From: Urechidicola croceus
Lineage (GTDB): Bacteria > Bacteroidota > Bacteroidia > Flavobacteriales > Flavobacteriaceae
Assembly (NCBI RefSeq): GCF_001761325.1
Contig: NZ_CP017478.1
Location: 2,377,501-2,441,500, forward strand
Direction: 5' to 3'
DNA length: 64,000 nucleotides
Positions 1 to 64,000 of this stretch are shown here, piece by piece (within the stretch, counting starts at the first letter, position 1; each line of letters starts with the position of its first letter). Below the pieces are notes generated by a model. The model did no database searches and had not been told where the DNA came from. It worked only from the letters and a program-made list of their open reading frames with translations. The position numbers and the translations under genes were made by a program.

Positions 1-536
1 ATAATGTCATTCATCACCAATGTCTCATCTTGTGGAGATTTAAAACGAACAACATATTTATCACCATTTTCTATTCGTTTTTGAACTTCATCAGCAGTTA
101 AAACTAATGAATTTACCAAACGACCTTTTTCTCTATTGTGCCAATTGTAAATAAATGTTTTCCCTTTTTCTTCATGATCTTTTCTATGCGCATCTAATTG
201 CTCTGATGTATCAAAAGCGTAATAAGCATTACCAGAATCAAGTAATTCTTGAATATATTTTTTATAAATATGTTTACGTTCTGATTGACGATATGGTCCA
301 AATTTTTCATTTTTTCCAACTCCTTCATCAAATGGAATTTCTAACCAATTTAATGCATCTGTAATATATTGTTCTGCATTGGCAACATAACGAGTTTGAT
401 CAGTATCTTCAATGCGAAGTATGAATGTTCCGTTGTGTTTTTTGGCAAATAAATAGTTAAAAAGGGCAGTTCTTACACCACCAATATGTAATGGTCCTGT
501 TGGACTTGGAGCAAATCTTACTCTTACTTGTGTCAT
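1..536 (-). CDS. gltX: Glutamate--tRNA ligase, N-terminal part (runs off the window)
   Basis: This is the first ~178 residues of glutamyl-tRNA synthetase, which charges tRNA-Glu with glutamate in the cytoplasm. Translated from the ATG at 536, the protein begins MTQVRVRFAPSPTGPLHIGG, the class I synthetase signature with the HIGH-type motif (HIGG). It continues with RIEDTDQTR, the conserved glutamate/ATP-site stretch of GlxRS enzymes. The C-terminal KMSKS loop and anticodon-binding domain lie outside the window. It is divergent from the gene at 636, and a good -7 box (559-566) sits about 23 bases upstream. A GlnRS or non-discriminating GlxRS reading is possible, but bacterial GltX fits best. 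Confidence 0.95.
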   Translation of the reverse strand, partial: MTQVRVRFAPSPTGPLHIGGVRTALFNYLFAKKHNGTFILRIEDTDQTRYVANAEQYITDALNWLEIPFDEGVGKNEKFGPYRQSERKHIYKKYIQELLDSGNAYYAFDTSEQLDAHRKDHEEKGKTFIYNWHNREKGRLVNSLVLTADEVQKRIENGDKYVVRFKSPQDETLVMNDI

Positions 537-558
537 ATTATTTTGTTAAAATAAAGTG

Positions 559-566
559 CAAAGATA
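559..566 (-). promoter_or_regulatory. Bacteroidota -7 box for gltX
   Basis: On the minus strand this reads TATCTTTG, an exact match to the Bacteroidota -7 element TAnnTTTG, and it leaves a leader of roughly 17 bases before the gltX ATG. No clear -33 TTG at the usual distance was seen. Confidence 0.6.
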
Positions 567-635
567 CTATTACCTTGCAAAAATTGTATTTTTATGAGTT
601 ATTAAATTACTATTAATTCTAAATCAAAAATTAAA

Positions 636-1136
636 ATGAAAAGAATCTTGTTATTATGTGTGTTGACAATTATTTCAATTTCAACGTATGCTCAGTCTTA
701 TGAAGTGCCAAAAAATTATGTATTAGAGGCTGTTGAAGATTATGAACCCTATGAAGAAAAAATTATCGAAACAGTAGATTGGTTAATCAACACTTCAGTA
801 AATACTCAAGAAAACAAAAGAGCAGACGCGAAAACTTTTTTAATGAAATGGGTTATGGGAGCACCAAAAGTTAAGATTGTATTAAATACAGAAAACTCAG
901 ATTTTGGCAATCCAGAATATTTAATGATTTTTATTGGAGCTTGGGCAAAGGATAATATTTCTAAAAAAGAATATGACAATCCTGTAAATGGAAACCTTGC
1001 TGGAATTAATGGAGTGATAGAATTTTATAGTAAGAATAAGAGTACGCTTGGTAAAAATAAAAAAATTGAGAAATTAATAAAACTTAAGACGAAAGGTAAA
1101 TTGGTTGATTATATCAAGGATAAAATGTTAGTATAA
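636..1136 (+). CDS. Hypothetical secreted protein
   Basis: I do not recognise this 166-residue protein. It starts with a typical signal peptide (MKRILLLCVLTIISISTYAQ, cleavage likely after AQ), so it should be exported to the periplasm or beyond. The mature part is lysine- and glutamate-rich, with no cysteine cluster or lipobox and no catalytic motif I can name. Its stop codon overlaps the start of the next gene (TAATG), which suggests translational coupling with the zinc-ribbon membrane protein at 1136. Confidence 0.75.
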   Translation: MKRILLLCVLTIISISTYAQSYEVPKNYVLEAVEDYEPYEEKIIETVDWLINTSVNTQENKRADAKTFLMKWVMGAPKVKIVLNTENSDFGNPEYLMIFIGAWAKDNISKKEYDNPVNGNLAGINGVIEFYSKNKSTLGKNKKIEKLIKLKTKGKLVDYIKDKMLV

Positions 1137-1501
1137 TGAAATTATTTACAAAATGTAAAAATTGTTCTAAGGAGATTTCATTTTATAGTTTTTGTGAAAC
1201 AAAAACAGAATTAATAATGGAAAAAGGAGATAAATTAGAACTATTTTGTAATAATAATTGTTTAGAGTCAAATTTTTATGATACAAATAATATATACGCA
1301 AAAAGATCTATAAGAACAGAAATTATAGGTTTAATATTCTTTTTGATTGGTACACCATTATTGGTATATACAGGTTATAAAGTTTTAGATTTTGATTTAG
1401 GAGCAGCGTATTTGGCATCTTTATTATTAGTTCCAGGAATTATTTACATTCTATTTAAAAGGCAAGATGAAAATAGAGTTAGAACATTTAATCGAGGTTG
1501 A
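1136..1501 (+). CDS. Small membrane protein with N-terminal cysteine pairs
   Basis: This 121-residue protein is unknown to me. The N-terminal half has two cysteine pairs (CKNC near residue 7 and CNNNC near residue 38), spaced as in a zinc ribbon. The C-terminal half has two hydrophobic segments (about residues 62-82 and 88-107) that should span the inner membrane. Its ATG overlaps the previous stop by one base, and only three bases separate it from the DUF4175 gene, so the three genes are probably one transcript. Function cannot be assigned; metal binding is inferred from the cysteine spacing only. Confidence 0.7.
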   Translation: MKLFTKCKNCSKEISFYSFCETKTELIMEKGDKLELFCNNNCLESNFYDTNNIYAKRSIRTEIIGLIFFLIGTPLLVYTGYKVLDFDLGAAYLASLLLVPGIIYILFKRQDENRVRTFNRG

Positions 1502-1504
1502 TAA

Positions 1505-4500
1505 TTGAATAATTTTAAAAACATACAATCCAAATTACAAGAGTTTGTTAAAAAATATTACACCAACGAACTCATAAAAGGACTTATTTTATTTAGTTCC
1601 TTTGGATTATTGTACTTCATTTTCACGTTATTTGTTGAGCATTTTTTATGGTTAAAACCAACAGCAAGAACTATTTTATTTTGGTTATTCGTTCTTGTTG
1701 AAGTTGGACTTTTAGTCAAATACATTCTTATTCCAATTGCAAAATTGTTTGGTTTGCAAAAAGGAATATCACTTGAAGATGCATCAAAGATTATTGGTAG
1801 TCATTTTAACGAAGTTGATGACAAACTATTAAATATTTTACAACTAAATAAAGAATCTGATCAATCAGAATTATTATTGGCAAGTATTGAGCAAAAATCT
1901 CAAAGTTTACAACCAATTCCATTTAAAAAGGCAATCAATTTTTCAAATAATAGTAAGTATTTAAAGTATTTGGCAATTCCTGTAATTATTTGGTTGATTA
2001 CATTGATATCAGGTAATACAAATATTTTTTCTGATAGTTACGATCGCGTAATTCATCATCAAATGGCTTATGAACCTCCTGCACCTTTTTCATTTAATTT
2101 ATTGAATGATAATTTGAAAGTGATTGAAGGAAAACCTTTAACTCTTTTTGTTGAAACACAAGGAAAAGTAGTTCCTGAAGATGCAAAAATTAATTTTTTA
2201 GATCAAGAATATTATCTTCAGAGTAGAGGTGTTGGAAATTTTGAATATACATTTTCATCTGTTCAAAAACCAGTTCAATTTTATTTGGAGGCAAATGGAG
2301 TAACTTCAAAACCATATACAATTGATGTAATTGAAACGCCATCAATTACAGGTCTTCAATTATTTTTAGATTATCCTACTTATACTAAAAAAAGTGAGGA
2401 AACAATTAAAAATACTGGTAATGCTGTTGTTCCTCAAGGAACTAGAATTACTTGGAAAGTTGATTCTAAAAATACAGAAAGTGTTTCTTTTTTAACTACT
2501 AGCGATGCGATTTTTGAATTAAAAAATGAAAACACATTTGAATATAAGAAAAGAATTAATGAAAGTTTAGAATATCAAATATCTACATCAAACAGTAATT
2601 TGATGAATTATGAAACGTTGGATTTTGCTATTCAAGTTGTGAAAGATGAATATCCAAAAATTAATGTTAAATCTGATATTGATTCTATTTCAAGAGGACC
2701 AATTCAATTTGCAGGACAATTGAGTGATGATTATGGTTTAAAAACTTTGAATTTGGTCTATTATGATATCAACGCTAAGAATTTAAAGAAGAATCATCCA
2801 TTAAAAATAAACAAGTCAACCTTTGAAGAGTTCTATTATATTTTTCCTGAAGGAATAAATTTACAAGACGGAATTGAATACGAAATGTATTTTGAAGTAT
2901 CAGACAATGATGCTGTAAACGGAAATAAAAAATCGAAAAGTAATACGTTTAGTTATTACAAAAAAACGGAAAAAGAACTCAAAGATCAGTTGTTAGAAGA
3001 ACAACAAAATTCCATTTCTGATTTAGAAAAATCTCTTGAGAAATCGAAAGAAGTAAAAGACGAGTTTAAAAAAATGCAAGAATCACTTCAGAATAAATCT
3101 GAAATGAATTGGAATGACCAGAAGAAATTAGAAACGTTTATTCAGCGCCAACAACAATATGAAAAGATGATGGAGCGCCAAACAGAACAAATTCAACAAA
3201 ATTTAGAAGAACAACCAACACAACAAAATGAATCTTTAGAAGAACGTAAAGAAGAAATTCAAAAGAGATTAGAGGAAGCAAAAGATATTGCAAAGCAAGA
3301 AAAATTATTAGATGAATTAAAAAAGTTAGCCGAAAAATTAAACAGAGAAGAACTGACTGAAAAACTAAAAAAACTGACTGAAGAGAATAAACAAAATGAA
3401 AAAAGTTTAGAGCGGATTTTGGAATTAACTAAACGTTTTTATGTTGAGCAAAAAGCAAATCAGATAAAAGAGAAGTTAGACGAGTTGGCAAAAAAACAAG
3501 AAGAACTGGCTGACAGTGAAGAAAATTCTGCTGAGAAACAAAAAGAATTAAATGAAGAGTTTGATAAAATTCAAGAGGAAATAGATCAGTTAGAAAAGGA
3601 TAATCAGGATTTAAAAAGGCCAATGAAATTACCAAAGACCGATACTGAAGAAAAAGGTGTAGAAGAGGAACAACAAGAAGCAACAGATAAACTAGAAGAA
3701 GGAGAACAGAATGATGGAGATAATGATAACGAAAACCAAAAAGAAGGTCAGAAATCAGCAAGTAAAAATCAAAAATCAGCCGCTCAAAAAATGAAAAAAA
3801 TGAGTGGCAAAATGTCTGACGCGATGATGGAAATGAGTGGAGGAGAAAGTATGGATGAAGATATTGAAGCCCTTCGTGCAATTTTGGAAAACTTATTGGA
3901 GTTTTCATTTCAACAAGAAGATTTAATGGAAGAATTTTCTGAAATAGATAATGCCCATCCAGATTTTGCTAATAAATTAAAACAGCAACATGTTTTAAAA
4001 GAATATTTTGAACATATAGATGACAGTTTATATACACTTTCTATGCGTCAGCCAAAAATTAGTTCTGAGATATTTAAAGACCTTTCAGATGCACATTATC
4101 ATTTAGATGAATCACTAACTCATTTTGCAGACAATCAGTTCAATACAGGTGTGTCTGATCAACAATTTGTAATGACTGCGACGAATAATTTAGCATATTT
4201 ATTGAGTAATATTTTAAACAGTATGCAAAATGCTTCACCATCAATGGGTAAAGGAAAAGGTAAATCCTTTAGTTTACCTGATATCATTCAGAAGCAAGGA
4301 GAAATGATTGAGAAAATGCAACAAGGATTGAAACCAGGAGAAAAGCCCGGAGAAAAAGGTGATGGTAAAGAAGGTGAAAATGGACAGCAAAATGGACAGC
4401 AATCTGGTGATGGAGAAGGAGAGGGAATGAACGGTGAATTATATGAGTTATATAAGCAGCAAGCAGAAATGCGTCAAATGCTTAATGACGCTTTAGGTGA

Positions 4501-4852
4501 TAAAAAAGGTAAAGATGGAAATGGAATAGGAGAGAAAGCATTAAAGCAAATGGAGCAATTAGAACAAGATTTATTAGAAAAAGGTTTTACTAATGAAGTG
4601 CTTCAAAAAATGATGCAATTAAAACATGAATTGTTGAAATTGGAAGAAGCGGCTTATGAACAAGGTCAAGACGTAAAGCGAGAATCTAATACCAACGTGC
4701 AGTTATTCGAAAAAAGAAACATTAAAGATATAGACCGTAAAAAATTATGGTTCAATCAAAATGAAATTTTAAACAGACAATCATTACCTTTGCAGACTAT
4801 TTATAAAAAGAAAGTACAAGAATATTTTAGAACTAATGATAGTATTCAATAA
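1505..4852 (+). CDS. DUF4175-family large membrane protein
   Basis: This 1115-residue protein matches the DUF4175 family as I remember it from Flavobacteria, where it also lies before ybeY and mnmG. Two membrane segments (about residues 24-48 and 58-80) and a third (about 153-170) anchor it. A beta-rich, Ig-like region then faces the periplasm to about residue 480. The rest is a very long charged coiled coil rich in Glu, Lys and Gln (about 485-770), followed by a low-complexity Gly/Gln/Asp stretch near residues 940-985. The start is a TTG three bases after the previous stop; the next methionine is near residue 180 and would remove the membrane anchors, so TTG is preferred. The 3' end overlaps ybeY by 17 bases. 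The biochemical role is unknown. Confidence 0.85.
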   Translation: MNNFKNIQSKLQEFVKKYYTNELIKGLILFSSFGLLYFIFTLFVEHFLWLKPTARTILFWLFVLVEVGLLVKYILIPIAKLFGLQKGISLEDASKIIGSHFNEVDDKLLNILQLNKESDQSELLLASIEQKSQSLQPIPFKKAINFSNNSKYLKYLAIPVIIWLITLISGNTNIFSDSYDRVIHHQMAYEPPAPFSFNLLNDNLKVIEGKPLTLFVETQGKVVPEDAKINFLDQEYYLQSRGVGNFEYTFSSVQKPVQFYLEANGVTSKPYTIDVIETPSITGLQLFLDYPTYTKKSEETIKNTGNAVVPQGTRITWKVDSKNTESVSFLTTSDAIFELKNENTFEYKKRINESLEYQISTSNSNLMNYETLDFAIQVVKDEYPKINVKSDIDSISRGPIQFAGQLSDDYGLKTLNLVYYDINAKNLKKNHPLKINKSTFEEFYYIFPEGINLQDGIEYEMYFEVSDNDAVNGNKKSKSNTFSYYKKTEKELKDQLLEEQQNSISDLEKSLEKSKEVKDEFKKMQESLQNKSEMNWNDQKKLETFIQRQQQYEKMMERQTEQIQQNLEEQPTQQNESLEERKEEIQKRLEEAKDIAKQEKLLDELKKLAEKLNREELTEKLKKLTEENKQNEKSLERILELTKRFYVEQKANQIKEKLDELAKKQEELADSEENSAEKQKELNEEFDKIQEEIDQLEKDNQDLKRPMKLPKTDTEEKGVEEEQQEATDKLEEGEQNDGDNDNENQKEGQKSASKNQKSAAQKMKKMSGKMSDAMMEMSGGESMDEDIEALRAILENLLEFSFQQEDLMEEFSEIDNAHPDFANKLKQQHVLKEYFEHIDDSLYTLSMRQPKISSEIFKDLSDAHYHLDESLTHFADNQFNTGVSDQQFVMTATNNLAYLLSNILNSMQNASPSMGKGKGKSFSLPDIIQKQGEMIEKMQQGLKPGEKPGEKGDGKEGENGQQNGQQSGDGEGEGMNGELYELYKQQAEMRQMLNDALGDKKGKDGNGIGEKALKQMEQLEQDLLEKGFTNEVLQKMMQLKHELLKLEEAAYEQGQDVKRESNTNVQLFEKRNIKDIDRKKLWFNQNEILNRQSLPLQTIYKKKVQEYFRTNDSIQ

Positions 4853-5249
4853 CGAAATAGAATTTGAATTAGATAATCCTGAAGTAATTACAACATGGAT
4901 TTCACAATCCATTGAAAATGAAGGTTTTGAAGAAGGAGAAATTAATTATATTTTTTGTTCTGATGAATATCTGCTTGAAAAAAACGTTAAGTTCTTGAAA
5001 CACAATACGTTAACTGATATTATTAGCTTTGATTATTCTATGGGAAAGTTAGTATCAGGTGATATTTTTATATCTATTGATAGAGTAATAGATAATGCTA
5101 AAACGTTTGATGTATCTTTTAACGATGAATTAAATCGCGTTATGATTCATGGCATTTTACATTATTGTGGATATAAAGATAAAACAGATGATGAGAAAAT
5201 GTTAATGTGTTCAAAAGAAGATTATTATCTATCTTTGCGAAAATTTTAA
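4836..5249 (+). CDS. ybeY: Endoribonuclease YbeY (rRNA maturation)
   Basis: YbeY is a single-strand endoribonuclease involved in 16S rRNA 3' processing and ribosome quality control. The 137-residue length is a little short of, but near, the family norm. The metal-binding signature is visible as HGILHYCGYKDKTD: the first two histidines are present, but the third, usually in GYDH, is replaced by Asp (GYKD). I recall this as usual for flavobacterial YbeY. The gene overlaps the DUF4175 gene by 17 bases and precedes mnmG, so two RNA-modifying or RNA-processing enzymes are adjacent. The ATG start fits the family N-terminus. Confidence 0.93.
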   Translation: MIVFNNEIEFELDNPEVITTWISQSIENEGFEEGEINYIFCSDEYLLEKNVKFLKHNTLTDIISFDYSMGKLVSGDIFISIDRVIDNAKTFDVSFNDELNRVMIHGILHYCGYKDKTDDEKMLMCSKEDYYLSLRKF

Positions 5250-5255
5250 ACAAAT

Positions 5256-5271
5256 AGTTCCACGTGGAACA
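5256..5271. promoter_or_regulatory. parS-like site upstream of mnmG
   Basis: The sequence AGTTCCACGTGGAACA contains a perfect 14-bp palindrome (5257-5270) and matches the bacterial parS consensus TGTTNCACGTGNAACA at 15 of 16 positions. It occupies the short ybeY-mnmG gap. parS is the binding and nucleation site of ParB, normally close to the replication origin. Confidence 0.8.
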
Positions 5272-5276
5272 TTGAT

Positions 5277-7154
5277 ATGAGTATTTATACAACAAAATAT
5301 GATATAATTGTAGTTGGTGGTGGCCATGCAGGAAGTGAAGCTGCAGCTGCAGCAGCAAATCTTGGTGCACACACATTACTTATTACAATGAGTTTACAAA
5401 ACATTGCTCAAATGAGTTGTAATCCTGCTATGGGAGGAATTGCAAAAGGGCAAATTGTAAGAGAGATTGATGCGCTTGGAGGATATAGTGGAATTGTAAC
5501 TGACAAGACCGCTATTCAATTTAAGATGTTGAATAAATCTAAAGGACCTGCAATGTGGAGTCCAAGAGCACAAAGTGATAGAATGCGTTTTGCTGAAGAA
5601 TGGAGAAACACGTTAGAGCAAATAGAAAAGTTAGACATGTTTCAGGATTCTGTGAATGGACTTTTGTTTGATGGAAATAAAATTGTAGGAGTAAAAACCG
5701 CACTTGGTATAGAGATTAAAGCAAAGACTGTTATTGTTACAGCAGGAACTTTTTTAAATGGATTAATTCATATTGGTGATAAAACTTTTGGAGGAGGTAG
5801 AGCAGGTGAAAGAGCCTCTACTGGAATTACAGAAGACTTAGTAGAAAAAGGTTTTGAATCGGGTAGAATGAAAACAGGAACACCTCCAAGAGTTGATGCT
5901 AGATCATTAGATTTTTCTCAAATGATTGAACAACCTGGTGATGAAAATCCTGAGAAGTTTTCATATTTAAAAGAAATAAAACCTTTACTTGAACAGCGTT
6001 CATGTTATATGACTTATACTTCTCCTGAAGTACATGAATTGTTACGTGAAGGATTTGATCGTTCGCCAATGTTTAATGGTAGAATAAAAAGTACTGGCCC
6101 AAGATATTGTCCGTCTGTAGAGGATAAAGTTAATCGTTTTGCGTCAAAAGATAGACATCAAATTTTTGTTGAACCAGAAGGTTGGAATACAACAGAAATT
6201 TATGTGAATGGTTTTTCTACATCTCTACCAGATGATGTTCAAGACAGAGCATTGCGTAAATGTGCTGGATTTGAAAACGTGAAATTCTTACGTTATGGAT
6301 ATGCTATTGAATATGATTATTTTCCGCCAACACAATTGCGACATACCTTAGAAACAAAACTAATTGATAACTTATATTTTGCAGGTCAAATTAATGGAAC
6401 AACTGGTTATGAAGAGGCAGCATCTCAAGGTTTAATGGCTGGAATTAATGCCGCTTTAAAAGTTCAAAATAAAGAGCCTTTTATCTTAAAAAGAGACGAA
6501 GCATATATAGGCGTTTTAATTGATGATTTAATTACGAAAGGTACAGAAGAGCCATATCGTATGTTTACTTCTCGTGCAGAATATAGAACTTTATTACGTC
6601 AAGATAATGCTGATTTAAGATTAACTCCTAAAGGTTTTAAACTAGGTTTAGCAAGTCAAGAGCGTTTAGATAGGGTTTTAGAGAAGCAAGAAAAAACAGA
6701 TTTGTTTGTTAAGTTTTTAAAAGATACAAGTGTAAAGACTGAAGAAATAAATCCTATTTTAGAAGCTAATGGAACTGCTATTATTCCGCAACCAATGAAG
6801 TTGTTTAAGATTGCTGCAAGACCACAAATTAACTTTGATGATTTGCGTAATTTAGAAAAAATATCAACTTTCATAAAAGAGAATAATATTGATCAAGAAA
6901 TCATTGAGCAAGCAGAAATTCATGTAAAATATTCTGGTTATATAGCAAAGGAAAAGAATAATGCTGATAAATTAAATCGTTTAGAAAATGTAAAAATTCC
7001 TTCTGATTTTGATTATGAGAAATTGAAATCAGTATCGATAGAAGCTAAACAAAAATTGACCAAAATTCAACCAGCAACTATTGCACAGGCAAGTCGAATT
7101 AGTGGAGTTTCTCCAAGTGATGTTTCAGTCTTATTAGTGTATATGGGTCGTTAA
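5277..7154 (+). CDS. mnmG: tRNA uridine-5-carboxymethylaminomethyl synthesis enzyme MnmG
   Basis: MnmG (GidA) works with MnmE to install the cmnm5 group on the wobble uridine of certain tRNAs, using FAD, NADH and methylene-tetrahydrofolate. At 625 residues it has the standard full length. The N-terminal FAD-binding Rossmann motif is clear (VVGGGHAGSEAA, about residues 12-23), followed by the family signature MSCNPAMGGIAKGQIVREID with its conserved cysteine. The C-terminal helical domain that contacts MnmE and tRNA is complete and ends in SVLLVYMGR. The gene is bracketed by parS-like sites on both sides, one in the upstream gap and one directly after the stop codon. In many bacteria gidA lies near the origin, which agrees with these sites. 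Confidence 0.97.
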   Translation: MSIYTTKYDIIVVGGGHAGSEAAAAAANLGAHTLLITMSLQNIAQMSCNPAMGGIAKGQIVREIDALGGYSGIVTDKTAIQFKMLNKSKGPAMWSPRAQSDRMRFAEEWRNTLEQIEKLDMFQDSVNGLLFDGNKIVGVKTALGIEIKAKTVIVTAGTFLNGLIHIGDKTFGGGRAGERASTGITEDLVEKGFESGRMKTGTPPRVDARSLDFSQMIEQPGDENPEKFSYLKEIKPLLEQRSCYMTYTSPEVHELLREGFDRSPMFNGRIKSTGPRYCPSVEDKVNRFASKDRHQIFVEPEGWNTTEIYVNGFSTSLPDDVQDRALRKCAGFENVKFLRYGYAIEYDYFPPTQLRHTLETKLIDNLYFAGQINGTTGYEEAASQGLMAGINAALKVQNKEPFILKRDEAYIGVLIDDLITKGTEEPYRMFTSRAEYRTLLRQDNADLRLTPKGFKLGLASQERLDRVLEKQEKTDLFVKFLKDTSVKTEEINPILEANGTAIIPQPMKLFKIAARPQINFDDLRNLEKISTFIKENNIDQEIIEQAEIHVKYSGYIAKEKNNADKLNRLENVKIPSDFDYEKLKSVSIEAKQKLTKIQPATIAQASRISGVSPSDVSVLLVYMGR

Positions 7155-7170
7155 TGTTTCACGTGGAACA
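7155..7170. promoter_or_regulatory. parS-like site directly after mnmG
   Basis: TGTTTCACGTGGAACA matches TGTTNCACGTGNAACA at all 16 positions and begins at the base after the mnmG stop codon. With the site at 5256-5271 it brackets mnmG. This is the best ParB-binding candidate in the window. Confidence 0.85.
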
Positions 7171-7183
7171 CTTAAATTAGTTT

Positions 7184-7654
7184 ATGAAAAAAAGCATTTC
7201 TTTTAAACAAGACAAGCCAGTTACTTCAATAATTATTGGTTTAATGTTAATTACTTTAGCTATTTTCTCATCAACAGTATTGTCACAATTTATAATTATG
7301 TCTTTGATAGGGGTATTACTTCTTGGATATAAATTTTCATATATAATTTCAGAAGATTTTAAAAATAAAAAAGTCTTTTCAATTTTTGGGATTCCCATTT
7401 TCAAATCAAAATTAGAATTAGATTTTCCAGAATACATTTCTTTGTTTGGTGCTAATTATTCAAAGAGGAATGATTGGGGGCCAGTCGCGGCAATAGGAAC
7501 AAATTCTAACGTAGATAAAATTGCAATTAAACTTTTTAAGGGTAATAAAAATGTGACTGTATTTAAATCAGAAAAATATGAAGTGTCAAAGAATTTGGCT
7601 GATGAATTGAGTGAAATGCTAAAAGTTGAATTAGTTGATAATGTTAAAAATTAA
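7184..7654 (+). CDS. Hypothetical two-helix membrane protein
   Basis: This 156-residue protein is not recognised. Two hydrophobic segments (about residues 14-32 and 35-52) form an N-terminal hairpin in the membrane. A soluble C-terminal domain follows, with alternating beta-like stretches (KVFSIFGIPIFKSKLELDF) and a short C-terminal helix; the layout resembles small PH-like membrane proteins, but that is only a structural impression. It begins 14 bases after the parS-like site and its 3' end overlaps the methyltransferase gene by 14 bases, so the two are probably co-expressed. Confidence 0.7.
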   Translation: MKKSISFKQDKPVTSIIIGLMLITLAIFSSTVLSQFIIMSLIGVLLLGYKFSYIISEDFKNKKVFSIFGIPIFKSKLELDFPEYISLFGANYSKRNDWGPVAAIGTNSNVDKIAIKLFKGNKNVTVFKSEKYEVSKNLADELSEMLKVELVDNVKN

Positions 7655-8528
7655 GTGTGTGAACAATTCAAATAAAAGCCTCAATAGCATATTTATTTCT
7701 ACAAAAGATTACTCTGTTTCAAAAGAATTATTTGATTTAATTCATGATGAAAAATTAGATTTACTCATTACTTCTCCAAAACCAAAGAATGAAGATTTAG
7801 GAAAGTATTATGAAAGCGAAAATTATATTTCACACACCGATTCTAAGAAATCATTATTTGATAGAGTCTACCAATTTGTAAAAAGTTATACTATTTCTAA
7901 AAAAGTAAAATTGATTAATTCTTTAGTTGAAGATAGTAATAAGTCAAAAAAACTTTTAGATATAGGATGTGGAACAGGAGATTTTTTAGTTGCAAGTAAA
8001 AATAATGGTTGGGAAGTTTATGGAGTTGAACCAAGTGAAAAAGCAAAAAAGATAGCAGAAGTAAAACTTAGTTCAAATATTAGTTCTAAAATTTCTGAAT
8101 TAACAATTGAAAAATATGATGTCATTACGATGTGGCATGTGTTAGAACATGTTCCGAACCTCATAGAATATATTTCTCAATTGAAGCAATTGTTAAAACC
8201 AAATGGAACTTTAATTGTAGCTGTGCCAAATTATAAATGTTACGATGCAAATTATTACGGTAAGTTTTGGGCGGCTTTTGATGTTCCAAGACATTTATGG
8301 CATTTTTCAAAAAAGTCAATTCAAGATCTTTTTGAAAAAGAAAATATGAAAGTTGTAAAAACTCTTCCAATGAAGTTTGATTCATATTATGTTTCTCTTT
8401 TAAGTGAAAAATATAAAACAGGAAAAACAAATCCAATCAAATCATTTTGGATAGGATTTAAATCAAATAGGTCTGCAAAGAAATCAGGAGAGTATTCTTC
8501 ACTTATTTATATGATTAAAAACAGTTAA
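7641..8528 (+). CDS. Class I SAM-dependent methyltransferase
   Basis: The 295-residue protein carries the S-adenosylmethionine-binding motif I (LDIGCGTGDF, about residues 107-116), the acidic end of strand beta2 (VYGVEPSEKA) and a post-I region containing MWHVLEHV, as in Methyltransf_23-type enzymes. The N-terminal ~75 residues contain LGKYYESENYISHTDS, a feature of the flavobacterial methyltransferases that follow mnmG. The target molecule cannot be deduced from sequence. A TTG lies two codons upstream, but the ATG at 7641 is preferred. It overlaps the membrane protein gene before it. Confidence 0.88.
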   Translation: MLKIKCVNNSNKSLNSIFISTKDYSVSKELFDLIHDEKLDLLITSPKPKNEDLGKYYESENYISHTDSKKSLFDRVYQFVKSYTISKKVKLINSLVEDSNKSKKLLDIGCGTGDFLVASKNNGWEVYGVEPSEKAKKIAEVKLSSNISSKISELTIEKYDVITMWHVLEHVPNLIEYISQLKQLLKPNGTLIVAVPNYKCYDANYYGKFWAAFDVPRHLWHFSKKSIQDLFEKENMKVVKTLPMKFDSYYVSLLSEKYKTGKTNPIKSFWIGFKSNRSAKKSGEYSSLIYMIKNS

Positions 8529-8784
8529 AATACATTTTAACCACATCTAGCGGGTAGTTAATTGTTTTAATGATTATTTACCTTTAAAAATTGTAAAAAG
8601 GTCTTAAACCGTCTAATTTTGACAATCTTTTAATAGTATTTTACTATTAAAAAATAATATGGTATAAATTTTAATTATATATCTTTTTATTTGAAAAATT
8701 ACACAAAAACAAAATAAGAATTCAACACTTAAAATTTATATCTTCGCAACCGAAAATTAAATAACAAATTAAAAATTTTATAAA
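8529..8784. other. Intergenic region with an AT-rich hairpin and a weak promoter
   Basis: No gene is visible. An 11-bp perfect inverted repeat (8628-8638 and 8642-8652, TTTTAATAGTA with a 3-base loop) could act as a weak transcription stop after the methyltransferase, although it is purely AT-rich. Closer to ompH, TATCTTCG at 8739-8746 matches the Bacteroidota -7 box at 7 of 8 positions and is the likeliest promoter of the OmpH gene. Confidence 0.45.
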
Positions 8785-9303
8785 ATGAGAAAATTAGCAG
8801 TATTATTTACAACTGTTTTATTATTTGCTTCTTGTACACAAACTAAAGTAGGTTATGTAGATGTTGAAGAATTAATGAAAGATTATGACGCTACAAAAGC
8901 GATGGAAGAAAAGTTGAAAGAAGAACAAGAAGTTATGGCGAAGTCTTTAGATAGTTTAATGGCACCATTTCAAGCAAAAGTTCAAGATTTTTATAGTAAA
9001 GCTCAAAGAATGTCTCAAAAAACATTACAAGCCAAACAAGCAGAATTAGAGCAAGAGCAACAAATGTTACAAGCAAGGCAGCAACAAGCACAACAATTAA
9101 TGCAACAAAAAGGTCAAGAAGGAATTGAGGCCTTAACTAAAGTTGTGGATAGTGTAGTTGCGGATTATGCTAAATTAAATAAGTTTAATGTTGTTTTAGG
9201 AACTCAAGGAAATGGAACTGTAATGTATGGTGATGATAATATTAATCTAACTGAAACAATTTTAGATATTTTAAATGCAGATTTTGAAGAAAAATCAAAA
9301 TAA
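8785..9303 (+). CDS. OmpH/Skp family periplasmic chaperone-like lipoprotein
   Basis: OmpH/Skp proteins hold unfolded outer-membrane proteins in the periplasm. The 172-residue length fits. The N-terminus has a lipoprotein signal ending in LLFASC (Cys near residue 17), then VGYVDVEELMKDYDATKAME, which matches the Skp start where YV(D/N)xxxL is conserved. A long Gln/Glu/Lys-rich coiled coil (about residues 40-115) forms the tentacle helices, and a final beta segment (FNVVLGTQGNGTVMYGDD) closes the body, with the D(I/L)T/N-type end. Lipidation of an OmpH protein is common in Bacteroidota. A terminator follows directly. Confidence 0.9.
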   Translation: MRKLAVLFTTVLLFASCTQTKVGYVDVEELMKDYDATKAMEEKLKEEQEVMAKSLDSLMAPFQAKVQDFYSKAQRMSQKTLQAKQAELEQEQQMLQARQQQAQQLMQQKGQEGIEALTKVVDSVVADYAKLNKFNVVLGTQGNGTVMYGDDNINLTETILDILNADFEEKSK

Positions 9304-9326
9304 GTTTACTACATAATATAGTTTAG

Positions 9327-9355
9327 AAAAGTCCGTTTTTTACGGGCTTTTTTAT
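9327..9355. terminator. Rho-independent terminator after ompH
   Basis: AAAAGTCCGT (9327-9336) pairs with ACGGGCTTTT (9342-9351) with one G:T wobble, followed by a T-run. It lies between the convergent ompH and doxX genes and could serve both strands. Confidence 0.8.
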
Positions 9356-9747
9356 TGTAATAAATAGATTCCAAAAACAGTCAAAATAAAATAAACAGTT
9401 AACGACATTGCTCCGGCATAATCTTTGGCTAATCTTTGACCTAACAATAACATTATCAAAGTAATAGCACTTAATTCTAAACCAATAACCGCTGCGTTTT
9501 TTACTCCAGATGTTGCTAATTGATACACCCCAACAACCATTAAAACCCCTGCTATTATTTCTATAATTAAAATTATTCCTAAAAGCATTGGAACCATGTT
9601 TTTTAATGGTGAATTTTTAAAGTGATCTGTTATAAATGAAACATTCCCTTTCCAGTCTGTTATTTTATCAATTCCAGATTGCAAAAAAGTTACTATTAAG
9701 AAAATTAGGATTAAAATTTCAGCAGAATGATTGTTAAATATACTCAT
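9352..9747 (-). CDS. DoxX family membrane protein
   Basis: This 131-residue protein has four hydrophobic helices (about residues 9-27, 47-75, 84-104 and 112-131). The first-helix loop contains FLQSGIDKITDWKGN, the usual DoxX-like signature region (G-x-x-K). DoxX-like proteins sit in the inner membrane and have been linked to redox reactions, but the role of this flavobacterial branch is not established. It is on the minus strand five bases downstream of holB, so the two are likely co-transcribed. Confidence 0.82.
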   Translation of the reverse strand: MSIFNNHSAEILILIFLIVTFLQSGIDKITDWKGNVSFITDHFKNSPLKNMVPMLLGIILIIEIIAGVLMVVGVYQLATSGVKNAAVIGLELSAITLIMLLLGQRLAKDYAGAMSLTVYFILTVFGIYLLQ

Positions 9748-9752
9748 GGTTT

Positions 9753-10889
9753 TTATTCTTTAGTATGTAATAATCGTGTCAATTTTATAGATAAGTCCAG
9801 TAATATAATTTTTGCATTTCCATTTCGCTCAATATGATAAATAGCATCATTTAATTCCTTATTAATATCCATAATGTTATTTCCATGAACAAAAGGAGCA
9901 AAATTTTGCAATTTAAAACCAGGAGTTTCAGTTTCTAAAAAAACCAATTTATTGGCTTTATAATTCATTAATAATGCTTGCCTAAAAAATTGAAGACAAT
10001 AATTTAAAAATCGTTTTTGAGTTTCTCTACCACTTTTTGCTATTGAATCACTCCAACCAATTAACTCATTAATTACTGCTGCATTTCCTTTGGCTTTAAA
10101 TGCTGCTCTAATCCAAGTAATAAACCATTCTTCAAAAATAGTATCAGCAGAATCGTGATGAAAAAGATGTAAGGCTTTGTTGTAATTTCCATCACATTGA
10201 TGTGCAATTTTTTGAGCCTCATTTTTAGTGATTTCTTGAGAAGATAATAAGCCATTTACAATATCACTTTCACTTAATATTGGAAAATGTAATACTTGAC
10301 ATCGAGAACGTATTGTACTAATAATTTGTTCTTCATTTTCAGCAATTAAAATAAAAACTGTTTTGCTTGGAGGCTCTTCAATTAATTTTAAAAGTTTATT
10401 TGCTGAAGCAATGTTCATAGTTTCGGCCATCCAAATAATCATTACTTTATATCCACCTTCGTAAGATTTTAATTGTAACGATTTTACGATGTTTTCTGCT
10501 TCATCAACACCAATAATTCCTTGTTTATTTTCAACACCAATACTTCTCAACCAATTAAATAAATTTCCATAAGGTTCAGTCGCAATAAATTGACGCCATT
10601 CATCTAAAAAAAGATTACTTATTGGGTGTTTTTTGACTTTGTCATTAGTTGTAACCGGAAATGCAAAATGCAAATCAGGGTGTGTTAATTTATCGCATTT
10701 TAGGTTACACACATCAGGATTAGGATTATTATTACACAATAAATATTGTGCATATGCAATTGCCATAGGTAGTGTTCCTGAACCCTCTTTTCCTACGAAC
10801 AATTGAGCATGAGGAATTCGACCATTATTTGCCGATTTTTGCAAATGATTTTTTATATGTTCTTGACCTAAAATTTCTGAAAAATGCAT
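9753..10889 (-). CDS. holB: DNA polymerase III, delta' subunit
   Basis: Delta' is the stator subunit of the clamp loader that places the beta clamp on DNA. The 378-residue protein starts MHFSEILGQEHIKNHLQKSA, the typical flavobacterial start. It has a degenerate P-loop (GKEGSGTLP, about residues 33-41), as expected for a subunit that does not hydrolyse ATP. Clustered cysteines (C-N8-C-N3-C within residues 51-65) form a zinc module. EPPSKTVFILIAENEEQII followed by STIRSRCQ is the SRC sensor motif of clamp loader subunits. A -7 box lies only five bases before the ATG. It is divergent from pgk. Confidence 0.92.
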   Translation of the reverse strand: MHFSEILGQEHIKNHLQKSANNGRIPHAQLFVGKEGSGTLPMAIAYAQYLLCNNNPNPDVCNLKCDKLTHPDLHFAFPVTTNDKVKKHPISNLFLDEWRQFIATEPYGNLFNWLRSIGVENKQGIIGVDEAENIVKSLQLKSYEGGYKVMIIWMAETMNIASANKLLKLIEEPPSKTVFILIAENEEQIISTIRSRCQVLHFPILSESDIVNGLLSSQEITKNEAQKIAHQCDGNYNKALHLFHHDSADTIFEEWFITWIRAAFKAKGNAAVINELIGWSDSIAKSGRETQKRFLNYCLQFFRQALLMNYKANKLVFLETETPGFKLQNFAPFVHGNNIMDINKELNDAIYHIERNGNAKIILLDLSIKLTRLLHTKE

Positions 10890-10893
10890 TGCA

Positions 10894-10901
10894 CAAATAT
10901 A
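10894..10901 (-). promoter_or_regulatory. -7 box very close to the holB start
   Basis: The minus strand reads TATATTTG, an exact TAnnTTTG match, ending five bases before the holB ATG. If used, transcription would begin at or next to the start codon, giving a nearly leaderless mRNA. No -33 element was evident. Confidence 0.45.
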
Positions 10902-10936
10902 ACAAAATCAAAGTAGCATAAAGAATGGATATTTAC

Positions 10937-10944
10937 TATCTTTG
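10937..10944 (+). promoter_or_regulatory. -7 box for pgk
   Basis: TATCTTTG matches TAnnTTTG exactly and leaves about 25 bases of leader before the pgk ATG. It is divergent to the holB box. Confidence 0.6.
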
Positions 10945-10975
10945 TGACACTTAAAAACTAAAATAAACACAACCA

Positions 10976-12163
10976 ATGACAACAATCAACGATTTTAATT
11001 TTGAAAACAAAAAAGCACTAATTAGAGTAGATTTTAATGTGCCTTTAGATGAAAATTTTCACGTAACAGATACCACTAGAATTGTATCAGCAAAGCCTAC
11101 AATAGTAAAAATATTGGAAGATGGAGGTAGTTGTGTATTAATGTCACATTTAGGAAGACCAAAAGGAGTTTCTCCAGAGTTTTCACTAAATCACATTGTA
11201 GATACTGTAAGTGAAATTATAGGTGTACAAGTTAAATTTATTGATGATTGTGTTGGTGAAAAAGCAGAAAAAGCTGTTGGAGAATTAGAGCCAGGAGAAG
11301 TTTTATTATTAGAAAACTTACGTTTTTATGGTGAAGAAACGAAAGGTGATGTTGAATTTGCAGAGCAATTGTCAAAATTAGGTGATATATATGTAAACGA
11401 TGCTTTCGGTACGGCTCATAGAGCACATGCTTCTACTACAATTGTTGCTCAATTCTTTCAAGATAAAAAATGTTTTGGTTCTTTATTAGCAAAAGAAATA
11501 GAGAGTATTAAAAAAGTATTAGAAGACAGTGAAAAACCAGTAACTGCTATATTAGGAGGATCAAAAGTTTCATCAAAAATTACAGTAATTGAAAATATTT
11601 TAGATAAAGTTGATCATTTAATTATTGGTGGTGGAATGAGTTTTACGTTTGTAAAAGCATTAGGAGGAAAAATTGGAAATTCTATTTGTGAAGATGATAA
11701 AATGGAGTTAGCATTGTCAATTTTAGAAGACGCAAAAGCAAAAGGAGTTCAAATTCACTTGCCAGTTGATGTCGTAGCGGCAGATGATTTCAGTAATGAT
11801 GCAAATACACAATTTGTAGATATTAATAATATTCCTGACGGATGGGAAGGTTTAGATGCAGGACCTGTTTCACGTGAAAATTTTGATAAAGTAGTGCAGG
11901 AGTCTAAAACAATCCTTTGGAACGGACCATTAGGTGTTTTCGAATTAGAAAGTTTTGCTAAAGGAACGATAGCTTTAGGAAATTCAATTGCTGAATCTAC
12001 TAAAAATGGATGTTTTTCTCTTGTTGGAGGAGGAGATTCAGTTGCTGCTGTTAAACAATTCGGATTTGCGGATAAAGTAAGTTATGTTTCTACTGGTGGT
12101 GGAGCAATGCTTGAAATGCTAGAAGGAAAAGAATTACCTGGTATAGCAGCTATTTTAAAATAA
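10976..12163 (+). CDS. pgk: Phosphoglycerate kinase
   Basis: This enzyme transfers phosphate from 1,3-bisphosphoglycerate to ADP in glycolysis, and the reverse in gluconeogenesis. The 395-residue length is typical. The N-terminal substrate-binding signature [12 protein letters not shown] is present at about residues 17-28, then MSHLGRPKG (about residues 57-65), the family's conserved SHLGRP motif. The C-terminal nucleotide-binding part has [13 protein letters not shown] (about residues 350-362) and ends [18 protein letters not shown], as expected. A parS-like sequence is embedded in the coding region at 11866-11881. Confidence 0.98.
11866..11881. promoter_or_regulatory. Weaker parS-like sequence inside pgk
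   Basis: TGTTTCACGTGAAAAT matches TGTTNCACGTGNAACA at 14 of 16 positions, with the central NCACGTGN core intact. It is inside coding sequence, where codons for PVSREN could produce it by chance. The proximity to the two sites around mnmG makes it worth listing. Confidence 0.45.
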
Positions 12164-12181
12164 AAAAATCAAATTTTTGCG

Positions 12182-12205
12182 GTCATTAAGCGGAGCCGAA
12201 ATGAC
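12182..12205. repeat. Short palindromic intergenic repeat (GTCATT type)
   Basis: A 24-base element begins GTCATTAAGCGGAGCC and ends AATGAC, so its outer six bases form an inverted repeat. Related 24-base elements occur at 16033 and 17189, and a GTGGCT/AGCCAC version at 21862. It lies between pgk and the GH5 gene, where no classical terminator was found. Confidence 0.65.
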
Positions 12206-12267
12206 AGTTAAAACATAAACCATTAATTAACAATATGTTATTTAGTGGTTTTTTTTATTTTTGAAGA

Positions 12268-13353
12268 ATGAGACAATTTTTGCGAACTTCAGGAACTAAA
12301 ATAATAGATTCAAATAATGAGATAATTCGATTAAAAGGAGTTTGTTTTGGAAATGAAGTTTGGGACAATGATGATGTTCCAGAATTTCATCATTCAAAAA
12401 TTGATTTTGAAAGAGTGAAAAATATGGGAATGAATGCAATTCGTTTCTATTTAAATTATAAAACTTTTGAATCAGATACTTTTCCATATAAAAATAAAGA
12501 AGAAGGATGGAAGTGGCTTGATCAAAATATTGAATGGGCGAGAAATAATGGAATTTACCTTATTTTAAACTTGCATATCTCACATGGCGGATTTCAATCA
12601 TTAGGTGACGGTGATGCTATTTGGAATGATATATCAATACAAAACAGAATTATTTCTTTTTGGCAAAAAATTGCCAATCGCTATCAAAATGAAAGTCAAA
12701 TTGCAGGTTATGCACTATTAAATGAACCAGTTCCAATTAATTCCATAAAAGAATGGCAAAAATTAGCTGAAAATATTACAATTGCTATCCGAAAAATAGA
12801 TGAAAACCATATAATTTTTCTTGAACGAGCCTATTATTACAAAAAGAATGATAAAGAAGATTCGAACCTAAATTTCCCTCTTATAAATAAAGAAAATATT
12901 GTGTACGAGTTTCACACGTATCAACCTTATCAATATACACATCAATTAATTGAATGGGCGGGATTGGGTGATGGAGGAAAATATCCAGATTCTAGTTTAT
13001 CTCATTTCATAAACGAAAGAGAGCAATATGATAATTCTAACGAGCAAAAATATCCTAGAGATAAAAATTATTTAAGAGAGTCAATAGAGCGATATATTCG
13101 TTGGGGAGAGCAAAACAATGTTCCTGTTTATATGGGAGAATTTGGAACTTGTATTTCAACTTTTAAAGATGGAAAAGGAGGTATTAAATGGGTAAAAGAT
13201 GTGTTGGATATTGCAAATGATAACCAGTTGAGTTATACTTTTCATGCATATCATGAAGATACTTATGCTTTGTATTATGGAATAGACTCATTACCAAATC
13301 CTAAATTTTCTAATCAAAAATTGATAAATTTATTTATAAACAGCAATAAATAA
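12268..13353 (+). CDS. GH5-like glycoside hydrolase (cellulase family)
   Basis: The 361-residue protein shows the cellulase (GH5) pattern. The LKGVCFGNEVW start region is followed by MGMNAIRFYLNY. The acid/base glutamate is in LLNEPVP (Glu153) and the nucleophile in YMGEFGT (Glu291), with GIYLILNLHISHGG between them. It should hydrolyse a beta-linked glucoside or mannoside, but the substrate cannot be read from sequence. No signal peptide is visible (it starts MRQFLRTSGTKIID), so the enzyme seems cytoplasmic, perhaps acting on imported oligosaccharides or glycosides. A T-rich -7 box (TATTTTTG, 12256-12263) lies four bases before the ATG. The neighbouring gluconate-type permease is on the same strand. 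Confidence 0.85.
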   Translation: MRQFLRTSGTKIIDSNNEIIRLKGVCFGNEVWDNDDVPEFHHSKIDFERVKNMGMNAIRFYLNYKTFESDTFPYKNKEEGWKWLDQNIEWARNNGIYLILNLHISHGGFQSLGDGDAIWNDISIQNRIISFWQKIANRYQNESQIAGYALLNEPVPINSIKEWQKLAENITIAIRKIDENHIIFLERAYYYKKNDKEDSNLNFPLINKENIVYEFHTYQPYQYTHQLIEWAGLGDGGKYPDSSLSHFINEREQYDNSNEQKYPRDKNYLRESIERYIRWGEQNNVPVYMGEFGTCISTFKDGKGGIKWVKDVLDIANDNQLSYTFHAYHEDTYALYYGIDSLPNPKFSNQKLINLFINSNK

Positions 13354-13452
13354 AATAATAATTCAACAGATTTATCAAAATGTTAAAAGAATCTATTTTA
13401 ATTTTTTTTGATGTATTTTTAACAAACTAAATTAACTAACCAAACTTACTTT

Positions 13453-14772
13453 ATGTCACCATTAATCATTGTATTACTCGGCATTCTATTGCTGATTTTT
13501 TTAATAGGCTATTTTAAATTAAATACATTTATCACTTTCATTATCGTTTCTGTTGTCATTGGATTGGCATTAGGTATGGATATTAGCACAGTCACCAATG
13601 CAATTAAAATTGGTATTGGAAATACTTTAGGGTTTTTAGTAATTATACTTGGTTTTGGAGCAATGCTTGGTAAAATTGTTGCAGACAGTGGTGCAGCACA
13701 AAGAATTACCACAAGTATGATAAATGCTTTTGGAGAAAAATATGTGCAAATTGCATTGGTCTTAACAGGGTTTATAGTAGGTATCCCAATGTTTTATTCA
13801 GTAGGATTTGTGATATTAGTTCCATTGGTATTCTCTGTTGCAGCACGTACAAAACTACCCTTGCTATATGTTGGTTTACCAATGCTAGCCTCTTTATCAG
13901 TTACTCATGGATATTTACCTCCGCATCCTGCACCATCTGCACTTGCTGACACATTTGGAGCCGATTTAGGTAGAACATTAATGTATGGTCTTATAGTCGC
14001 AATACCTGCAATTATTTTAGGCGGACCAGTTTTTTCTAGAACTTTAAAAAAGTACAATCCAAAACCATTAGCAGAATTATATAATCCAGAAGTTTTATCA
14101 GATGATGAAATGCCTGGTTTAGCAGCAAGTATTTTTGCAGCATTATTACCAGTAATATTGCTAGCCTTGACTACATTTTTAAGCATTTTTGTAAATTCTG
14201 AAACAATTTTTGGTAAAATATTAACCTTTTTAGGCGATCCATTTATGGCGATGTTGATATCAGTGATTGTGGCGATTTATGTTTTAGGTATTCGTAGAAA
14301 TAAAACAATGAATGAAGTTTCTGAATCATTAATGAGCGGAGTAAAAGGAATTGCAATGATTATGTTAATTATTGGTGGTGCAGGAGCATTGAAACAAATA
14401 CTCATTGAAAGTGGTGTGAGTGATTTAATTGCAAAAAACTTAATCACTTTAGACGCATCTCCATACTTATTGGCATGGGGAATTGCAGCAGTAATTCGTG
14501 TGTGTGTTGGTTCTGCCACAGTAGCAGGTTTAACAAGTGCAGGAATAGTTTTTCCACTAATTGCTCAAACAGGTGCAGATCCAAGTTTAATGGTTTTAGC
14601 AACAGGAGCAGGAAGTTTAATGTTTTCTCATTTTAACGATTCAGGATTCTGGCTTTTCAAAGAATACTTTAATTTATCAGTAAAAGACACATTAAAGACT
14701 TGGTCGGTAATGGAAACAATTGTTTCAGTAGTTGGAATTGTTGGAGTAATGATTATGAGTTATTTTGTCTAA
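13453..14772 (+). CDS. GntP family permease (gluconate/sugar-acid:H+ symporter)
   Basis: The 439-residue protein is hydrophobic from end to end, with about 12-14 membrane helices. It has the GntP family motifs PLLYVGLPMLASLSVTHGYL and PPHPAP (about residues 138-160), and near the C-terminus LMFSHFNDSGFWLFKEYF, a hallmark of gluconate permeases. GntP transporters bring gluconate or related sugar acids across the inner membrane with protons. The neighbouring GH5 and aldo/keto reductase genes suggest carbohydrate use, but no gluconate kinase is present here, so the substrate may be a different sugar acid. A strong terminator follows. Confidence 0.93.
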   Translation: MSPLIIVLLGILLLIFLIGYFKLNTFITFIIVSVVIGLALGMDISTVTNAIKIGIGNTLGFLVIILGFGAMLGKIVADSGAAQRITTSMINAFGEKYVQIALVLTGFIVGIPMFYSVGFVILVPLVFSVAARTKLPLLYVGLPMLASLSVTHGYLPPHPAPSALADTFGADLGRTLMYGLIVAIPAIILGGPVFSRTLKKYNPKPLAELYNPEVLSDDEMPGLAASIFAALLPVILLALTTFLSIFVNSETIFGKILTFLGDPFMAMLISVIVAIYVLGIRRNKTMNEVSESLMSGVKGIAMIMLIIGGAGALKQILIESGVSDLIAKNLITLDASPYLLAWGIAAVIRVCVGSATVAGLTSAGIVFPLIAQTGADPSLMVLATGAGSLMFSHFNDSGFWLFKEYFNLSVKDTLKTWSVMETIVSVVGIVGVMIMSYFV

Positions 14773-14831
14773 GTACTATTTAATAAAGTTTCTGTCTTGA
14801 AATTTTAACAAAAATTAAATACTAATAATAG

Positions 14832-14859
14832 AATAAATGCTCAATTAGCATTTATTTTT
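14832..14859 (+). terminator. Terminator after the GntP gene
   Basis: AATAAATGCT (14832-14841) and AGCATTTATT (14847-14856) form a perfect 10-bp stem with a 5-base loop, followed by TTT. Confidence 0.75.
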
Positions 14860-14907
14860 GCTATAACTAAACAACAACATAATTTTTATATTTAGAAAAT
14901 TAGGCGG

Positions 14908-15942
14908 ATGAGATATACAAAACTACCAAACACAAACTACGAAGTAAGTAAAATATGCCTTGGTACAATGACTTGGGGCGAACAAAATTCCGAAAAAGAA
15001 GCACACGAACAATTAGATTTCGCCGTTGAGAATGGCATAAATTTTATAGATACTGCAGAGTTATATGCTGTTCCAACAAGTCCAGAAACACAAGGATTGA
15101 CTGAAAAATATATTGGAACTTGGTTGGCAAAGGGAAATAGAGATAAAATAATTATTGCTTCTAAAGTTGCTGGACCAAACACTGTGAATCGTCACAATAT
15201 TAGAGATGATGGATTTACTAGAGAAGTTATCAATCAAGCAGTTGACAATAGTTTAAAGCGTATGAAAACTGACCATATTGAATTATATCAATTGCATTGG
15301 CCAGAACGTAAAACAAATTGTTTTGGAAAGCGTAATTTTATCTATGACCCTTCTGATGAATGGCAAGATAATTTTCATGATATTCTTGAAACTTTAGATG
15401 AATTAATTAAAGCAGGAAAAATAGGTCATGTTGGCTTGTCTAACGAAACACCTTGGGGTTTAATGCGCTATTTAGAAGAGCATAAATACAAAGGTTTACC
15501 AAAAATGATTTCAGTTCAAAACCCATATAATTTATTGAATAGAACTTATGAAATAGGTTTGTCAGAAATGTCAATTAGAGAAAACGTAGCTTGTTTACCT
15601 TATTCACCATTGGCATGGGGATATCTTTCAGGAAAATATATTGGTGGAAAAACACCTAAAGGGCGTATTACTGATTACCCTAGAATGAAAAGGTTTACAA
15701 ATCCACAAACAATCATTGCAACAGAAAAATATGCTGAAGTTGCTAAAAAACATGGATTGTCATTAACTCAAATGTCTTTAGCATTTGTAAACGATCAACC
15801 TTTTGTAACAAGTAATATTATAGGGGCTACATCTATACCACAATTAAAAGAAAATATTGAAAGTATAAATGTTAGATTGACTGATGAATGTTATTCAGAT
15901 ATAGAATTGGTAAACACTCAACATCCAAATCCAGCACCATAA
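14908..15942 (+). CDS. NADP(H)-dependent aldo/keto reductase (Tas-like)
   Basis: The 344-residue length and the start MRYTKLPNTNYEVSKICLGT followed by MTWGEQNSE match the Tas/YghZ-like branch of the aldo/keto reductases. The catalytic tetrad is visible: Asp in FIDTAELYAVP, with its Tyr four residues later; Lys in IIASKVAG; and His in QLHWPER. It probably reduces carbonyl compounds with NADPH in the cytoplasm. The in vivo substrate is unknown. It is preceded by a terminator and stands alone. Confidence 0.93.
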   Translation: MRYTKLPNTNYEVSKICLGTMTWGEQNSEKEAHEQLDFAVENGINFIDTAELYAVPTSPETQGLTEKYIGTWLAKGNRDKIIIASKVAGPNTVNRHNIRDDGFTREVINQAVDNSLKRMKTDHIELYQLHWPERKTNCFGKRNFIYDPSDEWQDNFHDILETLDELIKAGKIGHVGLSNETPWGLMRYLEEHKYKGLPKMISVQNPYNLLNRTYEIGLSEMSIRENVACLPYSPLAWGYLSGKYIGGKTPKGRITDYPRMKRFTNPQTIIATEKYAEVAKKHGLSLTQMSLAFVNDQPFVTSNIIGATSIPQLKENIESINVRLTDECYSDIELVNTQHPNPAP

Positions 15943-15971
15943 AAAACACGTTTTGTCACCTTGTACTTGCC

Positions 15972-15993
15972 TGTTCTGAATTAACTTCAGTAT
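15972..15993. repeat. Degenerate intergenic repeat relic
   Basis: TGTTCTGAATTAACTTCAGT resembles one arm of the inverted repeat at 27654-27724 (CATTCTGAATTTATTTCAGA). It lies in the gap after the aldo/keto reductase and has no clean second arm. Confidence 0.35.
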
Positions 15994-16032
15994 TTAGGGT
16001 AATACAGGAGTTATAATATTACTTATATATTG

Positions 16033-16056
16033 GTCATTAAGTGGAGTCAAAATGAT
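16033..16056. repeat. Short palindromic intergenic repeat (GTCATT type)
   Basis: It begins GTCATTAAGTGGAGTC and ends AATGAT, a close relative of the element at 12182. The ATG at 16052 lies inside this repeat, which argues against that position as the start of the following gene. Confidence 0.65.
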
Positions 16057-16102
16057 AACTATGTGGTTTCGACACCATATCAATTACCAAAATATTTTAA
16101 GA

Positions 16103-16867
16103 ATGAACCATATAGAACTCAAACAATTTCTCAACGAAAAAGTTGAAGAATACAACAATCCAAAATTTATTGAGTCAGACCCTATCCAGATTCCACATCA
16201 ATTTTCGTTAAAAGAAGATATTGAAATTGCGGGTTTTCTCACCTCAACAATTGCTTGGGGAAAACGACCAATGATTATAAAGAATGCCAACAGAATGATG
16301 GAGTTGATGGGAAATTCACCTTATGATTTTGTTTTGAATCATTCTGATAAAGATTTAGAGAAATCAACTTCTTTTGTTCATAGAACATTCAATGGAATTG
16401 ACTTTACTTTTTTTATAAAATCAATGCAAAACATATATCAAAATCATGGAGGATTAGAAGCTGTTTTTTCTCAATTTCCGGAGGATGAAACACACAAACA
16501 AACAATTCATCAATTTAAAAAGATATTCTTTGAAATCAGTCATCAAAACAGGACTACTAAGCATGTTTCTGACCCAATGAAAGGAAGTGCTTCAAAACGA
16601 ATAAATATGTTCTTACGATGGATGGTTCGAGATGATAAAGCAGGAGTAGACTTTGGTATTTGGAAAAACATACCAATGTCAAAGCTTTCTTGTCCGTTAG
16701 ATGTGCATTCTGGAAATGTTGCTCGAAAATTAGAACTTTTGACGCGAAAACAAAATGATTGGAAAGCCTTAGAAGAATTGGATTCTAGCCTCAGAAAATT
16801 AGACCCAAAGGATCCAGTGAAATATGATTTTGCGTTATTTGGATTAGGTGTTTTTGAAGGGTTTTAA
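16103..16867 (+). CDS. TIGR02757 family protein (DUF2400)
   Basis: The 254-residue protein matches TIGR02757 as I remember it: an N-terminal LKQFLNEKVEEYNNP, the block EIAGFLTSTIAWGKRPMIIK, LMGNSPYDF, HRTFNGIDF, KRINMFLRWMVR and a final HSGNVARKLELL. It is found mostly in Bacteroidota and Deltaproteobacteria-like groups and has no established function, although the fold has been compared with helix-hairpin-helix DNA repair proteins. An upstream in-frame ATG at 16052 falls inside a repeat, so the ATG at 16103 is chosen. Its last four bases overlap the convergent DUF6370 gene. Confidence 0.85.
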   Translation: MNHIELKQFLNEKVEEYNNPKFIESDPIQIPHQFSLKEDIEIAGFLTSTIAWGKRPMIIKNANRMMELMGNSPYDFVLNHSDKDLEKSTSFVHRTFNGIDFTFFIKSMQNIYQNHGGLEAVFSQFPEDETHKQTIHQFKKIFFEISHQNRTTKHVSDPMKGSASKRINMFLRWMVRDDKAGVDFGIWKNIPMSKLSCPLDVHSGNVARKLELLTRKQNDWKALEELDSSLRKLDPKDPVKYDFALFGLGVFEGF

Positions 16868-17169
16868 TTAATCAATTCAATCGAAGAAACTTGAAAACGA
16901 TTGTTAACAATAGACCCTGAAACGTTACCTTTTCGAACAACCTCACAAAAACCAGTATGTTCGTCATGAGCATCACCAAAATCATCTATATTAGCACCAT
17001 CTACAAAATAAGATTTTTCATCAATTCGAATGGCTAAATCACAACCTTCTTGAGATTTTAATCCAAACTGGCATTGACCACATGAAACCTCAGCAGTAAT
17101 AATTTCATTTTTCTTTTGAGAACATGAAAATATAGAAAAAAGAGTAATTATTAAAAGCAGTTTTTTCAT
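16864..17169 (-). CDS. DUF6370 family lipoprotein
   Basis: This 101-residue protein has a lipoprotein signal (LLIITLFSIFSC, Cys16). The conserved block VSCGQCQFGLKSQEGCDLAI, then YFVDGANIDDFGDAHDEHTG followed by FC, is the DUF6370 pattern I recall from Bacteroidota. The CGQCQ plus GC and FC cysteines could bind metal or form disulfides; no function is established. It is convergent with TIGR02757, overlapping by four bases. Confidence 0.75.
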   Translation of the reverse strand: MKKLLLIITLFSIFSCSQKKNEIITAEVSCGQCQFGLKSQEGCDLAIRIDEKSYFVDGANIDDFGDAHDEHTGFCEVVRKGNVSGSIVNNRFQVSSIELIN

Positions 17170-17188
17170 CGTTTATAATTATTTTAGG

Positions 17189-17212
17189 GTCATTTCGACG
17201 TTTGGTGAAATC
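17189..17212. repeat. Short intergenic repeat (GTCATTTCGAC type)
   Basis: GTCATTTCGACGTTTGGTGA followed by AATC shares its start with the reverse complement of the 12182 element (GTCATTTCGGCTCCGC). It lies between the DUF6370 and trpS genes. Confidence 0.5.
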
Positions 17213-17244
17213 GCATAATATTGCTCAAAACGATAAAACTAAAA

Positions 17245-18213
17245 TTAGTAACCCAATTTAACACGAACTCTATTCAATACATCATTCGCAACATGACTTG
17301 CTTTTTCAGCACCAATTGCTAATGCTTTGTCAATTTCTTCTAAATTATTCATATAATAATTATAACGTTCACGTTCTGTAGAGAATTTTTCAAGAAGTAA
17401 TTCGTAAAATGCTTGTTTTGCGTGTCCATAGCCATAATTTCCTCCTTCATAATTTGCTCTCATTTCTGCAATTTGGGTCTCACTAGCAAGTAATTTGTAC
17501 AATGCAAATAGATTACAAGTATCAGAATTTTTAGGTTCTTCTAACGGAGTAGAATCTGTTTGAATTTTCATTACTTGTTTGCGCAATTTTTTATCATCTA
17601 AGAAAATATCAATAATATTTCCTTGCGATTTACTCATTTTCCCACCATTTGTTCCAGGAACGTACATAGTTCCTTCTTGAATTTTTGCTTCTGGCGCAAC
17701 CAAAGTTTCTCCCATTTGATGGTTAAAACGATTTGCTACGTCACGACTCATTTCTAAATGCTGTAATTGATCTTTTCCCACAGGTACAATTTCAGCATCA
17801 TACAATAAAATATCAGCAGCCATAAGCATAGGATAAGTAAACAAACCTGAATTTACATCTTCCAATCTGTCGGCTTTATCTTTAAATGAATGTGCCAATG
17901 TCAAGCGTTGATATGGATAAAAACAACTCAAATACCAAGATAATTCAGTCACTTGAGGCACATCACTTTGACGGTAAAAAACAGTTTTATTAATATCAAG
18001 TCCACATGCTAACCATGCAGCGGCAGTGCTATAGGTGTTTTGCCTTAATGTTTTTCCGTCTTTAATTTGAGTTAATGAATGTAAGTCTGCAATAAATAGA
18101 AACGATTCATTATTAGCATTTTTTGACATTTCAATTGCAGGCAAAATTGCACCTAAAATATTTCCGAGATGTGGCGTACCAGTACTTTGTACTCCTGTAA
18201 GAATTCTTGACAT
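17245..18213 (-). CDS. trpS: Tryptophan--tRNA ligase
   Basis: This is a class I synthetase that charges tRNA-Trp. The HIGH-type motif is TPHLGN at the start of MSRILTGVQSTGTPHLGNIL, and the KMSKS motif is intact (GGKMSKSQGN, near residue 195). GKDQLQHLEMSRDVANRFN is the typical TrpRS segment. At 322 residues from the ATG at 18213 it has the usual bacterial length. In-frame alternatives upstream are ATG at 18222 and TTG at 18234. The TATTTTTG box at 18233-18240 makes the ATG at 18213 (or 18222) more likely than the TTG. It is divergent from plsC. Confidence 0.96.
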   Translation of the reverse strand: MSRILTGVQSTGTPHLGNILGAILPAIEMSKNANNESFLFIADLHSLTQIKDGKTLRQNTYSTAAAWLACGLDINKTVFYRQSDVPQVTELSWYLSCFYPYQRLTLAHSFKDKADRLEDVNSGLFTYPMLMAADILLYDAEIVPVGKDQLQHLEMSRDVANRFNHQMGETLVAPEAKIQEGTMYVPGTNGGKMSKSQGNIIDIFLDDKKLRKQVMKIQTDSTPLEEPKNSDTCNLFALYKLLASETQIAEMRANYEGGNYGYGHAKQAFYELLLEKFSTERERYNYYMNNLEEIDKALAIGAEKASHVANDVLNRVRVKLGY

Positions 18214-18232
18214 TTTATTCATTTTGTATGGC

Positions 18233-18240
18233 AAAAATAC
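18233..18240 (-). promoter_or_regulatory. -7 box for trpS
   Basis: The minus strand reads TATTTTTG, an exact TAnnTTTG match, about 19 bases before the trpS ATG at 18213. Confidence 0.55.
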
Positions 18241-18277
18241 ATATTTCAGTAAGAAAATTTAGTACGATTTTAATTAG

Positions 18278-18285
18278 TATTTTTG
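18278..18285 (+). promoter_or_regulatory. -7 box for plsC, close to the start codon
   Basis: TATTTTTG matches TAnnTTTG and ends six bases before the ATG at 18292, so a very short or absent leader would result. With the trpS box it makes a compact divergent promoter pair. Confidence 0.5.
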
Positions 18286-18291
18286 GCAGTA

Positions 18292-19038
18292 ATGAAAATT
18301 ATAAGATATATAGCAATTTTAATTTGGCGTATTTGGTTTTACGTTTGGGTTACTCTTACAATTACTGTGGCTTTTATTCCACTTTTAATAGTAACTTCAA
18401 GAAAGCAGTGGTATCCTGCTTTTTATAAAATTGCACATGTTTGGGGAAAGACAATTTTATTTGTGATGGGATTTAAGGCCAAAATTGAAATAGATCAAGA
18501 AATAGATCCATATAAAAGTTATATGTTTTGCGCTAATCATACTTCAATGATTGATATAATGTTGATGTTGGCAGTTGTAAAAAACCCATGTGTTTTTGTT
18601 GGAAAAGCCGAATTGGGGAAAATCCCAATTTTTGGATTTTTCTTTAAACGAACAAGTATCATGGTAGATAGAAGTAGTTCTGAGAGTAGAAAGTCTGTGT
18701 TTGCAGAGGCTCAAAGAAGATTAGATAGTGGATTAAGTGTTTGTATCTTTCCTGAAGGGTTAGTTCCCTCTGACGAAAGTGTAGTATTGGCGCCATTTAA
18801 AAATGGTGCATTTATTCTTGCAATAGAACATCAAATTCCAATGGTTCCAATGACTTTTTATGATTGTAAAAAGCGTTTTTCTTATACTTTTTTTAGCGGA
18901 AGCCCTGGAGATTTAAGAGTGAAAATTCATTCATTTATTGAAACTAAAGGTTTGGAGTTAAAAGATAAAAGCAAGTTAAATAAATTAATGTTTGATACTA
19001 TTTATAATGAATTAGCAAACGATTTAAATTCTCAATAG
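18292..19038 (+). CDS. plsC: 1-acyl-sn-glycerol-3-phosphate acyltransferase
   Basis: PlsC adds the second acyl chain to lysophosphatidic acid, making phosphatidic acid at the inner membrane. The 248-residue protein has an N-terminal membrane helix (about residues 8-32). The catalytic motif NHTSMIDIM is the NHxxxxD box (His near residue 82), and CIFPEGLVPSDE is the substrate-binding FPEG motif. The ATG at 18292 is preferred over the in-frame TTG at 18283, which lies within the -7 box. It is followed closely by the hemolysin III gene. Confidence 0.92.
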   Translation: MKIIRYIAILIWRIWFYVWVTLTITVAFIPLLIVTSRKQWYPAFYKIAHVWGKTILFVMGFKAKIEIDQEIDPYKSYMFCANHTSMIDIMLMLAVVKNPCVFVGKAELGKIPIFGFFFKRTSIMVDRSSSESRKSVFAEAQRRLDSGLSVCIFPEGLVPSDESVVLAPFKNGAFILAIEHQIPMVPMTFYDCKKRFSYTFFSGSPGDLRVKIHSFIETKGLELKDKSKLNKLMFDTIYNELANDLNSQ

Positions 19039-19069
19039 CACTTTTTAATAAATTTTCCGTTTAGATATT

Positions 19070-19729
19070 ATGAGTAAAAAAGAATTTAGTTCATACGATC
19101 CTAAAGAAGAAAGATTGAATGTTTTAACACATGCATTAGGTTTAGTTTTAAGCGTGATTGCATTGGTTTTATTGGTTGTAAAATCTTCTACTTACGGAAC
19201 AGTTACACATATTGTGAGTTTTACAATTTTCGGTGCTAGTATGATTGTTTTATATTCTGCTTCTACATTTTATCATTATTCTACAAAACCCGAATTGCGT
19301 TATAAGTTAAAAGTATTTGACCACTCGGCAATTTATGTGCTTATTGCTGGAACCTATACACCATTTACTTTGGTGGTTTTACAAGGTTGGGTTGGCTGGA
19401 CAATTTTTGGAATTGCTTGGGGTTTGGCACTTATTGGCATTATCTTAAAATTATTTTATACAGGAAAATATGATAAAATATCTACTATTGCATATGTTTT
19501 GATGGGATGGCTCATTATCTTTGCGATTAAACCACTGATAGATAATTTTTCATTTGAAGGATTGATGTGGCTTTTAGCAGGAGGAGTTTTTTATACTATT
19601 GGAGCCGTTTTATATAGTATGGAAAAAGTTAAATACAACCATGCAATTTTTCATGTGTTTGTATTGCTTGGAAGTTTTAGTCATTTTATGGCAATAATTT
19701 TATACGTATTACCAATTAAAGTTAAATAA
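19070..19729 (+). CDS. Hemolysin III / PAQR family membrane protein (TrhA-like)
   Basis: The 219-residue protein has seven hydrophobic segments, as in the PAQR/hemolysin III family. The start EERLNVLTHALGLVLSVIAL, then the SASTFYHYS motif (conserved Ser-His pair), DHSAIYVLIAGTYTPF and a C-terminal HAIFHVFVLLGSFSHF carry the family's conserved Asp and His residues, which in PAQR enzymes coordinate zinc. TrhA in other bacteria has been linked to membrane energetics; a true haemolytic role is not implied. Confidence 0.92.
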   Translation: MSKKEFSSYDPKEERLNVLTHALGLVLSVIALVLLVVKSSTYGTVTHIVSFTIFGASMIVLYSASTFYHYSTKPELRYKLKVFDHSAIYVLIAGTYTPFTLVVLQGWVGWTIFGIAWGLALIGIILKLFYTGKYDKISTIAYVLMGWLIIFAIKPLIDNFSFEGLMWLLAGGVFYTIGAVLYSMEKVKYNHAIFHVFVLLGSFSHFMAIILYVLPIKVK

Positions 19730-19753
19730 TAGATTAGATATAAATAATAAAAA

Positions 19754-21613
19754 ATGAATATTAAAAACACCATATTTTTAGCCCTAACAACTATTTTTTT
19801 AATCAGTTGTACTAAAACAAAAAAAGAAGAAGTAGCAGTTTTAAAATACGTTGAAGAACCACATTCGTATGCACAGCCAAACGAAGCGGTTATTACACAT
19901 TTAAATTTAGATATTGATGTAGATTTTGATAAAGAAATCATTAGCGGAACGGCAACTTATGATATTGAAAATAACAATTCAGATCATATTATTTTAGACG
20001 CAAAAAATTTAGTCATTCAAAAAGTACAAGCAGATGGAAAAGACACTGAATTTTCTTTGGGTGCATTTGATGAAAGTTTAGGTCAACCATTAAAAATTAT
20101 TATTAAAAAGGACACTAAAAAAATTACTGTATTTTACGAAACTACAGATAAAACAGAAGCAGTTCAATGGTTAAATCCACAACAAACTGCCGATAAAAAA
20201 CACCCTTTCTTATTTACACAAGGTCAAGCAATTTTAACACGTACATGGATTCCAATTCAAGACAGTCCTCAAATCAGAATTACATATGATGCTACTGTTA
20301 GAGTTCCTAAAGAATTGATGGCTGTTATGAGTGCTGAAAATCCGAAAGTAAAATCGGAAAATGGAGAATATCATTTCAAAATGGCACAAAAAATACCACC
20401 ATATTTAATGGCGTTAGCTGTTGGAGATATAGCGTATAAAGCAGTAAGTGATAGAACAGGAGTTTATGCTGAAAATTCTATGGTTGATGCAGTACAAGAA
20501 GAATTTTCTGAAATGGAAAAAATGGTCGTTGAAGCCGAAAAATTATATGGAAAATATGCTTGGGATCAATTTGATGTAATTGTTTTGCCACCAAGTTTTC
20601 CTTTTGGAGGAATGGAAAATCCACGATTGACATTTGCAACACCAACCTTAATTGCGGGTGATAAGAGTTTGACTTCAGTGATTGCACATGAGTTGGCACA
20701 TTCTTGGTCTGGGAATTTAGTAACGAATACAACTTGGGATGATTTCTGGTTGAATGAAGGGTTTACTGTGTATTTCGAAAACCGAATCATGGAAGCACTA
20801 TACGGAAAAGACAGAGCCAATATGTTAGGATTGATTGCTCGTCAAGATCTTGATGAAGAAGTAGAAGGATTTAAGGCAACTCCAGAAATGACACATTTAA
20901 AACTGAACTTAAAAGGAAAAAATCCTGATGATGGAATGAATAGTATTGCCTACGATAAAGGATTCTTATTTTTAAAGACATTAGAAGAATTAGTGGGAAG
21001 AGAAAAGTTTGATGTTTTCTTAAAAGAATACTTTCAGTCAAATGCTTTTTCAACGATGACAACAGAAAAATTCATCGATATTTTAAATACAAATTTGTTA
21101 GAAAAAAGCAATGTTACTTTCAATACCGAAGAATGGGTTTACAATTCTGGAGTTCCAAGTAATGCATTTGAAATAAAGTCTGATAAGTTTGAAAAAGTGA
21201 AGCAAACCATTGCTGATATTATAAAGAATAACAAGGTAGATGTTGGTGTAACAAAAGATTGGACAACTCAAGAATGGGTATATTTTATCCGTAATTTCCC
21301 TGAAGATATTACACCAACACAAATGGCAATTATTGACAACGCTTTTGATTTATCTAACTCCACAAACTCACATAAAGCCATGGTTTGGTACGAGCAATCA
21401 ATCAAGCACAATTATAGAGGAAATAACGTTGATAAAAAGATTGAAGAATTTTTAACTACAGTTGGTCGTCGTTGGTATGTTTCAACATTATACACGGCTT
21501 ATGCTGAGGCAGATAAAGTTGACGAAGGATTGGCTATTTACAAGAAAGCAAGACAAAATTACCATTCAGTTACTGTGAATACTATCGACAAAACATTGGG
21601 ATATAAAGAGTAA
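19754..21613 (+). CDS. M1 family zinc aminopeptidase (LTA4 hydrolase-like), lipoprotein
   Basis: The protein has the zinc-binding motif HELAHSWSGN (His312, Glu313, His316), the third ligand in LNEGFTVYFE (Glu335), and the exopeptidase signature GGMENPRLTF upstream. The C-terminal helical domain, in place of ERAP-type domains, resembles leukotriene A4 hydrolase homologues, and 619 residues matches those. The N-terminus has a lipoprotein signal (IFLISC, near residue 17), so the enzyme is probably anchored in the envelope and trims peptides in the periplasm. It ends two bases before the end of the broken DUF1272 gene on the other strand. Confidence 0.95.
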   Translation: MNIKNTIFLALTTIFLISCTKTKKEEVAVLKYVEEPHSYAQPNEAVITHLNLDIDVDFDKEIISGTATYDIENNNSDHIILDAKNLVIQKVQADGKDTEFSLGAFDESLGQPLKIIIKKDTKKITVFYETTDKTEAVQWLNPQQTADKKHPFLFTQGQAILTRTWIPIQDSPQIRITYDATVRVPKELMAVMSAENPKVKSENGEYHFKMAQKIPPYLMALAVGDIAYKAVSDRTGVYAENSMVDAVQEEFSEMEKMVVEAEKLYGKYAWDQFDVIVLPPSFPFGGMENPRLTFATPTLIAGDKSLTSVIAHELAHSWSGNLVTNTTWDDFWLNEGFTVYFENRIMEALYGKDRANMLGLIARQDLDEEVEGFKATPEMTHLKLNLKGKNPDDGMNSIAYDKGFLFLKTLEELVGREKFDVFLKEYFQSNAFSTMTTEKFIDILNTNLLEKSNVTFNTEEWVYNSGVPSNAFEIKSDKFEKVKQTIADIIKNNKVDVGVTKDWTTQEWVYFIRNFPEDITPTQMAIIDNAFDLSNSTNSHKAMVWYEQSIKHNYRGNNVDKKIEEFLTTVGRRWYVSTLYTAYAEADKVDEGLAIYKKARQNYHSVTVNTIDKTLGYKE

Positions 21614-21615
21614 AC

Positions 21616-21847
21616 TTATTTAGGATTGAATATCCGCTTTTCTGAAGGCGGATATTTTTCCAAATATTTCTCAGGACGAATGGGTCTTTTAGTAAAATTG
21701 CCTCCACAATTCGGACATACATTTTTAAATTTTTTCAGTAGCACATTCTTCACAATAAGTACATTCAAAAGTACATATCATAGCATCTTCCGAATCATAA
21801 GGTAAATCTTTATTGCACTGTTCGCAACTAGGTCTTATTTCTAACAT
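21616..21847 (-). pseudogene. DUF1272 zinc-ribbon protein with a one-base frameshift
   Basis: Read from the ATG at 21847, the minus strand encodes 40 codons starting MLEIRPSCEQCNKDLPYDSE, including the cysteine pairs of the DUF1272 family, and then stops at TAA near 21727. In the next frame, with one A removed from the run around 21731-21736, the sequence continues NVCPNCGGNFTKRPIRPEKY and on to a stop at 21616. The two parts join into a normal ~76-residue DUF1272 protein. The run is six A bases on the coding strand; the intact gene would need five. A genuine pseudogene, a homopolymer sequencing error, or less likely a programmed shift, would all fit. Confidence 0.8.
21629..21659 (+). terminator. 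Hairpin after the M1 peptidase, within the DUF1272 remnant
   Basis: AATATCCGC (21629-21637) pairs perfectly with GCGGATATT (21648-21656), followed by TTT. It also forms part of the DUF1272 coding sequence (codons for YPPSEKRIF), so it may be a terminator for the peptidase or chance within the coding region. Confidence 0.5.
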
Positions 21848-21861
21848 AATTTAAAATATTG

Positions 21862-21885
21862 GTGGCTGAGCGGAGTCGAAGCCAC
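21862..21885. repeat. Short palindromic intergenic repeat (GTGGCT type)
   Basis: It begins GTGGCTGAGCGGAGTC and ends AGCCAC, with six-base inverted ends. The inner GAGCGGAGTCGA resembles the cores of the elements at 12182 and 16033. Confidence 0.65.
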
Positions 21886-21923
21886 ATACACCAAAATTAC
21901 AAAACAGTTTTAATAGAAACACC

Positions 21924-21970
21924 GTCAGTTCGAGTGAAATTCTTTTTTAAGAATTTTGTATCGAGAACTT
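21924..21970. repeat. Imperfect inverted repeat upstream of the A2M gene
   Basis: GTCAGTTCGAGTGAAATTC on the left and AAGAATTTTGTATCGAGAAC on the right form an imperfect hairpin about 47 bases long. Its TTG/ATG-like positions should not be used as the start of the A2M gene. I recall this kind of element as scattered in flavobacterial genomes. Confidence 0.55.
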
Positions 21971-22072
21971 TTAACAAAACTTTATAATAAGAAGTATACA
22001 ATATTCTTTGAATATACTTCGTTATTTTTAGTAACTTCAAGCAATATTTTTTCCATTTTTAATCATTTTCTG

Positions 22073-25000
22073 ATGAGACTATCAAAGGCACTCTGTATGC
22101 TCGTTTTGAGCGTATTGGTGATTTCTTGTAAGAAGGACAATCCTCAAGAATCAACCGACAACTTATTTAAATTTAAAGATTACATTTCTCAAACAACTTC
22201 TGGCGAAATTTCTGTCGCCTCACCAATTAAAATTGGATTGATGAAAGAAGTAGAATCTTGGGTTCCCAACCAAGAAGTTTTAGAAAAAATTATATCGATT
22301 TCACCTTCAGTTAAAGGAACTTTATTTGCCGAAAACACGCGTTCTATAATTTTTAAACCAGAAGAAAATTTAAAGCCAAATCAGGAGTACGAGGTAACAG
22401 TGAATTTGAGTAAAATGTACCCAAATGTTCCTTCTGAATTTAAGACCTACACATTTAAGTTTAAAACTATACAGCAAAACTTTACCATAAATACCGAAAA
22501 CATCCAGTCTTATAGTAAAGAATGGCAATATATTCAAGGTCATTTGAGAGCCTCGGATATTATTTCTTTAGAAGATGTTGAGCAAGTATTATCAGCAACT
22601 CAAAAAGGAAAAAATTTAAAGATAAAGTGGAATTCATTAGCAGAAAACAGTGTGTATTATGATTTTAAAATAGATAGTATTCAACGTTTTGAAGATGATT
22701 CGGAAGTTGAGGTAAAATGGAATGGAAATAAGATAAATGTTGATAATAAAGGCGCTTCTAAATTTAATATTCCAGGAATAAATAATTTTTCAATTGTGAA
22801 GTTAGATGTTATTCAAAGCCCAGAACAACATCTGCAAATAAACTTCTCGGATCCTTTAAAAAAACAACAAAATTTCAATGGATTGGTTTCAGTAGAAAAT
22901 GGGCAAAATTTAAAATATGTTGTTGATGGAAATATTTTAAAAGTATACCCAAGTAATCGTATTATTGGTAATGTTTCAGTTGATGTTTTTCAAGGAATTA
23001 AGAGTGTTGACGACTATAAATTAAAGACTGGATTCTCTCAAAAAATCACTTTTGAGCAATTGAAACCGGAAGTTAGATTGATTTCGAATGGTGTTATTTT
23101 GCCAAATTCATCAGACTTAAAATTCAATTTTGAAGCAGTTAATCTAAGAGCGGTTGATATAAAAGTTATTAAGATCTATGAAGATAATATTTTACAGTTT
23201 TTACAAGAAAATAATTTAAATAACACCAATTCTTATAACATTAGAAGAGTAGGTCGTAGAATCGCAAATAAAACAATTTCATTGGTTAAAAATGATATTG
23301 AAAGCACGGGTAAATGGAAAGCATATGCTATTGATTTGTCAAAAATGATTCAGTCAGATCCTGGAGCCATTTATCGTATAGAATTGAGTTATAAAAAATC
23401 GTATTCAATGTATACTTGTAATGGAAGTGAGGCTGTAACCAATACCGAAGATGATTATTATGATGAGTACGAAGACGAGTATTATTACGACGAAAATCAA
23501 GATTATACTATCGAAGAAGTAGCGGAATTAGACGAAAGAGAAGAACAATATTGGGACAATCTTATTTACAATTATCGTAACCGTAGATATTACAATTGGA
23601 AGGATAGAGACAATCCGTGTAAAGAGGCTTACTATGACAATGACAATCGAATTATATCTGCTAATATTTTAGGTTCAAACCTTGGAGTTATTGCCAAAAA
23701 AGGAGAAAATAAAACCTATTTATTTGCCGTAAATGATATTTTGACAACGCAACCAGTTTCTGGTGCCAATGTTAAAATTTACAACTATCAGCAACAATTA
23801 ATATCACAAACAACTACCAATAATCAAGGTTTTGCCAATTTTGATATTGACAAAAACGCTTCATTTGCTATTGTTACAAAAGGGAAAAACACAACCTATG
23901 TAAAAATCGATGATGGACATTCATTGTCTATGAGTAAATTCGATGTTTCAGGACAAAAACTACAGAAAGGATTGAAAGGTTATATCTATGGAGAGCGAGG
24001 AGTTTGGCGTCCTGGAGATACAATTCATTTGACATTTGTTTTGAATGACAAGTCGAATCCACTTCCTGAAAACCATCCAATAAAAATGGAATTGACAGAT
24101 GCACAAGGAAAGTTGGTTTATAAAAACATTCAGACAAATTCTACTAATGGTTTTACGCGATTTTCTATCCCAACTTCAGATGCTTCACCAACTGGAAATT
24201 GGAATTCAAATGTAAGTGTTGGAGGTGCAAAATTTTATAAGTCGATTAAAGTTGAAACAATCAAGCCAAATCGTTTAAAAATCAATATCGACTTTCCAGA
24301 TGAGGTGCTATCTTCCAAAAATTCTATAAAAGGAGATTTAGAAGTAAAATGGTTACACGGAGCGCCTGCTAAAAATTTAAAAGCAGAAGTCAAAGCAAAA
24401 TTAATAGCAACCAATACTGCTTTTCCAGATTACAAAGGATACATTTTTAATGATCCAACTCGTAAATTTCAATCAGAAGAAATTGTCATTTTTGATGGAA
24501 ATGTAAATGCTGATGGGATTGCAAAAATTGATAAAAAACTGAATTTAAAAAGTAAGGCTCCAGGAATGTTGAAGGCTTCGTTTTTAACAAGAGCATTTGA
24601 AAACGGAGGAGACTTTTCGATGGATGTGTTTACTAAAAATTATGCGCCATACATTTCGTTTGTTGGTTTAAAATCACCTAAAGCACGAGCGTATGGATCT
24701 TTTTATACTGATGAAAATGTAACTTTTGATGTTGTTACTGTTGATGATAAAGGAAAACCAATTAAGCGAAACGGATTGGAAGTTGAGGTGTATGAAATTC
24801 AATGGCGTTGGTGGTGGAATTCCTCTTATGATGATCTGTCGTCGTATGTTGGAAGTCAATATCACAAACCGTTTAAGTCTTTAAAGTTAAATACTGATTC
24901 CAAAGGAAAAGCGACATTTAACATCAATGTTCCCGACAATGATGGTGGACGCTATTTAATCCGAATTTATGATCCAAAAAGTGGTCACGCAACAGGAAGA

Positions 25001-27649
25001 ACAGCCTATTTTTATAAGAATTGGTGGAAACGACCAACCAATGGTCCTGAAAGTGCTAAAATGCTGATTTTTTCTTCTGATAAAGATAAATATGATGTTG
25101 GAGAAACTGCACGAATTACATTTCCATCAGGAACAGAAGGAAGAGCGTTAGTTAGTATTGAAAATGGAACCGAAGTAATCAGTAAACAATGGAAAACAAC
25201 TCAAAAAGGAGAAACAACAGTTGATATTCCAATAACTGCTGAAATGGCGCCAAATGTGTTTGTAAATATTTCATTATTACAACCTCACGCATCAACAGCC
25301 AATGATTTACCGATTCGATTGTATGGTATTATTCCGTTGTTAGTTGAAAATCCTGAAACAAGATTAGAACCACAAATTTCGATGCCGAAAACTTTGCGCC
25401 CTGAAGAAAATTTCACTGTAAAAGTAAGTGAGAAAAATGGTAAACGAATGACCTATACTTTAGCAATTGTTGATGATGGTTTACTTGACTTAACAAGATT
25501 TAAAACACCAAATGTGTGGAATGAGTTTTATAAACGCGAAGCATTAGGAGTTAAAACTTGGGATATATACGATGATGTTATAGGGGCTTATGGTGGAAGT
25601 ATTGAGCAAGTTTTTGCGATAGGAGGAGATGAAGATGCAGGTGCAGGAAAAAAGAAGAAAGCCAACAGATTTAAACCTGTAGTTACCTATTTAGGACCGT
25701 TTGTACTTCAAGGAAATCAGACAAAATCACACACGATTAAAATGCCAAAATATATTGGTTCTGTTCGCACGATGGTAATTGCAGGAGACAATACCAAAGA
25801 GGCTTATGGAAGTGTTCAAGAAACAACACCAGTTAAAAAGCCACTGATGGTATTGGCAAGTTTACCACGTAAATTAAGTCCAGGAGAAAAAGTGACACTT
25901 CCAGTAACAGTTTTTGCGATGGAAGACAAGGTAAAAAACGCTACGATTAGTTTGAAATTGGATGATAAAATCAAAATAATAGGTAATAAAACACAGTCAG
26001 TTTCATTTGCAAAACCAGATGAAAAAATGGTGTATTTTGAGTTAGATGTTTCAGATGCAAAAGGAATTTCGAAGGTAGAAGTTATAGCATCAGGAAGTGG
26101 AGAAAAATCATCTTATGAAGTAGAATTGGACGTTGTAAACCCGAATCCGTATTCGAATAAAGTTATCAATAATACTTTAGATGCTAAGTCTACAAAAACA
26201 ATTGATTTTACAACTTTTGGTGTTGATGGAACGAACAGCGCTACAGTTGAGTTTTCAACGTTACCTCCAATGGATTTCACTGGACGATTACAATATTTAA
26301 TTCGTTATCCTCACGGTTGTGTAGAGCAGACGACTTCAAGTGTATTTCCACAATTGTATTTATCAGATATTTTTGATTTAACTACTGATAAAAAGCAAGA
26401 AATGCAGGAAAACGTTAAAAAAGGAATTGAAAAACTAGGACATTTTCAAACACCAAGTGGCGGATTGAGTTATTGGAGAGGACAAAATACAGCGAATGAT
26501 TGGGGAACAAGTTATGCAGGTCATTTTATGATTGAAGCACAGAAAAAAGGATTTGTTTTACCATTGACTTTTATGACCAATTGGTTACGTTACCAACAAG
26601 AAGCAGCACGTAATTGGCGTCCGAGATATAATCAATACAACGCTGATGTTGCACAAGCCTATAGATTGTATACGTTGGCATTAGCAGGACATCCTGATTT
26701 GGCTTCAATGAATAGATTGAGAGAATTTAATGAGTTGTCTAATACCGCAAAATGGAGATTGGCTGGCGCCTATGCTTTGGCAGGACAAAAAGAGGCTTCG
26801 CAAAAAGTAGCAAGTACAGCAAATATTGATTTTAAGTCAAGCAAATATGATTATCACAATTATGGATCGGTAGATAGAAATAGAGCAATGGCTTTGGAAA
26901 CTATGTTGTTAACTGGCGACAATAAATCTAGAGAAATAGCAGAATCTATAGCAAAAGATTTATCTTCAAGAAATTGGATGAGTACACAAACAACTGCGTA
27001 TAGTTTATTGGCTATGGCAAAAATGGTAGATGTCAATGGAGGAAAAACGATCAAACTGAAGTATGAAATTAATGGTGAAACAGGAAATATCAATACTCCA
27101 AAAGCAGTTTCTCAGCGAGATTTGACAATCAAAAAAGGAACAAACCAATTAACGATTTCTAATGAGTTGGAAAATACAGTTTATGTACGTGTTGTAAATT
27201 CTGGAAAATTACCATTAGGACAAGAAATTGCTGAAAAGCGAAATCTTGGAATTACAGTGGTTTATAAAGATTCAAAAGGAGATAAAATTGATGTTTCAAA
27301 ATTAACTCAAGGAACTGATTTTGTGGCCTCAGTTACGATTACAAATCTTAAAAATGAATATGTGAGTGATATTGCTTTAACCGAAATTTTTCCTTCAGGA
27401 TGGGAAATTGTAAACACTCGTTTTACAGATTTTGGTAGTAGTAAAACTCAAAGTAACTTTACTGATATTCGTGATGATAGAGTGAATTTTTATTTTGACT
27501 TAGGAAGCAATAAAACAAGAACTTTTGAAGTCAATTTGAACGCCTCTTATCTTGGAAAATATTATTTATACGGAATTCAAGCCGAAGCAATGTATGACAA
27601 TGATTATTTTGTTCGTACAAAAGGAGAATGGATTGAAGTTGTGAAATAA
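22073..27649 (+). CDS. Bacterial alpha-2-macroglobulin-like lipoprotein
   Basis: Bacterial alpha-2-macroglobulins trap invading proteases in the periplasm with a reactive thioester. This 1858-residue protein has a lipoprotein signal (LVLSVLVISCKK, Cys near 20), multiple MG-type beta domains (including the MG2 block GYIYGERGVWRPGDTIHLTF) and the thioester region YPHGCVEQTTSSVF near residue 1415. It ends with a helical receptor-like domain and a CUB-like end. The start ATG at 22073 is chosen because the ORF upstream of it (to 21956) lies in a repeat. The next gene is penicillin-binding protein 1C, the common partner of this gene, which suggests a link to envelope damage. Confidence 0.93.
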   Translation: MRLSKALCMLVLSVLVISCKKDNPQESTDNLFKFKDYISQTTSGEISVASPIKIGLMKEVESWVPNQEVLEKIISISPSVKGTLFAENTRSIIFKPEENLKPNQEYEVTVNLSKMYPNVPSEFKTYTFKFKTIQQNFTINTENIQSYSKEWQYIQGHLRASDIISLEDVEQVLSATQKGKNLKIKWNSLAENSVYYDFKIDSIQRFEDDSEVEVKWNGNKINVDNKGASKFNIPGINNFSIVKLDVIQSPEQHLQINFSDPLKKQQNFNGLVSVENGQNLKYVVDGNILKVYPSNRIIGNVSVDVFQGIKSVDDYKLKTGFSQKITFEQLKPEVRLISNGVILPNSSDLKFNFEAVNLRAVDIKVIKIYEDNILQFLQENNLNNTNSYNIRRVGRRIANKTISLVKNDIESTGKWKAYAIDLSKMIQSDPGAIYRIELSYKKSYSMYTCNGSEAVTNTEDDYYDEYEDEYYYDENQDYTIEEVAELDEREEQYWDNLIYNYRNRRYYNWKDRDNPCKEAYYDNDNRIISANILGSNLGVIAKKGENKTYLFAVNDILTTQPVSGANVKIYNYQQQLISQTTTNNQGFANFDIDKNASFAIVTKGKNTTYVKIDDGHSLSMSKFDVSGQKLQKGLKGYIYGERGVWRPGDTIHLTFVLNDKSNPLPENHPIKMELTDAQGKLVYKNIQTNSTNGFTRFSIPTSDASPTGNWNSNVSVGGAKFYKSIKVETIKPNRLKINIDFPDEVLSSKNSIKGDLEVKWLHGAPAKNLKAEVKAKLIATNTAFPDYKGYIFNDPTRKFQSEEIVIFDGNVNADGIAKIDKKLNLKSKAPGMLKASFLTRAFENGGDFSMDVFTKNYAPYISFVGLKSPKARAYGSFYTDENVTFDVVTVDDKGKPIKRNGLEVEVYEIQWRWWWNSSYDDLSSYVGSQYHKPFKSLKLNTDSKGKATFNINVPDNDGGRYLIRIYDPKSGHATGRTAYFYKNWWKRPTNGPESAKMLIFSSDKDKYDVGETARITFPSGTEGRALVSIENGTEVISKQWKTTQKGETTVDIPITAEMAPNVFVNISLLQPHASTANDLPIRLYGIIPLLVENPETRLEPQISMPKTLRPEENFTVKVSEKNGKRMTYTLAIVDDGLLDLTRFKTPNVWNEFYKREALGVKTWDIYDDVIGAYGGSIEQVFAIGGDEDAGAGKKKKANRFKPVVTYLGPFVLQGNQTKSHTIKMPKYIGSVRTMVIAGDNTKEAYGSVQETTPVKKPLMVLASLPRKLSPGEKVTLPVTVFAMEDKVKNATISLKLDDKIKIIGNKTQSVSFAKPDEKMVYFELDVSDAKGISKVEVIASGSGEKSSYEVELDVVNPNPYSNKVINNTLDAKSTKTIDFTTFGVDGTNSATVEFSTLPPMDFTGRLQYLIRYPHGCVEQTTSSVFPQLYLSDIFDLTTDKKQEMQENVKKGIEKLGHFQTPSGGLSYWRGQNTANDWGTSYAGHFMIEAQKKGFVLPLTFMTNWLRYQQEAARNWRPRYNQYNADVAQAYRLYTLALAGHPDLASMNRLREFNELSNTAKWRLAGAYALAGQKEASQKVASTANIDFKSSKYDYHNYGSVDRNRAMALETMLLTGDNKSREIAESIAKDLSSRNWMSTQTTAYSLLAMAKMVDVNGGKTIKLKYEINGETGNINTPKAVSQRDLTIKKGTNQLTISNELENTVYVRVVNSGKLPLGQEIAEKRNLGITVVYKDSKGDKIDVSKLTQGTDFVASVTITNLKNEYVSDIALTEIFPSGWEIVNTRFTDFGSSKTQSNFTDIRDDRVNFYFDLGSNKTRTFEVNLNASYLGKYYLYGIQAEAMYDNDYFVRTKGEWIEVVK

Positions 27650-27653
27650 AAAA

Positions 27654-27724
27654 CGTCATTCTGAATTTATTTCAGAATCACAGAGTACTATTTTATGAGA
27701 AACTGAAACAAGTTCAGTTTGACG
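27654..27724. repeat. Intergenic inverted repeat, CTGAA/TTCAG type
   Basis: Arms of 26 bases: 27654-27679 (CGTCATTCTGAATTTATTTC onward) and 27699-27724. Their reverse complement agrees at about 20 of 26 positions (CGTCAAACTGAACTTGTTTC onward). It is separate from the next repeat. Confidence 0.65.
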
Positions 27725-27747
27725 AAAAATGAAAAACAATAAAGAAT

Positions 27748-27813
27748 GTCATTCCTGCGAAGGCAGGAATCTATAACTCCCCTTTTTTGGATTCCTGCCT
27801 TTGCAGGAATGAC
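27748..27813. repeat. Intergenic inverted repeat, CATTCCTGC type
   Basis: Arms of 24 bases, 27748-27771 (GTCATTCCTGCGAAGGCAGG onward) and 27790-27813, differ at only one of 24 positions when one is reverse complemented, and a loop of 18 bases separates them. Each arm also contains its own smaller palindrome (CCTGC...GCAGG). The right arm would encode the first residues of an over-long version of the next gene. Confidence 0.8.
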
Positions 27814-27834
27814 AAGTGGGAAAAAAGAAGTGTT

Positions 27835-30189
27835 TTGGTAATAAAAAAAAGGAACATAATACAAAAACATAAAATCAAAAGTATTATAATACTGATGCTT
27901 TTGATTTGGTATTATTTTTCTTTGCCAAAAGAACTCTTTAGCACACCAACTTCTACTGTTCTTGAAAGTGTTGAAGGAGATTTATTGGGAGCAAAAATTG
28001 CTTCTGACGGTCAATGGCGTTTTCCTAAAAGAGATAGTATTCCAGATAAATTTAAACAATGTATTATTCAATTTGAAGATGCTTATTTTTATAAACATCC
28101 TGGATTTAATCCAGTTTCAATTGCAAAGGCATTGAAGGAAAATATCAATTCTAGAGAAGTTAAAAGAGGAGGAAGTACATTGACCCAACAAGTGATTCGT
28201 TTATCCAGAAAGGGACAAAAACGAACTTATTTTGAGAAATTGATTGAGTTGATTCTTGCTACAAGATTGGAATTACGTTCATCAAAAAATGAAATTTTAG
28301 GTTATTACGCTTCAAATGCTCCTTTTGGCGGAAATGTTGTCGGAATTGAAGCCGCTTCTTGGCGATATTTTGGTAGAACAAGTCATGAACTTTCTTGGGC
28401 AGAAACTGCAACATTAGCAGTTTTACCAAATGCACCAAGTTTGATTTATCCGGGAAAAAATCAACAACGATTATTAGAAAAAAGAAATCGATTGTTAAAG
28501 AAATTGAATAACGAAGGAATCATTGACGAGTTGACGTACAAATTATCTATTACAGAAACGTTACCTCAAAAGCCATATAGATTACCCCAAATTGCGCCTC
28601 ACTTATTAGAAAAATCGACAAGAAAATATAAAGGTAAGTATGTAAAATCGAGTGTAAAGAAACATTTACAAGAACAAACAAATACGATTGTAAAAAATCA
28701 TTACAATGAGTTGAAACAAAATCAAATTCACAATATTTCAGTGTTGATATTAGATGTAAAAACTCGAAAAGTATTGAGTTACGTCGGTAATTCACCCACA
28801 GATTTAGAACACCAAAAAGATGTTGATATTATTGATAAACCTAGAAGCACAGGAAGTATTTTAAAACCGTTTTTATATAGTGCAATGTTGGATGCTGGAG
28901 AAATTTTACCTAACACCTTGGTTGCTGATGTTCCAACACAAATTGCAAGTTACAACCCTCAAAATTTTAACCAAGAATATGACGGAGCAGTGTTTGCAAG
29001 TAATGCTTTATCACGATCTTTAAATGTTCCTGCAGTGCGAATGTTACAAGATTTTGGTTTAGATAGATTTCATCATTATTTAAAAGAATTGAATTTGAAA
29101 GATATAAAATACAATGCCAATCATTATGGATTATCACTCATTTTAGGCGGTGCCGAAAGCAATTTATGGGATTTATGTAAATCCTATGCCTCTATGAGTT
29201 CTACGGTAAATCATTATGATAAATTTTATGGAAAATACTATGAAAATGAATTTTTAGAACCTTCTTTTTTAGCCGATTTTGAGCCAGATTTTGGCAAATC
29301 ATCTACTGAAAAAACAATTTTTGATGCAGGATCAATTTACATGACTTTAGAAGCAATGAAAAACGTAAATCGACCTGAAAGTGAAGAAAATTGGGAGTTT
29401 TTTGATTCATCAAAACAAATTGCTTGGAAAACAGGAACTAGTTTTGGTTTTAGAGACGCTTGGGCAATAGGAACGACTAAAGATTATGTGGTTGGAGTTT
29501 GGGTTGGAAATGCCGATGGAGAAGGAAGACCAGGACTTGTAGGAGTTGCAACTGCAGCACCAATTTTATTTGAAGTATTCGATGTATTACCACAAAGTGA
29601 TTGGTTTGACAAGCCTTTTGATGAATTGGCTGAGGTAGAAATTTGTACAAAAAGTGGTTACAGAGCATCAGAAATATGTGAAGAAAAAGAAAAACAACTA
29701 GTTCAAGTTTCAGGATTAAAAACCAAACCTTGTCCATATCATTTTTGGGTGCATTTAGATAGAAATGAACAAAATCAAGTAAATAGTTCATGTGTTCCAT
29801 TGAATGAAATGACACATAAAAGTTGGTTTGTTTTGCCGCCTTTACAAGAGTATTATTATCAGCAAAAAAATCCTGTTTATAAGGTTTTACCATCATTTAG
29901 AAATGATTGTATTGGTGAGAATTCACAACCAATGGACTTCATCTATCCCAAAGAATCATCTACAGTGTTTTTACCTAAAGATTTTGATGGTGAAAAAAGT
30001 GAATTAGTATTAAAAATTACACATTCAACTTCTGAAGTAAAAGTATTTTGGTATATAGATGAAAAATTCATAGGTACTTCTCAAACAATTCATGAAATGT
30101 TAGTTAATCCTACTTTAGGGAAACATAAAATAACTGTTGTAGATGAATTAGGTCTGGAAATGAGTAGAGTTGTGGAAATTAAAGAATAA
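27835..30189 (+). CDS. pbpC: Penicillin-binding protein 1C (bifunctional)
   Basis: PBP1C is a peptidoglycan glycosyltransferase/transpeptidase. The transglycosylase domain has EDAYFYKHPGFNPVSIAKAL and RGGSTLTQQVIR (GT51 motifs). The penicillin-binding domain has STGSILKPF (SxxK serine), SRSLN (SxN) and WKTGTSFGFRDAW (KTG). The last ~85 residues are the BiPBP C-terminal domain found in PBP1C. One membrane helix sits at the N-terminus (about residues 16-34). The start is uncertain: no ATG is well placed. TTG at 27835 gives 784 residues, with a basic cytoplasmic stretch before the membrane helix, while the longer reading would start inside the preceding repeat. It follows the A2M gene, its usual neighbour. 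Confidence 0.9.
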   Translation: MVIKKRNIIQKHKIKSIIILMLLIWYYFSLPKELFSTPTSTVLESVEGDLLGAKIASDGQWRFPKRDSIPDKFKQCIIQFEDAYFYKHPGFNPVSIAKALKENINSREVKRGGSTLTQQVIRLSRKGQKRTYFEKLIELILATRLELRSSKNEILGYYASNAPFGGNVVGIEAASWRYFGRTSHELSWAETATLAVLPNAPSLIYPGKNQQRLLEKRNRLLKKLNNEGIIDELTYKLSITETLPQKPYRLPQIAPHLLEKSTRKYKGKYVKSSVKKHLQEQTNTIVKNHYNELKQNQIHNISVLILDVKTRKVLSYVGNSPTDLEHQKDVDIIDKPRSTGSILKPFLYSAMLDAGEILPNTLVADVPTQIASYNPQNFNQEYDGAVFASNALSRSLNVPAVRMLQDFGLDRFHHYLKELNLKDIKYNANHYGLSLILGGAESNLWDLCKSYASMSSTVNHYDKFYGKYYENEFLEPSFLADFEPDFGKSSTEKTIFDAGSIYMTLEAMKNVNRPESEENWEFFDSSKQIAWKTGTSFGFRDAWAIGTTKDYVVGVWVGNADGEGRPGLVGVATAAPILFEVFDVLPQSDWFDKPFDELAEVEICTKSGYRASEICEEKEKQLVQVSGLKTKPCPYHFWVHLDRNEQNQVNSSCVPLNEMTHKSWFVLPPLQEYYYQQKNPVYKVLPSFRNDCIGENSQPMDFIYPKESSTVFLPKDFDGEKSELVLKITHSTSEVKVFWYIDEKFIGTSQTIHEMLVNPTLGKHKITVVDELGLEMSRVVEIKE

Positions 30190-30261
30190 AGCAAAGTTTT
30201 GGAAATGAGAGCAAATATTGTATATTGCATACCTATAATCAACTAAAATTGACCCCTGAAT

Positions 30262-31002
30262 ATGTTAAAAATTGTTATTGTTGACGATGAAAATGACGCA
30301 TTAGAAGCACTAGAATGGAAATTGAATCGATACATTGAAAATGTTGAAGTAATAAAATGTAACTCACCTATTGAATCAATTGATATTATAAATAAAGAAC
30401 TTCCTGATGTTGTCTTTCTTGATATTCAAATGCCTGAAATGGATGGGTTTACACTTTTGGAAAATTTATCTAATAGAAAATTCAATCTTATTTTTACAAC
30501 AGCCCATGATGAATTTGCCTTGAAGGCAATAAAAGTTTCTGCAATAGATTATTTGTTAAAACCAGTTGATAAAGATGAACTTATAGAAGCTGTTGATAAG
30601 ATTCAAAAGGTTAAAAAAGGGGAATTGTTAGAAGACAAATTACAATTATTATTAGGAACTTTAGATGAAGCAAGTAATGATAAAATCAATATTTCTGCTG
30701 ACGGAAAAGTATATTTACTAGATAAAGATGAGGTTGTGATGTTGAAATCTGATAAAAGTTATACGACTATTTATTTAACAAATGAACAACAAATAGTAGT
30801 TTCAAAAACTTTAAAAGAAGTTGAGAAAAAATTTCAATTTCCACAATTTTTTAGAGTTCATAACTCCTATTTAATCAATTTAAATCATGTAAAAGAATAC
30901 CTAAAAGGTTTAGGAGGAGAATTGATTATGAGTAATGGTTTTACAGCAGCTATAAGTAGAAATAAAAAAGCAGAATTATTTAAAAAATTGTATTTAGACT
31001 AG
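30262..31002 (+). CDS. LytTR-family response regulator
   Basis: This 246-residue protein has an N-terminal receiver domain with the phosphoacceptor Asp54 in VVFLDIQMPEMDGF, the acidic pair DDE (near 8-10) and the conserved Lys in LLKPVDKDELI. The C-terminal half is a LytTR DNA-binding domain (FRVHNSYLINLNHVKEY, about residues 195-212). Such regulators bind paired short direct repeats in DNA. The two histidine kinases follow in the same orientation, nine bases and one short gap downstream, so the three form a likely signalling operon. Confidence 0.94.
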   Translation: MLKIVIVDDENDALEALEWKLNRYIENVEVIKCNSPIESIDIINKELPDVVFLDIQMPEMDGFTLLENLSNRKFNLIFTTAHDEFALKAIKVSAIDYLLKPVDKDELIEAVDKIQKVKKGELLEDKLQLLLGTLDEASNDKINISADGKVYLLDKDEVVMLKSDKSYTTIYLTNEQQIVVSKTLKEVEKKFQFPQFFRVHNSYLINLNHVKEYLKGLGGELIMSNGFTAAISRNKKAELFKKLYLD

Positions 31003-31011
31003 ACCACACGA

Positions 31012-32349
31012 ATGCTAACCGATTTTCATTCAGAAATTTATTCTTGGGTTCGTGGAGGACTCTTTGTTTTGGCAATTTATCATTTATTGATATATTTTCA
31101 AAATGATAGAAAGTTATATCTGTATTATAGTTTGTACTTACTCTGTACATTCATTTTTTTTTCAAAACATATTTTTCCCCAAGGAACTGTTGATGGGATA
31201 TATCAATATATTAACTTTTCTATACATTTTTTAGCATTTGCATCTTATCTTGTTTTTGGAAGATTAATTCTTGAGACAAAGAGTAGAATGCAAAAATTAG
31301 ATTCTTATATCAATATTTTTATAAAGACATTACTTGGTTTAGGAGGAATGTTCTTATTAGTCCAATTGTTATTTGGTTATCAATTTCAAATAAAAATGAT
31401 ATTGATAATTTGGCCAATACTTTCCATTTTTATGATTGTCGGACTTGTACTAACTTTAAAGATAAAATTACCTTCAGTAAGATATTTCTTTTTAGGGTCA
31501 ATAATTTACATTATTTCTACTAATATTAGTTTGTCACAGTTTCTATTTGGAAAGGAAGTTTTTTTAAAAAAAGGAATTGATCCGTTATTTTTTACATACG
31601 TAGGAGCCTTAATTCAGGCGATGGTTTTTGCATTTATTATTGGATTAAGTATAAAGCGAATAGAACAAAAAAATAAAAATGCCGAAGTAAGATTGGCATT
31701 TAAATATAAAGAATTAGAGGAATTAAAAATGACAGCACTGCAAAGTCAAATGAATCCTCATTTTTTATTTAATTCATTAAACTCAATTAATAATTTTGTT
31801 TTAAAAAGCGAGGTAGAAAAAGCTTCTGATTATATAACTAAATTTTCAAGATTAATTCGAGTTATACTTAAGAGTTCATCAAGTCTTACTATTCCTTTTT
31901 CAGAAGAATTAGGAATTTTATCTCTATATGTAAAATTAGAGCAGATGAGAATTAATGGAGGTTTTGAATATATTGTTAATATTGATAAAGGGATTAAATT
32001 AGAAGAAATAAAAGTTCCGCCATTATTTTTACAACCTTTTTTAGAAAACTCTATTTGGCATGGTTTGACTCATGTTGAAGGAGAAAAGAGAATTTCATTG
32101 ACAATAAAAAAAGAGGAGGATAATATACGGTGTATTATAGTAGATAACGGTATTGGTATTAACAAAGCTAGAGAAGAAGCCCACAAAAAAATAAGTAGAA
32201 GGAAATTTTTTGGAACTCAAGCCACAGAGAACCGTATAAGGTTACTATATAGAAATTCAAATGTTATTATAAACGTAAATGATATTTCAAAGGACACCAA
32301 CACAGGGACTAAAGTAGAAATTGTATTTCCGCATATTATAAAGGGTTAA
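31012..32349 (+). CDS. LytS-type sensor histidine kinase, copy 1
   Basis: This 445-residue kinase has an N-terminal membrane domain of about seven helices (to about residue 215), then a histidine kinase domain with the phosphorylated His250 in QSQMNPHFLFNSLNSINNFV. The ATP-binding domain contains FLQPFLENSIWHGL (N box) and IIVDNGIGI (G1-like box). It resembles other membrane-embedded LytS-type kinases with a 7TM input. It should phosphorylate the LytTR regulator upstream. The next gene is a tandem paralogue of exactly equal length, with His at the same position. Confidence 0.92.
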   Translation: MLTDFHSEIYSWVRGGLFVLAIYHLLIYFQNDRKLYLYYSLYLLCTFIFFSKHIFPQGTVDGIYQYINFSIHFLAFASYLVFGRLILETKSRMQKLDSYINIFIKTLLGLGGMFLLVQLLFGYQFQIKMILIIWPILSIFMIVGLVLTLKIKLPSVRYFFLGSIIYIISTNISLSQFLFGKEVFLKKGIDPLFFTYVGALIQAMVFAFIIGLSIKRIEQKNKNAEVRLAFKYKELEELKMTALQSQMNPHFLFNSLNSINNFVLKSEVEKASDYITKFSRLIRVILKSSSSLTIPFSEELGILSLYVKLEQMRINGGFEYIVNIDKGIKLEEIKVPPLFLQPFLENSIWHGLTHVEGEKRISLTIKKEEDNIRCIIVDNGIGINKAREEAHKKISRRKFFGTQATENRIRLLYRNSNVIINVNDISKDTNTGTKVEIVFPHIIKG

Positions 32350-32415
32350 AATAAAACACAAGCAATCCTTAATAGTTATATATATTTATATAAATTGCAT
32401 TGAAATGAATAAACT

Positions 32416-33753
32416 ATGTTTACAGATTTTGATGCTGAATTATACTCATGGGTTAGAGGAGGACTCCTTCTCTTAGCAGTTTATCATATATTGATATATT
32501 TTCAAAATCAAAAAAAACTATACTTATTTTACGGTTTATACTTATTAGGTATTTTTATTTATTATGCCAAACATCTTTTTCCTTTAGAATTAGGAGAGAG
32601 TATATACCATTACATCAATTTTCCGATTCATTTTTTATCCTTTGCCTCTTTTTTTACTTTTGTAAGGGTTTTACTTGATATGAAGGTAAAGTTACCGAAA
32701 TGGGATACTTATTTCAATATTGGAGTAAAAGCTTTGATTTGGACTGCGCTATTATTTCTTTTAATACAATTTACACTAGGGTATCAATATCAAGTCATGC
32801 TTATAAAGTTTGTCGCTCCATTTTTATCCATATTAGTTATCGTTGCTCTTTTTAAAATATTAGCAATAAAAATACCAATGGCTAAATATCTTTTTATTGG
32901 AGCAATAAGTTATATTCTTTTAAACAACATTACTTTACTTCAAGAATTTTTAGGGAAAGATTTTTTTCTTAATTTAGGAGTTGAGCCGTTGTTTTTTTCA
33001 TATTTAGGCGCTTCAATTCAAGCTGTAATATTCACTTTAATTATTGCATCGAGGATAAAAGTGATTGAAGAAACTAATAAAAATGCTGAAGTTAAATTGG
33101 CGTTTAAATTTAAGGAGTTGGAAGAATTAAAAATGACAGCATTACAAAGTCAAATGAATCCACATTTTTTATTTAATTCATTAAATTCAATTAATAATTT
33201 TGTTCTAAAAAACGATGTAGAAAAAGCATCCGATTATATAACTAAATTTTCTAGATTAATAAGAGTTATCCTTAAGAGCTCATCTAGTCTTACAATTCCT
33301 TTTTCTGATGAAATAGGAATACTTTCCTTATATGTAAAACTAGAACAAATGCGTATTACTGGAGGTTTTGAATATGTTGTCAATGTTGATGAGGAAATAA
33401 ATTTAGAGGCCGTTAAAGTGCCTCCGTTGTTTTTACAACCCTTTATTGAAAATTCAATTTGGCATGGTTTAGCTCAAATAAAAGGAGAAAAGAAAATATG
33501 TTTAAAAATTACTAAAGAAGAGGGCTCAATACGATGTGTAATTATTGATAATGGTATTGGAATTAATAAAGCTAAAAAAGAGACTCATAAGAAAATTAAT
33601 AGGAGAAAATTTTTTGGGACCAAAGCAACAGAGAATCGAATTCGATTGTTATATAAAAATTCAAATGTTGATGTTAATATTTTAGATATTTCCAATGAAA
33701 AAACTACAGGAACTAAAGTAGAGATTGTTTTTCCATATATAATAAAATTATAG
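32416..33753 (+). CDS. LytS-type sensor histidine kinase, copy 2
   Basis: This 445-residue protein is a tandem paralogue of the preceding kinase. The kinase half is nearly identical, with His250 in QSQMNPHFLFNSLNSINNFV, FLQPFIENSIWHGL and IIDNGIGI. The membrane half differs more, with conserved beginnings (LYSWVRGGLLLLAVYHILIY against IYSWVRGGLFVLAIYHLLIY). The pattern suggests a shared output and different input signals. A 66-base gap separates the genes, with no clear terminator. Both probably signal to the same LytTR regulator, but copy 2 could serve another partner. Confidence 0.92.
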   Translation: MFTDFDAELYSWVRGGLLLLAVYHILIYFQNQKKLYLFYGLYLLGIFIYYAKHLFPLELGESIYHYINFPIHFLSFASFFTFVRVLLDMKVKLPKWDTYFNIGVKALIWTALLFLLIQFTLGYQYQVMLIKFVAPFLSILVIVALFKILAIKIPMAKYLFIGAISYILLNNITLLQEFLGKDFFLNLGVEPLFFSYLGASIQAVIFTLIIASRIKVIEETNKNAEVKLAFKFKELEELKMTALQSQMNPHFLFNSLNSINNFVLKNDVEKASDYITKFSRLIRVILKSSSSLTIPFSDEIGILSLYVKLEQMRITGGFEYVVNVDEEINLEAVKVPPLFLQPFIENSIWHGLAQIKGEKKICLKITKEEGSIRCVIIDNGIGINKAKKETHKKINRRKFFGTKATENRIRLLYKNSNVDVNILDISNEKTTGTKVEIVFPYIIKL

Positions 33754-33838
33754 AATCCATTTATTTAATATTTTAGACCGTATGTTGTTTTTTTCAGAGC
33801 ACACATTTATTTAGCAAAATTATATCACTATCCTGTTG

Positions 33839-33846
33839 TACTTTTG
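33839..33846 (+). promoter_or_regulatory. -7 box before the small gene at 33875
   Basis: TACTTTTG matches TAnnTTTG exactly; no -33 TTG was seen at the usual distance. Confidence 0.45.
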
Positions 33847-33874
33847 TACTAGTAAAAATAGACTACTACAGTTT

Positions 33875-34153
33875 ATGTTCATAAATAATACGGCAGCAAT
33901 GACATTAATTTCTTTTATTTTCCCCACAGACAAGGATATTCTAAGGGATCTTAAAGAAGAGTCTCAAACTATAAATTTTATTGGAGAAGGAAGCATTTCA
34001 CAAAATGTTGAGGAGACTAAATTTTATAGAAATTTCAAATATAGATTTGATAAAGAAAACACGATAAGACAAGTTGTCTATTTTAAAAAAGGACTTATGT
34101 GGGAATTTAAACGTGTTATTTCAATTCAAAACAACGGCGAAATAGCAGGGTAA
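33875..34153 (+). CDS. Small hypothetical protein
   Basis: This protein of ~92 residues is not recognised. It is basic and aromatic-rich in the second half (YRNFKYRFDKENTIRQVVYF), with no signal peptide or cysteine motif. The start is unclear: a longer reading begins at 33836 inside the -7 box, the ATG at 33875 gives MFINNTAAMTLISFIFPTDK, and a later ATG is at 33899. It lies between the kinases and the tandem small RNA units. It may be a real gene, but the coding evidence is limited. Confidence 0.5.
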   Translation: MFINNTAAMTLISFIFPTDKDILRDLKEESQTINFIGEGSISQNVEETKFYRNFKYRFDKENTIRQVVYFKKGLMWEFKRVISIQNNGEIAG

Positions 34154-34210
34154 TACAAGGTGTTTAATTACCATTTGTTGTTCAATTTGAGTAGTTTACA
34201 GTTTTTTTAT

Positions 34211-34227
34211 TTCCGTTTTTTTTATTT
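34211..34227 (+). promoter_or_regulatory. Shared upstream element, copy 1
   Basis: TTCCGTTTTTTTTATTT lies 26 bases before the -7 box of small RNA unit 1. The same element, one T shorter, precedes unit 2 at 34389. Conservation between copies, where the sequence between element and -7 box is not conserved, suggests a regulatory or upstream promoter role. Confidence 0.5.
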
Positions 34228-34253
34228 CATGAATTAAACATAAATGATAACTA

Positions 34254-34261
34254 TATATTTG
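34254..34261 (+). promoter_or_regulatory. -7 box of small RNA unit 1
   Basis: TATATTTG, an exact TAnnTTTG match, lies directly before the conserved transcript core; the second copy is at 34431-34438. Confidence 0.7.
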
Positions 34262-34266
34262 TAATA

Positions 34267-34337
34267 GTAAATGAGTCTTTGGGGTTGATTTATTTATAAC
34301 TCGAGAAAAAGTTTAACTTTTTTCTCGAGTTTTTTTT
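34267..34337 (+). ncRNA. Putative small RNA, unit 1 of a tandem pair
   Basis: The predicted ~71-base transcript starts a few bases after the TATATTTG box and ends at a strong terminator. From the box to the first terminator arm, 50 of 52 bases are identical to unit 2, 177 bp downstream. The core reads GTAAATGAGTCTTTGGGGTT and continues GATTTATTTATAACTC. It contains a five-codon reading frame, ATG AGT CTT TGG GGT TGA (MSLWG). The hairpin AACTCGAGAAAAAGTT pairs with AACTTTTTTCTCGAGTT, followed by seven T. I cannot match it to a named RNA family. A leader-peptide role is possible, but no gene lies directly downstream. Confidence 0.65.
34298..34337 (+). terminator. Terminator of small RNA unit 1
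   Basis: Arms at 34298-34313 and 34315-34331, with one bulged A and a 1-base loop (the innermost pairs would open to a usual loop), then a T-run. Relative to unit 2 one pair differs by a compensatory change (G-C to A-T). Confidence 0.85.
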
Positions 34338-34388
34338 ATATAAATTTTCCAAATGTTCAAATATTTGTACCATTTATAGATTTTCTAC

Positions 34389-34404
34389 TTCCGTTTTTTT
34401 ATTT
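34389..34404 (+). promoter_or_regulatory. Shared upstream element, copy 2
   Basis: TTCCGTTTTTTTATTT, the second copy of the element at 34211, again 26 bases before a TATATTTG box. Confidence 0.5.
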
Positions 34405-34430
34405 AGTCTTTTCAGTACAGAGAAGTAATA

Positions 34431-34438
34431 TATATTTG
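34431..34438 (+). promoter_or_regulatory. -7 box of small RNA unit 2
   Basis: TATATTTG, an exact TAnnTTTG match, at the same distance from the conserved core as in unit 1. Confidence 0.7.
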
Positions 34439-34443
34439 TAGTA

Positions 34444-34512
34444 GTAAATGAGTCTTTGGGGTTGATTTATTTATAACTCAAGTTAAATTAATACTTTTTC
34501 TTGAGTTTTTTT
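34444..34512 (+). ncRNA. Putative small RNA, unit 2 of a tandem pair
   Basis: This second copy of the unit gives a ~69-base predicted transcript. It has the same core and the same MSLWG reading frame. Its terminator is AACTCAAG (34475-34482) pairing with CTTGAGTT (34500-34507), with T-run to 34512. The middle part between the arms differs from unit 1. The T-run ends at the CYTH gene's stop codon, which is read on the other strand. Confidence 0.65.
34475..34512. terminator. Terminator of small RNA unit 2
   Basis: An 8-bp stem AACTCAAG/CTTGAGTT, then T-run. It lies between convergent transcripts and may also stop transcription of the CYTH gene on the minus strand, since A-runs are on the other side only in part. 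Confidence 0.75.
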
Positions 34513-34984
34513 ATGTCCAATTTTTAAAAGAGTTTTTACTCAATTCAGAATTATAGTATTTAATAATTCCCGTAACTTCTTTTCCTAACCATTTTGGTTT
34601 GTCAAAATCTTCATTTTCTTCAGAAAGTTCAATTTCAGCAATAACTAAACCTATATTGTCTCCCAAAAATTCATCTACTTCAAATGTATGCTTGCCTTTT
34701 TTAATAAAATGACGGTATTTTTCAATTACACCTTTCTCACATAACTTTAATAATGATTCAGCATCTTTTTTAGAAATTTTCTTCTCCCATTCAAACCTTG
34801 TAAGCCCTTCTTCATTAGATATACCCTTAACTGTGAGGTATCCGGATTTATCAATCAGTCGGACTCTTACAACACGGTTTTTATTCGAATTTAAAAAACC
34901 TTGCTTTATATATGAAGTTTTGAAACTTTCAGATTTAAAGGAGTCGTTCTTTAATAAGAATTTTCTTTCTATTTCAACTGCCAT
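34511..34984 (-). CDS. CYTH domain protein (triphosphate tunnel enzyme)
   Basis: The 157-residue protein begins MAVEIERKFLLKND, which contains the ExExK signature of CYTH/triphosphate tunnel metalloenzymes. Further tunnel residues appear in RVVRVRLIDKSGYLTVKG, FEWEKKI and FEVDEFLGDN ... IAEIELSEE. Bacterial members commonly hydrolyse inorganic triphosphate with Mg2+ or Mn2+; cyclic AMP synthesis is another known activity of the family. Two bases separate it from the membrane protein gene upstream on the same strand, so they are co-transcribed. Confidence 0.92.
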   Translation of the reverse strand: MAVEIERKFLLKNDSFKSESFKTSYIKQGFLNSNKNRVVRVRLIDKSGYLTVKGISNEEGLTRFEWEKKISKKDAESLLKLCEKGVIEKYRHFIKKGKHTFEVDEFLGDNIGLVIAEIELSEENEDFDKPKWLGKEVTGIIKYYNSELSKNSFKNWT

Positions 34985-34986
34985 TT

Positions 34987-36426
34987 TTATTTTGTATTAA
35001 TGTCTAATGAATTTCTTTTATAAAGTCTTATGAAGATTGAGTTCTTTTTAAATTCTTTTACAACAGACCAATTCTTATGATTGTAAAGGGTATCAATTAC
35101 TCCATCTTCAACATTAAATGAATTGGAGTATAAAATATACTTATCAGTATTCATATTTGCTTCTTTGTAACTATTGTCTATCGGATCTAAATACGAATAA
35201 TATTTTGATTGATATAGAGGGAAAAAAGTACCTATTTCTTTTCTTTTTATATTTTTCTTTGCTTGAATGTAATTATCCATCTTTTCTGTTACACCAAAAT
35301 AATTCCAATGAATAGTAGAGGCATCCCAACCTTGGCTTATTTTTTTAGGATACAACCAAAAATGCCCACTAAAAAGACAAATAAAAATAACAGGTAGCCA
35401 TATTTTATAATTAGGGATATAATTTTTAACCCAAAAAACAGTCAGAATTATTGTTGGAATTATTATTGGTAATAAATATCTATGCCCAAAAGGATTTTGA
35501 TATATTACAATGATTGGAAAAAAAACTGCAATTTGAGAAATAATAAGAAGAGTTAAAATATTTAATTTAGTATCAGGAAAATTGCGTTTTTGAATTAATT
35601 TAAATGTGAAAAAAGTAAAAAACATAAAAATAAAAACTCGTCCAAAATCAATCAATCTCCAAATAAAAACACCTGTATTTCTCAATACGTCTGAAAAAGA
35701 AGCAAACTTACCTGAATCTTCCCAAGAATTTGAAACCGTATTATGAACGACCCAACCTTTATTAATTTTAAATAAAAGTAGAAAAACAAAGATTGATATA
35801 ATACCTGGTAAATAGCATAGAAATAATTTTAGATTTAACTTTTTCTGAATAAAAAATAAATATAAAAAGTGGAAAATAATTACGCCTCCAGCCGATATAG
35901 TTCCTCTTAAACTAATTAAAACAAGAAGTAAAAAGGATATTGAAAGCGTTTTGAAATTATCTTTTAAAATAGAGTTCACACATAGAAACAAGAAGAATAA
36001 TTGAATTATATCAAAGGTAATAAGCGAAAGTTGTGATAAAAAAGTAGGATCAATAATAATGAATCCAATTATTAATAATTTAGTAATAAAATCATTTATT
36101 TTTAAATTAATAAGGAGTTGATGTATTTGAAAAAGTAATCCAAATACAAAAGGAAGCATTGCAAAGTGAGTCACAAGTAGAGTTCTGCCAAAAACTTTCC
36201 AAAGAAAAGCAAAATACATCCCTACAAAGGTTGGATGACCAGTTGCAATGTCATCTGGCAGATAGAAATATTGAAAATTTGTACTATAATACCAATTTGC
36301 AGGAAAAGAAATTTGAACAGTATTGTCCCAATAAAAAGGAAAATCTGAAGAAAAAATTATTAAAATTATTGATAGCAATAGTAAAAGAGCGTCAATAAAA
36401 TAAGAGTTTAGAATTACTTTTTTCAT
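34987..36426 (-). CDS. Multi-pass membrane protein, glycosyltransferase-39-like
   Basis: This 479-residue protein has about 11-12 hydrophobic helices and a C-terminal soluble tail (about residues 385-479). The first loop, following helix 1, is rich in aromatic and acidic residues (FPFYWDNTVQISFPANWYY), and the DIATGHPTFVGMYFAFLWKV segment resembles the region of lipid-linked sugar glycosyltransferases (GT39/PMT-like) that carries the catalytic Asp. It probably transfers a sugar from a polyprenyl carrier to a periplasmic acceptor, but this is inferred. The ATG at 36426 is preferred over the TTG at 36456. Confidence 0.65.
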   Translation of the reverse strand: MKKVILNSYFIDALLLLLSIILIIFSSDFPFYWDNTVQISFPANWYYSTNFQYFYLPDDIATGHPTFVGMYFAFLWKVFGRTLLVTHFAMLPFVFGLLFQIHQLLINLKINDFITKLLIIGFIIIDPTFLSQLSLITFDIIQLFFLFLCVNSILKDNFKTLSISFLLLVLISLRGTISAGGVIIFHFLYLFFIQKKLNLKLFLCYLPGIISIFVFLLLFKINKGWVVHNTVSNSWEDSGKFASFSDVLRNTGVFIWRLIDFGRVFIFMFFTFFTFKLIQKRNFPDTKLNILTLLIISQIAVFFPIIVIYQNPFGHRYLLPIIIPTIILTVFWVKNYIPNYKIWLPVIFICLFSGHFWLYPKKISQGWDASTIHWNYFGVTEKMDNYIQAKKNIKRKEIGTFFPLYQSKYYSYLDPIDNSYKEANMNTDKYILYSNSFNVEDGVIDTLYNHKNWSVVKEFKKNSIFIRLYKRNSLDINTK

Positions 36427-36547
36427 TAAGAAATATTGTTTTGCCAAAGGTTGCAATTTAATTAATTATATATGATTAAGTCTAAACAATTTATATTGAA
36501 TTTAATAGTAATTAGGAAATTTAAGTATTAAGGCAACAAGGTTTTTA

Positions 36548-36574
36548 TTGTTACGTTATTATTAAATACCTTTG
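36548..36574 (+). promoter_or_regulatory. Promoter of porZ
   Basis: TTG (36548-36550) followed after 16 bases by TACCTTTG (36567-36574), an exact TAnnTTTG box, 23 bases before the porZ ATG. The spacing is a little short of the typical value. Confidence 0.6.
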
Positions 36575-36597
36575 AATAAATTTCAAGTAAATCGCTG

Positions 36598-38925
36598 ATG
36601 AAAATTACAATTAAAATTCTTGCAATATTAGTTTTTATAAACGGATGGTCACAAACCGATTATTCAAATAATTGGGAAGATTTTTATTCATATAATAATG
36701 TAAAAGATTTTATTAAAGTTGATAGTAAAATTTATGCCCTTGTAGATAATGCAATTTTCACATATGATGAGATTACAGGAGAAACCGAAAAATTATCTTC
36801 GGTTAATGGATTGTCTGGCGAAGCAACGAGTAGTATTTATTATAGTGATACTTTCAGTCGTTTAGTTATTGGTTACGAAAATGGTTTATTAGAAATAGTT
36901 GATGAAAATGGAGAAATTACAATTGCCCCAGATATAACTAATTTTAGCTTATCGACAGAAAGAGAAATATCTAATATTACTGAATATAATAATAAACTAT
37001 ACTTATCCACACCATTTGCAATAGTTGTTTATGATATAGAAAACTTAATATTTGGTGACACCTTTTTTATTGGTGAAGGTTCTTCGGAGGTTAAAATAAA
37101 TGAAATTGAAATTTTAAATGATAGTATATATGCGTCCACAGAAGATGGTATTTACACTGCTGATGTTAACAACCCAAATTTGATAGATTTCAATAATTGG
37201 GTAAAAAATTACTCTGGAAATTTTAATTCTCTAACAGTTTTTGATAATGAAATTTATTCTTCGCGTGGGAGGAATTTATATAAAATACTACCAAACGGAT
37301 TGCAATTAATAAGAAATGTAGGAGCTTCAATTTTAAGATTAAAATCATCGGATGATTATTTATCTGTAGCTACAGGAAGAAGGGCGTTAATATTTGACAC
37401 CTCATTAATAGAAGTTGCAAGTATAATTTCTGATGAAAATTCAGATTATTATTTTGATTTAAATGCTGTTTATTCCGAAGATGAAAAGGTTTTTTTAGGA
37501 ACAAAAGAATTTGGAATTTTACAAACTTCAATAACAGATTTGTTAAACTATCAAGAAATTCATCCTGATGGCCCTACATCTAATTCACCATTTTCGATTT
37601 CAGTATTAAATGATAATTTATGGGTGGTTTATGGAGGGTATGATGCCTCCTATACACCCTTAAATAATCGTCTTGGTTATAGTCATTATAATGGAGAAAA
37701 CTGGAATAACATACCATATAAACAAGAATTTCCAGCTAAAAATCTAGTTCATATTACAATAGATCCTAATCATGAAAACCGAGTTTATTTGAGTTCTTGG
37801 AGTCAAGGAGGTGGAGTTAGAATTAATGAGTCTGGAGGATTATTGTTAGTTGAAAATGATGAGCCTGTTATTTTTTTGAATCATACGAATAGTGCTTTAG
37901 AGGAGTTATTTCCGGAAATACCAACATTTGTGACTGTAAGAATTAATGGAACAATATTTGACAAATCTGGAAACTTATGGGTGTCTAATTCCTGGATAGA
38001 TAATTTATTAAAAAAATTGACACCTGAAGGAAATTGGACCAGTTTCGATTTAAGTTCAATTGTGAATAACGCAGCAAAGATTCATGAAATGGTTATTGAT
38101 AAGTCAAATAGTATTTGGATGTCAACTGGAAGTACAGGCGTTTTAGTTCACAATGAAAATGGTGATCGAAAACGAGCATTAACAACAGAGGTTAATAAGG
38201 GGTCTTTACCTCATATTAATGTTCAGGCTATTGAAGTAGATAATAGTAATCGAGTTTGGATTGGAACACAAGCAGGGTTGGTTGTATATTACAATGCGTC
38301 AGGAGTATTTGAAGAAGATATATACGATGCAGAACCAATCATTATTTTAGATGATGGAATTCCAAAAAAACTCATGGGTGATCAACCAATTAGTGCAATT
38401 GCAATTGATGGTGCCGACAATAAATGGTTTGGTACTTCAGGAGGAGGAGTACTACAGTCAAATCCTAATGGAAGAGAAACTTTAAACATTTTTAACACAT
38501 CAAATTCCCCATTACCATCAAACACCATTTTTAAAATAAGAGTTGATCAAAGCAATGGAAAAGTATATTTTGCAACCGATAAAGGAATTGTGGCATATAA
38601 TAGTAGTGTAGCACCTTTTGGCGAAACTTTAGATGAAGTTTATGCATATCCAAATCCAGTAAAAAAACAACACGAATTTGTTACAATTGATGGTAGAAAC
38701 GGAACTCATTTACCACAAGGAACAAATGTAAAGATTTTAGATTCTGCAGGATATTTGGTTTATGAAACTAATGTTGTTGAAGGTCAAGAATTACAAGGAG
38801 GTAAAGTTATTTGGAACAAAACAAATTTAGCCGGTCGTAAAGTCGCTTCAGGAGTATATGTTGTTTTATTATCCAATAAAGACAATACCGAAACTTCTTC
38901 AACAAAAATTGCGATTATCAATTAA
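36598..38925 (+). CDS. porZ: Type IX secretion system protein PorZ
   Basis: PorZ is part of the cell-surface attachment complex of the type IX secretion system, where cargo is joined to lipopolysaccharide. The 775-residue protein has a signal peptide (ILVFINGWSQ), then WEDFYSYNNVKDFIKVDSKI and two beta-propeller domains made of two-component-regulator propeller repeats (for example NRVWIGTQAGLVVYYNASGV). It ends in a T9SS-type sorting domain (YAYPNPVKKQHEFV, then SGVYVVLL). The gene is directly followed by recO, the common arrangement in Flavobacteria, and there is a likely promoter upstream. Confidence 0.94.
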   Translation: MKITIKILAILVFINGWSQTDYSNNWEDFYSYNNVKDFIKVDSKIYALVDNAIFTYDEITGETEKLSSVNGLSGEATSSIYYSDTFSRLVIGYENGLLEIVDENGEITIAPDITNFSLSTEREISNITEYNNKLYLSTPFAIVVYDIENLIFGDTFFIGEGSSEVKINEIEILNDSIYASTEDGIYTADVNNPNLIDFNNWVKNYSGNFNSLTVFDNEIYSSRGRNLYKILPNGLQLIRNVGASILRLKSSDDYLSVATGRRALIFDTSLIEVASIISDENSDYYFDLNAVYSEDEKVFLGTKEFGILQTSITDLLNYQEIHPDGPTSNSPFSISVLNDNLWVVYGGYDASYTPLNNRLGYSHYNGENWNNIPYKQEFPAKNLVHITIDPNHENRVYLSSWSQGGGVRINESGGLLLVENDEPVIFLNHTNSALEELFPEIPTFVTVRINGTIFDKSGNLWVSNSWIDNLLKKLTPEGNWTSFDLSSIVNNAAKIHEMVIDKSNSIWMSTGSTGVLVHNENGDRKRALTTEVNKGSLPHINVQAIEVDNSNRVWIGTQAGLVVYYNASGVFEEDIYDAEPIIILDDGIPKKLMGDQPISAIAIDGADNKWFGTSGGGVLQSNPNGRETLNIFNTSNSPLPSNTIFKIRVDQSNGKVYFATDKGIVAYNSSVAPFGETLDEVYAYPNPVKKQHEFVTIDGRNGTHLPQGTNVKILDSAGYLVYETNVVEGQELQGGKVIWNKTNLAGRKVASGVYVVLLSNKDNTETSSTKIAIIN

Positions 38926-39645
38926 ATGGTTGTTTCTACAAAGGCAGTTGTTTTAAGCGCTCTTAAATATGGTGACACTAGTTTAATCGTAAAATGTTAT
39001 ACTGAAAATGAAGGTGCAAAATCATATATGTTGCGAGGTGTTTTATCTTCTAAAAAAGGGAAGTTAAAAACTTCATATTTTCAACCCACCACTCAATTAA
39101 AAATTATAGCCAATCATAATAATAAAGGTACGCTTAATAGCATTAAGGAAGTTGAAATTATAAATCATTATCACACTATTTTTATAGATATTACAAAGCA
39201 GTCTATTGCTTTATTTATTTCTGAAATATTAAATTACTCACTCCAAGAAGAAGAAAAAAATGAAGGCTTATATGAGTTTTTAGAAACAGCTTTTATTTGG
39301 TTGGATACACATAATAAAATTTCTAATTTTCATCTACTTTTTTTATTAAACTTAACTAAATACCTTGGTTTTTATCCAGAAACGACAAATTTTCATTACA
39401 ATTATTTTGATTTAGACGAAGGCTCTTTTAAAACTTTTGCACCAAAATACAATTTCATAACTGGAGATAATTTAATCAGTTTTAAAAAATTGTTAGGCAC
39501 GAATTTTGAGGCTTTAAATAGCATTGAATTTAGTGCAAAAATTAGGCAACAAATATTAAAAGATTTAATTCGATATTTTGAATTACATTTGACCGGCTTT
39601 AGAAAGCCAAAATCATTAGATGTTTTAACAGAAATTTTTCGTTAA
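38926..39645 (+). CDS. recO: DNA repair protein RecO
   Basis: RecO anneals single strands and loads RecA with RecR in the RecF pathway. The 239-residue protein begins MVVSTKAVVLSALKYGDTSL, with the typical N-terminal OB-fold (KYGDTSLIVKCYTENEGA). The C-terminal helical domain contains LTKYLGFYPE, as in other RecO proteins; the zinc-finger cysteines of some RecO proteins are absent. It starts on the base after the porZ stop codon, so the two are translated together. Confidence 0.92.
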   Translation: MVVSTKAVVLSALKYGDTSLIVKCYTENEGAKSYMLRGVLSSKKGKLKTSYFQPTTQLKIIANHNNKGTLNSIKEVEIINHYHTIFIDITKQSIALFISEILNYSLQEEEKNEGLYEFLETAFIWLDTHNKISNFHLLFLLNLTKYLGFYPETTNFHYNYFDLDEGSFKTFAPKYNFITGDNLISFKKLLGTNFEALNSIEFSAKIRQQILKDLIRYFELHLTGFRKPKSLDVLTEIFR

Positions 39646-39647
39646 TT

Positions 39648-42098
39648 GTGAAAAAATTACCCTTATTTATATTGTTTTTTATGAGTTGTTTTTTGTTTTC
39701 ACAAGAAATAACTGTTTTAGATTTTGATACAGAATTTCCTGTTGGAAACTGTACAATTTATGCCGAAAATAACCCTAAAGTAATTTATACAAATAAAAAA
39801 GGTAAAGCAGATATATCAATTTTTGCAGATAATGATATAATTTCATTCAATCATATTACTTATATTGAAGTTGAAGTATTAAAGCGTCAAATATCACAAA
39901 CTAACAATATAATTTATCTTCATAGAAACGCAGAGGCTTTAGACGAGGTGGTACTTTCATCTACAAGACAAAAAGAATCTAAAAGTAGAATAGCCGAACA
40001 TATTGAAATAAATCAAATTGAAGAAATAAGGAAGATTTCTCCCCAAACTTCAGCAGATTTACTAGCCAACCTTCCAGGAATAAAAGTTCAAAAATCTCAG
40101 TTTGGTGGAGGTAGCCCAGTACTAAGAGGTATGGAGGCAAATAGAGTTCTTCTAGTCGTTGATGGTGTTAGAATGAACAATGCAATCTATAGGTCAGGGC
40201 ATTTACAAAGTTCAATAACAGTATCTCCTTCAATTTTAGAACGAACCGAAGTTATTTTTGGGCCATCTTCGGTTGCTTATGGATCTGACGCTTTAGGTGG
40301 AGTTATTCACTATTACACAAAGACTCCAAAAATCTCTCAAAAAGATAAAGTAGAACTTAGTTTTATGTCGAGATACAGCTCTGTTAATGAAGAAAAGACA
40401 AACCAAGGAAGTGTTGAAATTTCTTTTAAAAAATGGGCCTCTCTTTCAAGTTTTTCTTATTCAGATTTTGGGGATTTAAAAATGGGTAAAAAACGAAGAC
40501 ACGGATATGAAAATTGGGGTAAAGTATTTGAATATTCCAATAATTCTGAAAACTTTTACAACCCTTTAGTATTGCAAAATAGCGATCCAAATATTCAAAG
40601 AAATACAGGGTATAATCAATTAGATTTCTTGCAAAAATTTAATATAAAATTAAATGATAAAACTGATTTAATTTTAAACTTTCAACACTCAAACTCTTCA
40701 AATATTCCAAGATTTGACAAATTAACAGAAAGATCAGGAGGCGAATTAAAATTTGCAGAATGGTATTATGGCCCTCAAAAAAGAATCTTACTAAGTTCTC
40801 AATTATCAATAAAACCAGATAAGAGATGGTTAAAAAGAGGAACTATTACTGCAGCATATCAAAATTTAAACGAATCAAGAGTTCAAAGAAAATTTGGAAG
40901 TTTAGAAAGGTTAAATAGAAAGGAAGATGTTGATGTATTTGAGTTAAATGGAGATTTTTCGGTCCTGTTGACTAAAAATTCAAATCGTAATTTATCTTAT
41001 GGTTTTGAAATTGCCCATAACAAAGTCAATTCTATATCTTATGGAGATATCCTTTCGGTAAATGATAATGATATAGTTGGGGTTTCTGCAAATTTTGCAG
41101 TACAATCAAGATATCCAGACGGAGGAAGTACATATACTAGTTCCGCAATTTATGCTAATTACAGACAAGACATTACCGCCAAGTCAACATTAAATACAGG
41201 GATTAGATTAACCAATACGAATTTGAATGCAAAATGGATTGATGAAACGTTTATATCACTTCCTAAAAATGATATTTCGCTTAAAAATTCTGCAGTAACA
41301 GCAACAATTGGTTATATATATAAACCCAATGATAATTGGCAATTCAATTCAGTTTTATCTTCAGGTTTCCGTTCTCCAAATATAGATGATATAGGAAAAA
41401 TTAGAGAAAAAAGTGGTCGAGTATCAGTTCCTAATATAGATTTAAAACCAGAATATGTTTACAATGCTGAGATAGGTATATTAAAGTATTTAAATAATAA
41501 AAAATTCAATATTGGTTTTAATGTTTATTATACATTATTTCATAATTACATTGCCCGTCAAGATTTTATTGTCAATGGGAGTCCAACAATACTGTATGAT
41601 GGTGATGTAACTGAAACCTATGCAAATGTTAATAATAAAAACGCTTATATTGTAGGAAGTACATTTAGTTTTAGAGGAAAATTATCAGAAAAGTTTAAAA
41701 CAAAAGGAAGTGTAACATATACAAAAGGGAAGTCATATGACACTAAACAACCATTATCTTCTATTCCTCCATTATTTGGAAATATTGAAGTTGGTTATGG
41801 TAAAGATAAATTTGAAATTGCCGCAAAACTAAGATTTAATGGAACAAAGAAAATAAATGGTTATAATTTAGTTGAAGGTATAGATAATGTTGAGCAATCA
41901 CCTTATAATGAATCGACTGAAAACTTTCAAGGTACTCCATCTTGGTATACTCTAAATTTTTACTCCAAATATAAGGTTTCTAATTCTCTAGATTTACAAT
42001 TTATGGTTGATAATATTTTTGACAATCATTATAAAGAATTTGCTTCTGCAATTTCAGCTCCAGGACGAAATTTCTCAATTTCAGTGTTAATTAATTGA
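39648..42098 (+). CDS. TonB-dependent outer-membrane receptor (heme/iron-type)
   Basis: The 816-residue protein has a signal peptide ending in LFSQ, a carboxypeptidase-regulatory-like beta domain (about residues 20-95), and a plug with VLRGMEANRVLLVVDGVRMN (the TonB-receptor plug motif) and IFGPSSVAYGSDALGGVIHY. A long 22-stranded barrel follows and ends in a terminal aromatic-type strand (RNFSISVLIN). The plug is close to hemoglobin/heme-type receptors (HmuR/HutA-like), so heme or iron uptake is likely but not proven. The GTG start is two bases after the recO stop. Confidence 0.9.
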   Translation: MKKLPLFILFFMSCFLFSQEITVLDFDTEFPVGNCTIYAENNPKVIYTNKKGKADISIFADNDIISFNHITYIEVEVLKRQISQTNNIIYLHRNAEALDEVVLSSTRQKESKSRIAEHIEINQIEEIRKISPQTSADLLANLPGIKVQKSQFGGGSPVLRGMEANRVLLVVDGVRMNNAIYRSGHLQSSITVSPSILERTEVIFGPSSVAYGSDALGGVIHYYTKTPKISQKDKVELSFMSRYSSVNEEKTNQGSVEISFKKWASLSSFSYSDFGDLKMGKKRRHGYENWGKVFEYSNNSENFYNPLVLQNSDPNIQRNTGYNQLDFLQKFNIKLNDKTDLILNFQHSNSSNIPRFDKLTERSGGELKFAEWYYGPQKRILLSSQLSIKPDKRWLKRGTITAAYQNLNESRVQRKFGSLERLNRKEDVDVFELNGDFSVLLTKNSNRNLSYGFEIAHNKVNSISYGDILSVNDNDIVGVSANFAVQSRYPDGGSTYTSSAIYANYRQDITAKSTLNTGIRLTNTNLNAKWIDETFISLPKNDISLKNSAVTATIGYIYKPNDNWQFNSVLSSGFRSPNIDDIGKIREKSGRVSVPNIDLKPEYVYNAEIGILKYLNNKKFNIGFNVYYTLFHNYIARQDFIVNGSPTILYDGDVTETYANVNNKNAYIVGSTFSFRGKLSEKFKTKGSVTYTKGKSYDTKQPLSSIPPLFGNIEVGYGKDKFEIAAKLRFNGTKKINGYNLVEGIDNVEQSPYNESTENFQGTPSWYTLNFYSKYKVSNSLDLQFMVDNIFDNHYKEFASAISAPGRNFSISVLIN

Positions 42099-42299
42099 TA
42101 GCAAGTAGGTTATTATTTATTTTTTTGAATTTGTAGTTTGTTTTTAAAAACAAGCGATTCATTTAAAGAAACATGTCATTTATACTATTTTACTGAATAC
42201 AAACAGTTGATATTCAGAGGTGTAATTCTTTGAAAAATTTGCATGTGTTAATTCTTTTTCTATATTTGTTATTCCTATTGCCCTATAATTGAATAACTT
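42099..42299. promoter_or_regulatory. Promoter region of the first giant surface protein
   Basis: This gap holds TTTG (42238-42241), then 19 bases, then TATATTTG (42261-42268), 32 bases before the ATG. It is the closest match to the Bacteroidota -33/-7 consensus in the window. A 16-bp AT-rich palindrome (TTGTTTTTAAAAACAA, 42138-42153) lies further upstream and might be a terminator stem for the receptor gene. Confidence 0.75.
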
Positions 42300-45200
42300 A
42301 TGAAAAAGAAATTCCCCACAGGTATAGTCATGGCTATTGCTATGCTATTTATACTTTTCTATTCTTCGAAAAGTAGTGCACAAACAACAATTATTTATGA
42401 TGATTTTGAATCCGGATATGGAAACTGGAATGATGGTGGAGACGACTGTACAAGAACAAATAGTTCTAGTTCACCCTATAATCCATTGTATTCTATTAAT
42501 TTAGATAATAATGATGGTCAAAATTCATCAATGACTACTAATGATTTAGATATTTCTCTATTCGAGCAAGTTGATTTAACTTTTGATTTTCATACAATAG
42601 CGATTAATACCAATGAAGATTTTTGGGTACGTTATTCAAATAATGGAGGAAGCACCTGGACAACAGTTAAAAGGTTTATAAGAAATTCAGGTACGGATAC
42701 TGCTTCAGTAAAATATTTTGATAATGGTTTGGACTATACAGAAACGATAAGTATAGATTCTGGATCTTACACTTTCTCTACAAATTCTCAATTTAGAATT
42801 CAGTGCGATGCTGGAGATGATAATGATGATGTATATATTAATGAAGTAACTGTTACAGGTCACCCACCTGCTCAAAGGGAAATTATTGTAACTAGTGGAT
42901 CAAGTTCTATTAATGATGGAGATATTACAACATCAACATTAAATAACACTAATTTTGGGAGTTACGATGTTAATTCAGGATCTAAACTTAAAACATATAC
43001 AATTACAAATATTGGCGAAACCGACCTTACAATTGGAGCGATTTCAATTACAGGAGACACAGGTGAATTTACAATAGACACATTACCTAGTGATTTATTA
43101 CTGTCTTATAATGAATCAACAACATTTGTTCTTTCGTTTGACCCAACTTCAAGTACTAGTTTTGATGCGATAGTAAGTATAATAAATAATGATTCAGATG
43201 AAAACCCTTTTGATTTTGTAATTACAGGAGAAGGAGCTCAAATTTATCCTGATACAGATGGAGATGGTATTTCGGATAATTTGGATTACGATGATGATAA
43301 TGATGGTTTATTAGATTCTTACGAACAAACAGTTTGTTTAGCATCTTCTGGATCTAATACTGTTGAAACAAATTTTTTAACTGAAACTTTTGAATCTGGA
43401 ACTTTAAGAATTGAAATAAATGGAACACATGAAGGTGTTACTTCTACTTATATTCATGAGGGTGGTCCAGGAGCTTTAAATGATGGAGATTACACGGTTC
43501 ATCATATGATAACCACAGGTGTTAATGGTGAGCCTGTTGGAGAATCAGATGCAATTGCTAATTGGGCATGGTATGCATGGGCACCAATTGAAGATCATAC
43601 AAGTGGAGATACCAATGGTAGAATGGCAATTTTTAATGCAGATAATGACCCGGGAATTTTTTATGAATACCAAATCACAGGAATAATGCCAGGAGTTCCA
43701 ACAACATATAGTTTTTGGGCAATAAATATAGATAATGACGATTCTGTTTTTAATTCTGGTGAACTTGATAATACTGGACACAGAATATTACCTAATATAA
43801 CCGTTAATTTTTTAACAACAGATTTAAGTACGGTTATTTCAACTTTTGATACAGGAGATATTACTCGTTGCGATGGAGATATCTTTATAGAAGCCGACCA
43901 TACCGATACTGATGTAACAAATCATCCTGATTATGGTGTTTATAATCAATGTTTAACTTCAGTTTGGAAAGAATTTACATCAACATTTACATCAACTGAT
44001 AGCGAATTTGTTGTACAGTTTGTCAACAATAAAGAAGGGGGGTTTGGAAATGATCTTGCGATTGATGATATAACGATTTCACAAACTCTTTGTGATTTAG
44101 ATTCTGATGGTGTAGGTGATATCTTAGACTTAGACAATGATGATGATGGAATTCCAAATATAATTGAAGCACGATTTATGGTAAATCCAGATCCAGATGG
44201 TGATGCAACAACTGAAAACGCTTCAGGAGTTATAGTAGATATTAATAATAATGGTGTTCACGATTCGTATGAAGGTTTTACACCAATTGATTCTGATGGA
44301 GATTTAATAGATGATTATTTAGACTTAGATTCCGATAATGATGGAATTTTTGATGCCGTAGAATACGAAACATTTGGTGATATAGATATAGATGGCGATG
44401 GAAATGGAGACGGTATTGATACAGATTCTGGTATACCTAACGACGATCAAGATGGTGACGGTTTATTAGGAAATTCTGATGGAAATGATACTGACGCAGA
44501 TGATGATGATCATGGAAGTGGAAGTTTAGGATATCCAACACCTGTAGATAGCGATGGTGATGGTGCCCCTGACTATATAGATGTATTTAACGATATAACT
44601 GGAGTTTATGATATTGATAGAACAATTTACAGTGAATTAATTGCCAATACCAACGGAATTATTGATGGAACTTCTGATATAGATTCTGATGGAATTTTAG
44701 ATGCATTTGATACCGATAACACATTATATGGTTCTCCTCGTGATTTAGATGCTAGTTATTCACTATTTTTTGATGGGAGAAATGATTATGTAGACGATAC
44801 ATTTTCGTTCAACGGATTGTCAGAAGCAACAATGATGTGTTGGATAAAAGTAGATCCAAATTTTGAAGGAAGAGGAATATTTTTAGGACAAGAAATTTTT
44901 GAATTAGAAATGCAATATTATAGTTACAATCAACTTGCAATTTTAGCTAAAATAAACAATTCAGTATCTTTAAATTATACCCCAAATTCTGGAAGTATTA
45001 TTGACCCTACTTTTGTAAAAGATATGTGGATTCATGTTGGGTTGGTATACGATGGAGGTGACACAAGCCTTAAATTATATATTAATGGAGTTGAAAAAGC
45101 ATCCTCTACAAGTGTTTCAGGAAGTACAATAGTTTCTAGTCCATTTAATTTTACAATAGGTACTGATGCTGATATTTATGGTAGAGAAGCATTGAGCCCA

Positions 45201-47453
45201 GAAGGACGAAAACCTTACTTTCATGGAGAAATTGATGAAGTTCGAGTATTTGATAAAGCATTGACTAAAGATGAATTACAAAAAATGGTTCATCAAGAAT
45301 TGGATGAACTAAATAGTTTTAATCGAGGAAAAATAGTTTCACTTGATATAAGCCCAGGAATTGGTTCAAACCTTAAGAGGTATTTTAAAATGGATGGATA
45401 TAAAAATGATATCCTAGATGATAAAACAACACCTGCAATTGACATTTTAACAGGAGCAAAAATATATAATGTCAAAGACATTAAATTTCAAACAGCACCA
45501 GTACCTTATATAACCATTCAAGATGGAGATTGGACAGATGTTGATACTTGGGAATTTGGAGATGTTTGGGATATTACATTAAAAGATGAATATAATGTAG
45601 GAGATGATTATGGTTGCGCTATTGTTCAAGTTAGAGATAGTCTGGTTACATCATCTTCAAGAAGTTCATTAGGTTTAATAGTCGATTCAGGAGCCAAATT
45701 CCATATACAAAAAGGGAGCGATTTAGGTCAAGGATTATTTAATAATTGGTATTTAAAATTAGACGGAACACTAGATTTAGAAGACGAATCTCAACTAATT
45801 CAAACATCCAAAAGTATTTTTGATGAAACAAGTGTAGGTCAATTAGAGAGAGACCAGCAAGGTACAGCTAATAGTTATGCTTATAATTATTGGAGTTCTC
45901 CAGTTCATACTAGTATAGATATAGATGGAGATCAATCCTATAAAATCACTGATATATTATTTGATGGGACTGATGCTTCATTGCCAATTGCATTAGATTT
46001 CGATCCAGCAACTACTTTATCTGCTGCAGACCCATATTATGCAGATGGAGCAGAATCGACACCGAGAAAGATTGCAACCTACTGGTTTTGGAAGTTTGTA
46101 AATAGTGGAAATGATTATGCTAACTGGAATTGGGTTGGAGGAAATAACACTTTAAAAGCATCAGAAGGATATACTATGAAAGGGGTTTCGGGTGCAAATG
46201 CAATAACATCAGATCAAAACTATGTATTTATTGGAAAACCAAATAATGCACCCGAAGATGAAGGAGGAGAAATAGTACATACAGAATTTATAACAACAAC
46301 TACTCCAGAAGGCTGGACGTATAACTCATTAACAGGAAACCCATTTCCAAGCGCTTTAGATGCTGATCAATTTATTAATGATAATAATTTAAGTACAACT
46401 GGAACAATTTATTTTTGGGAGCATTGGGGTGGAGGAAATCATAATTGGGCCGATTATCAAGCCGGTTATTCAACATATACAATAGCAACTGGAGTTCCAG
46501 CGGTAGCACATACTGATGGTTCAGGACTAGGAGCAGGAACAAAAGCACCTGGCCGTTACATACCAGTAGGACAAGCATTTTATATTATATCTAGTGAGGA
46601 TGGTGGCGAAGTAGTTTTTAATAATAGCCAACGAGTGTTTAAAACAGAATTAGATGACGATTCAAATCCAGATCATTCTATTTTTACCAGAGAGATTAAA
46701 AATGAAAAAGAAACTGAAAAAACCAAGGAATTGACAAGTAGAGATGGTGAAGAAACAGAAAATGAAAAACAAGTGATAAGATTAGGTTTTGACTCACCTA
46801 TGAATTATCACCGTCAAATAGCAGTAGCATTTTTAGAAGGTGCAACGGATAGTATAGATCCAGGCTATGATGGCTTGGCGGGAGATTTTTTAACTAATGA
46901 TGCATTTTTTATTCAAGAAGATAAATATTTTGTCATTCAAGCTTTTGGTGAATTTGATGAAGAAAGAGAGATTCCAATTTCTATATTTATTGATGAAAAC
47001 AATAATGGAGGATTAGAAAGAATGATGGTTGACGGTTTAATGAATGTTCCAGAAACGACTAATATATACATCAAAGACAATACAACAGGAGAAACACATG
47101 ATATAAAGAATGGTGTTTATGAAGTATACCTTGATACTGGTGAGCATAAAGATAGATTTTCATTAGTATTTAAATCTCAAATTTTATCAGTTGAAGAATC
47201 GGGCATTTTAGAGGATTATATGACAATATTTATGAATAATGTTCAAAAGACAATTGACATTGCTAAAACATCAGAAATAGAAATAAAAACAGCAATATTG
47301 TACAATTATTTAGGGCAAGAAATTCAAGTTTGGAATAAAAACTTAAATATAAACCAGATAGCACTACCTTTAAATGAGGTTAGTTCGGGCGCCTATATTT
47401 TAAAATTAACCGCTGATAATAAAACTATTAGTAAGAAATTAATAATTCAATAA
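42300..47453 (+). CDS. Giant T9SS-sorted surface protein 1 (TSP3, LamG)
   Basis: A secreted protein of 1717 residues with a signal peptide ending at SSAQ (about residue 28). Order: a beta-rich domain (about 28-190) containing YDDFESGYGNWNDGGDD; a choice-of-anchor-D Ig-like domain (about 198-310); calcium-binding thrombospondin type 3 stretches (DTDGDGISDNLDYDDDNDG near 318, again near 598-790); and a LamG-like lectin domain from residue ~816 (FFDGRNDYVDD). The conserved tail shared with its two neighbours includes LERDQQGTANS and TGNPFPSALDAD. It ends in a T9SS type A sorting domain of ~75 residues. Export through the type IX system to the cell surface is expected; ligand unknown. Confidence 0.85.
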   Translation: MKKKFPTGIVMAIAMLFILFYSSKSSAQTTIIYDDFESGYGNWNDGGDDCTRTNSSSSPYNPLYSINLDNNDGQNSSMTTNDLDISLFEQVDLTFDFHTIAINTNEDFWVRYSNNGGSTWTTVKRFIRNSGTDTASVKYFDNGLDYTETISIDSGSYTFSTNSQFRIQCDAGDDNDDVYINEVTVTGHPPAQREIIVTSGSSSINDGDITTSTLNNTNFGSYDVNSGSKLKTYTITNIGETDLTIGAISITGDTGEFTIDTLPSDLLLSYNESTTFVLSFDPTSSTSFDAIVSIINNDSDENPFDFVITGEGAQIYPDTDGDGISDNLDYDDDNDGLLDSYEQTVCLASSGSNTVETNFLTETFESGTLRIEINGTHEGVTSTYIHEGGPGALNDGDYTVHHMITTGVNGEPVGESDAIANWAWYAWAPIEDHTSGDTNGRMAIFNADNDPGIFYEYQITGIMPGVPTTYSFWAINIDNDDSVFNSGELDNTGHRILPNITVNFLTTDLSTVISTFDTGDITRCDGDIFIEADHTDTDVTNHPDYGVYNQCLTSVWKEFTSTFTSTDSEFVVQFVNNKEGGFGNDLAIDDITISQTLCDLDSDGVGDILDLDNDDDGIPNIIEARFMVNPDPDGDATTENASGVIVDINNNGVHDSYEGFTPIDSDGDLIDDYLDLDSDNDGIFDAVEYETFGDIDIDGDGNGDGIDTDSGIPNDDQDGDGLLGNSDGNDTDADDDDHGSGSLGYPTPVDSDGDGAPDYIDVFNDITGVYDIDRTIYSELIANTNGIIDGTSDIDSDGILDAFDTDNTLYGSPRDLDASYSLFFDGRNDYVDDTFSFNGLSEATMMCWIKVDPNFEGRGIFLGQEIFELEMQYYSYNQLAILAKINNSVSLNYTPNSGSIIDPTFVKDMWIHVGLVYDGGDTSLKLYINGVEKASSTSVSGSTIVSSPFNFTIGTDADIYGREALSPEGRKPYFHGEIDEVRVFDKALTKDELQKMVHQELDELNSFNRGKIVSLDISPGIGSNLKRYFKMDGYKNDILDDKTTPAIDILTGAKIYNVKDIKFQTAPVPYITIQDGDWTDVDTWEFGDVWDITLKDEYNVGDDYGCAIVQVRDSLVTSSSRSSLGLIVDSGAKFHIQKGSDLGQGLFNNWYLKLDGTLDLEDESQLIQTSKSIFDETSVGQLERDQQGTANSYAYNYWSSPVHTSIDIDGDQSYKITDILFDGTDASLPIALDFDPATTLSAADPYYADGAESTPRKIATYWFWKFVNSGNDYANWNWVGGNNTLKASEGYTMKGVSGANAITSDQNYVFIGKPNNAPEDEGGEIVHTEFITTTTPEGWTYNSLTGNPFPSALDADQFINDNNLSTTGTIYFWEHWGGGNHNWADYQAGYSTYTIATGVPAVAHTDGSGLGAGTKAPGRYIPVGQAFYIISSEDGGEVVFNNSQRVFKTELDDDSNPDHSIFTREIKNEKETEKTKELTSRDGEETENEKQVIRLGFDSPMNYHRQIAVAFLEGATDSIDPGYDGLAGDFLTNDAFFIQEDKYFVIQAFGEFDEEREIPISIFIDENNNGGLERMMVDGLMNVPETTNIYIKDNTTGETHDIKNGVYEVYLDTGEHKDRFSLVFKSQILSVEESGILEDYMTIFMNNVQKTIDIAKTSEIEIKTAILYNYLGQEIQVWNKNLNINQIALPLNEVSSGAYILKLTADNKTISKKLIIQ
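44749..47453 (+). repeat. Shared C-terminal module, copy 1
   Basis: About 900 codons (LamG to sorting domain) homologous to 51485-54134 and 59591-62247. Identity is highest around ADPYYADGAESTPRKIATYW, TYWFWKFVNSGNDYANW, NYVFIGKPNNAPE, YFWEHWGG and PETTNIYIKDN. It is a protein-level duplication, long diverged at the DNA third position. Confidence 0.85.
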
Positions 47454-47494
47454 TCCTATGTAGTCTAAATCATTAAAATAATTGCCAATTTATT

Positions 47495-47524
47495 AAAAAA
47501 CCTCCGCTTTTGGAGGTTTTTTAA
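47495..47524 (+). terminator. Terminator after giant protein 1
   Basis: AAAAAACCTCC (47495-47505) pairs with GGAGGTTTTTT (47512-47522), a perfect 11-bp stem with a 6-base loop. Confidence 0.9.
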
Positions 47525-47768
47525 TATTTATAAGTAAAATAGAGCTGTGAAATTCCATTTATGCTTAAAATCAACCACTTGTTGTTTTTTTTATTACACT
47601 CGTTTTTTTCATCAAATAACATTGAACTAAAAAAGTACTTTTGATCCACCTAAAGGTAAAATTTAAGTTAATATTTTAAATCCCCACATTAAATATTATA
47701 CAATTTTTTGTGACTTTTTAAATATTAAAGTGTCAAAATAAAGGAGTTACTTATAAAAAATTGTATAT
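47525..47768. other. Intergenic region before giant protein 2
   Basis: No gene is visible. TACTTTTG at 47636-47643 matches the -7 box TAnnTTTG exactly, but lies 125 bases before the ATG and has no clear -33 TTG; it is the best promoter candidate. If used, the leader would be about 120 bases long and AT-rich. Confidence 0.4.
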
Positions 47769-50700
47769 ATGACAACAAAATTACATTCTACAGGAATAAA
47801 ATTAGTCTTATTTGTATTTATTACTTTATTTACTATTACAGGCTTTTCGCAAATTGAAATTGCGAGTCAACGTTTTCATAATGGTAGCCAAGACTATCAA
47901 TACACAATTGCCGATAAAGAAGAGGTTTGGGCTCCAATGAGCCAAACTATTAACACACATGTTGGTACAGATGATTGGGATTATACGGCAACAACATCAA
48001 ATGGTATTATTCGAATTGTAAACTCTGAAATTACTGCACCAGCTTCAGACTTATATTGCTTAGAAATCAAAAACTATTGGGATGATAATCCAGAAATTGA
48101 GTTTAGCGAAATAGATATCTCCAATTTTAATAATGTTACTTTTTCAATAGCTTACCAATCAATAGGTGAACCAGACAATAATGAAGATTTAATTTTAGAC
48201 TACATGTATTTTAGCGGAGGTACATGGGTAGCACCAGCCTCAGTTAATTTGGTAGATGCAAGTAATGATTTAGTTACAGATATTGTATTATTTGGAACTT
48301 CGTTATCTAACCCAAATCCGTATGTGGTTTCAATACCAGATTCTGCAACACGATTTAGAGCTACTGTAAGAGCAAGTTTTATTAATGGTACAAACGGTAA
48401 TGATAACTATTATTTAGATGATGTGATTCTTACAGGTGATGCGTTAACCATTCCTCCAGTTGCAAATTGTGCTTCAGATTTTTCAATTGAATTAGATAGT
48501 AATGGTTTAGCCTCGATTACTGCTAGTGATATTGATAATGGATCATCAGTTAGCGTTGGAACAATGACTTTATCAATAGATAAAACAGATTTTACTTGTG
48601 CAGATTTAGGCGAAAATATTATAACATTAACAGTAGATGATGGAATACAATCTACCACATGTACTACAACAGTAACAGTTAATGGTTATACTGGGTCAAT
48701 GGTAACGCCAACAATTCCAGACACGACAACATATTGTTCGTATACTGCTCCAACGCCAGAAGATATCTCTTATCAATGTCATATAATTACACCAACTACA
48801 ACAGATGAAACAGTATTTACAACTCCAGGAAATTATTCAATTACTTGGACTTATTATGATTCAGTAAGTGGCACTTCCGAAACCTCAATTCAAAATGTAA
48901 CCCTAAATAATTTAACCGCACCAACTGGAATTATAGCTTCAAATATTGGTGCAGATTCAGCAACTATTTCTTGGGACGAACAAGTTGGAGTTGAATCGTA
49001 TGAAATTCAATATAAGAAAAATGATTTAACAAACTGGGATTCAGTTACATCTACATTAAATACTGTTGAACTTACTTTATTAGATCAATTGACAGAGTAT
49101 GATGTAAGAGTTGCTGCAATATGCGATGGAACTTCAACTTTTTCAGGAGTTAATAATTTTACTACAGATGGACATGATTATTGTGTTCCAGAAGTTACAA
49201 ACTTTAGCAATAATGATTATATAAGGAGAGTTCGATTTGGAACTTTAACACCAAGAATTGATAATTATAGTACTTACACTAATGGCTATGATGATTATAC
49301 CGAAACAGATATTGCTAATGTTTATAAAAATGAAACATATACAATTACAATAGATGCGTATAGTCGATATAATCAAAATATGGGTTTTGCTGTATGGATT
49401 GATTTTAATGGAGACGGTGATTTTGAAGATGTAGGTGAAGATGTGTGGCGTTATGAAGATTATGATAATGCCACAACAGCAAATACAGTTACTGGAAGTA
49501 TTAGTATCCCTACCTATGCAGTTAATGGGCAAACCGTAATGAGAGTAGCAACAAGAAGATATTGGTATCCAGACGACCCTTGTGATGGTGATTTTGACGG
49601 ACAAAGAGGTGAGTTTGAAGATTATACACTTGATTTACAAATTCGTCCAGATGCGCCACAAGAAATAGATATAACAGGTAATGGTAATATTATTGTTGAT
49701 GATGCAGGTGTTGCAGATATTGAAGAGGGAAATAATACAGATTTTGGACCATACGACGTATATGAAACACCATTAATAAAAACATATAGAATAACTAATA
49801 ACGGTGCAGACCCTTTAACTTTAACAGGATCACCTTTAGTTGAATTTATAAACAATACAGGAGATTTTACAATTATTCAACAACCAAATATTTCTGTTTT
49901 AGCAATTGGAGAATCAACAACATTTAAAGTTGCATTTGACCCAACTACTGAAGGTATTAAAAGTGCAACACTTCAAATTTTAAATGATGATATAGATGGT
50001 TCAGATACAGAAGACAATTATACTTTTTACATTCAAGGAGATGCAGTAAAAACTTTTCCCGATACTGATGGTGATGGTGTTCCTGATAATATTGATGGAG
50101 ATGATGATAACGATGGAATTTTAGATTCAGCTGAAGATACAACCTGTAAAACGTATTCTGTGGCTTCACAAGTTGAATCAATTTTCTTAAATGAAACTTT
50201 CGGTTCAGGTTATGATAGAGTTGAAGTAGATGAATATAATGATACTGCAGTTACAACCTATTGCTATGAAGACGGAACAGGTTCATGTAATAATGGAGAT
50301 GTAAATTTAAACGATGGTTCTTATACAGTATATCACAATTCAACTTCTGATATTGCCAGTTGGTCTGATAGTCATTGGTATCAAGGTTTAGATCATACCG
50401 ATGATGCTATTGATGGAGCAGAACCTGGTAGAATGTTGATAATTAACGCAAGTTACGATCCAGGTATTTTTTATAGCGCTACAATTAATGGAGTTACACC
50501 TGGTGTTGAGGTTACCTATGGTTTTTCAGTTATTAATTTAGATAGAACAGATGCACCTTGTATTGATGGTTGCCCAGGAGGCGCAACTTGGGATGACAAT
50601 CCAAGAAAAAGACCAGAAGTATTAATTGCTGTTTATGATCAAAACGGAAACTCTTTAATTCCAACAACAACTTCTGGTTTAATAGAACCAACAGATGTTT

Positions 50701-53700
50701 CAAATCCTAATGGAGACTGGTATGAAGTTAGTACGACATTTACAACTACATCATCACAATTTACAGTTCAATTAATAAATAGTCAAGATGGTGGAGCAGG
50801 AAATGACCTTGCAATTGATGATATATACGTAAAACAATTACTATGTGATATGGACGGTGATGGAGTAGCAGATACAGTAGATTTAGACAATGATGATGAT
50901 GGAATACCAAATGTTGTTGAATTAAATTTACCAGATAGTGATCAAGATGGAACTTTGTTTGGTGATGGTTGGTTAGATACTAATAACAATGGAGTTCATG
51001 ATTTATATGAAGGAGGAGCCGTTTTATTAGATTCAGACAATGATGGCGTACCAAACTATATCGATTTAGATTCAGACAATGATGGTATTTTTGATACTGT
51101 TGAGTATGACGGAAATGGAGATATTGATATTGATGGTGATGGTTTAGGTGATGGTAATGATGGAGCGTCTGAAACTAATGATGATACTTTAGATGGTGAT
51201 GGTATTTTAGCAATTGTTGATACGAACGACAATGATGTTGATGGCTCAGATCACGGAACAAATGGTTATGAGTTACCTTTAGATTCTGACGGTGATGGCA
51301 TACCAAATTACCTTGACCCATACAACGATATAATTCGTATTTATGATATTGACAATACTATTTATGGAGATATTATTCCAAATTTTAACGGTGTTATTAG
51401 TGGATCAACTGATGCAGATTTAGACGGAATTTTAGACGTTTTTGATACAGATAATACAGTTTTTGGTTCTCCAAGAGATTTAAACGATAGTTATACGTTG
51501 TTTTTTGATGGTAGAAATGATTATGTTGAAGATGCTAATGTTCTTGTTTCTGGCGACGCAACTCTTATGGCATTTATTAGATCGAATGGAGACAATGATA
51601 CTAATACAGACAGAATAATAGTTGGACAAGATAATTTTTATTTAAAAGTAAACGACTCTGACAATACAGTAAGTATTGTGCTAAATGGCTCAACAGTGTT
51701 TACATCTACAACAACAATAGTAGATGGAATATGGACTCATATTGCAGCTTCAACAGATTCAGAAGAAACTATTTTATATATTAACGGTGAGATTGAAGGT
51801 GATAGTGAAACTAGAGGGATAAGTAATGATACTTCAAGATTTACTATAGGAAGACTTGCAGGTAGAGATTCAAATTATTTTAACGGAGAAATTGATGAAG
51901 TAAGACTATTTCAATCAGTATTAACTGAAGAAGAAATTCAAAAAATGGTGTACCAAGAACTTGGTAATGATGACGATTCAAGTTTTAATTTCGGTAAAAC
52001 AGTTCCAGTAGAAATTTCAAGTAACTTAAATGCTACACTGTTGAGATATTTTAAAATGGATGGCTATAAAGGAGATATTTTAGATGATAAAACTACTGGA
52101 GCAATTGATTTTGGAACAGGAGCAAAATTATACAATATTAAAGATATTTATTTCCAAACAGCACCACTTCCATATGAAACTGTAGGAGATTTAAGCGCTG
52201 AAACTGATTGGTACGATACATCAATTTGGAAATATGGTTCGGTTTGGGATATTACTTCAAAAATTGAAGATAATTTAGATACAGAATACAATCATTCAAT
52301 AGTAAAAATAAACGGTACTGATCAAATCAAGTCAGATGTTCATCAAAGTATGTTAGGTCTAATTGTAGAGCCAAATGCTAAATTAACTATGGATGGAGAT
52401 ACAGATGCAGGTACAGGCTCGGGTGTATTTAATACTTGGTATTTAAAATTAGACGGTACTTTAGATTTACAAGGCGAGTCACAATTGATACAAACTTCAA
52501 CAAGTATGTTTGATGATTCAAGTGTTGGTCAAATCGAACGTGATCAACAAGGAACCGCAAATAGTTTTGCATACAATTATTGGAGTTCACCAGTATACAA
52601 TAGTATAGATGATGATGGAGATAAAGCATACAATCTTATGGATGTTCTATTTGATGGTAGTGATGTATCTACACCTATAGCTTTAGATTTTGATCCAGCA
52701 TTAACTTTGTCTGCTGCAGACCCTTATTATGCTGATGGTGCAGAATCTACACCAAGAAAAATAGCAACTTATTGGTTCTGGAAGTTTGTAAACAGTGGAA
52801 ATGACTATGCAAACTGGACTTGGGCTGGAGGAGACAACAAACTGAAAGCATCAGAAGGGTTTAGTATGAAAGGGGTTTCTGGAGCAAATGAAATCACTGC
52901 AGATCAAAATTATGTTTTTATAGGTAAACCAAATAATGCTCCAGAAAATTTAGGTGAAGAAATAATTCACACAACATTTGCTGGAGGAACAACAGATGAA
53001 GGGTGGACGTATAACTCGTTAACGGGTAACCCTTTTCCAAGTGCTTTAGATGCCGACAAATTCATTAATGATAATTTAGCAACAACAACAGGAACAATTT
53101 ATTTTTGGGAGCATTGGGGAGGAAACAATCACAACTGGAGAGATTACCAAGCAGGATATTCAACCTATACAATAGCAACAGGAGTTCCTGCAGTAGCACA
53201 TACTGACGGTTCAGGGATAGGTGCAGGAACCAAAGCACCTGGTAGATATATACCTGTAGGACAAGCATTTTATGTTATCGGAAGTGATGCAGGTGGAGAT
53301 GTAGTCTTTAAAAATAGCCAAAGAGTTTTCAAAGTTGAGTTAAACGACGAAACTAATGATGACCATTCTGTATTTACACGAGGAGTACAAACTGAAAACA
53401 AGTCTGAAGAAAATACAGGAAGACAAGAATCTGGTTCAGGCGAGAAACAAATCATTAGATTGGGGTTTGATTCTCCTTATGGCTATCACCGTCAAATTGC
53501 AGTAGCATTTTTAGATGGAGCAACAGATGCTTTTGACCCAGGATATGATGCAGAGGCTGGAGATTATTTAACAAATGATGCATTTTTTACTCTTGATGAT
53601 AAATATTTAGTTATTCAAGCATTCGTTGAATTTGATGAGGATAGAGAGATTCCTATATCAATTTTTATTGACGAAGAGCACAATGGCGGTTTAGAAAGAA

Positions 53701-54134
53701 TTATGATAGATGGTTTAAAAAATATTCCAGAAACTACAAACATCTATATAAAAGATAATTTTTCAGGCGAAACACATGATATTAAAAACAATGTATTTGA
53801 AGTTAATTTAGAATCAGGCGAACATAAAGATAGATTTTCATTAGTATTTAAACAACAAGAGGCTTTATCAGTAGTTCAAGATACATTACTAGAATCTCAA
53901 TTAAGTATTGTTATGAATAATAGTAATAGTACAATTGATATTAAAAAACCTATTGAAGTTGAAATTGAAAGCGTAATTTTATATAATTCTTTAGGTCAAA
54001 CTATACAAATGTGGAATAAAAACTTCAATCAAAACGAAATTAATTTACAATTGAACAGTACAAGTACTGGAGCGTATATTGTAAAGATTAATACAGATAA
54101 CAATACACTTTCTAAAAAAATCATTATTGAATAG
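47769..54134 (+). CDS. Giant T9SS-sorted surface protein 2 (FN3, GEVED, TSP3, LamG)
   Basis: 2121 residues with a signal peptide ending near residue 28 (FTITGFSQ). Order: an unknown beta domain (about 28-230); a HYR-like Ig domain (about 232-310); a fibronectin type III domain (about 383-464, TAPTGIIASNIGADSATISW); a GEVED domain (about 468-625, FAVWIDFNGDGDFEDVGED); a choice-of-anchor-D domain (about 630-760); TSP3 calcium repeats near 763 and 1027-1230; LamG from ~1240; then the shared tail and a T9SS type A sorting domain. It should be surface-exposed and is likely an adhesin or polysaccharide-binding protein, but no enzyme domain is visible. Terminators lie before and after it. Confidence 0.85.
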   Translation: MTTKLHSTGIKLVLFVFITLFTITGFSQIEIASQRFHNGSQDYQYTIADKEEVWAPMSQTINTHVGTDDWDYTATTSNGIIRIVNSEITAPASDLYCLEIKNYWDDNPEIEFSEIDISNFNNVTFSIAYQSIGEPDNNEDLILDYMYFSGGTWVAPASVNLVDASNDLVTDIVLFGTSLSNPNPYVVSIPDSATRFRATVRASFINGTNGNDNYYLDDVILTGDALTIPPVANCASDFSIELDSNGLASITASDIDNGSSVSVGTMTLSIDKTDFTCADLGENIITLTVDDGIQSTTCTTTVTVNGYTGSMVTPTIPDTTTYCSYTAPTPEDISYQCHIITPTTTDETVFTTPGNYSITWTYYDSVSGTSETSIQNVTLNNLTAPTGIIASNIGADSATISWDEQVGVESYEIQYKKNDLTNWDSVTSTLNTVELTLLDQLTEYDVRVAAICDGTSTFSGVNNFTTDGHDYCVPEVTNFSNNDYIRRVRFGTLTPRIDNYSTYTNGYDDYTETDIANVYKNETYTITIDAYSRYNQNMGFAVWIDFNGDGDFEDVGEDVWRYEDYDNATTANTVTGSISIPTYAVNGQTVMRVATRRYWYPDDPCDGDFDGQRGEFEDYTLDLQIRPDAPQEIDITGNGNIIVDDAGVADIEEGNNTDFGPYDVYETPLIKTYRITNNGADPLTLTGSPLVEFINNTGDFTIIQQPNISVLAIGESTTFKVAFDPTTEGIKSATLQILNDDIDGSDTEDNYTFYIQGDAVKTFPDTDGDGVPDNIDGDDDNDGILDSAEDTTCKTYSVASQVESIFLNETFGSGYDRVEVDEYNDTAVTTYCYEDGTGSCNNGDVNLNDGSYTVYHNSTSDIASWSDSHWYQGLDHTDDAIDGAEPGRMLIINASYDPGIFYSATINGVTPGVEVTYGFSVINLDRTDAPCIDGCPGGATWDDNPRKRPEVLIAVYDQNGNSLIPTTTSGLIEPTDVSNPNGDWYEVSTTFTTTSSQFTVQLINSQDGGAGNDLAIDDIYVKQLLCDMDGDGVADTVDLDNDDDGIPNVVELNLPDSDQDGTLFGDGWLDTNNNGVHDLYEGGAVLLDSDNDGVPNYIDLDSDNDGIFDTVEYDGNGDIDIDGDGLGDGNDGASETNDDTLDGDGILAIVDTNDNDVDGSDHGTNGYELPLDSDGDGIPNYLDPYNDIIRIYDIDNTIYGDIIPNFNGVISGSTDADLDGILDVFDTDNTVFGSPRDLNDSYTLFFDGRNDYVEDANVLVSGDATLMAFIRSNGDNDTNTDRIIVGQDNFYLKVNDSDNTVSIVLNGSTVFTSTTTIVDGIWTHIAASTDSEETILYINGEIEGDSETRGISNDTSRFTIGRLAGRDSNYFNGEIDEVRLFQSVLTEEEIQKMVYQELGNDDDSSFNFGKTVPVEISSNLNATLLRYFKMDGYKGDILDDKTTGAIDFGTGAKLYNIKDIYFQTAPLPYETVGDLSAETDWYDTSIWKYGSVWDITSKIEDNLDTEYNHSIVKINGTDQIKSDVHQSMLGLIVEPNAKLTMDGDTDAGTGSGVFNTWYLKLDGTLDLQGESQLIQTSTSMFDDSSVGQIERDQQGTANSFAYNYWSSPVYNSIDDDGDKAYNLMDVLFDGSDVSTPIALDFDPALTLSAADPYYADGAESTPRKIATYWFWKFVNSGNDYANWTWAGGDNKLKASEGFSMKGVSGANEITADQNYVFIGKPNNAPENLGEEIIHTTFAGGTTDEGWTYNSLTGNPFPSALDADKFINDNLATTTGTIYFWEHWGGNNHNWRDYQAGYSTYTIATGVPAVAHTDGSGIGAGTKAPGRYIPVGQAFYVIGSDAGGDVVFKNSQRVFKVELNDETNDDHSVFTRGVQTENKSEENTGRQESGSGEKQIIRLGFDSPYGYHRQIAVAFLDGATDAFDPGYDAEAGDYLTNDAFFTLDDKYLVIQAFVEFDEDREIPISIFIDEEHNGGLERIMIDGLKNIPETTNIYIKDNFSGETHDIKNNVFEVNLESGEHKDRFSLVFKQQEALSVVQDTLLESQLSIVMNNSNSTIDIKKPIEVEIESVILYNSLGQTIQMWNKNFNQNEINLQLNSTSTGAYIVKINTDNNTLSKKIIIE
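51485..54134 (+). repeat. Shared C-terminal module, copy 2
   Basis: About 880 codons homologous to copies 1 and 3. Conserved blocks in the same order include FFDGRNDYVED, GEIDEVRLF, FKMDGYKGDILDDKTTGAID, WYLKLDGTLDL, IIRLGFDSPYGYHRQIAVAF and the sorting domain. Confidence 0.85.
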
Positions 54135-54173
54135 TGAGAATTTAATAAATTTTCAAAGAAAATATTTATATTT

Positions 54174-54203
54174 AAAGACCGCTTATTTAAGCGGTCTTTT
54201 TTA
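54174..54203 (+). terminator. Terminator after giant protein 2
   Basis: AAAGACCGCTT (54174-54184) pairs with AAGCGGTCTTT (54189-54199), a perfect 11-bp stem with a 4-base loop, and a T-run follows. Confidence 0.92.
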
Positions 54204-54594
54204 TTGATATACAATAGTTTGAGTTTAATTAATTGAAAAGTTTACTTTTTGTTAATCTATTGTATTAAGCATTTGAACGAAACTATAAGCCCATTCAACT
54301 AATAACAGTAGAAAACAGTAAAAATTCAATATATTTTTGCTATAAAAATAGTATTTGACATAAAAATTAAAGGAATAGTATAGTTTGAAGTGAATTAAGA
54401 AAAAAATATTTTTTTATTCAAAAAAAAAATCTATTTTAGCCCAACCTACTAAACCTCAAATATATGCTACCAAAATTCTTACCTCAACACAGGTTTGATT
54501 ATTTTTTTGCGAATACGAATGTTTTTTTGCTATTTGACTTTAAAGTCAACAGTTTTTATTATTAAAACATTACAATTATTCAAAAAAATACAAT
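54204..54594. other. Long intergenic region before giant protein 3
   Basis: No gene is visible in this 391-base AT-rich gap. TATTTTTG at 54332-54339 is an exact -7 box match, but it lies about 255 bases before the ATG. A perfect 16-bp palindrome is described separately. No second terminator was seen. Confidence 0.5.
54534..54549. promoter_or_regulatory. 16-bp perfect palindrome upstream of giant protein 3
   Basis: TTGACTTTAAAGTCAA lies 45 bases before the ATG at 54595. Its symmetry and position would suit an operator for a dimeric regulator, though it also could be chance in AT-rich DNA. Confidence 0.45.
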
Positions 54595-57500
54595 ATGTAC
54601 CCTACAAAAATATTTATAAAAATAGCAATTGTGATGCTGTTTTTTTCTGTTTACAATGTTCAAGCGCAATATTGCACACCAAATAATATTGGTGCAAATG
54701 GCACTTTTTATATTTCAAATGTGTCAATTGGGACAATAAACAACCCTTCCAATTCTTCTGCAACTAATTATCAATATTATACTACACCAACAACAGACTT
54801 AACGATTGGAGATACATATTCTATGGATATTGACTTTGCAACCGCTGCTTATAATATGTCAGGAATGGTCGTTTGGATAGATTTCAATGGAGATGGAGAT
54901 TTTAGTGATATAGGTGAGCAAATATATTCTGGAACTTCATCTCCTACCATAGCAACAGGCACAATTTCATTTAATGTAACGATACCAGCTACAGCAATAT
55001 TAGGTATAACTAGAATGAGGCTGTCTATAAGACAAGGTGGAGTGGCGAGTTCTTCTTGTTCAAATGATTATCAAGCTGGAGAATTTGAAGATTATAATGT
55101 TAACATAGTAAGTGGAGGCCCACCAAACATACCTCCTATAGCTTCAGATGATATTTTTAATATTGATGAAGACACTACTCTTAATGGGCAAAATATAATA
55201 ACAGGAACCAATCCATCAACATCAGATACTGATGCGGATTTTGATGTATTATCTATTGTTAGTTTTGAAATTTTTGGCGACGCTACTACATATATAGCAA
55301 GTGCTTCACCAATAACAATTACAGGTGTTGGAGACTTAACTATTGATACCGATGGGAGTATAGTTTTTATTCCAGTTCTAGATTATAATGGTTCAGTTCC
55401 AGAAATTACATATACCTTGAACGATGGAGAAGATATAGATATAGCAACAGTAAACATTACTGTTGACCCAGTTAATGACGCACCTATTGCATCTGATGAT
55501 ACAGCAACAGTGAGTCAAGATACAGATTTGGTAATCCCGATTGCTGGATTCTTAATTGATAACACAACAGACGCTGACGGTGACACCTTAATATTATCAC
55601 TTTCAAGTCCATCAAATGGTTTAGTAAGTTCAGACGGTACAAATATAACTTTTACTCCAAACTCAGGCTACGTTGGGACAGCATCATTTACATATATAGT
55701 AAATGACGGAACAATAGATTCAAACATCGCAACAGTTACTATTGATGTAACAATTACGAATGATCCTCCAGTTATTTCTGGAGCTCCACTAACTTTATCT
55801 GCTTTTGAAGACGGAAGTTCAGTCACAGGAACATTAAGTTTTTCAGACCCAGATGCTGGTAATACACACACTTATTCTGTTTCTTCGATGGGAGTCGGTG
55901 AAGGAAGTGTAAGTGTCAACGCTTCAGGTGTATATGAATACAATCCTGAAGCAGATTTTCAATCTTTAGGCCAAGGAATATCAACAAATGTTACTTTTGA
56001 TATCACCGTTACAGATAACGTTGGAGCTTCAGATACCGAAACGGTAACTGTAACTGTAACTGGAGTTAATGATGCGCCAAATGCTGTGGACGATACTACT
56101 CTAACGAGTGTAAATACACCAATTGATCTTAGTACTGTAGATATTGTAACCCCTAATGATATTGATATAGATACAGGTGATACTTTGACAATAAGTGCAG
56201 TTAGTAACCCAATAAACGGAACAGTTAATTTAAGTGGAGGAATTGTAACATTTACTCCCGATACAGATTTTTCAGGTACTGCAACTTTTGATTATACAAT
56301 TAGTGATGGTAATTTAACAGATACAGCAACAGTGAGTATTAATGTTTCTTTGACTTACTGCGAACCAACAGGTACAAATTCTAATGGATCACATTATATT
56401 ACAAATGTGACATTGACTGATACTTCTGTACCTGTAGATTTAATTAACTATTCATCGGTACCAGCTGATAATGGAGGGTATATTGATAATTCACCATTTG
56501 TACCAGTTCCAAATGTGGATAAATACGGAACATTTACATTAGATGTTTCTTTTGCTGGAAATGATAGTGGTTTAGGAGTTTATTTAGATGCAAATCAAGA
56601 TGGTGTTTTTGCAGATAGTGAAATGATAATTGAAGAAATAACAACAACAAGCACAAGTCCTTTTTCTGGGTATGCATTTGTAATACCAGCAAATGCATTA
56701 TTAGGAACAACAGCAATTAGAGTTGGAACAATGCAATATTATTCTGCAAATGTTCCATGTGGTGCTTTGCCAAATCCAGGTGAATATGAAGATTACGTTA
56801 TAAATATCACTGAACCTGCTGAACCTGTAGCAAATGACGACACAGTGTCAATAGGAATTAATACAACTACTGGAGTTGATAATCAGTTTGATGTCTCAAT
56901 AAACGATACTCTTGGTACAAATCATGGAAGTGATGGTGATGATTATTCAATTTCAAGTGACCCTTTAAATACTGCTAATGGAGGATCTGTGACAGAAATA
57001 TCTGATGGTATTTTTGAATATATTCCTGCTACAGATTATGTTGGAAGTGATAGTTTTACATATACTTTATGTGATGATGCTGGACATTGTGATACAGCAA
57101 TAGTTAATATTGTTGTAAATCTTGGATCATGTGTACCATCGAGTAATTCTCAAGGAACACATTTTATTACTAATGTCAATATGATTAGAAATAGTGATGC
57201 TTCAACTACAATTGATAATACTTCTTTAGATGATGGAGGTTATGGAGATTATACAAGTTTAGGGGCTTTTGATCTATACAAAGGAGAAGATTATGATTTT
57301 ACTCTTGAAGTTTCTCAAGATATGGCTACTCAAAACCGGTCAGGATGGACGGTATATATTGACTTTAATCAAGATGGTGAATTTACATTTCCTGATGAAG
57401 CAATTTTTGATTCCGATGGTGAAGAAACTACATTATCAAATGTTGACAGAACTTTTGATACTGCAACAGTAAACATTCCAACATATGCATTAACAGGATT

Positions 57501-60500
57501 GACAGTAATGCGTGTTGGAGCACGACAATATCTTTCTTCACAAAATGCCTGCGGTGATCCAGATGGAAATCCTGAAGAGTTTGAAGATTATTTAGTTAAT
57601 TTAATAGTTGACCCTTCGAGCCCTCCATTAATGGGAATTACATCCAATAATTTTTTAGTTGCAAGTGGCGCTCCATATACATATGATTTTAATAATAATA
57701 CAAATTTTGGGTTATATGATATTAATAGTGGAGGACTACAACGAACCTATACAATTACCAACAATGGTGGTATGCCCTTAATATTGGGAGCAACACCAGT
57801 AGTTATTGATGATTTAACTCATTTTAATATTGTAAGTCAGCCTGCTGGGGGTACCACACTGAACACTGATGAAACAGCTGATTTTATTATTGAATTTGAT
57901 CCAGATGCAATAGGAACTTGGAATATTCAAATAGATGTTTCAAGTAATGATACAACCTCACCATATAATTTTGGAGTTCAAGGAGAAGGCCAACAAACAT
58001 TTCGTGATACTGATGGAGATGGAATTCCAAATAATGTTGATTTAGATGATGATAATGATGGTATGCTTGATTCAGTTGAAGATAATAACTGCTTAATTGC
58101 CCCAAATGCATCAACGTCTGAAACAATTTTTTTAAACGAAACATTTGGTTCAGGTACTAATAGAATAGAATTAACTTCAATTGATGCAGGAACAAATGTT
58201 TCAACAGCTACAACAACCTATTGTTTTGAAGATGGTTCTGGATCATGTATACCTGCTGATGGATATTCTCCACCTTCTTTAGGTGATGGCGAATATACAA
58301 TCCACCACCAAGTTACAAACGGTGATGGTGTAACAGATGCAAATAACGATATAGATATTTCAATTTGGGCAGAAGATTACTGGTATGCTGGTGAAGACCA
58401 TACTCCAGGTGATACTAATGGTCGTATGGCAATATTTAATGCAACATTAGAACCTGGTGTTTTTTATAATGCTACAATTTACGGTGTATCTGCAGGAGTA
58501 GATGTAACTTATGGTTTTTCAGCAATAAACTTAGATAGAGCAGATGCACCATGTTTAGATGGAGGAGGAGTAGGATTAGATGAAAATGGAAACCCATGTC
58601 CTAATGATCCAAGAGAAAGACCAGAAGTAGTTATTAGAGTTTATGATCCTAATGGTAATTTAATTGTAAATACAGATGGAAATACTGAGGCATCTTCAGG
58701 AATACTTAATCCAGGAACTGATTGGACTGACGTTAGTGCAACTTTTAATACTGGTGGTTTTACTCAGTTTACAGTTGAGTTAAGTAATGCTCAATATGGA
58801 GGTTTGGGTAATGATATTGCTTTAGATGATATTTATGTAAAACAATATTTATGTGATTTAGACGGAGATGGTGTTGGTGATTCTGTAGATTTAGATAATG
58901 ATGATGATGGAATTCCTAATGTAGTTGAGTTAGGCTTACCAGATTTTGATTTAGATGCTACAGTGAATAATGATACCGGTGTAAATGCTTGGGTTGATGC
59001 AAATAATAACGGTGTGCATGATAATTATGATCCGCAAGATATTAATGGCTTAGACTATGGAGACTTAGGTTTTTCTGGTGCGTTAGGAACTCAAATTGAT
59101 TTATCAAACCCAATCTTAGATACTGATGGAGATGGAGTTTTAGATTATCTTGATCTTGATTCTGATAATGATGGAATTTTTGACGCAATTGAATATGATG
59201 ATAGAGGAGATATTGATATAGATGGAGATGGTAATGGTGATGGTTCTGACGCAGAAACTGATGATATTACAGACGCTTTTGATGGAGATGGAATTTTAGG
59301 TGCTGCTGATGGTAATGATGATGATGCAGATGGAAATGATCACGGTACTCTAGGAATGCCTTATCCTACACCTTTAGATACGGATGGCGATGGAATACCT
59401 AATTTTAAAGAAATAGATAGTGATAATGATGGTATTTATGATATTCATGAATCGGGAGCAACAAATATATATACCGGTTTAGATGCCAATAATGATGGAT
59501 TATTAGATGATACTGTTGATACAGATGGCGATGGTATTCTAGATATATTTGATACTGACAATACACTTTTTGGTTCACCAAGAAACATAGAAGATAGTTG
59601 TTCACTCTTTTTTGATGGAAGAAATGATTATGTAGAAGACACTAATGTTATTGTATCAGGAGACTCAACAATAATGTCATTTATAAAATCAGAAGGATCT
59701 AACGATACTAATACAAATAGAGTTGTAGTTGGACAAGACCAATTTTATTTACAAGTAAATGATTCAGATAATACAGTAAGCGCAGTATTAAACGGAACTG
59801 TAATTTTAACTTCTACTACAGCAGTTGTTGATGGAATTTGGACACATATAGCAGTTACAACTAATTCCGCAGAAACAGCACTTTATATTAATGGTACCTT
59901 AGAAGGTACTACAGGTTCTGGAGGAATTACAAGCGATAGTTCTAATTTTACAATAGGTAGATTAGCAGATTCAGATTTAAACTATTTTCACGGAGAAATA
60001 GAAGAGGTTCGATTATTCAATGAGTCTTTAACTGAAGATCAAGTAAAGAAAATGGTGTATCAAGAACTTGGAGATGCTACAGATACAAGTTTTAACGAAG
60101 GAAAAATTATACCTATTGAAATTTCGGCAACATTTGATACATCTTTGGTTAGATATTTTAAAATGGATGGCTTTAAAAACGACATTTTAGACGATAAAAA
60201 AACAGCATCAGTAGATGTTGTAACAGGTGCAAAGTTATACAACATAAAAGATATTTATTTCCAAACAGCACCTTTACCATATGAGACAGTAGGAGATTTA
60301 GCTTCACCAACCGATTGGTATGATGCAACGGTATGGAAACATGAAAGTGTATGGGACATTACAAGTAAATTAGAAGATAATGCTGATACAGTCTATCATC
60401 ATTCAATTATTCGAATCAATGCTACAGACACAATTACAACTGATGCACATCAAAGTATGTTGGGCTTATTAATTGAACCAACATCTAAATTGATAGTAAA

Positions 60501-62247
60501 CGGAGATACATCTGCAGGAACAGGTTTCGGAGTTTTCAACACTTGGTATTTAAAAATAGATGGAACTTTAGATTTAGAAGGTGAATCTCAATTAATTCAA
60601 ACTTCAACGAGTCTATTTGAAGAAGCAAGTTTAGGACAATTAGAAAGAGATCAACAAGGTACTGCAAATAGTTTTGCATATAATTATTGGAGTTCTCCAG
60701 TTCATACTGCTATTGATGTTGACGGAGACCAATCATTTAATATTATGGACATTTTGTTTGATGGAAGTGATTTTACTGCTCCAATTCCATTAGACTTCGA
60801 TTCAGCCTTGACCTTATCAGCAGCGGATCCATATTATGCTGATGGGGCTGAAACAACTCCTAGAAAAATTGCAACATATTGGTTTTGGAAATTTGTAAAT
60901 AGCGGAAATGATTATGCAAATTGGCGTTGGGTAGGAGGTAATAGTACTTTAAAAGTAACTGAAGGTTACAGTATGAAGGGAGTTTCAGGAGAAAATACAA
61001 TACCTGAAGATCAAAACTATGTTTTTATAGGAAAGCCAAATAATGCACCTGAAGATGAAGGTGGCGAAATAGTGCACACAACTTTTGTTCCTGGAACAAC
61101 AGTAGATGGTTATACATATAATACACTTACAGGTAATCCATTTCCAAGTGCTTTAGATGCCAATCAATTTATTAACGACAATTTTGCAACTACAACAGCT
61201 ACATTATATTTCTGGGAACATTGGGGAGGAACAAATCATAATTGGAGAGATTATAGAGCAGGTTACTCAACCAGAAACTTAACAACTGGAGTGCCAGCCG
61301 CAGCGCATCCTAATGGTTCTGGAGGTATAGAAAATGGGAGTAAAACACCTGGTCAATACATTCCAGTTGGACAGGCATTTTATGTAATTTCAAATGGAGC
61401 TGGAGGAGATGTAGTCTTTAACAATAGCCAGCGAATATTTAAGAAAGAGTTAGATAACATAAGTGATTTTGATCATTCTATTTTTACACGTACTACTGAA
61501 AACTCAAAAGAAACTAAAGAAGTTTCTGAGGCACAAGAGGAATCAAGAACTATTGAAAAACAAATTATTCGTTTAGGTTTTGAATCACCTTATGGATATC
61601 ACCGTCAAATAGCGTTAGGGTTTATTGAAGGTGCAACTGATAGTATTGACAGAGGATACGATGCTTTGGCAGGAGATTATTTTACCAATGATTCCTTTTT
61701 TGTAGTAGATGATCAATATTTATTGATACAAGCTTTTGGAGAATTTGATGAAAATAGAGAAATACCTATAGTTATAATTATTGATGAAAATCACGATGGT
61801 GGATTGCAAAAAATAATGGTAGATGGACTAATGAATGTTCCAGAAACTACAAATATTTATATTAAAGATAATACAACAGGTGAAACATTTGATATCAAGA
61901 GTCAAACTTATGAAGTGAATTTATCTACTGGAACACATAAAGAAAGATTTTCTATAGTGTTTAAGTCGCAACAAGCATTGTCAGTTGAAACTACTGAGTT
62001 TTTGGATGATAATATGACAGTTTTTATGAATAATAGACAAAAAACTATAAATATTAGAAAAACACCAGAAATTGAAATTGAAAATGTCACTTTATATAAT
62101 TATTTAGGGCAAGCAATTCAAGTGTGGAGTAAGAATTTAGATACTGATCAATTGATTTTACCATTAAATAATATGGCCAGTGGTACATATATATTAAAAA
62201 TTAAAACAGACAATAATACTATAAGTGAAAAATTATTAATAGAATAA
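54595..62247 (+). CDS. Giant T9SS-sorted surface protein 3 (GEVED, cadherin-like, TSP3, LamG)
   Basis: 2550 residues with a signal peptide ending at VQAQ (about residue 25). Order: GEVED domain (about 26-172, VVWIDFNGDGDFSDIGEQ); four cadherin-like/VCBS tandem repeats (about 178-585), with NDAPIASDD and VNDAPNAVDD linkers; a second GEVED (about 588-740); a short cadherin-like repeat (to ~840); a third GEVED (about 845-1010); choice-of-anchor-D (about 1015-1132); TSP3 repeats (about 1138 and 1420-1650); LamG from ~1667; and the shared tail with T9SS sorting domain. It is the largest member of the trio. The next gene is 32 bases away with no terminator, so both are likely transcribed together. 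Confidence 0.85.
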   Translation: MYPTKIFIKIAIVMLFFSVYNVQAQYCTPNNIGANGTFYISNVSIGTINNPSNSSATNYQYYTTPTTDLTIGDTYSMDIDFATAAYNMSGMVVWIDFNGDGDFSDIGEQIYSGTSSPTIATGTISFNVTIPATAILGITRMRLSIRQGGVASSSCSNDYQAGEFEDYNVNIVSGGPPNIPPIASDDIFNIDEDTTLNGQNIITGTNPSTSDTDADFDVLSIVSFEIFGDATTYIASASPITITGVGDLTIDTDGSIVFIPVLDYNGSVPEITYTLNDGEDIDIATVNITVDPVNDAPIASDDTATVSQDTDLVIPIAGFLIDNTTDADGDTLILSLSSPSNGLVSSDGTNITFTPNSGYVGTASFTYIVNDGTIDSNIATVTIDVTITNDPPVISGAPLTLSAFEDGSSVTGTLSFSDPDAGNTHTYSVSSMGVGEGSVSVNASGVYEYNPEADFQSLGQGISTNVTFDITVTDNVGASDTETVTVTVTGVNDAPNAVDDTTLTSVNTPIDLSTVDIVTPNDIDIDTGDTLTISAVSNPINGTVNLSGGIVTFTPDTDFSGTATFDYTISDGNLTDTATVSINVSLTYCEPTGTNSNGSHYITNVTLTDTSVPVDLINYSSVPADNGGYIDNSPFVPVPNVDKYGTFTLDVSFAGNDSGLGVYLDANQDGVFADSEMIIEEITTTSTSPFSGYAFVIPANALLGTTAIRVGTMQYYSANVPCGALPNPGEYEDYVINITEPAEPVANDDTVSIGINTTTGVDNQFDVSINDTLGTNHGSDGDDYSISSDPLNTANGGSVTEISDGIFEYIPATDYVGSDSFTYTLCDDAGHCDTAIVNIVVNLGSCVPSSNSQGTHFITNVNMIRNSDASTTIDNTSLDDGGYGDYTSLGAFDLYKGEDYDFTLEVSQDMATQNRSGWTVYIDFNQDGEFTFPDEAIFDSDGEETTLSNVDRTFDTATVNIPTYALTGLTVMRVGARQYLSSQNACGDPDGNPEEFEDYLVNLIVDPSSPPLMGITSNNFLVASGAPYTYDFNNNTNFGLYDINSGGLQRTYTITNNGGMPLILGATPVVIDDLTHFNIVSQPAGGTTLNTDETADFIIEFDPDAIGTWNIQIDVSSNDTTSPYNFGVQGEGQQTFRDTDGDGIPNNVDLDDDNDGMLDSVEDNNCLIAPNASTSETIFLNETFGSGTNRIELTSIDAGTNVSTATTTYCFEDGSGSCIPADGYSPPSLGDGEYTIHHQVTNGDGVTDANNDIDISIWAEDYWYAGEDHTPGDTNGRMAIFNATLEPGVFYNATIYGVSAGVDVTYGFSAINLDRADAPCLDGGGVGLDENGNPCPNDPRERPEVVIRVYDPNGNLIVNTDGNTEASSGILNPGTDWTDVSATFNTGGFTQFTVELSNAQYGGLGNDIALDDIYVKQYLCDLDGDGVGDSVDLDNDDDGIPNVVELGLPDFDLDATVNNDTGVNAWVDANNNGVHDNYDPQDINGLDYGDLGFSGALGTQIDLSNPILDTDGDGVLDYLDLDSDNDGIFDAIEYDDRGDIDIDGDGNGDGSDAETDDITDAFDGDGILGAADGNDDDADGNDHGTLGMPYPTPLDTDGDGIPNFKEIDSDNDGIYDIHESGATNIYTGLDANNDGLLDDTVDTDGDGILDIFDTDNTLFGSPRNIEDSCSLFFDGRNDYVEDTNVIVSGDSTIMSFIKSEGSNDTNTNRVVVGQDQFYLQVNDSDNTVSAVLNGTVILTSTTAVVDGIWTHIAVTTNSAETALYINGTLEGTTGSGGITSDSSNFTIGRLADSDLNYFHGEIEEVRLFNESLTEDQVKKMVYQELGDATDTSFNEGKIIPIEISATFDTSLVRYFKMDGFKNDILDDKKTASVDVVTGAKLYNIKDIYFQTAPLPYETVGDLASPTDWYDATVWKHESVWDITSKLEDNADTVYHHSIIRINATDTITTDAHQSMLGLLIEPTSKLIVNGDTSAGTGFGVFNTWYLKIDGTLDLEGESQLIQTSTSLFEEASLGQLERDQQGTANSFAYNYWSSPVHTAIDVDGDQSFNIMDILFDGSDFTAPIPLDFDSALTLSAADPYYADGAETTPRKIATYWFWKFVNSGNDYANWRWVGGNSTLKVTEGYSMKGVSGENTIPEDQNYVFIGKPNNAPEDEGGEIVHTTFVPGTTVDGYTYNTLTGNPFPSALDANQFINDNFATTTATLYFWEHWGGTNHNWRDYRAGYSTRNLTTGVPAAAHPNGSGGIENGSKTPGQYIPVGQAFYVISNGAGGDVVFNNSQRIFKKELDNISDFDHSIFTRTTENSKETKEVSEAQEESRTIEKQIIRLGFESPYGYHRQIALGFIEGATDSIDRGYDALAGDYFTNDSFFVVDDQYLLIQAFGEFDENREIPIVIIIDENHDGGLQKIMVDGLMNVPETTNIYIKDNTTGETFDIKSQTYEVNLSTGTHKERFSIVFKSQQALSVETTEFLDDNMTVFMNNRQKTINIRKTPEIEIENVTLYNYLGQAIQVWSKNLDTDQLILPLNNMASGTYILKIKTDNNTISEKLLIE
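59591..62247 (+). repeat. Shared C-terminal module, copy 3
   Basis: About 883 codons homologous to the tails of giant proteins 1 and 2, with FFDGRNDYVED, VRLFNESLTEDQVKKMVYQE, ADPYYADGAETTPRKIATYW and LGFESPYGYHRQIALGF, ending ILKIKTDNNTISEKLLIE. Confidence 0.85.
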
Positions 62248-62279
62248 AAATTTATAATCAACCTCAAATAACCCCAAAT

Positions 62280-64000
62280 ATGAAAACAAAATTACTATTG
62301 CTTATCCTAGCGATAAGTACATTTAATTCTTACGCACAGTTTACTACCGTTTCCGGTTGGACTGCAACTAAATTAACACCCAACAATACTTTTAATAACC
62401 CATGGGAAATAACATATGGGCCAGATGATTATTTATGGATTAGTGATAGGAGTAATGAGAAAATCGTTCGTGTTGATCCAAATACTGGTGACGTAACCGA
62501 TATGATTAACATCAATGGTGTTACTTCTTCCAAACAAGGAGGTGTTTTAGGTATGGCAATTCATCCTGCGCTGTATAATGATATTACAACAACGGTCAAC
62601 AACTATGTTTTTAGTGCATATACTTATGATGATGGTGCAGGGTTGCAGTTAAGAATTGTAAGATTAATTTATGATAATTCAACAGGAACATTAGCAATTG
62701 ACACCTCTTTAGGTGTAAATGGGGCTATTTTAGAAGGACTACCTGCTAGTTCTGATCATAATTCTGGTCGATTAATTTTTGGACCTGATGAAAAGTTGTA
62801 CTACACAATTGGAGAACAAGGAGCAAACCAATTTGAAAATAGATGTAATGAAGTGTTATCTCAAGTCTTACCAACTTCACCAACAGATTATTTAAATTAT
62901 CCAGGGAAAACATTAAGATTAAATATTGATGGCTCTATACCTTCAGATAATCCAACACTAAGTGGAGTGCAATCACATGTGTTTACATACGGACAAAGAA
63001 ATACTCAAGGTATTATTTTTGCTCAAGATGGTACGCTTTATGCTTCAGAACATGGACCAAAAACGGATGATGAAATTAATATCCTAGAGTCAGGAAAAAA
63101 TTATGGGTGGCCAGAAATAGCAGGATATTTTGATGACAATTACACCTATTGTAATTGGTCAACATCATCTGCCTGTAGTTCAACTGAATTTACTGACCAT
63201 AATTGCCCATCAGGCGCAGAAACAGCAACTGAATTTGAATCGTATCCTTCTGGAGCACCAGCAAATTTTAGCCCACCAATTGGAACTTATGGTAGTTCAG
63301 GTACTGCAGGGACCGGTGGTGATTGGGGAGACTGGCCAACAATAGCTCCTTCAAGTATTGATATACATGAAACAGGAAATATTCAAGGTTGGGGACGTTC
63401 ACTTTTAATTCCAACACTTAAGAAAGGAACAATTTATAGAGCTAAATTAACATCAGATGGATTGGCCATTGAGGGTGATACCGATCCAACAAGTACCGAT
63501 GGATATGAATTATTTCATTCATCACATAATAGATATAGAGATATTGCAATTTCACCTGACGGATTAACAATTTATGCCGTTACAGATTCTAGTGGTTCAA
63601 CTTCTGGTCCTTCAACTGCAAATCCAACATCAGTAGATGATCCAGGAGTCATAGTAAAAATTGAATATACTGGACCAGTAAATCCTGAAGCACCAACAGC
63701 AGTATGTCAAGATATTTCTATTACACTTGACCCTTCAGGGAATGCAACACTTATCGGTTCTCAAATAGATAATGGCTCTAGCTCTAATATCGCCGATCCA
63801 ACATTAACTTTTTCTGTTGATATTGATGAGTTTGATTGTACAGATACCGATACACCTCAAACAGTTACTTTAACAGTTACTGATGCCGAATATAACAAAA
63901 GTACTTGTGTTGCTTTAGTTACAGTATTGCCTAATTCTAATCCTGATCCGATTGTAGCACCTATTTTAGACGATATAATCAGTGATTGCACAGTTACGGT
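62280..64000 (+). CDS. Secreted PQQ-dependent sugar dehydrogenase (partial)
   Basis: 573 codons are open from the ATG at 62280 to the window edge. After a signal peptide (LLLLILAISTFNSYAQ), the first ~450 residues follow the soluble glucose/sorbosone dehydrogenase (GSDH) propeller: NPWEITYGPDDYLWISDR, GGVLGMAIHP, DHNSGRLIFGPDEKLYYTIG, LRLNIDGSIPSDNP, YGQRNTQGIIFAQDGTLYAS, EHGPKTDDEINIL and NYGWPEIAGY. A HYR-like domain follows (about 470-545, VCQDISITLDPSGNATLIGS), which resembles the one in giant protein 2. It could oxidise an aldose outside the cell with PQQ as cofactor. Its C-terminus, probably with a T9SS sorting domain, is beyond the window. Confidence 0.88.
   Translation, partial: MKTKLLLLILAISTFNSYAQFTTVSGWTATKLTPNNTFNNPWEITYGPDDYLWISDRSNEKIVRVDPNTGDVTDMININGVTSSKQGGVLGMAIHPALYNDITTTVNNYVFSAYTYDDGAGLQLRIVRLIYDNSTGTLAIDTSLGVNGAILEGLPASSDHNSGRLIFGPDEKLYYTIGEQGANQFENRCNEVLSQVLPTSPTDYLNYPGKTLRLNIDGSIPSDNPTLSGVQSHVFTYGQRNTQGIIFAQDGTLYASEHGPKTDDEINILESGKNYGWPEIAGYFDDNYTYCNWSTSSACSSTEFTDHNCPSGAETATEFESYPSGAPANFSPPIGTYGSSGTAGTGGDWGDWPTIAPSSIDIHETGNIQGWGRSLLIPTLKKGTIYRAKLTSDGLAIEGDTDPTSTDGYELFHSSHNRYRDIAISPDGLTIYAVTDSSGSTSGPSTANPTSVDDPGVIVKIEYTGPVNPEAPTAVCQDISITLDPSGNATLIGSQIDNGSSSNIADPTLTFSVDIDEFDCTDTDTPQTVTLTVTDAEYNKSTCVALVTVLPNSNPDPIVAPILDDIISDCTVT

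Follow-up and report, generated by a model that had tools for sequence, protein, structure and literature searches.

The RNAIII molecule of Staphylococcus aureus represses surface proteins through loop pairing, and in the CiaR-dependent csRNAs of streptococci and the Qrr RNAs of Vibrio several near-identical short sRNAs, some of them in tandem, are assigned to a single response regulator. The best-known target of YpdB, a LytTR regulator of Escherichia coli, is the transporter gene yhjX, and we know of no sRNA in the YpdAB or BtsSR regulons. To our knowledge, few flavobacterial sRNAs have been assigned either a regulator or a target, and our search of the literature found no report of a link between LytTR regulators and sRNAs in Bacteroidota. 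With respect to the DNA elements recognized, AgrA binds a pair of direct repeats that precede the RNAIII promoter (PMC4227749), while the general design of a LytTR site consists of two repeats of 9-11 nt separated by a spacer of 11-13 nt, that of YpdB being a direct repeat of GGCATTTCAT (PMC4847170).

The locus described here lies in a window of 64,000 nucleotides from Urechidicola croceus, whose genome is a single contig of 3,426,122 bases. Similar to the AgrCA-RNAIII system of S. aureus, a LytTR response regulator and upstream direct repeats appear to drive a regulatory RNA encoded beside a two-component operon. In contrast with that system, the RNA is of ~72 nt and occurs in tandem copies, the promoter is of the Bacteroidota -7 type (TAnnTTTG) and the kinases are of the 7TMR-DISM LytS type. 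The RNA did not match RNAIII or any other Rfam family at gathering or relaxed thresholds, in agreement with a first-pass annotation, made from the sequence alone, which could name no family for it. Nor does the RNA encode delta-haemolysin: a single start-to-stop reading (MSLWG) was noted within the 72 nt of the unit, and it is not conserved. The resemblance to YpdAB and BtsSR of E. coli resides in the LytTR regulator: the GGCATTTCAT of YpdB is close to ACCATTTAT of this system, and BtsR is the top NCBIfam model of the response regulator in the window (E 1e-42, under that model's cut-off). The csRNAs and Qrr RNAs resemble this locus in that several short sRNAs, almost identical to one another, come under one response regulator, but CiaR is of the OmpR type, LuxO is of the NtrC type and the RNAs are unrelated in sequence. 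Rfp18 of Flavobacterium psychrophilum, a functionally tested sRNA, is likewise flavobacterial but is described with at least three stem-loops and metalloprotease targets (PMC9723704). What is new here is the sRNA family and, if the pairing discussed below is right, also a regulatory circuit assembled from parts of familiar types; neither the RNA family nor the target code has been described before.

Two short RNA units and their relatives

The first-pass annotation had placed two near-identical units, each with a promoter, a short RNA and a terminator, just after genes for a LytTR regulator and two kinases. Pfam bears out this operon, which on the plus strand comprises the response regulator gene (Response_reg and LytTR domains; positions 30262-31002 of the window), histidine kinase 1 (7TMR-DISM_7TM, His_kinase and HATPase_c; 31012-32349) and its tandem paralog, histidine kinase 2 (32416-33753), both kinases being 7TMR-DISM/His_kinase proteins. 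The units themselves are as had been described. Read directly from the sequence, their -7 boxes (TATATTTG) lie on the plus strand at 34254-34261 and 34431-34438, 177 bp apart, and from the -7 box to the first terminator arm 50 of 52 bases are identical, two positions differing. With start sites inferred from the position of the -7 box, as there are no transcript data, the predicted RNAs extend on the plus strand from 34266 to 34337 (sRNA 1; covariance model E 3.4e-14) and from 34443 to 34513 (sRNA 2; E 6.3e-12). What had been regarded as a 40-base transcript core is present, but in itself constitutes a hairpin of 11 bp, capped by a 9-nt loop rich in G. In each RNA the strands GUAAAUGAGUC and GAUUUAUUUAU enclose the loop UUUGGGGUU, and a terminator hairpin and T-run follow directly (hairpin 34267-34297, loop 34278-34286 and intrinsic terminator 34298-34337 in sRNA 1; hairpin 34444-34474 and intrinsic terminator 34475-34513 in sRNA 2). 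Compared with dinucleotide shuffles the folds gave z scores of -5.97 (RNA 1) and -3.69 (RNA 2), none of the 200 shuffles being equally good.

The compensatory change from G-C to A-T between the two terminator stems, also reported in the first-pass annotation, is real (CTCGAG/CTCGAG versus CTCAAG/CTTGAG). Across 61 distinct sequences the terminator displays two-sided changes at 12 of 12 pairs, a count made on an alignment that was fitted to the covariance model and is biased towards it. In the same sequences the loop hairpin displays one-sided exchanges only, mainly A-U/G-U on the 5' strand, and its 3' strand, GAUUUAUUUAU, is nearly invariant, indicating that both the sequence and the structure of this hairpin are constrained. 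The RNAs of Lutibacter and of genus g4 possess an extra 5' hairpin, UGUCAAGAGGGGUUUUGACA, and thus two GGGG loops per RNA.

The proposed check of whether the core is conserved outside this genome gave a positive answer, with conservation in congeners and in other genera and divergent spacers. A BLAST search with one unit retrieved matches in its own genome and in all 13 of the 13 congeners searched. Tandem pairs are present in several Urechidicola genomes (G000, G002, G007, G008 and G009), and in G011 a second copy is carried by a different contig. A search with an exact 17-mer from the core matched 9 of 301 family genomes, including other genera, while the reversed control gave 0; the 17-mer matches L033 and L040, where the sequence contexts are unrelated, were attributed to chance. 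A scan of genome contigs yielded 52 loci, mainly from Lutibacter and also from Aureivirga, Urechidicola and other Flavobacteriaceae, to which the covariance model R1 added genera g3 and g202, with the loops UUAGGGGUAG and UUUUGGGGU. The range of the sRNA comprises 13 congeners, ~35 Lutibacter species, Aureivirga and three further genera, although several of these counts come from species related to one another, and do not represent independent events. Outside the Flavobacteriaceae no convincing match was identified, strong R1 matches were absent outside the named genera and the viral contigs searched contained none. The weak R1 matches L075-L090 and L315-L317 were rejected as mostly terminators without a G-loop hairpin, as was L314, which also lacks this hairpin and has a regulator match only at the level of a paralog (38%).

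Linkage to the operon and promoter repeats

When neighbourhoods were compared in relatives, as the first-pass annotation had suggested, the sRNA was found almost always directly behind the orthologous regulator-kinase operon, with the next gene changing. At loci with long flanks (g1, g4, Lutibacter and Aureivirga) it lies on the strand of the operon, ~100 to 700 bases behind either the kinase gene or the small-protein gene after it. The sRNA is also next to the kinase in g202 and in one g3 copy, and other g3 sRNAs are at the expected distance from the regulator; the exception is the second copy in G011, located on a short contig that lacks the operon. The gene after the sRNA varies, and can be CYTH on the opposite strand, porZ, recO or unrelated genes. 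In the window, the claim that no gene follows the units in the same direction holds across 2 kb, and 3' of the units are a CYTH gene and a membrane-protein gene, both on the minus strand. Each unit has its own promoter and an intrinsic terminator, and is conserved beyond the neighbouring coding sequence, as would be expected of a free-standing gene. Thus, the earlier view of the units as free-standing sRNAs is supported by conservation across genera, by the position behind the operon with a changing downstream gene and by the covarying terminators.

Orthologs of the response regulator with at least 63% identity occur in 8 of 201 family genomes, its own included, the next best match being 50%. 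They belong to genera g1, g4, Lutibacter, g202, Aureivirga, g3 and g139, and share these genera with the strong sRNA matches (E<1e-5), g139 excepted. In g139 the regulator and the boxes described below are present and the sRNA was not found; a boxed promoter driving a homolog of the 84-aa protein discussed below occupies the place of the sRNA behind the operon (L143:5394-5633).

Upstream of each unit the first-pass annotation had noted a conserved TTCCGTTTTTTTATTT element. This element is genuine, but it represents the promoter-proximal member of a series of repeats phased at 21 bp, whose better-conserved partners (ACCATTTRT) sit further upstream and had been missed. On the plus strand the LytTR-type repeats of unit 1 span 34169-34219 (TACCATTTG at 34169, a degenerate copy at 34190 and TTCCGTTTT at 34211) and those of unit 2 span 34347-34397 (a degenerate copy at 34347, TACCATTTA at 34368 and TTCCGTTTT at 34389). 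In 58 units aligned on the -7 box, boxes conforming to NNCCRTTYR are found at -84 (or -83) and at -63 (or -62), and are all but absent from other positions; both boxes are present in 41 of the 58 units and at least one in 54, against a background of 0.0005 per position. Urechidicola has a third repeat at -42, which is the TTCCGTTTT element seen previously, and in most g3 copies the upstream repeats are unrecognisable. These 9-nt direct repeats, with a 12-nt spacer and a period of 21 bp, meet the design of a LytTR site.

The excess of box pairs is restricted to genomes that hold the regulator. In 10 such genomes 68 pairs were counted compared with 18 for a reversed-pattern control, while in 13 genomes without the regulator the excess was absent (about 36 versus 40 in the control). 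Two boxes combined with the -7 pattern were identified at 76 sites in 38 Lutibacter genomes (control, 0) and at 5 sites in 38 genomes lacking the regulator (control, 3). We conclude that the repeats are the putative site of this response regulator, or of a regulator that always accompanies it, although binding has not been shown. That the sRNAs are controlled by the regulator, which had been raised as no more than a possibility, is strongly supported by the exact phasing of the repeats and by their excess only where this regulator is encoded. A paralogous LytTR regulator (~40%) was rejected as the main owner of the boxes because there is no excess in genomes without a close ortholog of the response regulator. 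Upstream regions of Lutibacter also contain another recurrent phased repeat, CCRTTCAYCGAYA (G438:C110:8741, G446:C67:11047 and G463:C158:4459), to which a LytTR paralog perhaps binds.

Boxed promoters and C-rich boxes in mRNAs

Beyond the view of the first-pass annotation were the co-regulated mRNAs that contain C-rich boxes, and the small-protein gene that shares the promoter type of the sRNAs. This gene, which encodes a conserved 84-aa protein, lies between kinase 2 and the sRNAs (33899-34153, plus strand). It is preceded on the same strand by LytTR-type repeats at 33755-33784 (ATCCATTTA at 33755 and a degenerate GACCGTATG at 33776) and by a -7 box, TACTTTTG, at 33839-33846. The box begins 84 bp before the -7 box, and the offset is equal in most congeners in which both are recognisable. 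The protein has no Pfam or NCBIfam match; its AF2 model (pLDDT 85) consists of one helix and a four-stranded sheet, for which a fold search returned no significant PDB match.

Lutibacter genomes contain about one further boxed promoter each, driving a secreted protein. In G458 this T9SS type-B protein is 3614 aa long and has choice-of-anchor-L, PKD and CHU_C domains. Its gene is followed by those for PorP/SprF and an OmpA protein, with an M3 peptidase gene beyond on the other strand; in L. litoralis the same boxed adhesin-type promoter adjoins lpd. Between lpd and the M3 peptidase gene the genome of the window has kept the promoter and a leader-like noncoding stretch, and the adhesin gene is absent. 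The boxed promoter is followed there by ~1 kb without an ORF (L185:3410-4540; G000:C1:2978410 onward) containing repeated hairpins with the loop UGUGGGG (plus) or CCCCACA (minus), an arrangement suggestive of either a multi-hairpin RNA or what remains of an adhesin operon since lost. Genes for short proteins that look secreted lie behind a boxed promoter in G000, G002 and G007, the leader motif being UUCCCACAA. In G007 and G002 a second short RNA, with the loop UGUGGGG, is located behind a boxed promoter (GAGTCTTGTGGGGAGAC and CTAGTATTGTGGGGATAC; L300 and L299). This second type of sRNA (L300:3060-3135 and L299:390-470) carries UCUUGUGGGGAGA and UAUUGUGGGGAUA, the former being the exact complement of CCCCACAAGACTC in some Lutibacter adhesin leaders. 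After it comes a HAD-type hydrolase-like gene (IKLICSDIDGTLLNKDREL; L228/L300), at a gap of ~90 bp in G007 and >450 bp in G002.

The motif CCCCACA is present in 21 of 22 Lutibacter adhesin-type leaders, with 37 occurrences compared with 0.6 expected in shuffles, and is usually found at about position 16 and again ~25 nt on, when the leader is counted from 5 nt after the -7 box. In Urechidicola, CCCCACAGA occupies codons 9-11 of the small-protein gene in 11 of 11 intact species; in the window these codons are CCC ACA GAC and form the predicted site of pairing with the sRNA. CCC represents 10 of the 142 Pro codons in nine genes of the window, and the Lutibacter orthologs of the small protein have CCT, CCA or CCG at this position, without CCCC. 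Considered purely as elements of the sequence, the C-boxes are well established as conserved. In the predicted duplex between the sRNA segment AGUCUUUGGGGUUGAU and the small-protein mRNA, AGAC and CCCCA are paired with one mismatch between them, often with a UUAU extension. The best duplex at codons 9-11 beats most synonymous recodings in 10 of 11 species; in the window's own species it was no better than such recodings, 114 of 200 being as good. The energies of duplexes between Lutibacter sRNAs and leaders are indistinguishable from those of dinucleotide shuffles (mean z -0.49), and whole-leader duplex energies were set aside as uninformative. A contiguous complement of CCCCACA would be UGUGGGG, whereas the sRNA has UUUGGGG, so that UGGGG:CCCCA is accompanied by a mismatch or bulge. 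That this sRNA recognizes the C-boxes is the simplest interpretation, but with mixed energy tests it is not proven.

A putative feed-forward circuit and its rivals

We consider it rather probable, though by no means secure, that the response regulator switches on both the G-loop sRNAs and the C-box mRNAs, and that the sRNA regulates these mRNAs by pairing. In such a circuit the two units would be copies of one trans-acting regulatory RNA of ~72 nt. The membrane kinases would activate the adjacent LytTR response regulator, which in its active form would bind the direct repeats (NNCCRTTYR), phased at 21 bp, that precede the -7 box, thereby turning the sRNAs on. The regulator would also turn on a few mRNAs, those of the adjacent 84-aa protein and, in Lutibacter, of a giant T9SS-secreted adhesin. 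The hairpin loop of the sRNA would expose UGGGG, the likely partners of which are the CCCCA boxes that the co-regulated mRNAs carry in their leaders or first codons. As the site is in the initiation region, pairing would most simply repress translation by blocking ribosome loading, resulting in a feed-forward circuit that limits or delays production. It should be emphasized that within this circuit the sRNA gene, its structure, the regulator-type promoter and the C-boxes are established by comparison, while transcription, binding of the response regulator, sRNA-mRNA pairing and the sign of regulation are inferred, there being no RNA-seq, footprint or mutant data. Whether a single LytTR regulator, by turning on G-loop sRNAs and mRNAs with matching C-boxes, places cell-surface adhesion under RNA feed-forward control is a more tentative matter, to which we give slightly less than an even chance; the targets would be the giant type-IX-secreted adhesin operon in Lutibacter and the small conserved protein in Urechidicola.

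It could be argued that the sRNAs are real and LytTR-controlled, but that the CCCCACA boxes are read by another RNA or protein and the sRNA acts on other mRNAs. This would be consistent with a universal complementarity of just UGGGG:CCCCA (5 bp), with the unremarkable duplex energies of the leaders and with the second RNA type, which has an exact UGUGGGG behind a boxed promoter in two Urechidicola genomes. The G-loops and C-boxes, however, co-occur inside one small regulon, and fixation of the CCC Pro codon is confined to the genus in which the small-protein mRNA adjoins this sRNA; a different reader of the boxes is unlikely, but remains a serious possibility. The near invariance of the loop, and the frequent occurrence of about two loops (in several Urechidicola as two one-loop RNAs, in Lutibacter as a single RNA with two GGGG loops), may also indicate that repeated GGGG loops titrate an mRNA-binding protein, following the logic of CsrB/RsmZ. 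We regard such a sponge as improbable, as the repeated ANGGA loops of Csr/Rsm RNAs are absent (the loops are UUUGGGGUU and of the GAGGGGU type), the 3' stem strand is likewise nearly invariant and the co-regulated mRNAs hold C-rich complements. The intrinsic terminator that ends each unit could point to a cis-acting attenuator or read-through terminator of a neighbouring gene, a reading that was rejected and has very little left to recommend it, given that every unit has its own promoter and that the downstream gene varies, the window having no same-strand gene for 2 kb. Finally, the five-residue peptide MSLWG (ATGAGTCTTTGGGGTTGA), envisaged as a leaderless micro-ORF or signal peptide and encoded in nearly all Urechidicola copies, is refuted almost beyond doubt by the loss of its ATG in G006 (AAATAAGTC) and in the Lutibacter, Aureivirga and g4 copies, where the hairpin and loop stay and the changes keep pairing rather than codons.

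If the circuit in which the sRNA pairs with co-regulated mRNAs is true, it extends LytTR-to-sRNA systems beyond the Firmicutes and ties RNA control to type IX secreted adhesins. Comparative genomics yields here an sRNA family, the probable activator and DNA site of that family, a regulon of very few members and candidate boxes in the targets, and all of these are open to mutation in cultured species of Lutibacter or Urechidicola.

Two further observations concern sequences related to the boxes and the RNA. Box pairs are present upstream of a gene resembling, from its sequence, bshB1 (bacillithiol deacetylase, bacillithiol synthesis) in G009, G006, G084 and G218, which represent three genera, at another spacing from the -7 box (L189:4357, L191:4466 and 5808, L198:521 and L201:4244). 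In g3 genomes a further G-loop hairpin and terminator lie directly after a ppnP-like gene (nucleoside phosphorylase; L145:4997-5070, L146:5621-5692 and L150:5064-5138), and this copy is possibly a 3'-UTR-derived RNA.

Follow-up and report, generated by a model that had tools for sequence, protein, structure and literature searches.

In the genome of Urechidicola croceus (3.43 Mb, a single contig, NZ_CP017478.1), three giant genes stand in tandem within the stretch of 64,000 nucleotides analysed here (positions 2377501-2441500, hereafter the window). Their products end alike and begin differently, and the locus raises the question whether the two parts of these proteins have one common history and, if not, where and when they were joined. 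The sequence-only reading, made from the letters of this stretch, had described three tandem genes of 1717, 2121 and 2550 codons that share a LamG domain, an unnamed region and a sorting domain; all three open reading frames were confirmed in this study, and the products, herein referred to as P1, P2 and P3, show 62-67% identity over the shared part.

Organization of the array and its genomic setting

The features identified in the window are listed in Table 1. The array continues beyond the window with P4, P5 and P6 in this order. The P4 head, of the PQQ-type sugar (glucose/sorbosone) dehydrogenase type, is fused to FN3/GEVED domains; the protein carries 26 MopE metal-binding motifs, a 129-bp unit being present in 25.2 copies with 94% matches, and ends in a different T9SS tail with sorting domain, and it lies inside the array and outside the shared-tail family. 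P6 (642 aa) is also of the dehydrogenase type. By profile search with the conserved region, five shared-tail copies were identified in the genome: in addition to P1-P3, these are P5 (1673 aa, L009:7811-12832), the fourth copy in the array, located after the non-family gene P4, and P7 (1670 aa, L010:5416-10428), about 190 kb away from the array. The count of three copies in the sequence-only reading is thus correct for the window but not for the genome.

The genes for PorZ, RecO and a TonB-dependent receptor lie directly 5' of the array, and the same arrangement recurs in Kordia and two congeners; in L057, recO and a TonB receptor gene are likewise located near a tail-family array. Two adjacent open reading frames of 445 residues elsewhere in the window (31012-32349 and 32416-33753) are apparent tandem paralogues, for both of which the same L057 frame is the best match. 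A relative of P4, designated P8, was found at L011:1275-8957, about 0.13-0.15 Mb upstream, and other relatives of P4 and P6, again genes of the dehydrogenase type, adjoin tail-family genes in other genera (L072:5221-6948, L076:5232-6944, L078:5332-7071 and L073:12003-14879).

Table 1. Features of the P1-P3 array and its upstream genes (positions within the window)
Feature	Position	Strand	Evidence or remark
porZ, T9SS attachment-complex component	36598..38925	+	NCBIfam NF052228 T9SS_PorZ, E 5.9e-218 over 1-775; Pfam PorZ_N_b_propeller
recO	38926..39645	+	TIGR00613, E 8.5e-24
TonB-dependent receptor	39648..42098	+	Pfam PF00593/PF07715
P1, giant surface protein, 1717 aa: MAM-like head, middle block, LamG, RemA/RemZ-type tail	42300..47453	+	
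P1 head domain, MAM/Reelin-B-like, weak	42390..42869	+	Pfam Reelin_subrepeat-B, 74-183, E 1.3e-4, below cut-off; own HMM with L045
P1 middle block: choice-of-anchor-D, acidic DxDxDG-type repeats, unnamed region, repeats; common to P2, P3, P5	42882..44744	+	
P1 LamG/ConA-like domain	44775..45278	+	PF13385, E 4.5e-19
P1 recombination boundary zone, residues ~1130-1200	45687..45899	+	Segment tests, sliding identity
P1 tail core, residues ~1142-1640	45723..47219	+	Most of the beta-helix-like domain (model, P1 1106-1478) and beta-sandwich (1491-1623)
P1 type A T9SS sorting domain (CTD)	47244..47447	+	PF18962, TIGR04183
P2, giant surface protein, 2121 aa: head HYR-like, FN3 and GEVED	47769..54134	+	
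P2 fn3	48918..49133	+	PF00041, 384-455, E 2.7e-8
P2 GEVED	49386..49631	+	PF20009, 540-621, E 1.1e-15
P2 LamG	51507..51941	+	PF13385, 1247-1391, E 1.2e-22
P2 tail core and CTD, residues ~1549-2120	52413..54128	+	Alignment to P1; RemZ E 4e-14
Terminator-like hairpin and T run directly 3' of P2	54174..54199	+	Weak: 6 found vs 5.2 expected in shuffles
P3, giant surface protein, 2550 aa: head of three GEVED and Big_9/Cadherin-like repeats	54595..62247	+	
P3 LamG	59614..60048	+	PF13385, 1674-1818, E 3.5e-19
P3 tail core and CTD, residues ~1976-2549	60520..62241	+	Alignment; RemA E 1.6e-22, RemZ E 4.8e-18
P4 start (2222 aa, extends beyond the window)	62280..64000, on in L009:780-7448	+	

Domains of the heads and the middle block

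The Pfam search agreed with the sequence-only reading on the presence of GEVED and fn3 in the P2 head, and of three GEVED domains together with five Big_9/Cadherin stretches in the P3 head. The P1 head, hitherto called an unknown beta domain, looks MAM/Reelin-B-like with a match below the Pfam cut-off, and the resemblance is weak when compared with the clear MAM head of P5. The three heads, which had been described as different, are indeed different in kind over the N-terminal ~165-1010 residues, but from the choice-of-anchor-D domain onward (P1 ~195, P2 ~631 and P3 ~1015) all three proteins can be aligned, so that about 1,500 residues are common to P1-P3. In P1, choice-of-anchor-D was detected slightly under the cut-off (NF012200, residues 194-301, E 2.1e-11). 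TSP3 for the acidic DxDxDG-type repeats, HYR and jelly roll are the names that we take to apply to these repeats and domains. The N-termini of P1-P3 are hydrophobic as judged by eye, and the heads may bind ligands, as assumed from the names of their domains.

Sequence and predicted structure of the conserved tail

From LamG to the end, the identity is 65% between P1 and P2 (595/916), 62% between P1 and P3 (572/917) and 67% between P2 and P3 (632/944), and the similarity of P1-P3 is not due to chance because the BLASTP E value is 0.0. Nearly unchanged blocks had been pointed out before, and the block TYWFWKFVNSGNDYANW was found to be identical across P1, P2, P3 and also P7. The sorting domain was detected with both PF18962 (27.3, 31.5 and 30.9 bits for P1, P2 and P3, the cut-off being 27) and TIGR04183 (32.3, 34.9 and 35.6 bits; cut-off, 23). 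This known T9SS type A sorting domain corresponds to the last ~75 residues of the tail, whereas the ~500 residues before it make up a conserved module of their own that has no name; no match to Pfam or NCBIfam was obtained at E <= 0.01 for the part of P1-P3 enclosed by LamG and the sorting domain. Genome G376 encodes a 599-aa protein that represents the tail alone, in which the match to profile positions 148-690 starts at its residue ~32; this stand-alone tail begins at profile position 148, corresponding to P1 1142.

The last beta-sandwich of the tail plus the sorting domain also occurs alone in proteins of 269-276 aa adjoining full members (L059:12491-13312, L090:12506-13327, L102:12589-13395, L115:12524-13351 and L117:12562-13368). 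One congener copy, L046:2-4082 (also L028 and L036), spans two overlapping frames and therefore may be broken or hold a sequencing error.

A structure model of P1 989-1717 was built using a 96-row alignment, from which 25 of the 121 referenced tails were omitted as redundant (mean pLDDT 85, pTM 0.81). The model consists of a long beta-rich part, a beta-sandwich (~P1 1491-1623) and the CTD (~P1 1639-1717). The model CTD (model residues 651-729) superimposes on the CTDs of RemA (8gl6_D; Z 10.4, rmsd 1.7, 75 residues) and RemZ (8gl8_D; Z 10.2, 72 residues), and its predicted fold is the Ig-like one of T9SS type A CTDs, as in RemA and RemZ. Since the Foldseek search with the whole-tail model was swamped by Ig-like matches to the CTD, the core was folded separately (P1 1106-1488, pLDDT 86, pTM 0.87). 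With this core-only model, no Foldseek match was obtained at E <= 0.001; its best structural neighbour was the IcsA autochaperone region (3ml3; rmsd 3.8, 111 residues), with a Z of 6.5 that is less than 8 and below the level at which the tool is trustworthy, and the next weak matches were mostly other beta-helices. The models hint at a beta-helix-like fold of the tail core, for which we claim no newness.

Relation of the tail to RemA, RemZ and other T9SS adhesins

When the profile of 96 tails was compared with PDB chains, two Flavobacterium johnsoniae proteins, RemZ (E 1.2e-61) and RemA (E 2.4e-56), were identified over their last ~400 residues. A five-row profile of the copies from the own genome also matches RemA/RemZ, as do single sequences by phmmer (best E, 2.3e-15 for P1, 4e-14 for P2 and 1.6e-22 for P3). 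Strong homology is confined to P1 ~1280-1717, and the core N-terminal of this matches weakly. The domain search and structure prediction of the region between LamG and CTD, as suggested by the sequence-only reading, have thus yielded RemA/RemZ homology and a model of a beta-helix-like core with a beta-sandwich; the region still has no domain name in the libraries searched, but its namelessness is only partial, as the named proteins RemA and RemZ carry this tail.

Outside the tail, no RemA match was detected for P1-P3 by phmmer, and because they match RemA/RemZ solely in the tail, they were not classed as RemA orthologues. RemA (the mobile surface lectin of F. johnsoniae; PDB 8gl6 chain D) is homologous over a C-terminal stretch of ~380-400 residues to which the type A CTD belongs, and differs in that the heads described here are MAM-like, GEVED, FN3, cadherin and LamG domains. 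RemZ (Fjoh_0803, a RemA homologue; PDB 8gl8/8glm/8gln chain D) is likewise similar in the tail and different in the head. According to PMC10994853, the RemZ structures resolve the CTD only, so that the tail core is without solved structure. In the same paper RemZ is called a type A substrate, whereas for a RemZ homologue at L121:4440-7940 the sorting domain was scored by NCBIfam as 'type C' (NF033708, 60.7 bits).

In the G445 and G403 stretches, a 1166-aa frame matches RemZ over almost its full length (E 2.2e-218), and the tail profile was matched by seven complete open frames and two cut at the stretch edge, mostly in tandem and with differing heads. The heads of the five frames scanned include a glycine-rich one with FN3-like domains, a DUF5122 propeller, an Ig-like domain, PKD and LamG.

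The SprB-type gliding adhesins (type B CTD, PorP/SprF shuttle) are also giant, repetitive T9SS surface adhesins, but P1-P3, P5 and P7 bear the type A CTD (TIGR04183) instead of type B (TIGR04131), for which no NCBIfam hit was obtained in P1-P3 at E <= 0.01 or in P5 and P7 at E <= 0.001; elsewhere in the own genome, 14 matches to the type B CTD were identified. Co-occurrence with gliding genes was dropped as a functional clue, being uninformative because GldJ and SprA (TIGR04189), both present in the own genome, are nearly universal in the family genomes (197/199 and 195/199, respectively). SprA in the own genome, together with porZ in the window, does show that the organism possesses a T9SS. 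In titles and abstract openings of the literature, no description of the shared tail was found, and it may have been described earlier, for instance in the 2012 RemA paper.

Distribution of the tail

With about five candidates scored per genome, the tail was identified at E <= 1e-20 in 120 of the 199 sampled genomes of the family, including 108 of the 165 good ones. The phylum sample gave 28 of 296 genomes, 24 belonging to the same family, 2 to the same order and 2 to the same class. Within the genus, 12 of 14 genomes, own included, carry the tail; the congener loci L043-L049 and L057 were equated with genomes G001, G003-G008 and G012 on the grounds that the open-frame lengths are equal and the E-values similar.

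Of the 210 relatives detected on genome contigs, the 80 best were retained, corresponding to 78 loci; together with the window, L009 and L010 these make a set of 125 members in 81 loci, members shorter than 500 profile positions being excluded. Within this set, limited to the best 80 of 210 relatives, LamG lies directly 5' of the conserved region in 122 of the 125 members (the three misses are 5'-truncated), at least two members were found within the fetched DNA in 33 of the 81 loci, and the genomic home is porZ/recO for 11 loci (two of them being the present array), hisS for 50 and neither for 20.

Separate histories of heads and tails

Pairwise comparison indicated different relatives for the two parts. 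The head and middle of P5 share 55% identity over ~790 residues with L072 of another lineage, while the tails share 37%; the P5 tail shows 52-55% identity to the paralogs in its own genome and 41-48% to the tails of congeners, the heads of which are mostly unalignable. Likewise, the P3 head is 49% identical to that of Meridianimaribacter L073, and the tails 37.5%.

The conflict was then examined by AU tests with 25 rows, after removal of 17 of the 42 rows as partial, misaligned or redundant. The middle block groups P2 and P3 with L073 (support 100/99) and rejects the clade {P1, P2, P3, P5} (dlnL 175.5, p-AU 7e-71), whereas the tail gives this clade 100/100 and rejects {P2, P3, L073} (p-AU 1.5e-4); the proteins in these trees are divergent, with P1 and L073 on long branches. 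The exchange between heads and tails, for which the sequence-only reading had proposed separate phylogenies, is in good agreement with these results.

The position of the switch was located by segment tests with 30 rows, using quick trees and some clades that were named after the first trees had been inspected. The clade of the own four copies was rejected by LamG (p-AU 6e-4) and by P1 1000-1130 (p-AU 0.0095), and that of the own four plus five congeners was also rejected by both segments (0.0053 and 0.0071, respectively). From P1 1130 on, a branch separates the own four and the five congeners from all other rows (support 80, 98, 99, 100 and 93); the own four alone are a supported clade in segment 1340-1490, the other four segments after the boundary neither supporting nor rejecting it (p 0.48, 0.58, 0.41 and 0.11). 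Sliding identity profiles cross at one point. The segment tests thus place the switch near P1 1130-1200, at the block WYLKLDGTLDL...GTANSYAYNYWSSP, where the stand-alone tail also starts. On these trees LamG shares the history of the heads rather than that of the tail, as do the ~130 residues after it, and the unit with one shared history appears as the last ~590 residues; the tail of ~880-900 residues, taken as one unit in the sequence-only reading, has to be shortened accordingly.

Clustering of heads by single linkage yielded one chained cluster of 81 of the 104 heads and no useful classes, and the head classes were therefore set by domain HMMs. On the tail tree, again for the best 80 of 210 relatives, the 106 heads require 28 changes of class (mean 53 and minimum 45 in 500 shuffles), whereas a single change of genomic home (porZ/recO or hisS) suffices for 103 members, the 22 members at neither home being left out; the type of tail thus goes with the genomic home. 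Judging from this tree, heads change class often, yet non-randomly, and are largely inherited.

Age of the exchange

Agreement at four-fold sites between the copies is mostly about 30-55% per segment, each with small counts, and synonymous sites look saturated from end to end. Exact DNA matches between copies reach 30 nt at most, and the inverted repeats found are 21-33 nt long and imperfect (72-81%); no switching device was seen among the copies in the search for exact matches and inverted repeats. Recent gene conversion of the tail is disfavoured by the four-fold sites and the 30-nt longest match, and invertible or site-specific switching was rejected in view of the inverted repeats. Among the 77 members of multi-member loci, within the best 80 of 210 relatives, 66 have their best-matching tail outside their own locus and 11 within it, three of these 11 being P1-P3; array positions elsewhere thus appear mostly orthologous. 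The head-tail exchange is real and repeated over long time scales; since the synonymous sites look saturated, the longest match is short, array positions elsewhere are mostly orthologous and no switching device was seen, we consider it to be old.

Discussion

In our judgement, P1-P3 and their relatives are likely to be T9SS-exported multidomain surface proteins built of two exchangeable halves, in which a RemA/RemZ-type tail has been placed under varied heads by old recombination; as the tail groups with RemA and RemZ, P1-P3 would be a modular form of T9SS adhesin of the RemA/RemZ kind. The outer half, including the N-terminal MAM/GEVED/FN3/cadherin-like domains, the middle with choice-of-anchor-D and acidic repeats, and LamG, is probably the binding or spacer part, and the inner half of the last ~590 residues, including the beta-helix-like core, the beta-sandwich and the type A CTD, is probably the part for export and surface placement. 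In this lineage, one tail type would have come under several heads by old recombination at the conserved block that starts the core, either by tail overwriting tail or by movement of heads onto the tail. The proteins would be exported by Sec, pass through the T9SS (SprA/PorV) by means of the type A CTD, and be placed on the surface with the heads outward; for type A CTD substrates, the PorV rule is given in PMC12618676.

A history of simple tandem duplication, in which the exposed heads diverged faster, the tails stayed alike through stronger constraint and the halves were never exchanged, would explain the tandem layout, the tails being more alike than the heads, and the mostly orthologous array positions elsewhere, and it fits the apparent four-fold saturation along the whole length, from which the tail similarity is ascribed to constraint at the protein level. 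Differences in rate, however, cannot place the P5 head and middle nearer to L072 while the P5 tail is nearer to its own paralogs and congeners, and we consider such a history unlikely in view of the strong conflict in the tree tests and the identity profiles crossing at one point. The sequence-only reading had supposed a change of binding specificity by head swapping. A present-day variation cassette of this sort, with heads switched or converted within a population, would agree with the conserved blocks flanking the differing heads, with the tandem layout and with the frequent changes of head class on the tail tree; but the 30-nt limit of exact matches, the saturated four-fold sites, the short and imperfect inverted repeats and the stability of orthologous arrays across genera all speak against it, leaving a quick switch unsupported and the cassette highly improbable.

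As to the role of the core within the two-halves reading, PMC12618676 (section 11) reports that 86% of the fluorescent F. johnsoniae cells (n = 86) showed mobile foci with RemA-HaloTag-CTD and that SprB-HaloTag-CTD(RemA) was static. If RemA with its own upstream part is mobile and SprB with the RemA CTD is static, the mobility determinant of RemA should lie N-terminal of the CTD; with more than the CTD being needed for mobility, the conserved core is the natural candidate for a placement module. The core is the only part of RemA that was found in common to P1-P3, and it has been retained beneath a wide variety of heads. The ~500-residue core might be a surface-placement module deciding the destination of type A adhesins, such as the gliding track, a proposal that we make tentatively and with considerable doubt; if true, any head joined to the core would inherit its placement behaviour. 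The core might alternatively be a folding aid for giant exported proteins, like an autochaperone beta-helix cap, as its best model neighbours, the IcsA autochaperone region followed by other beta-helices, would suggest. IcsA is, however, a type V autotransporter with an export route other than T9SS, its Z stays under 8, Foldseek gave no match at E 0.001, and the core also occurs in the lone 599-aa protein with nothing large to fold; a role only in folding is quite unlikely.

The tail is widespread, lacks a family name in the libraries searched, and has been joined by recombination, at a junction mapped here, to heads that are unrelated. Swap experiments can therefore be designed with a fragment of defined limits, and annotation libraries could gain a model for the family; the tail is also a clear candidate for testing how proteins of the gliding-adhesin type reach their position on the cell surface.
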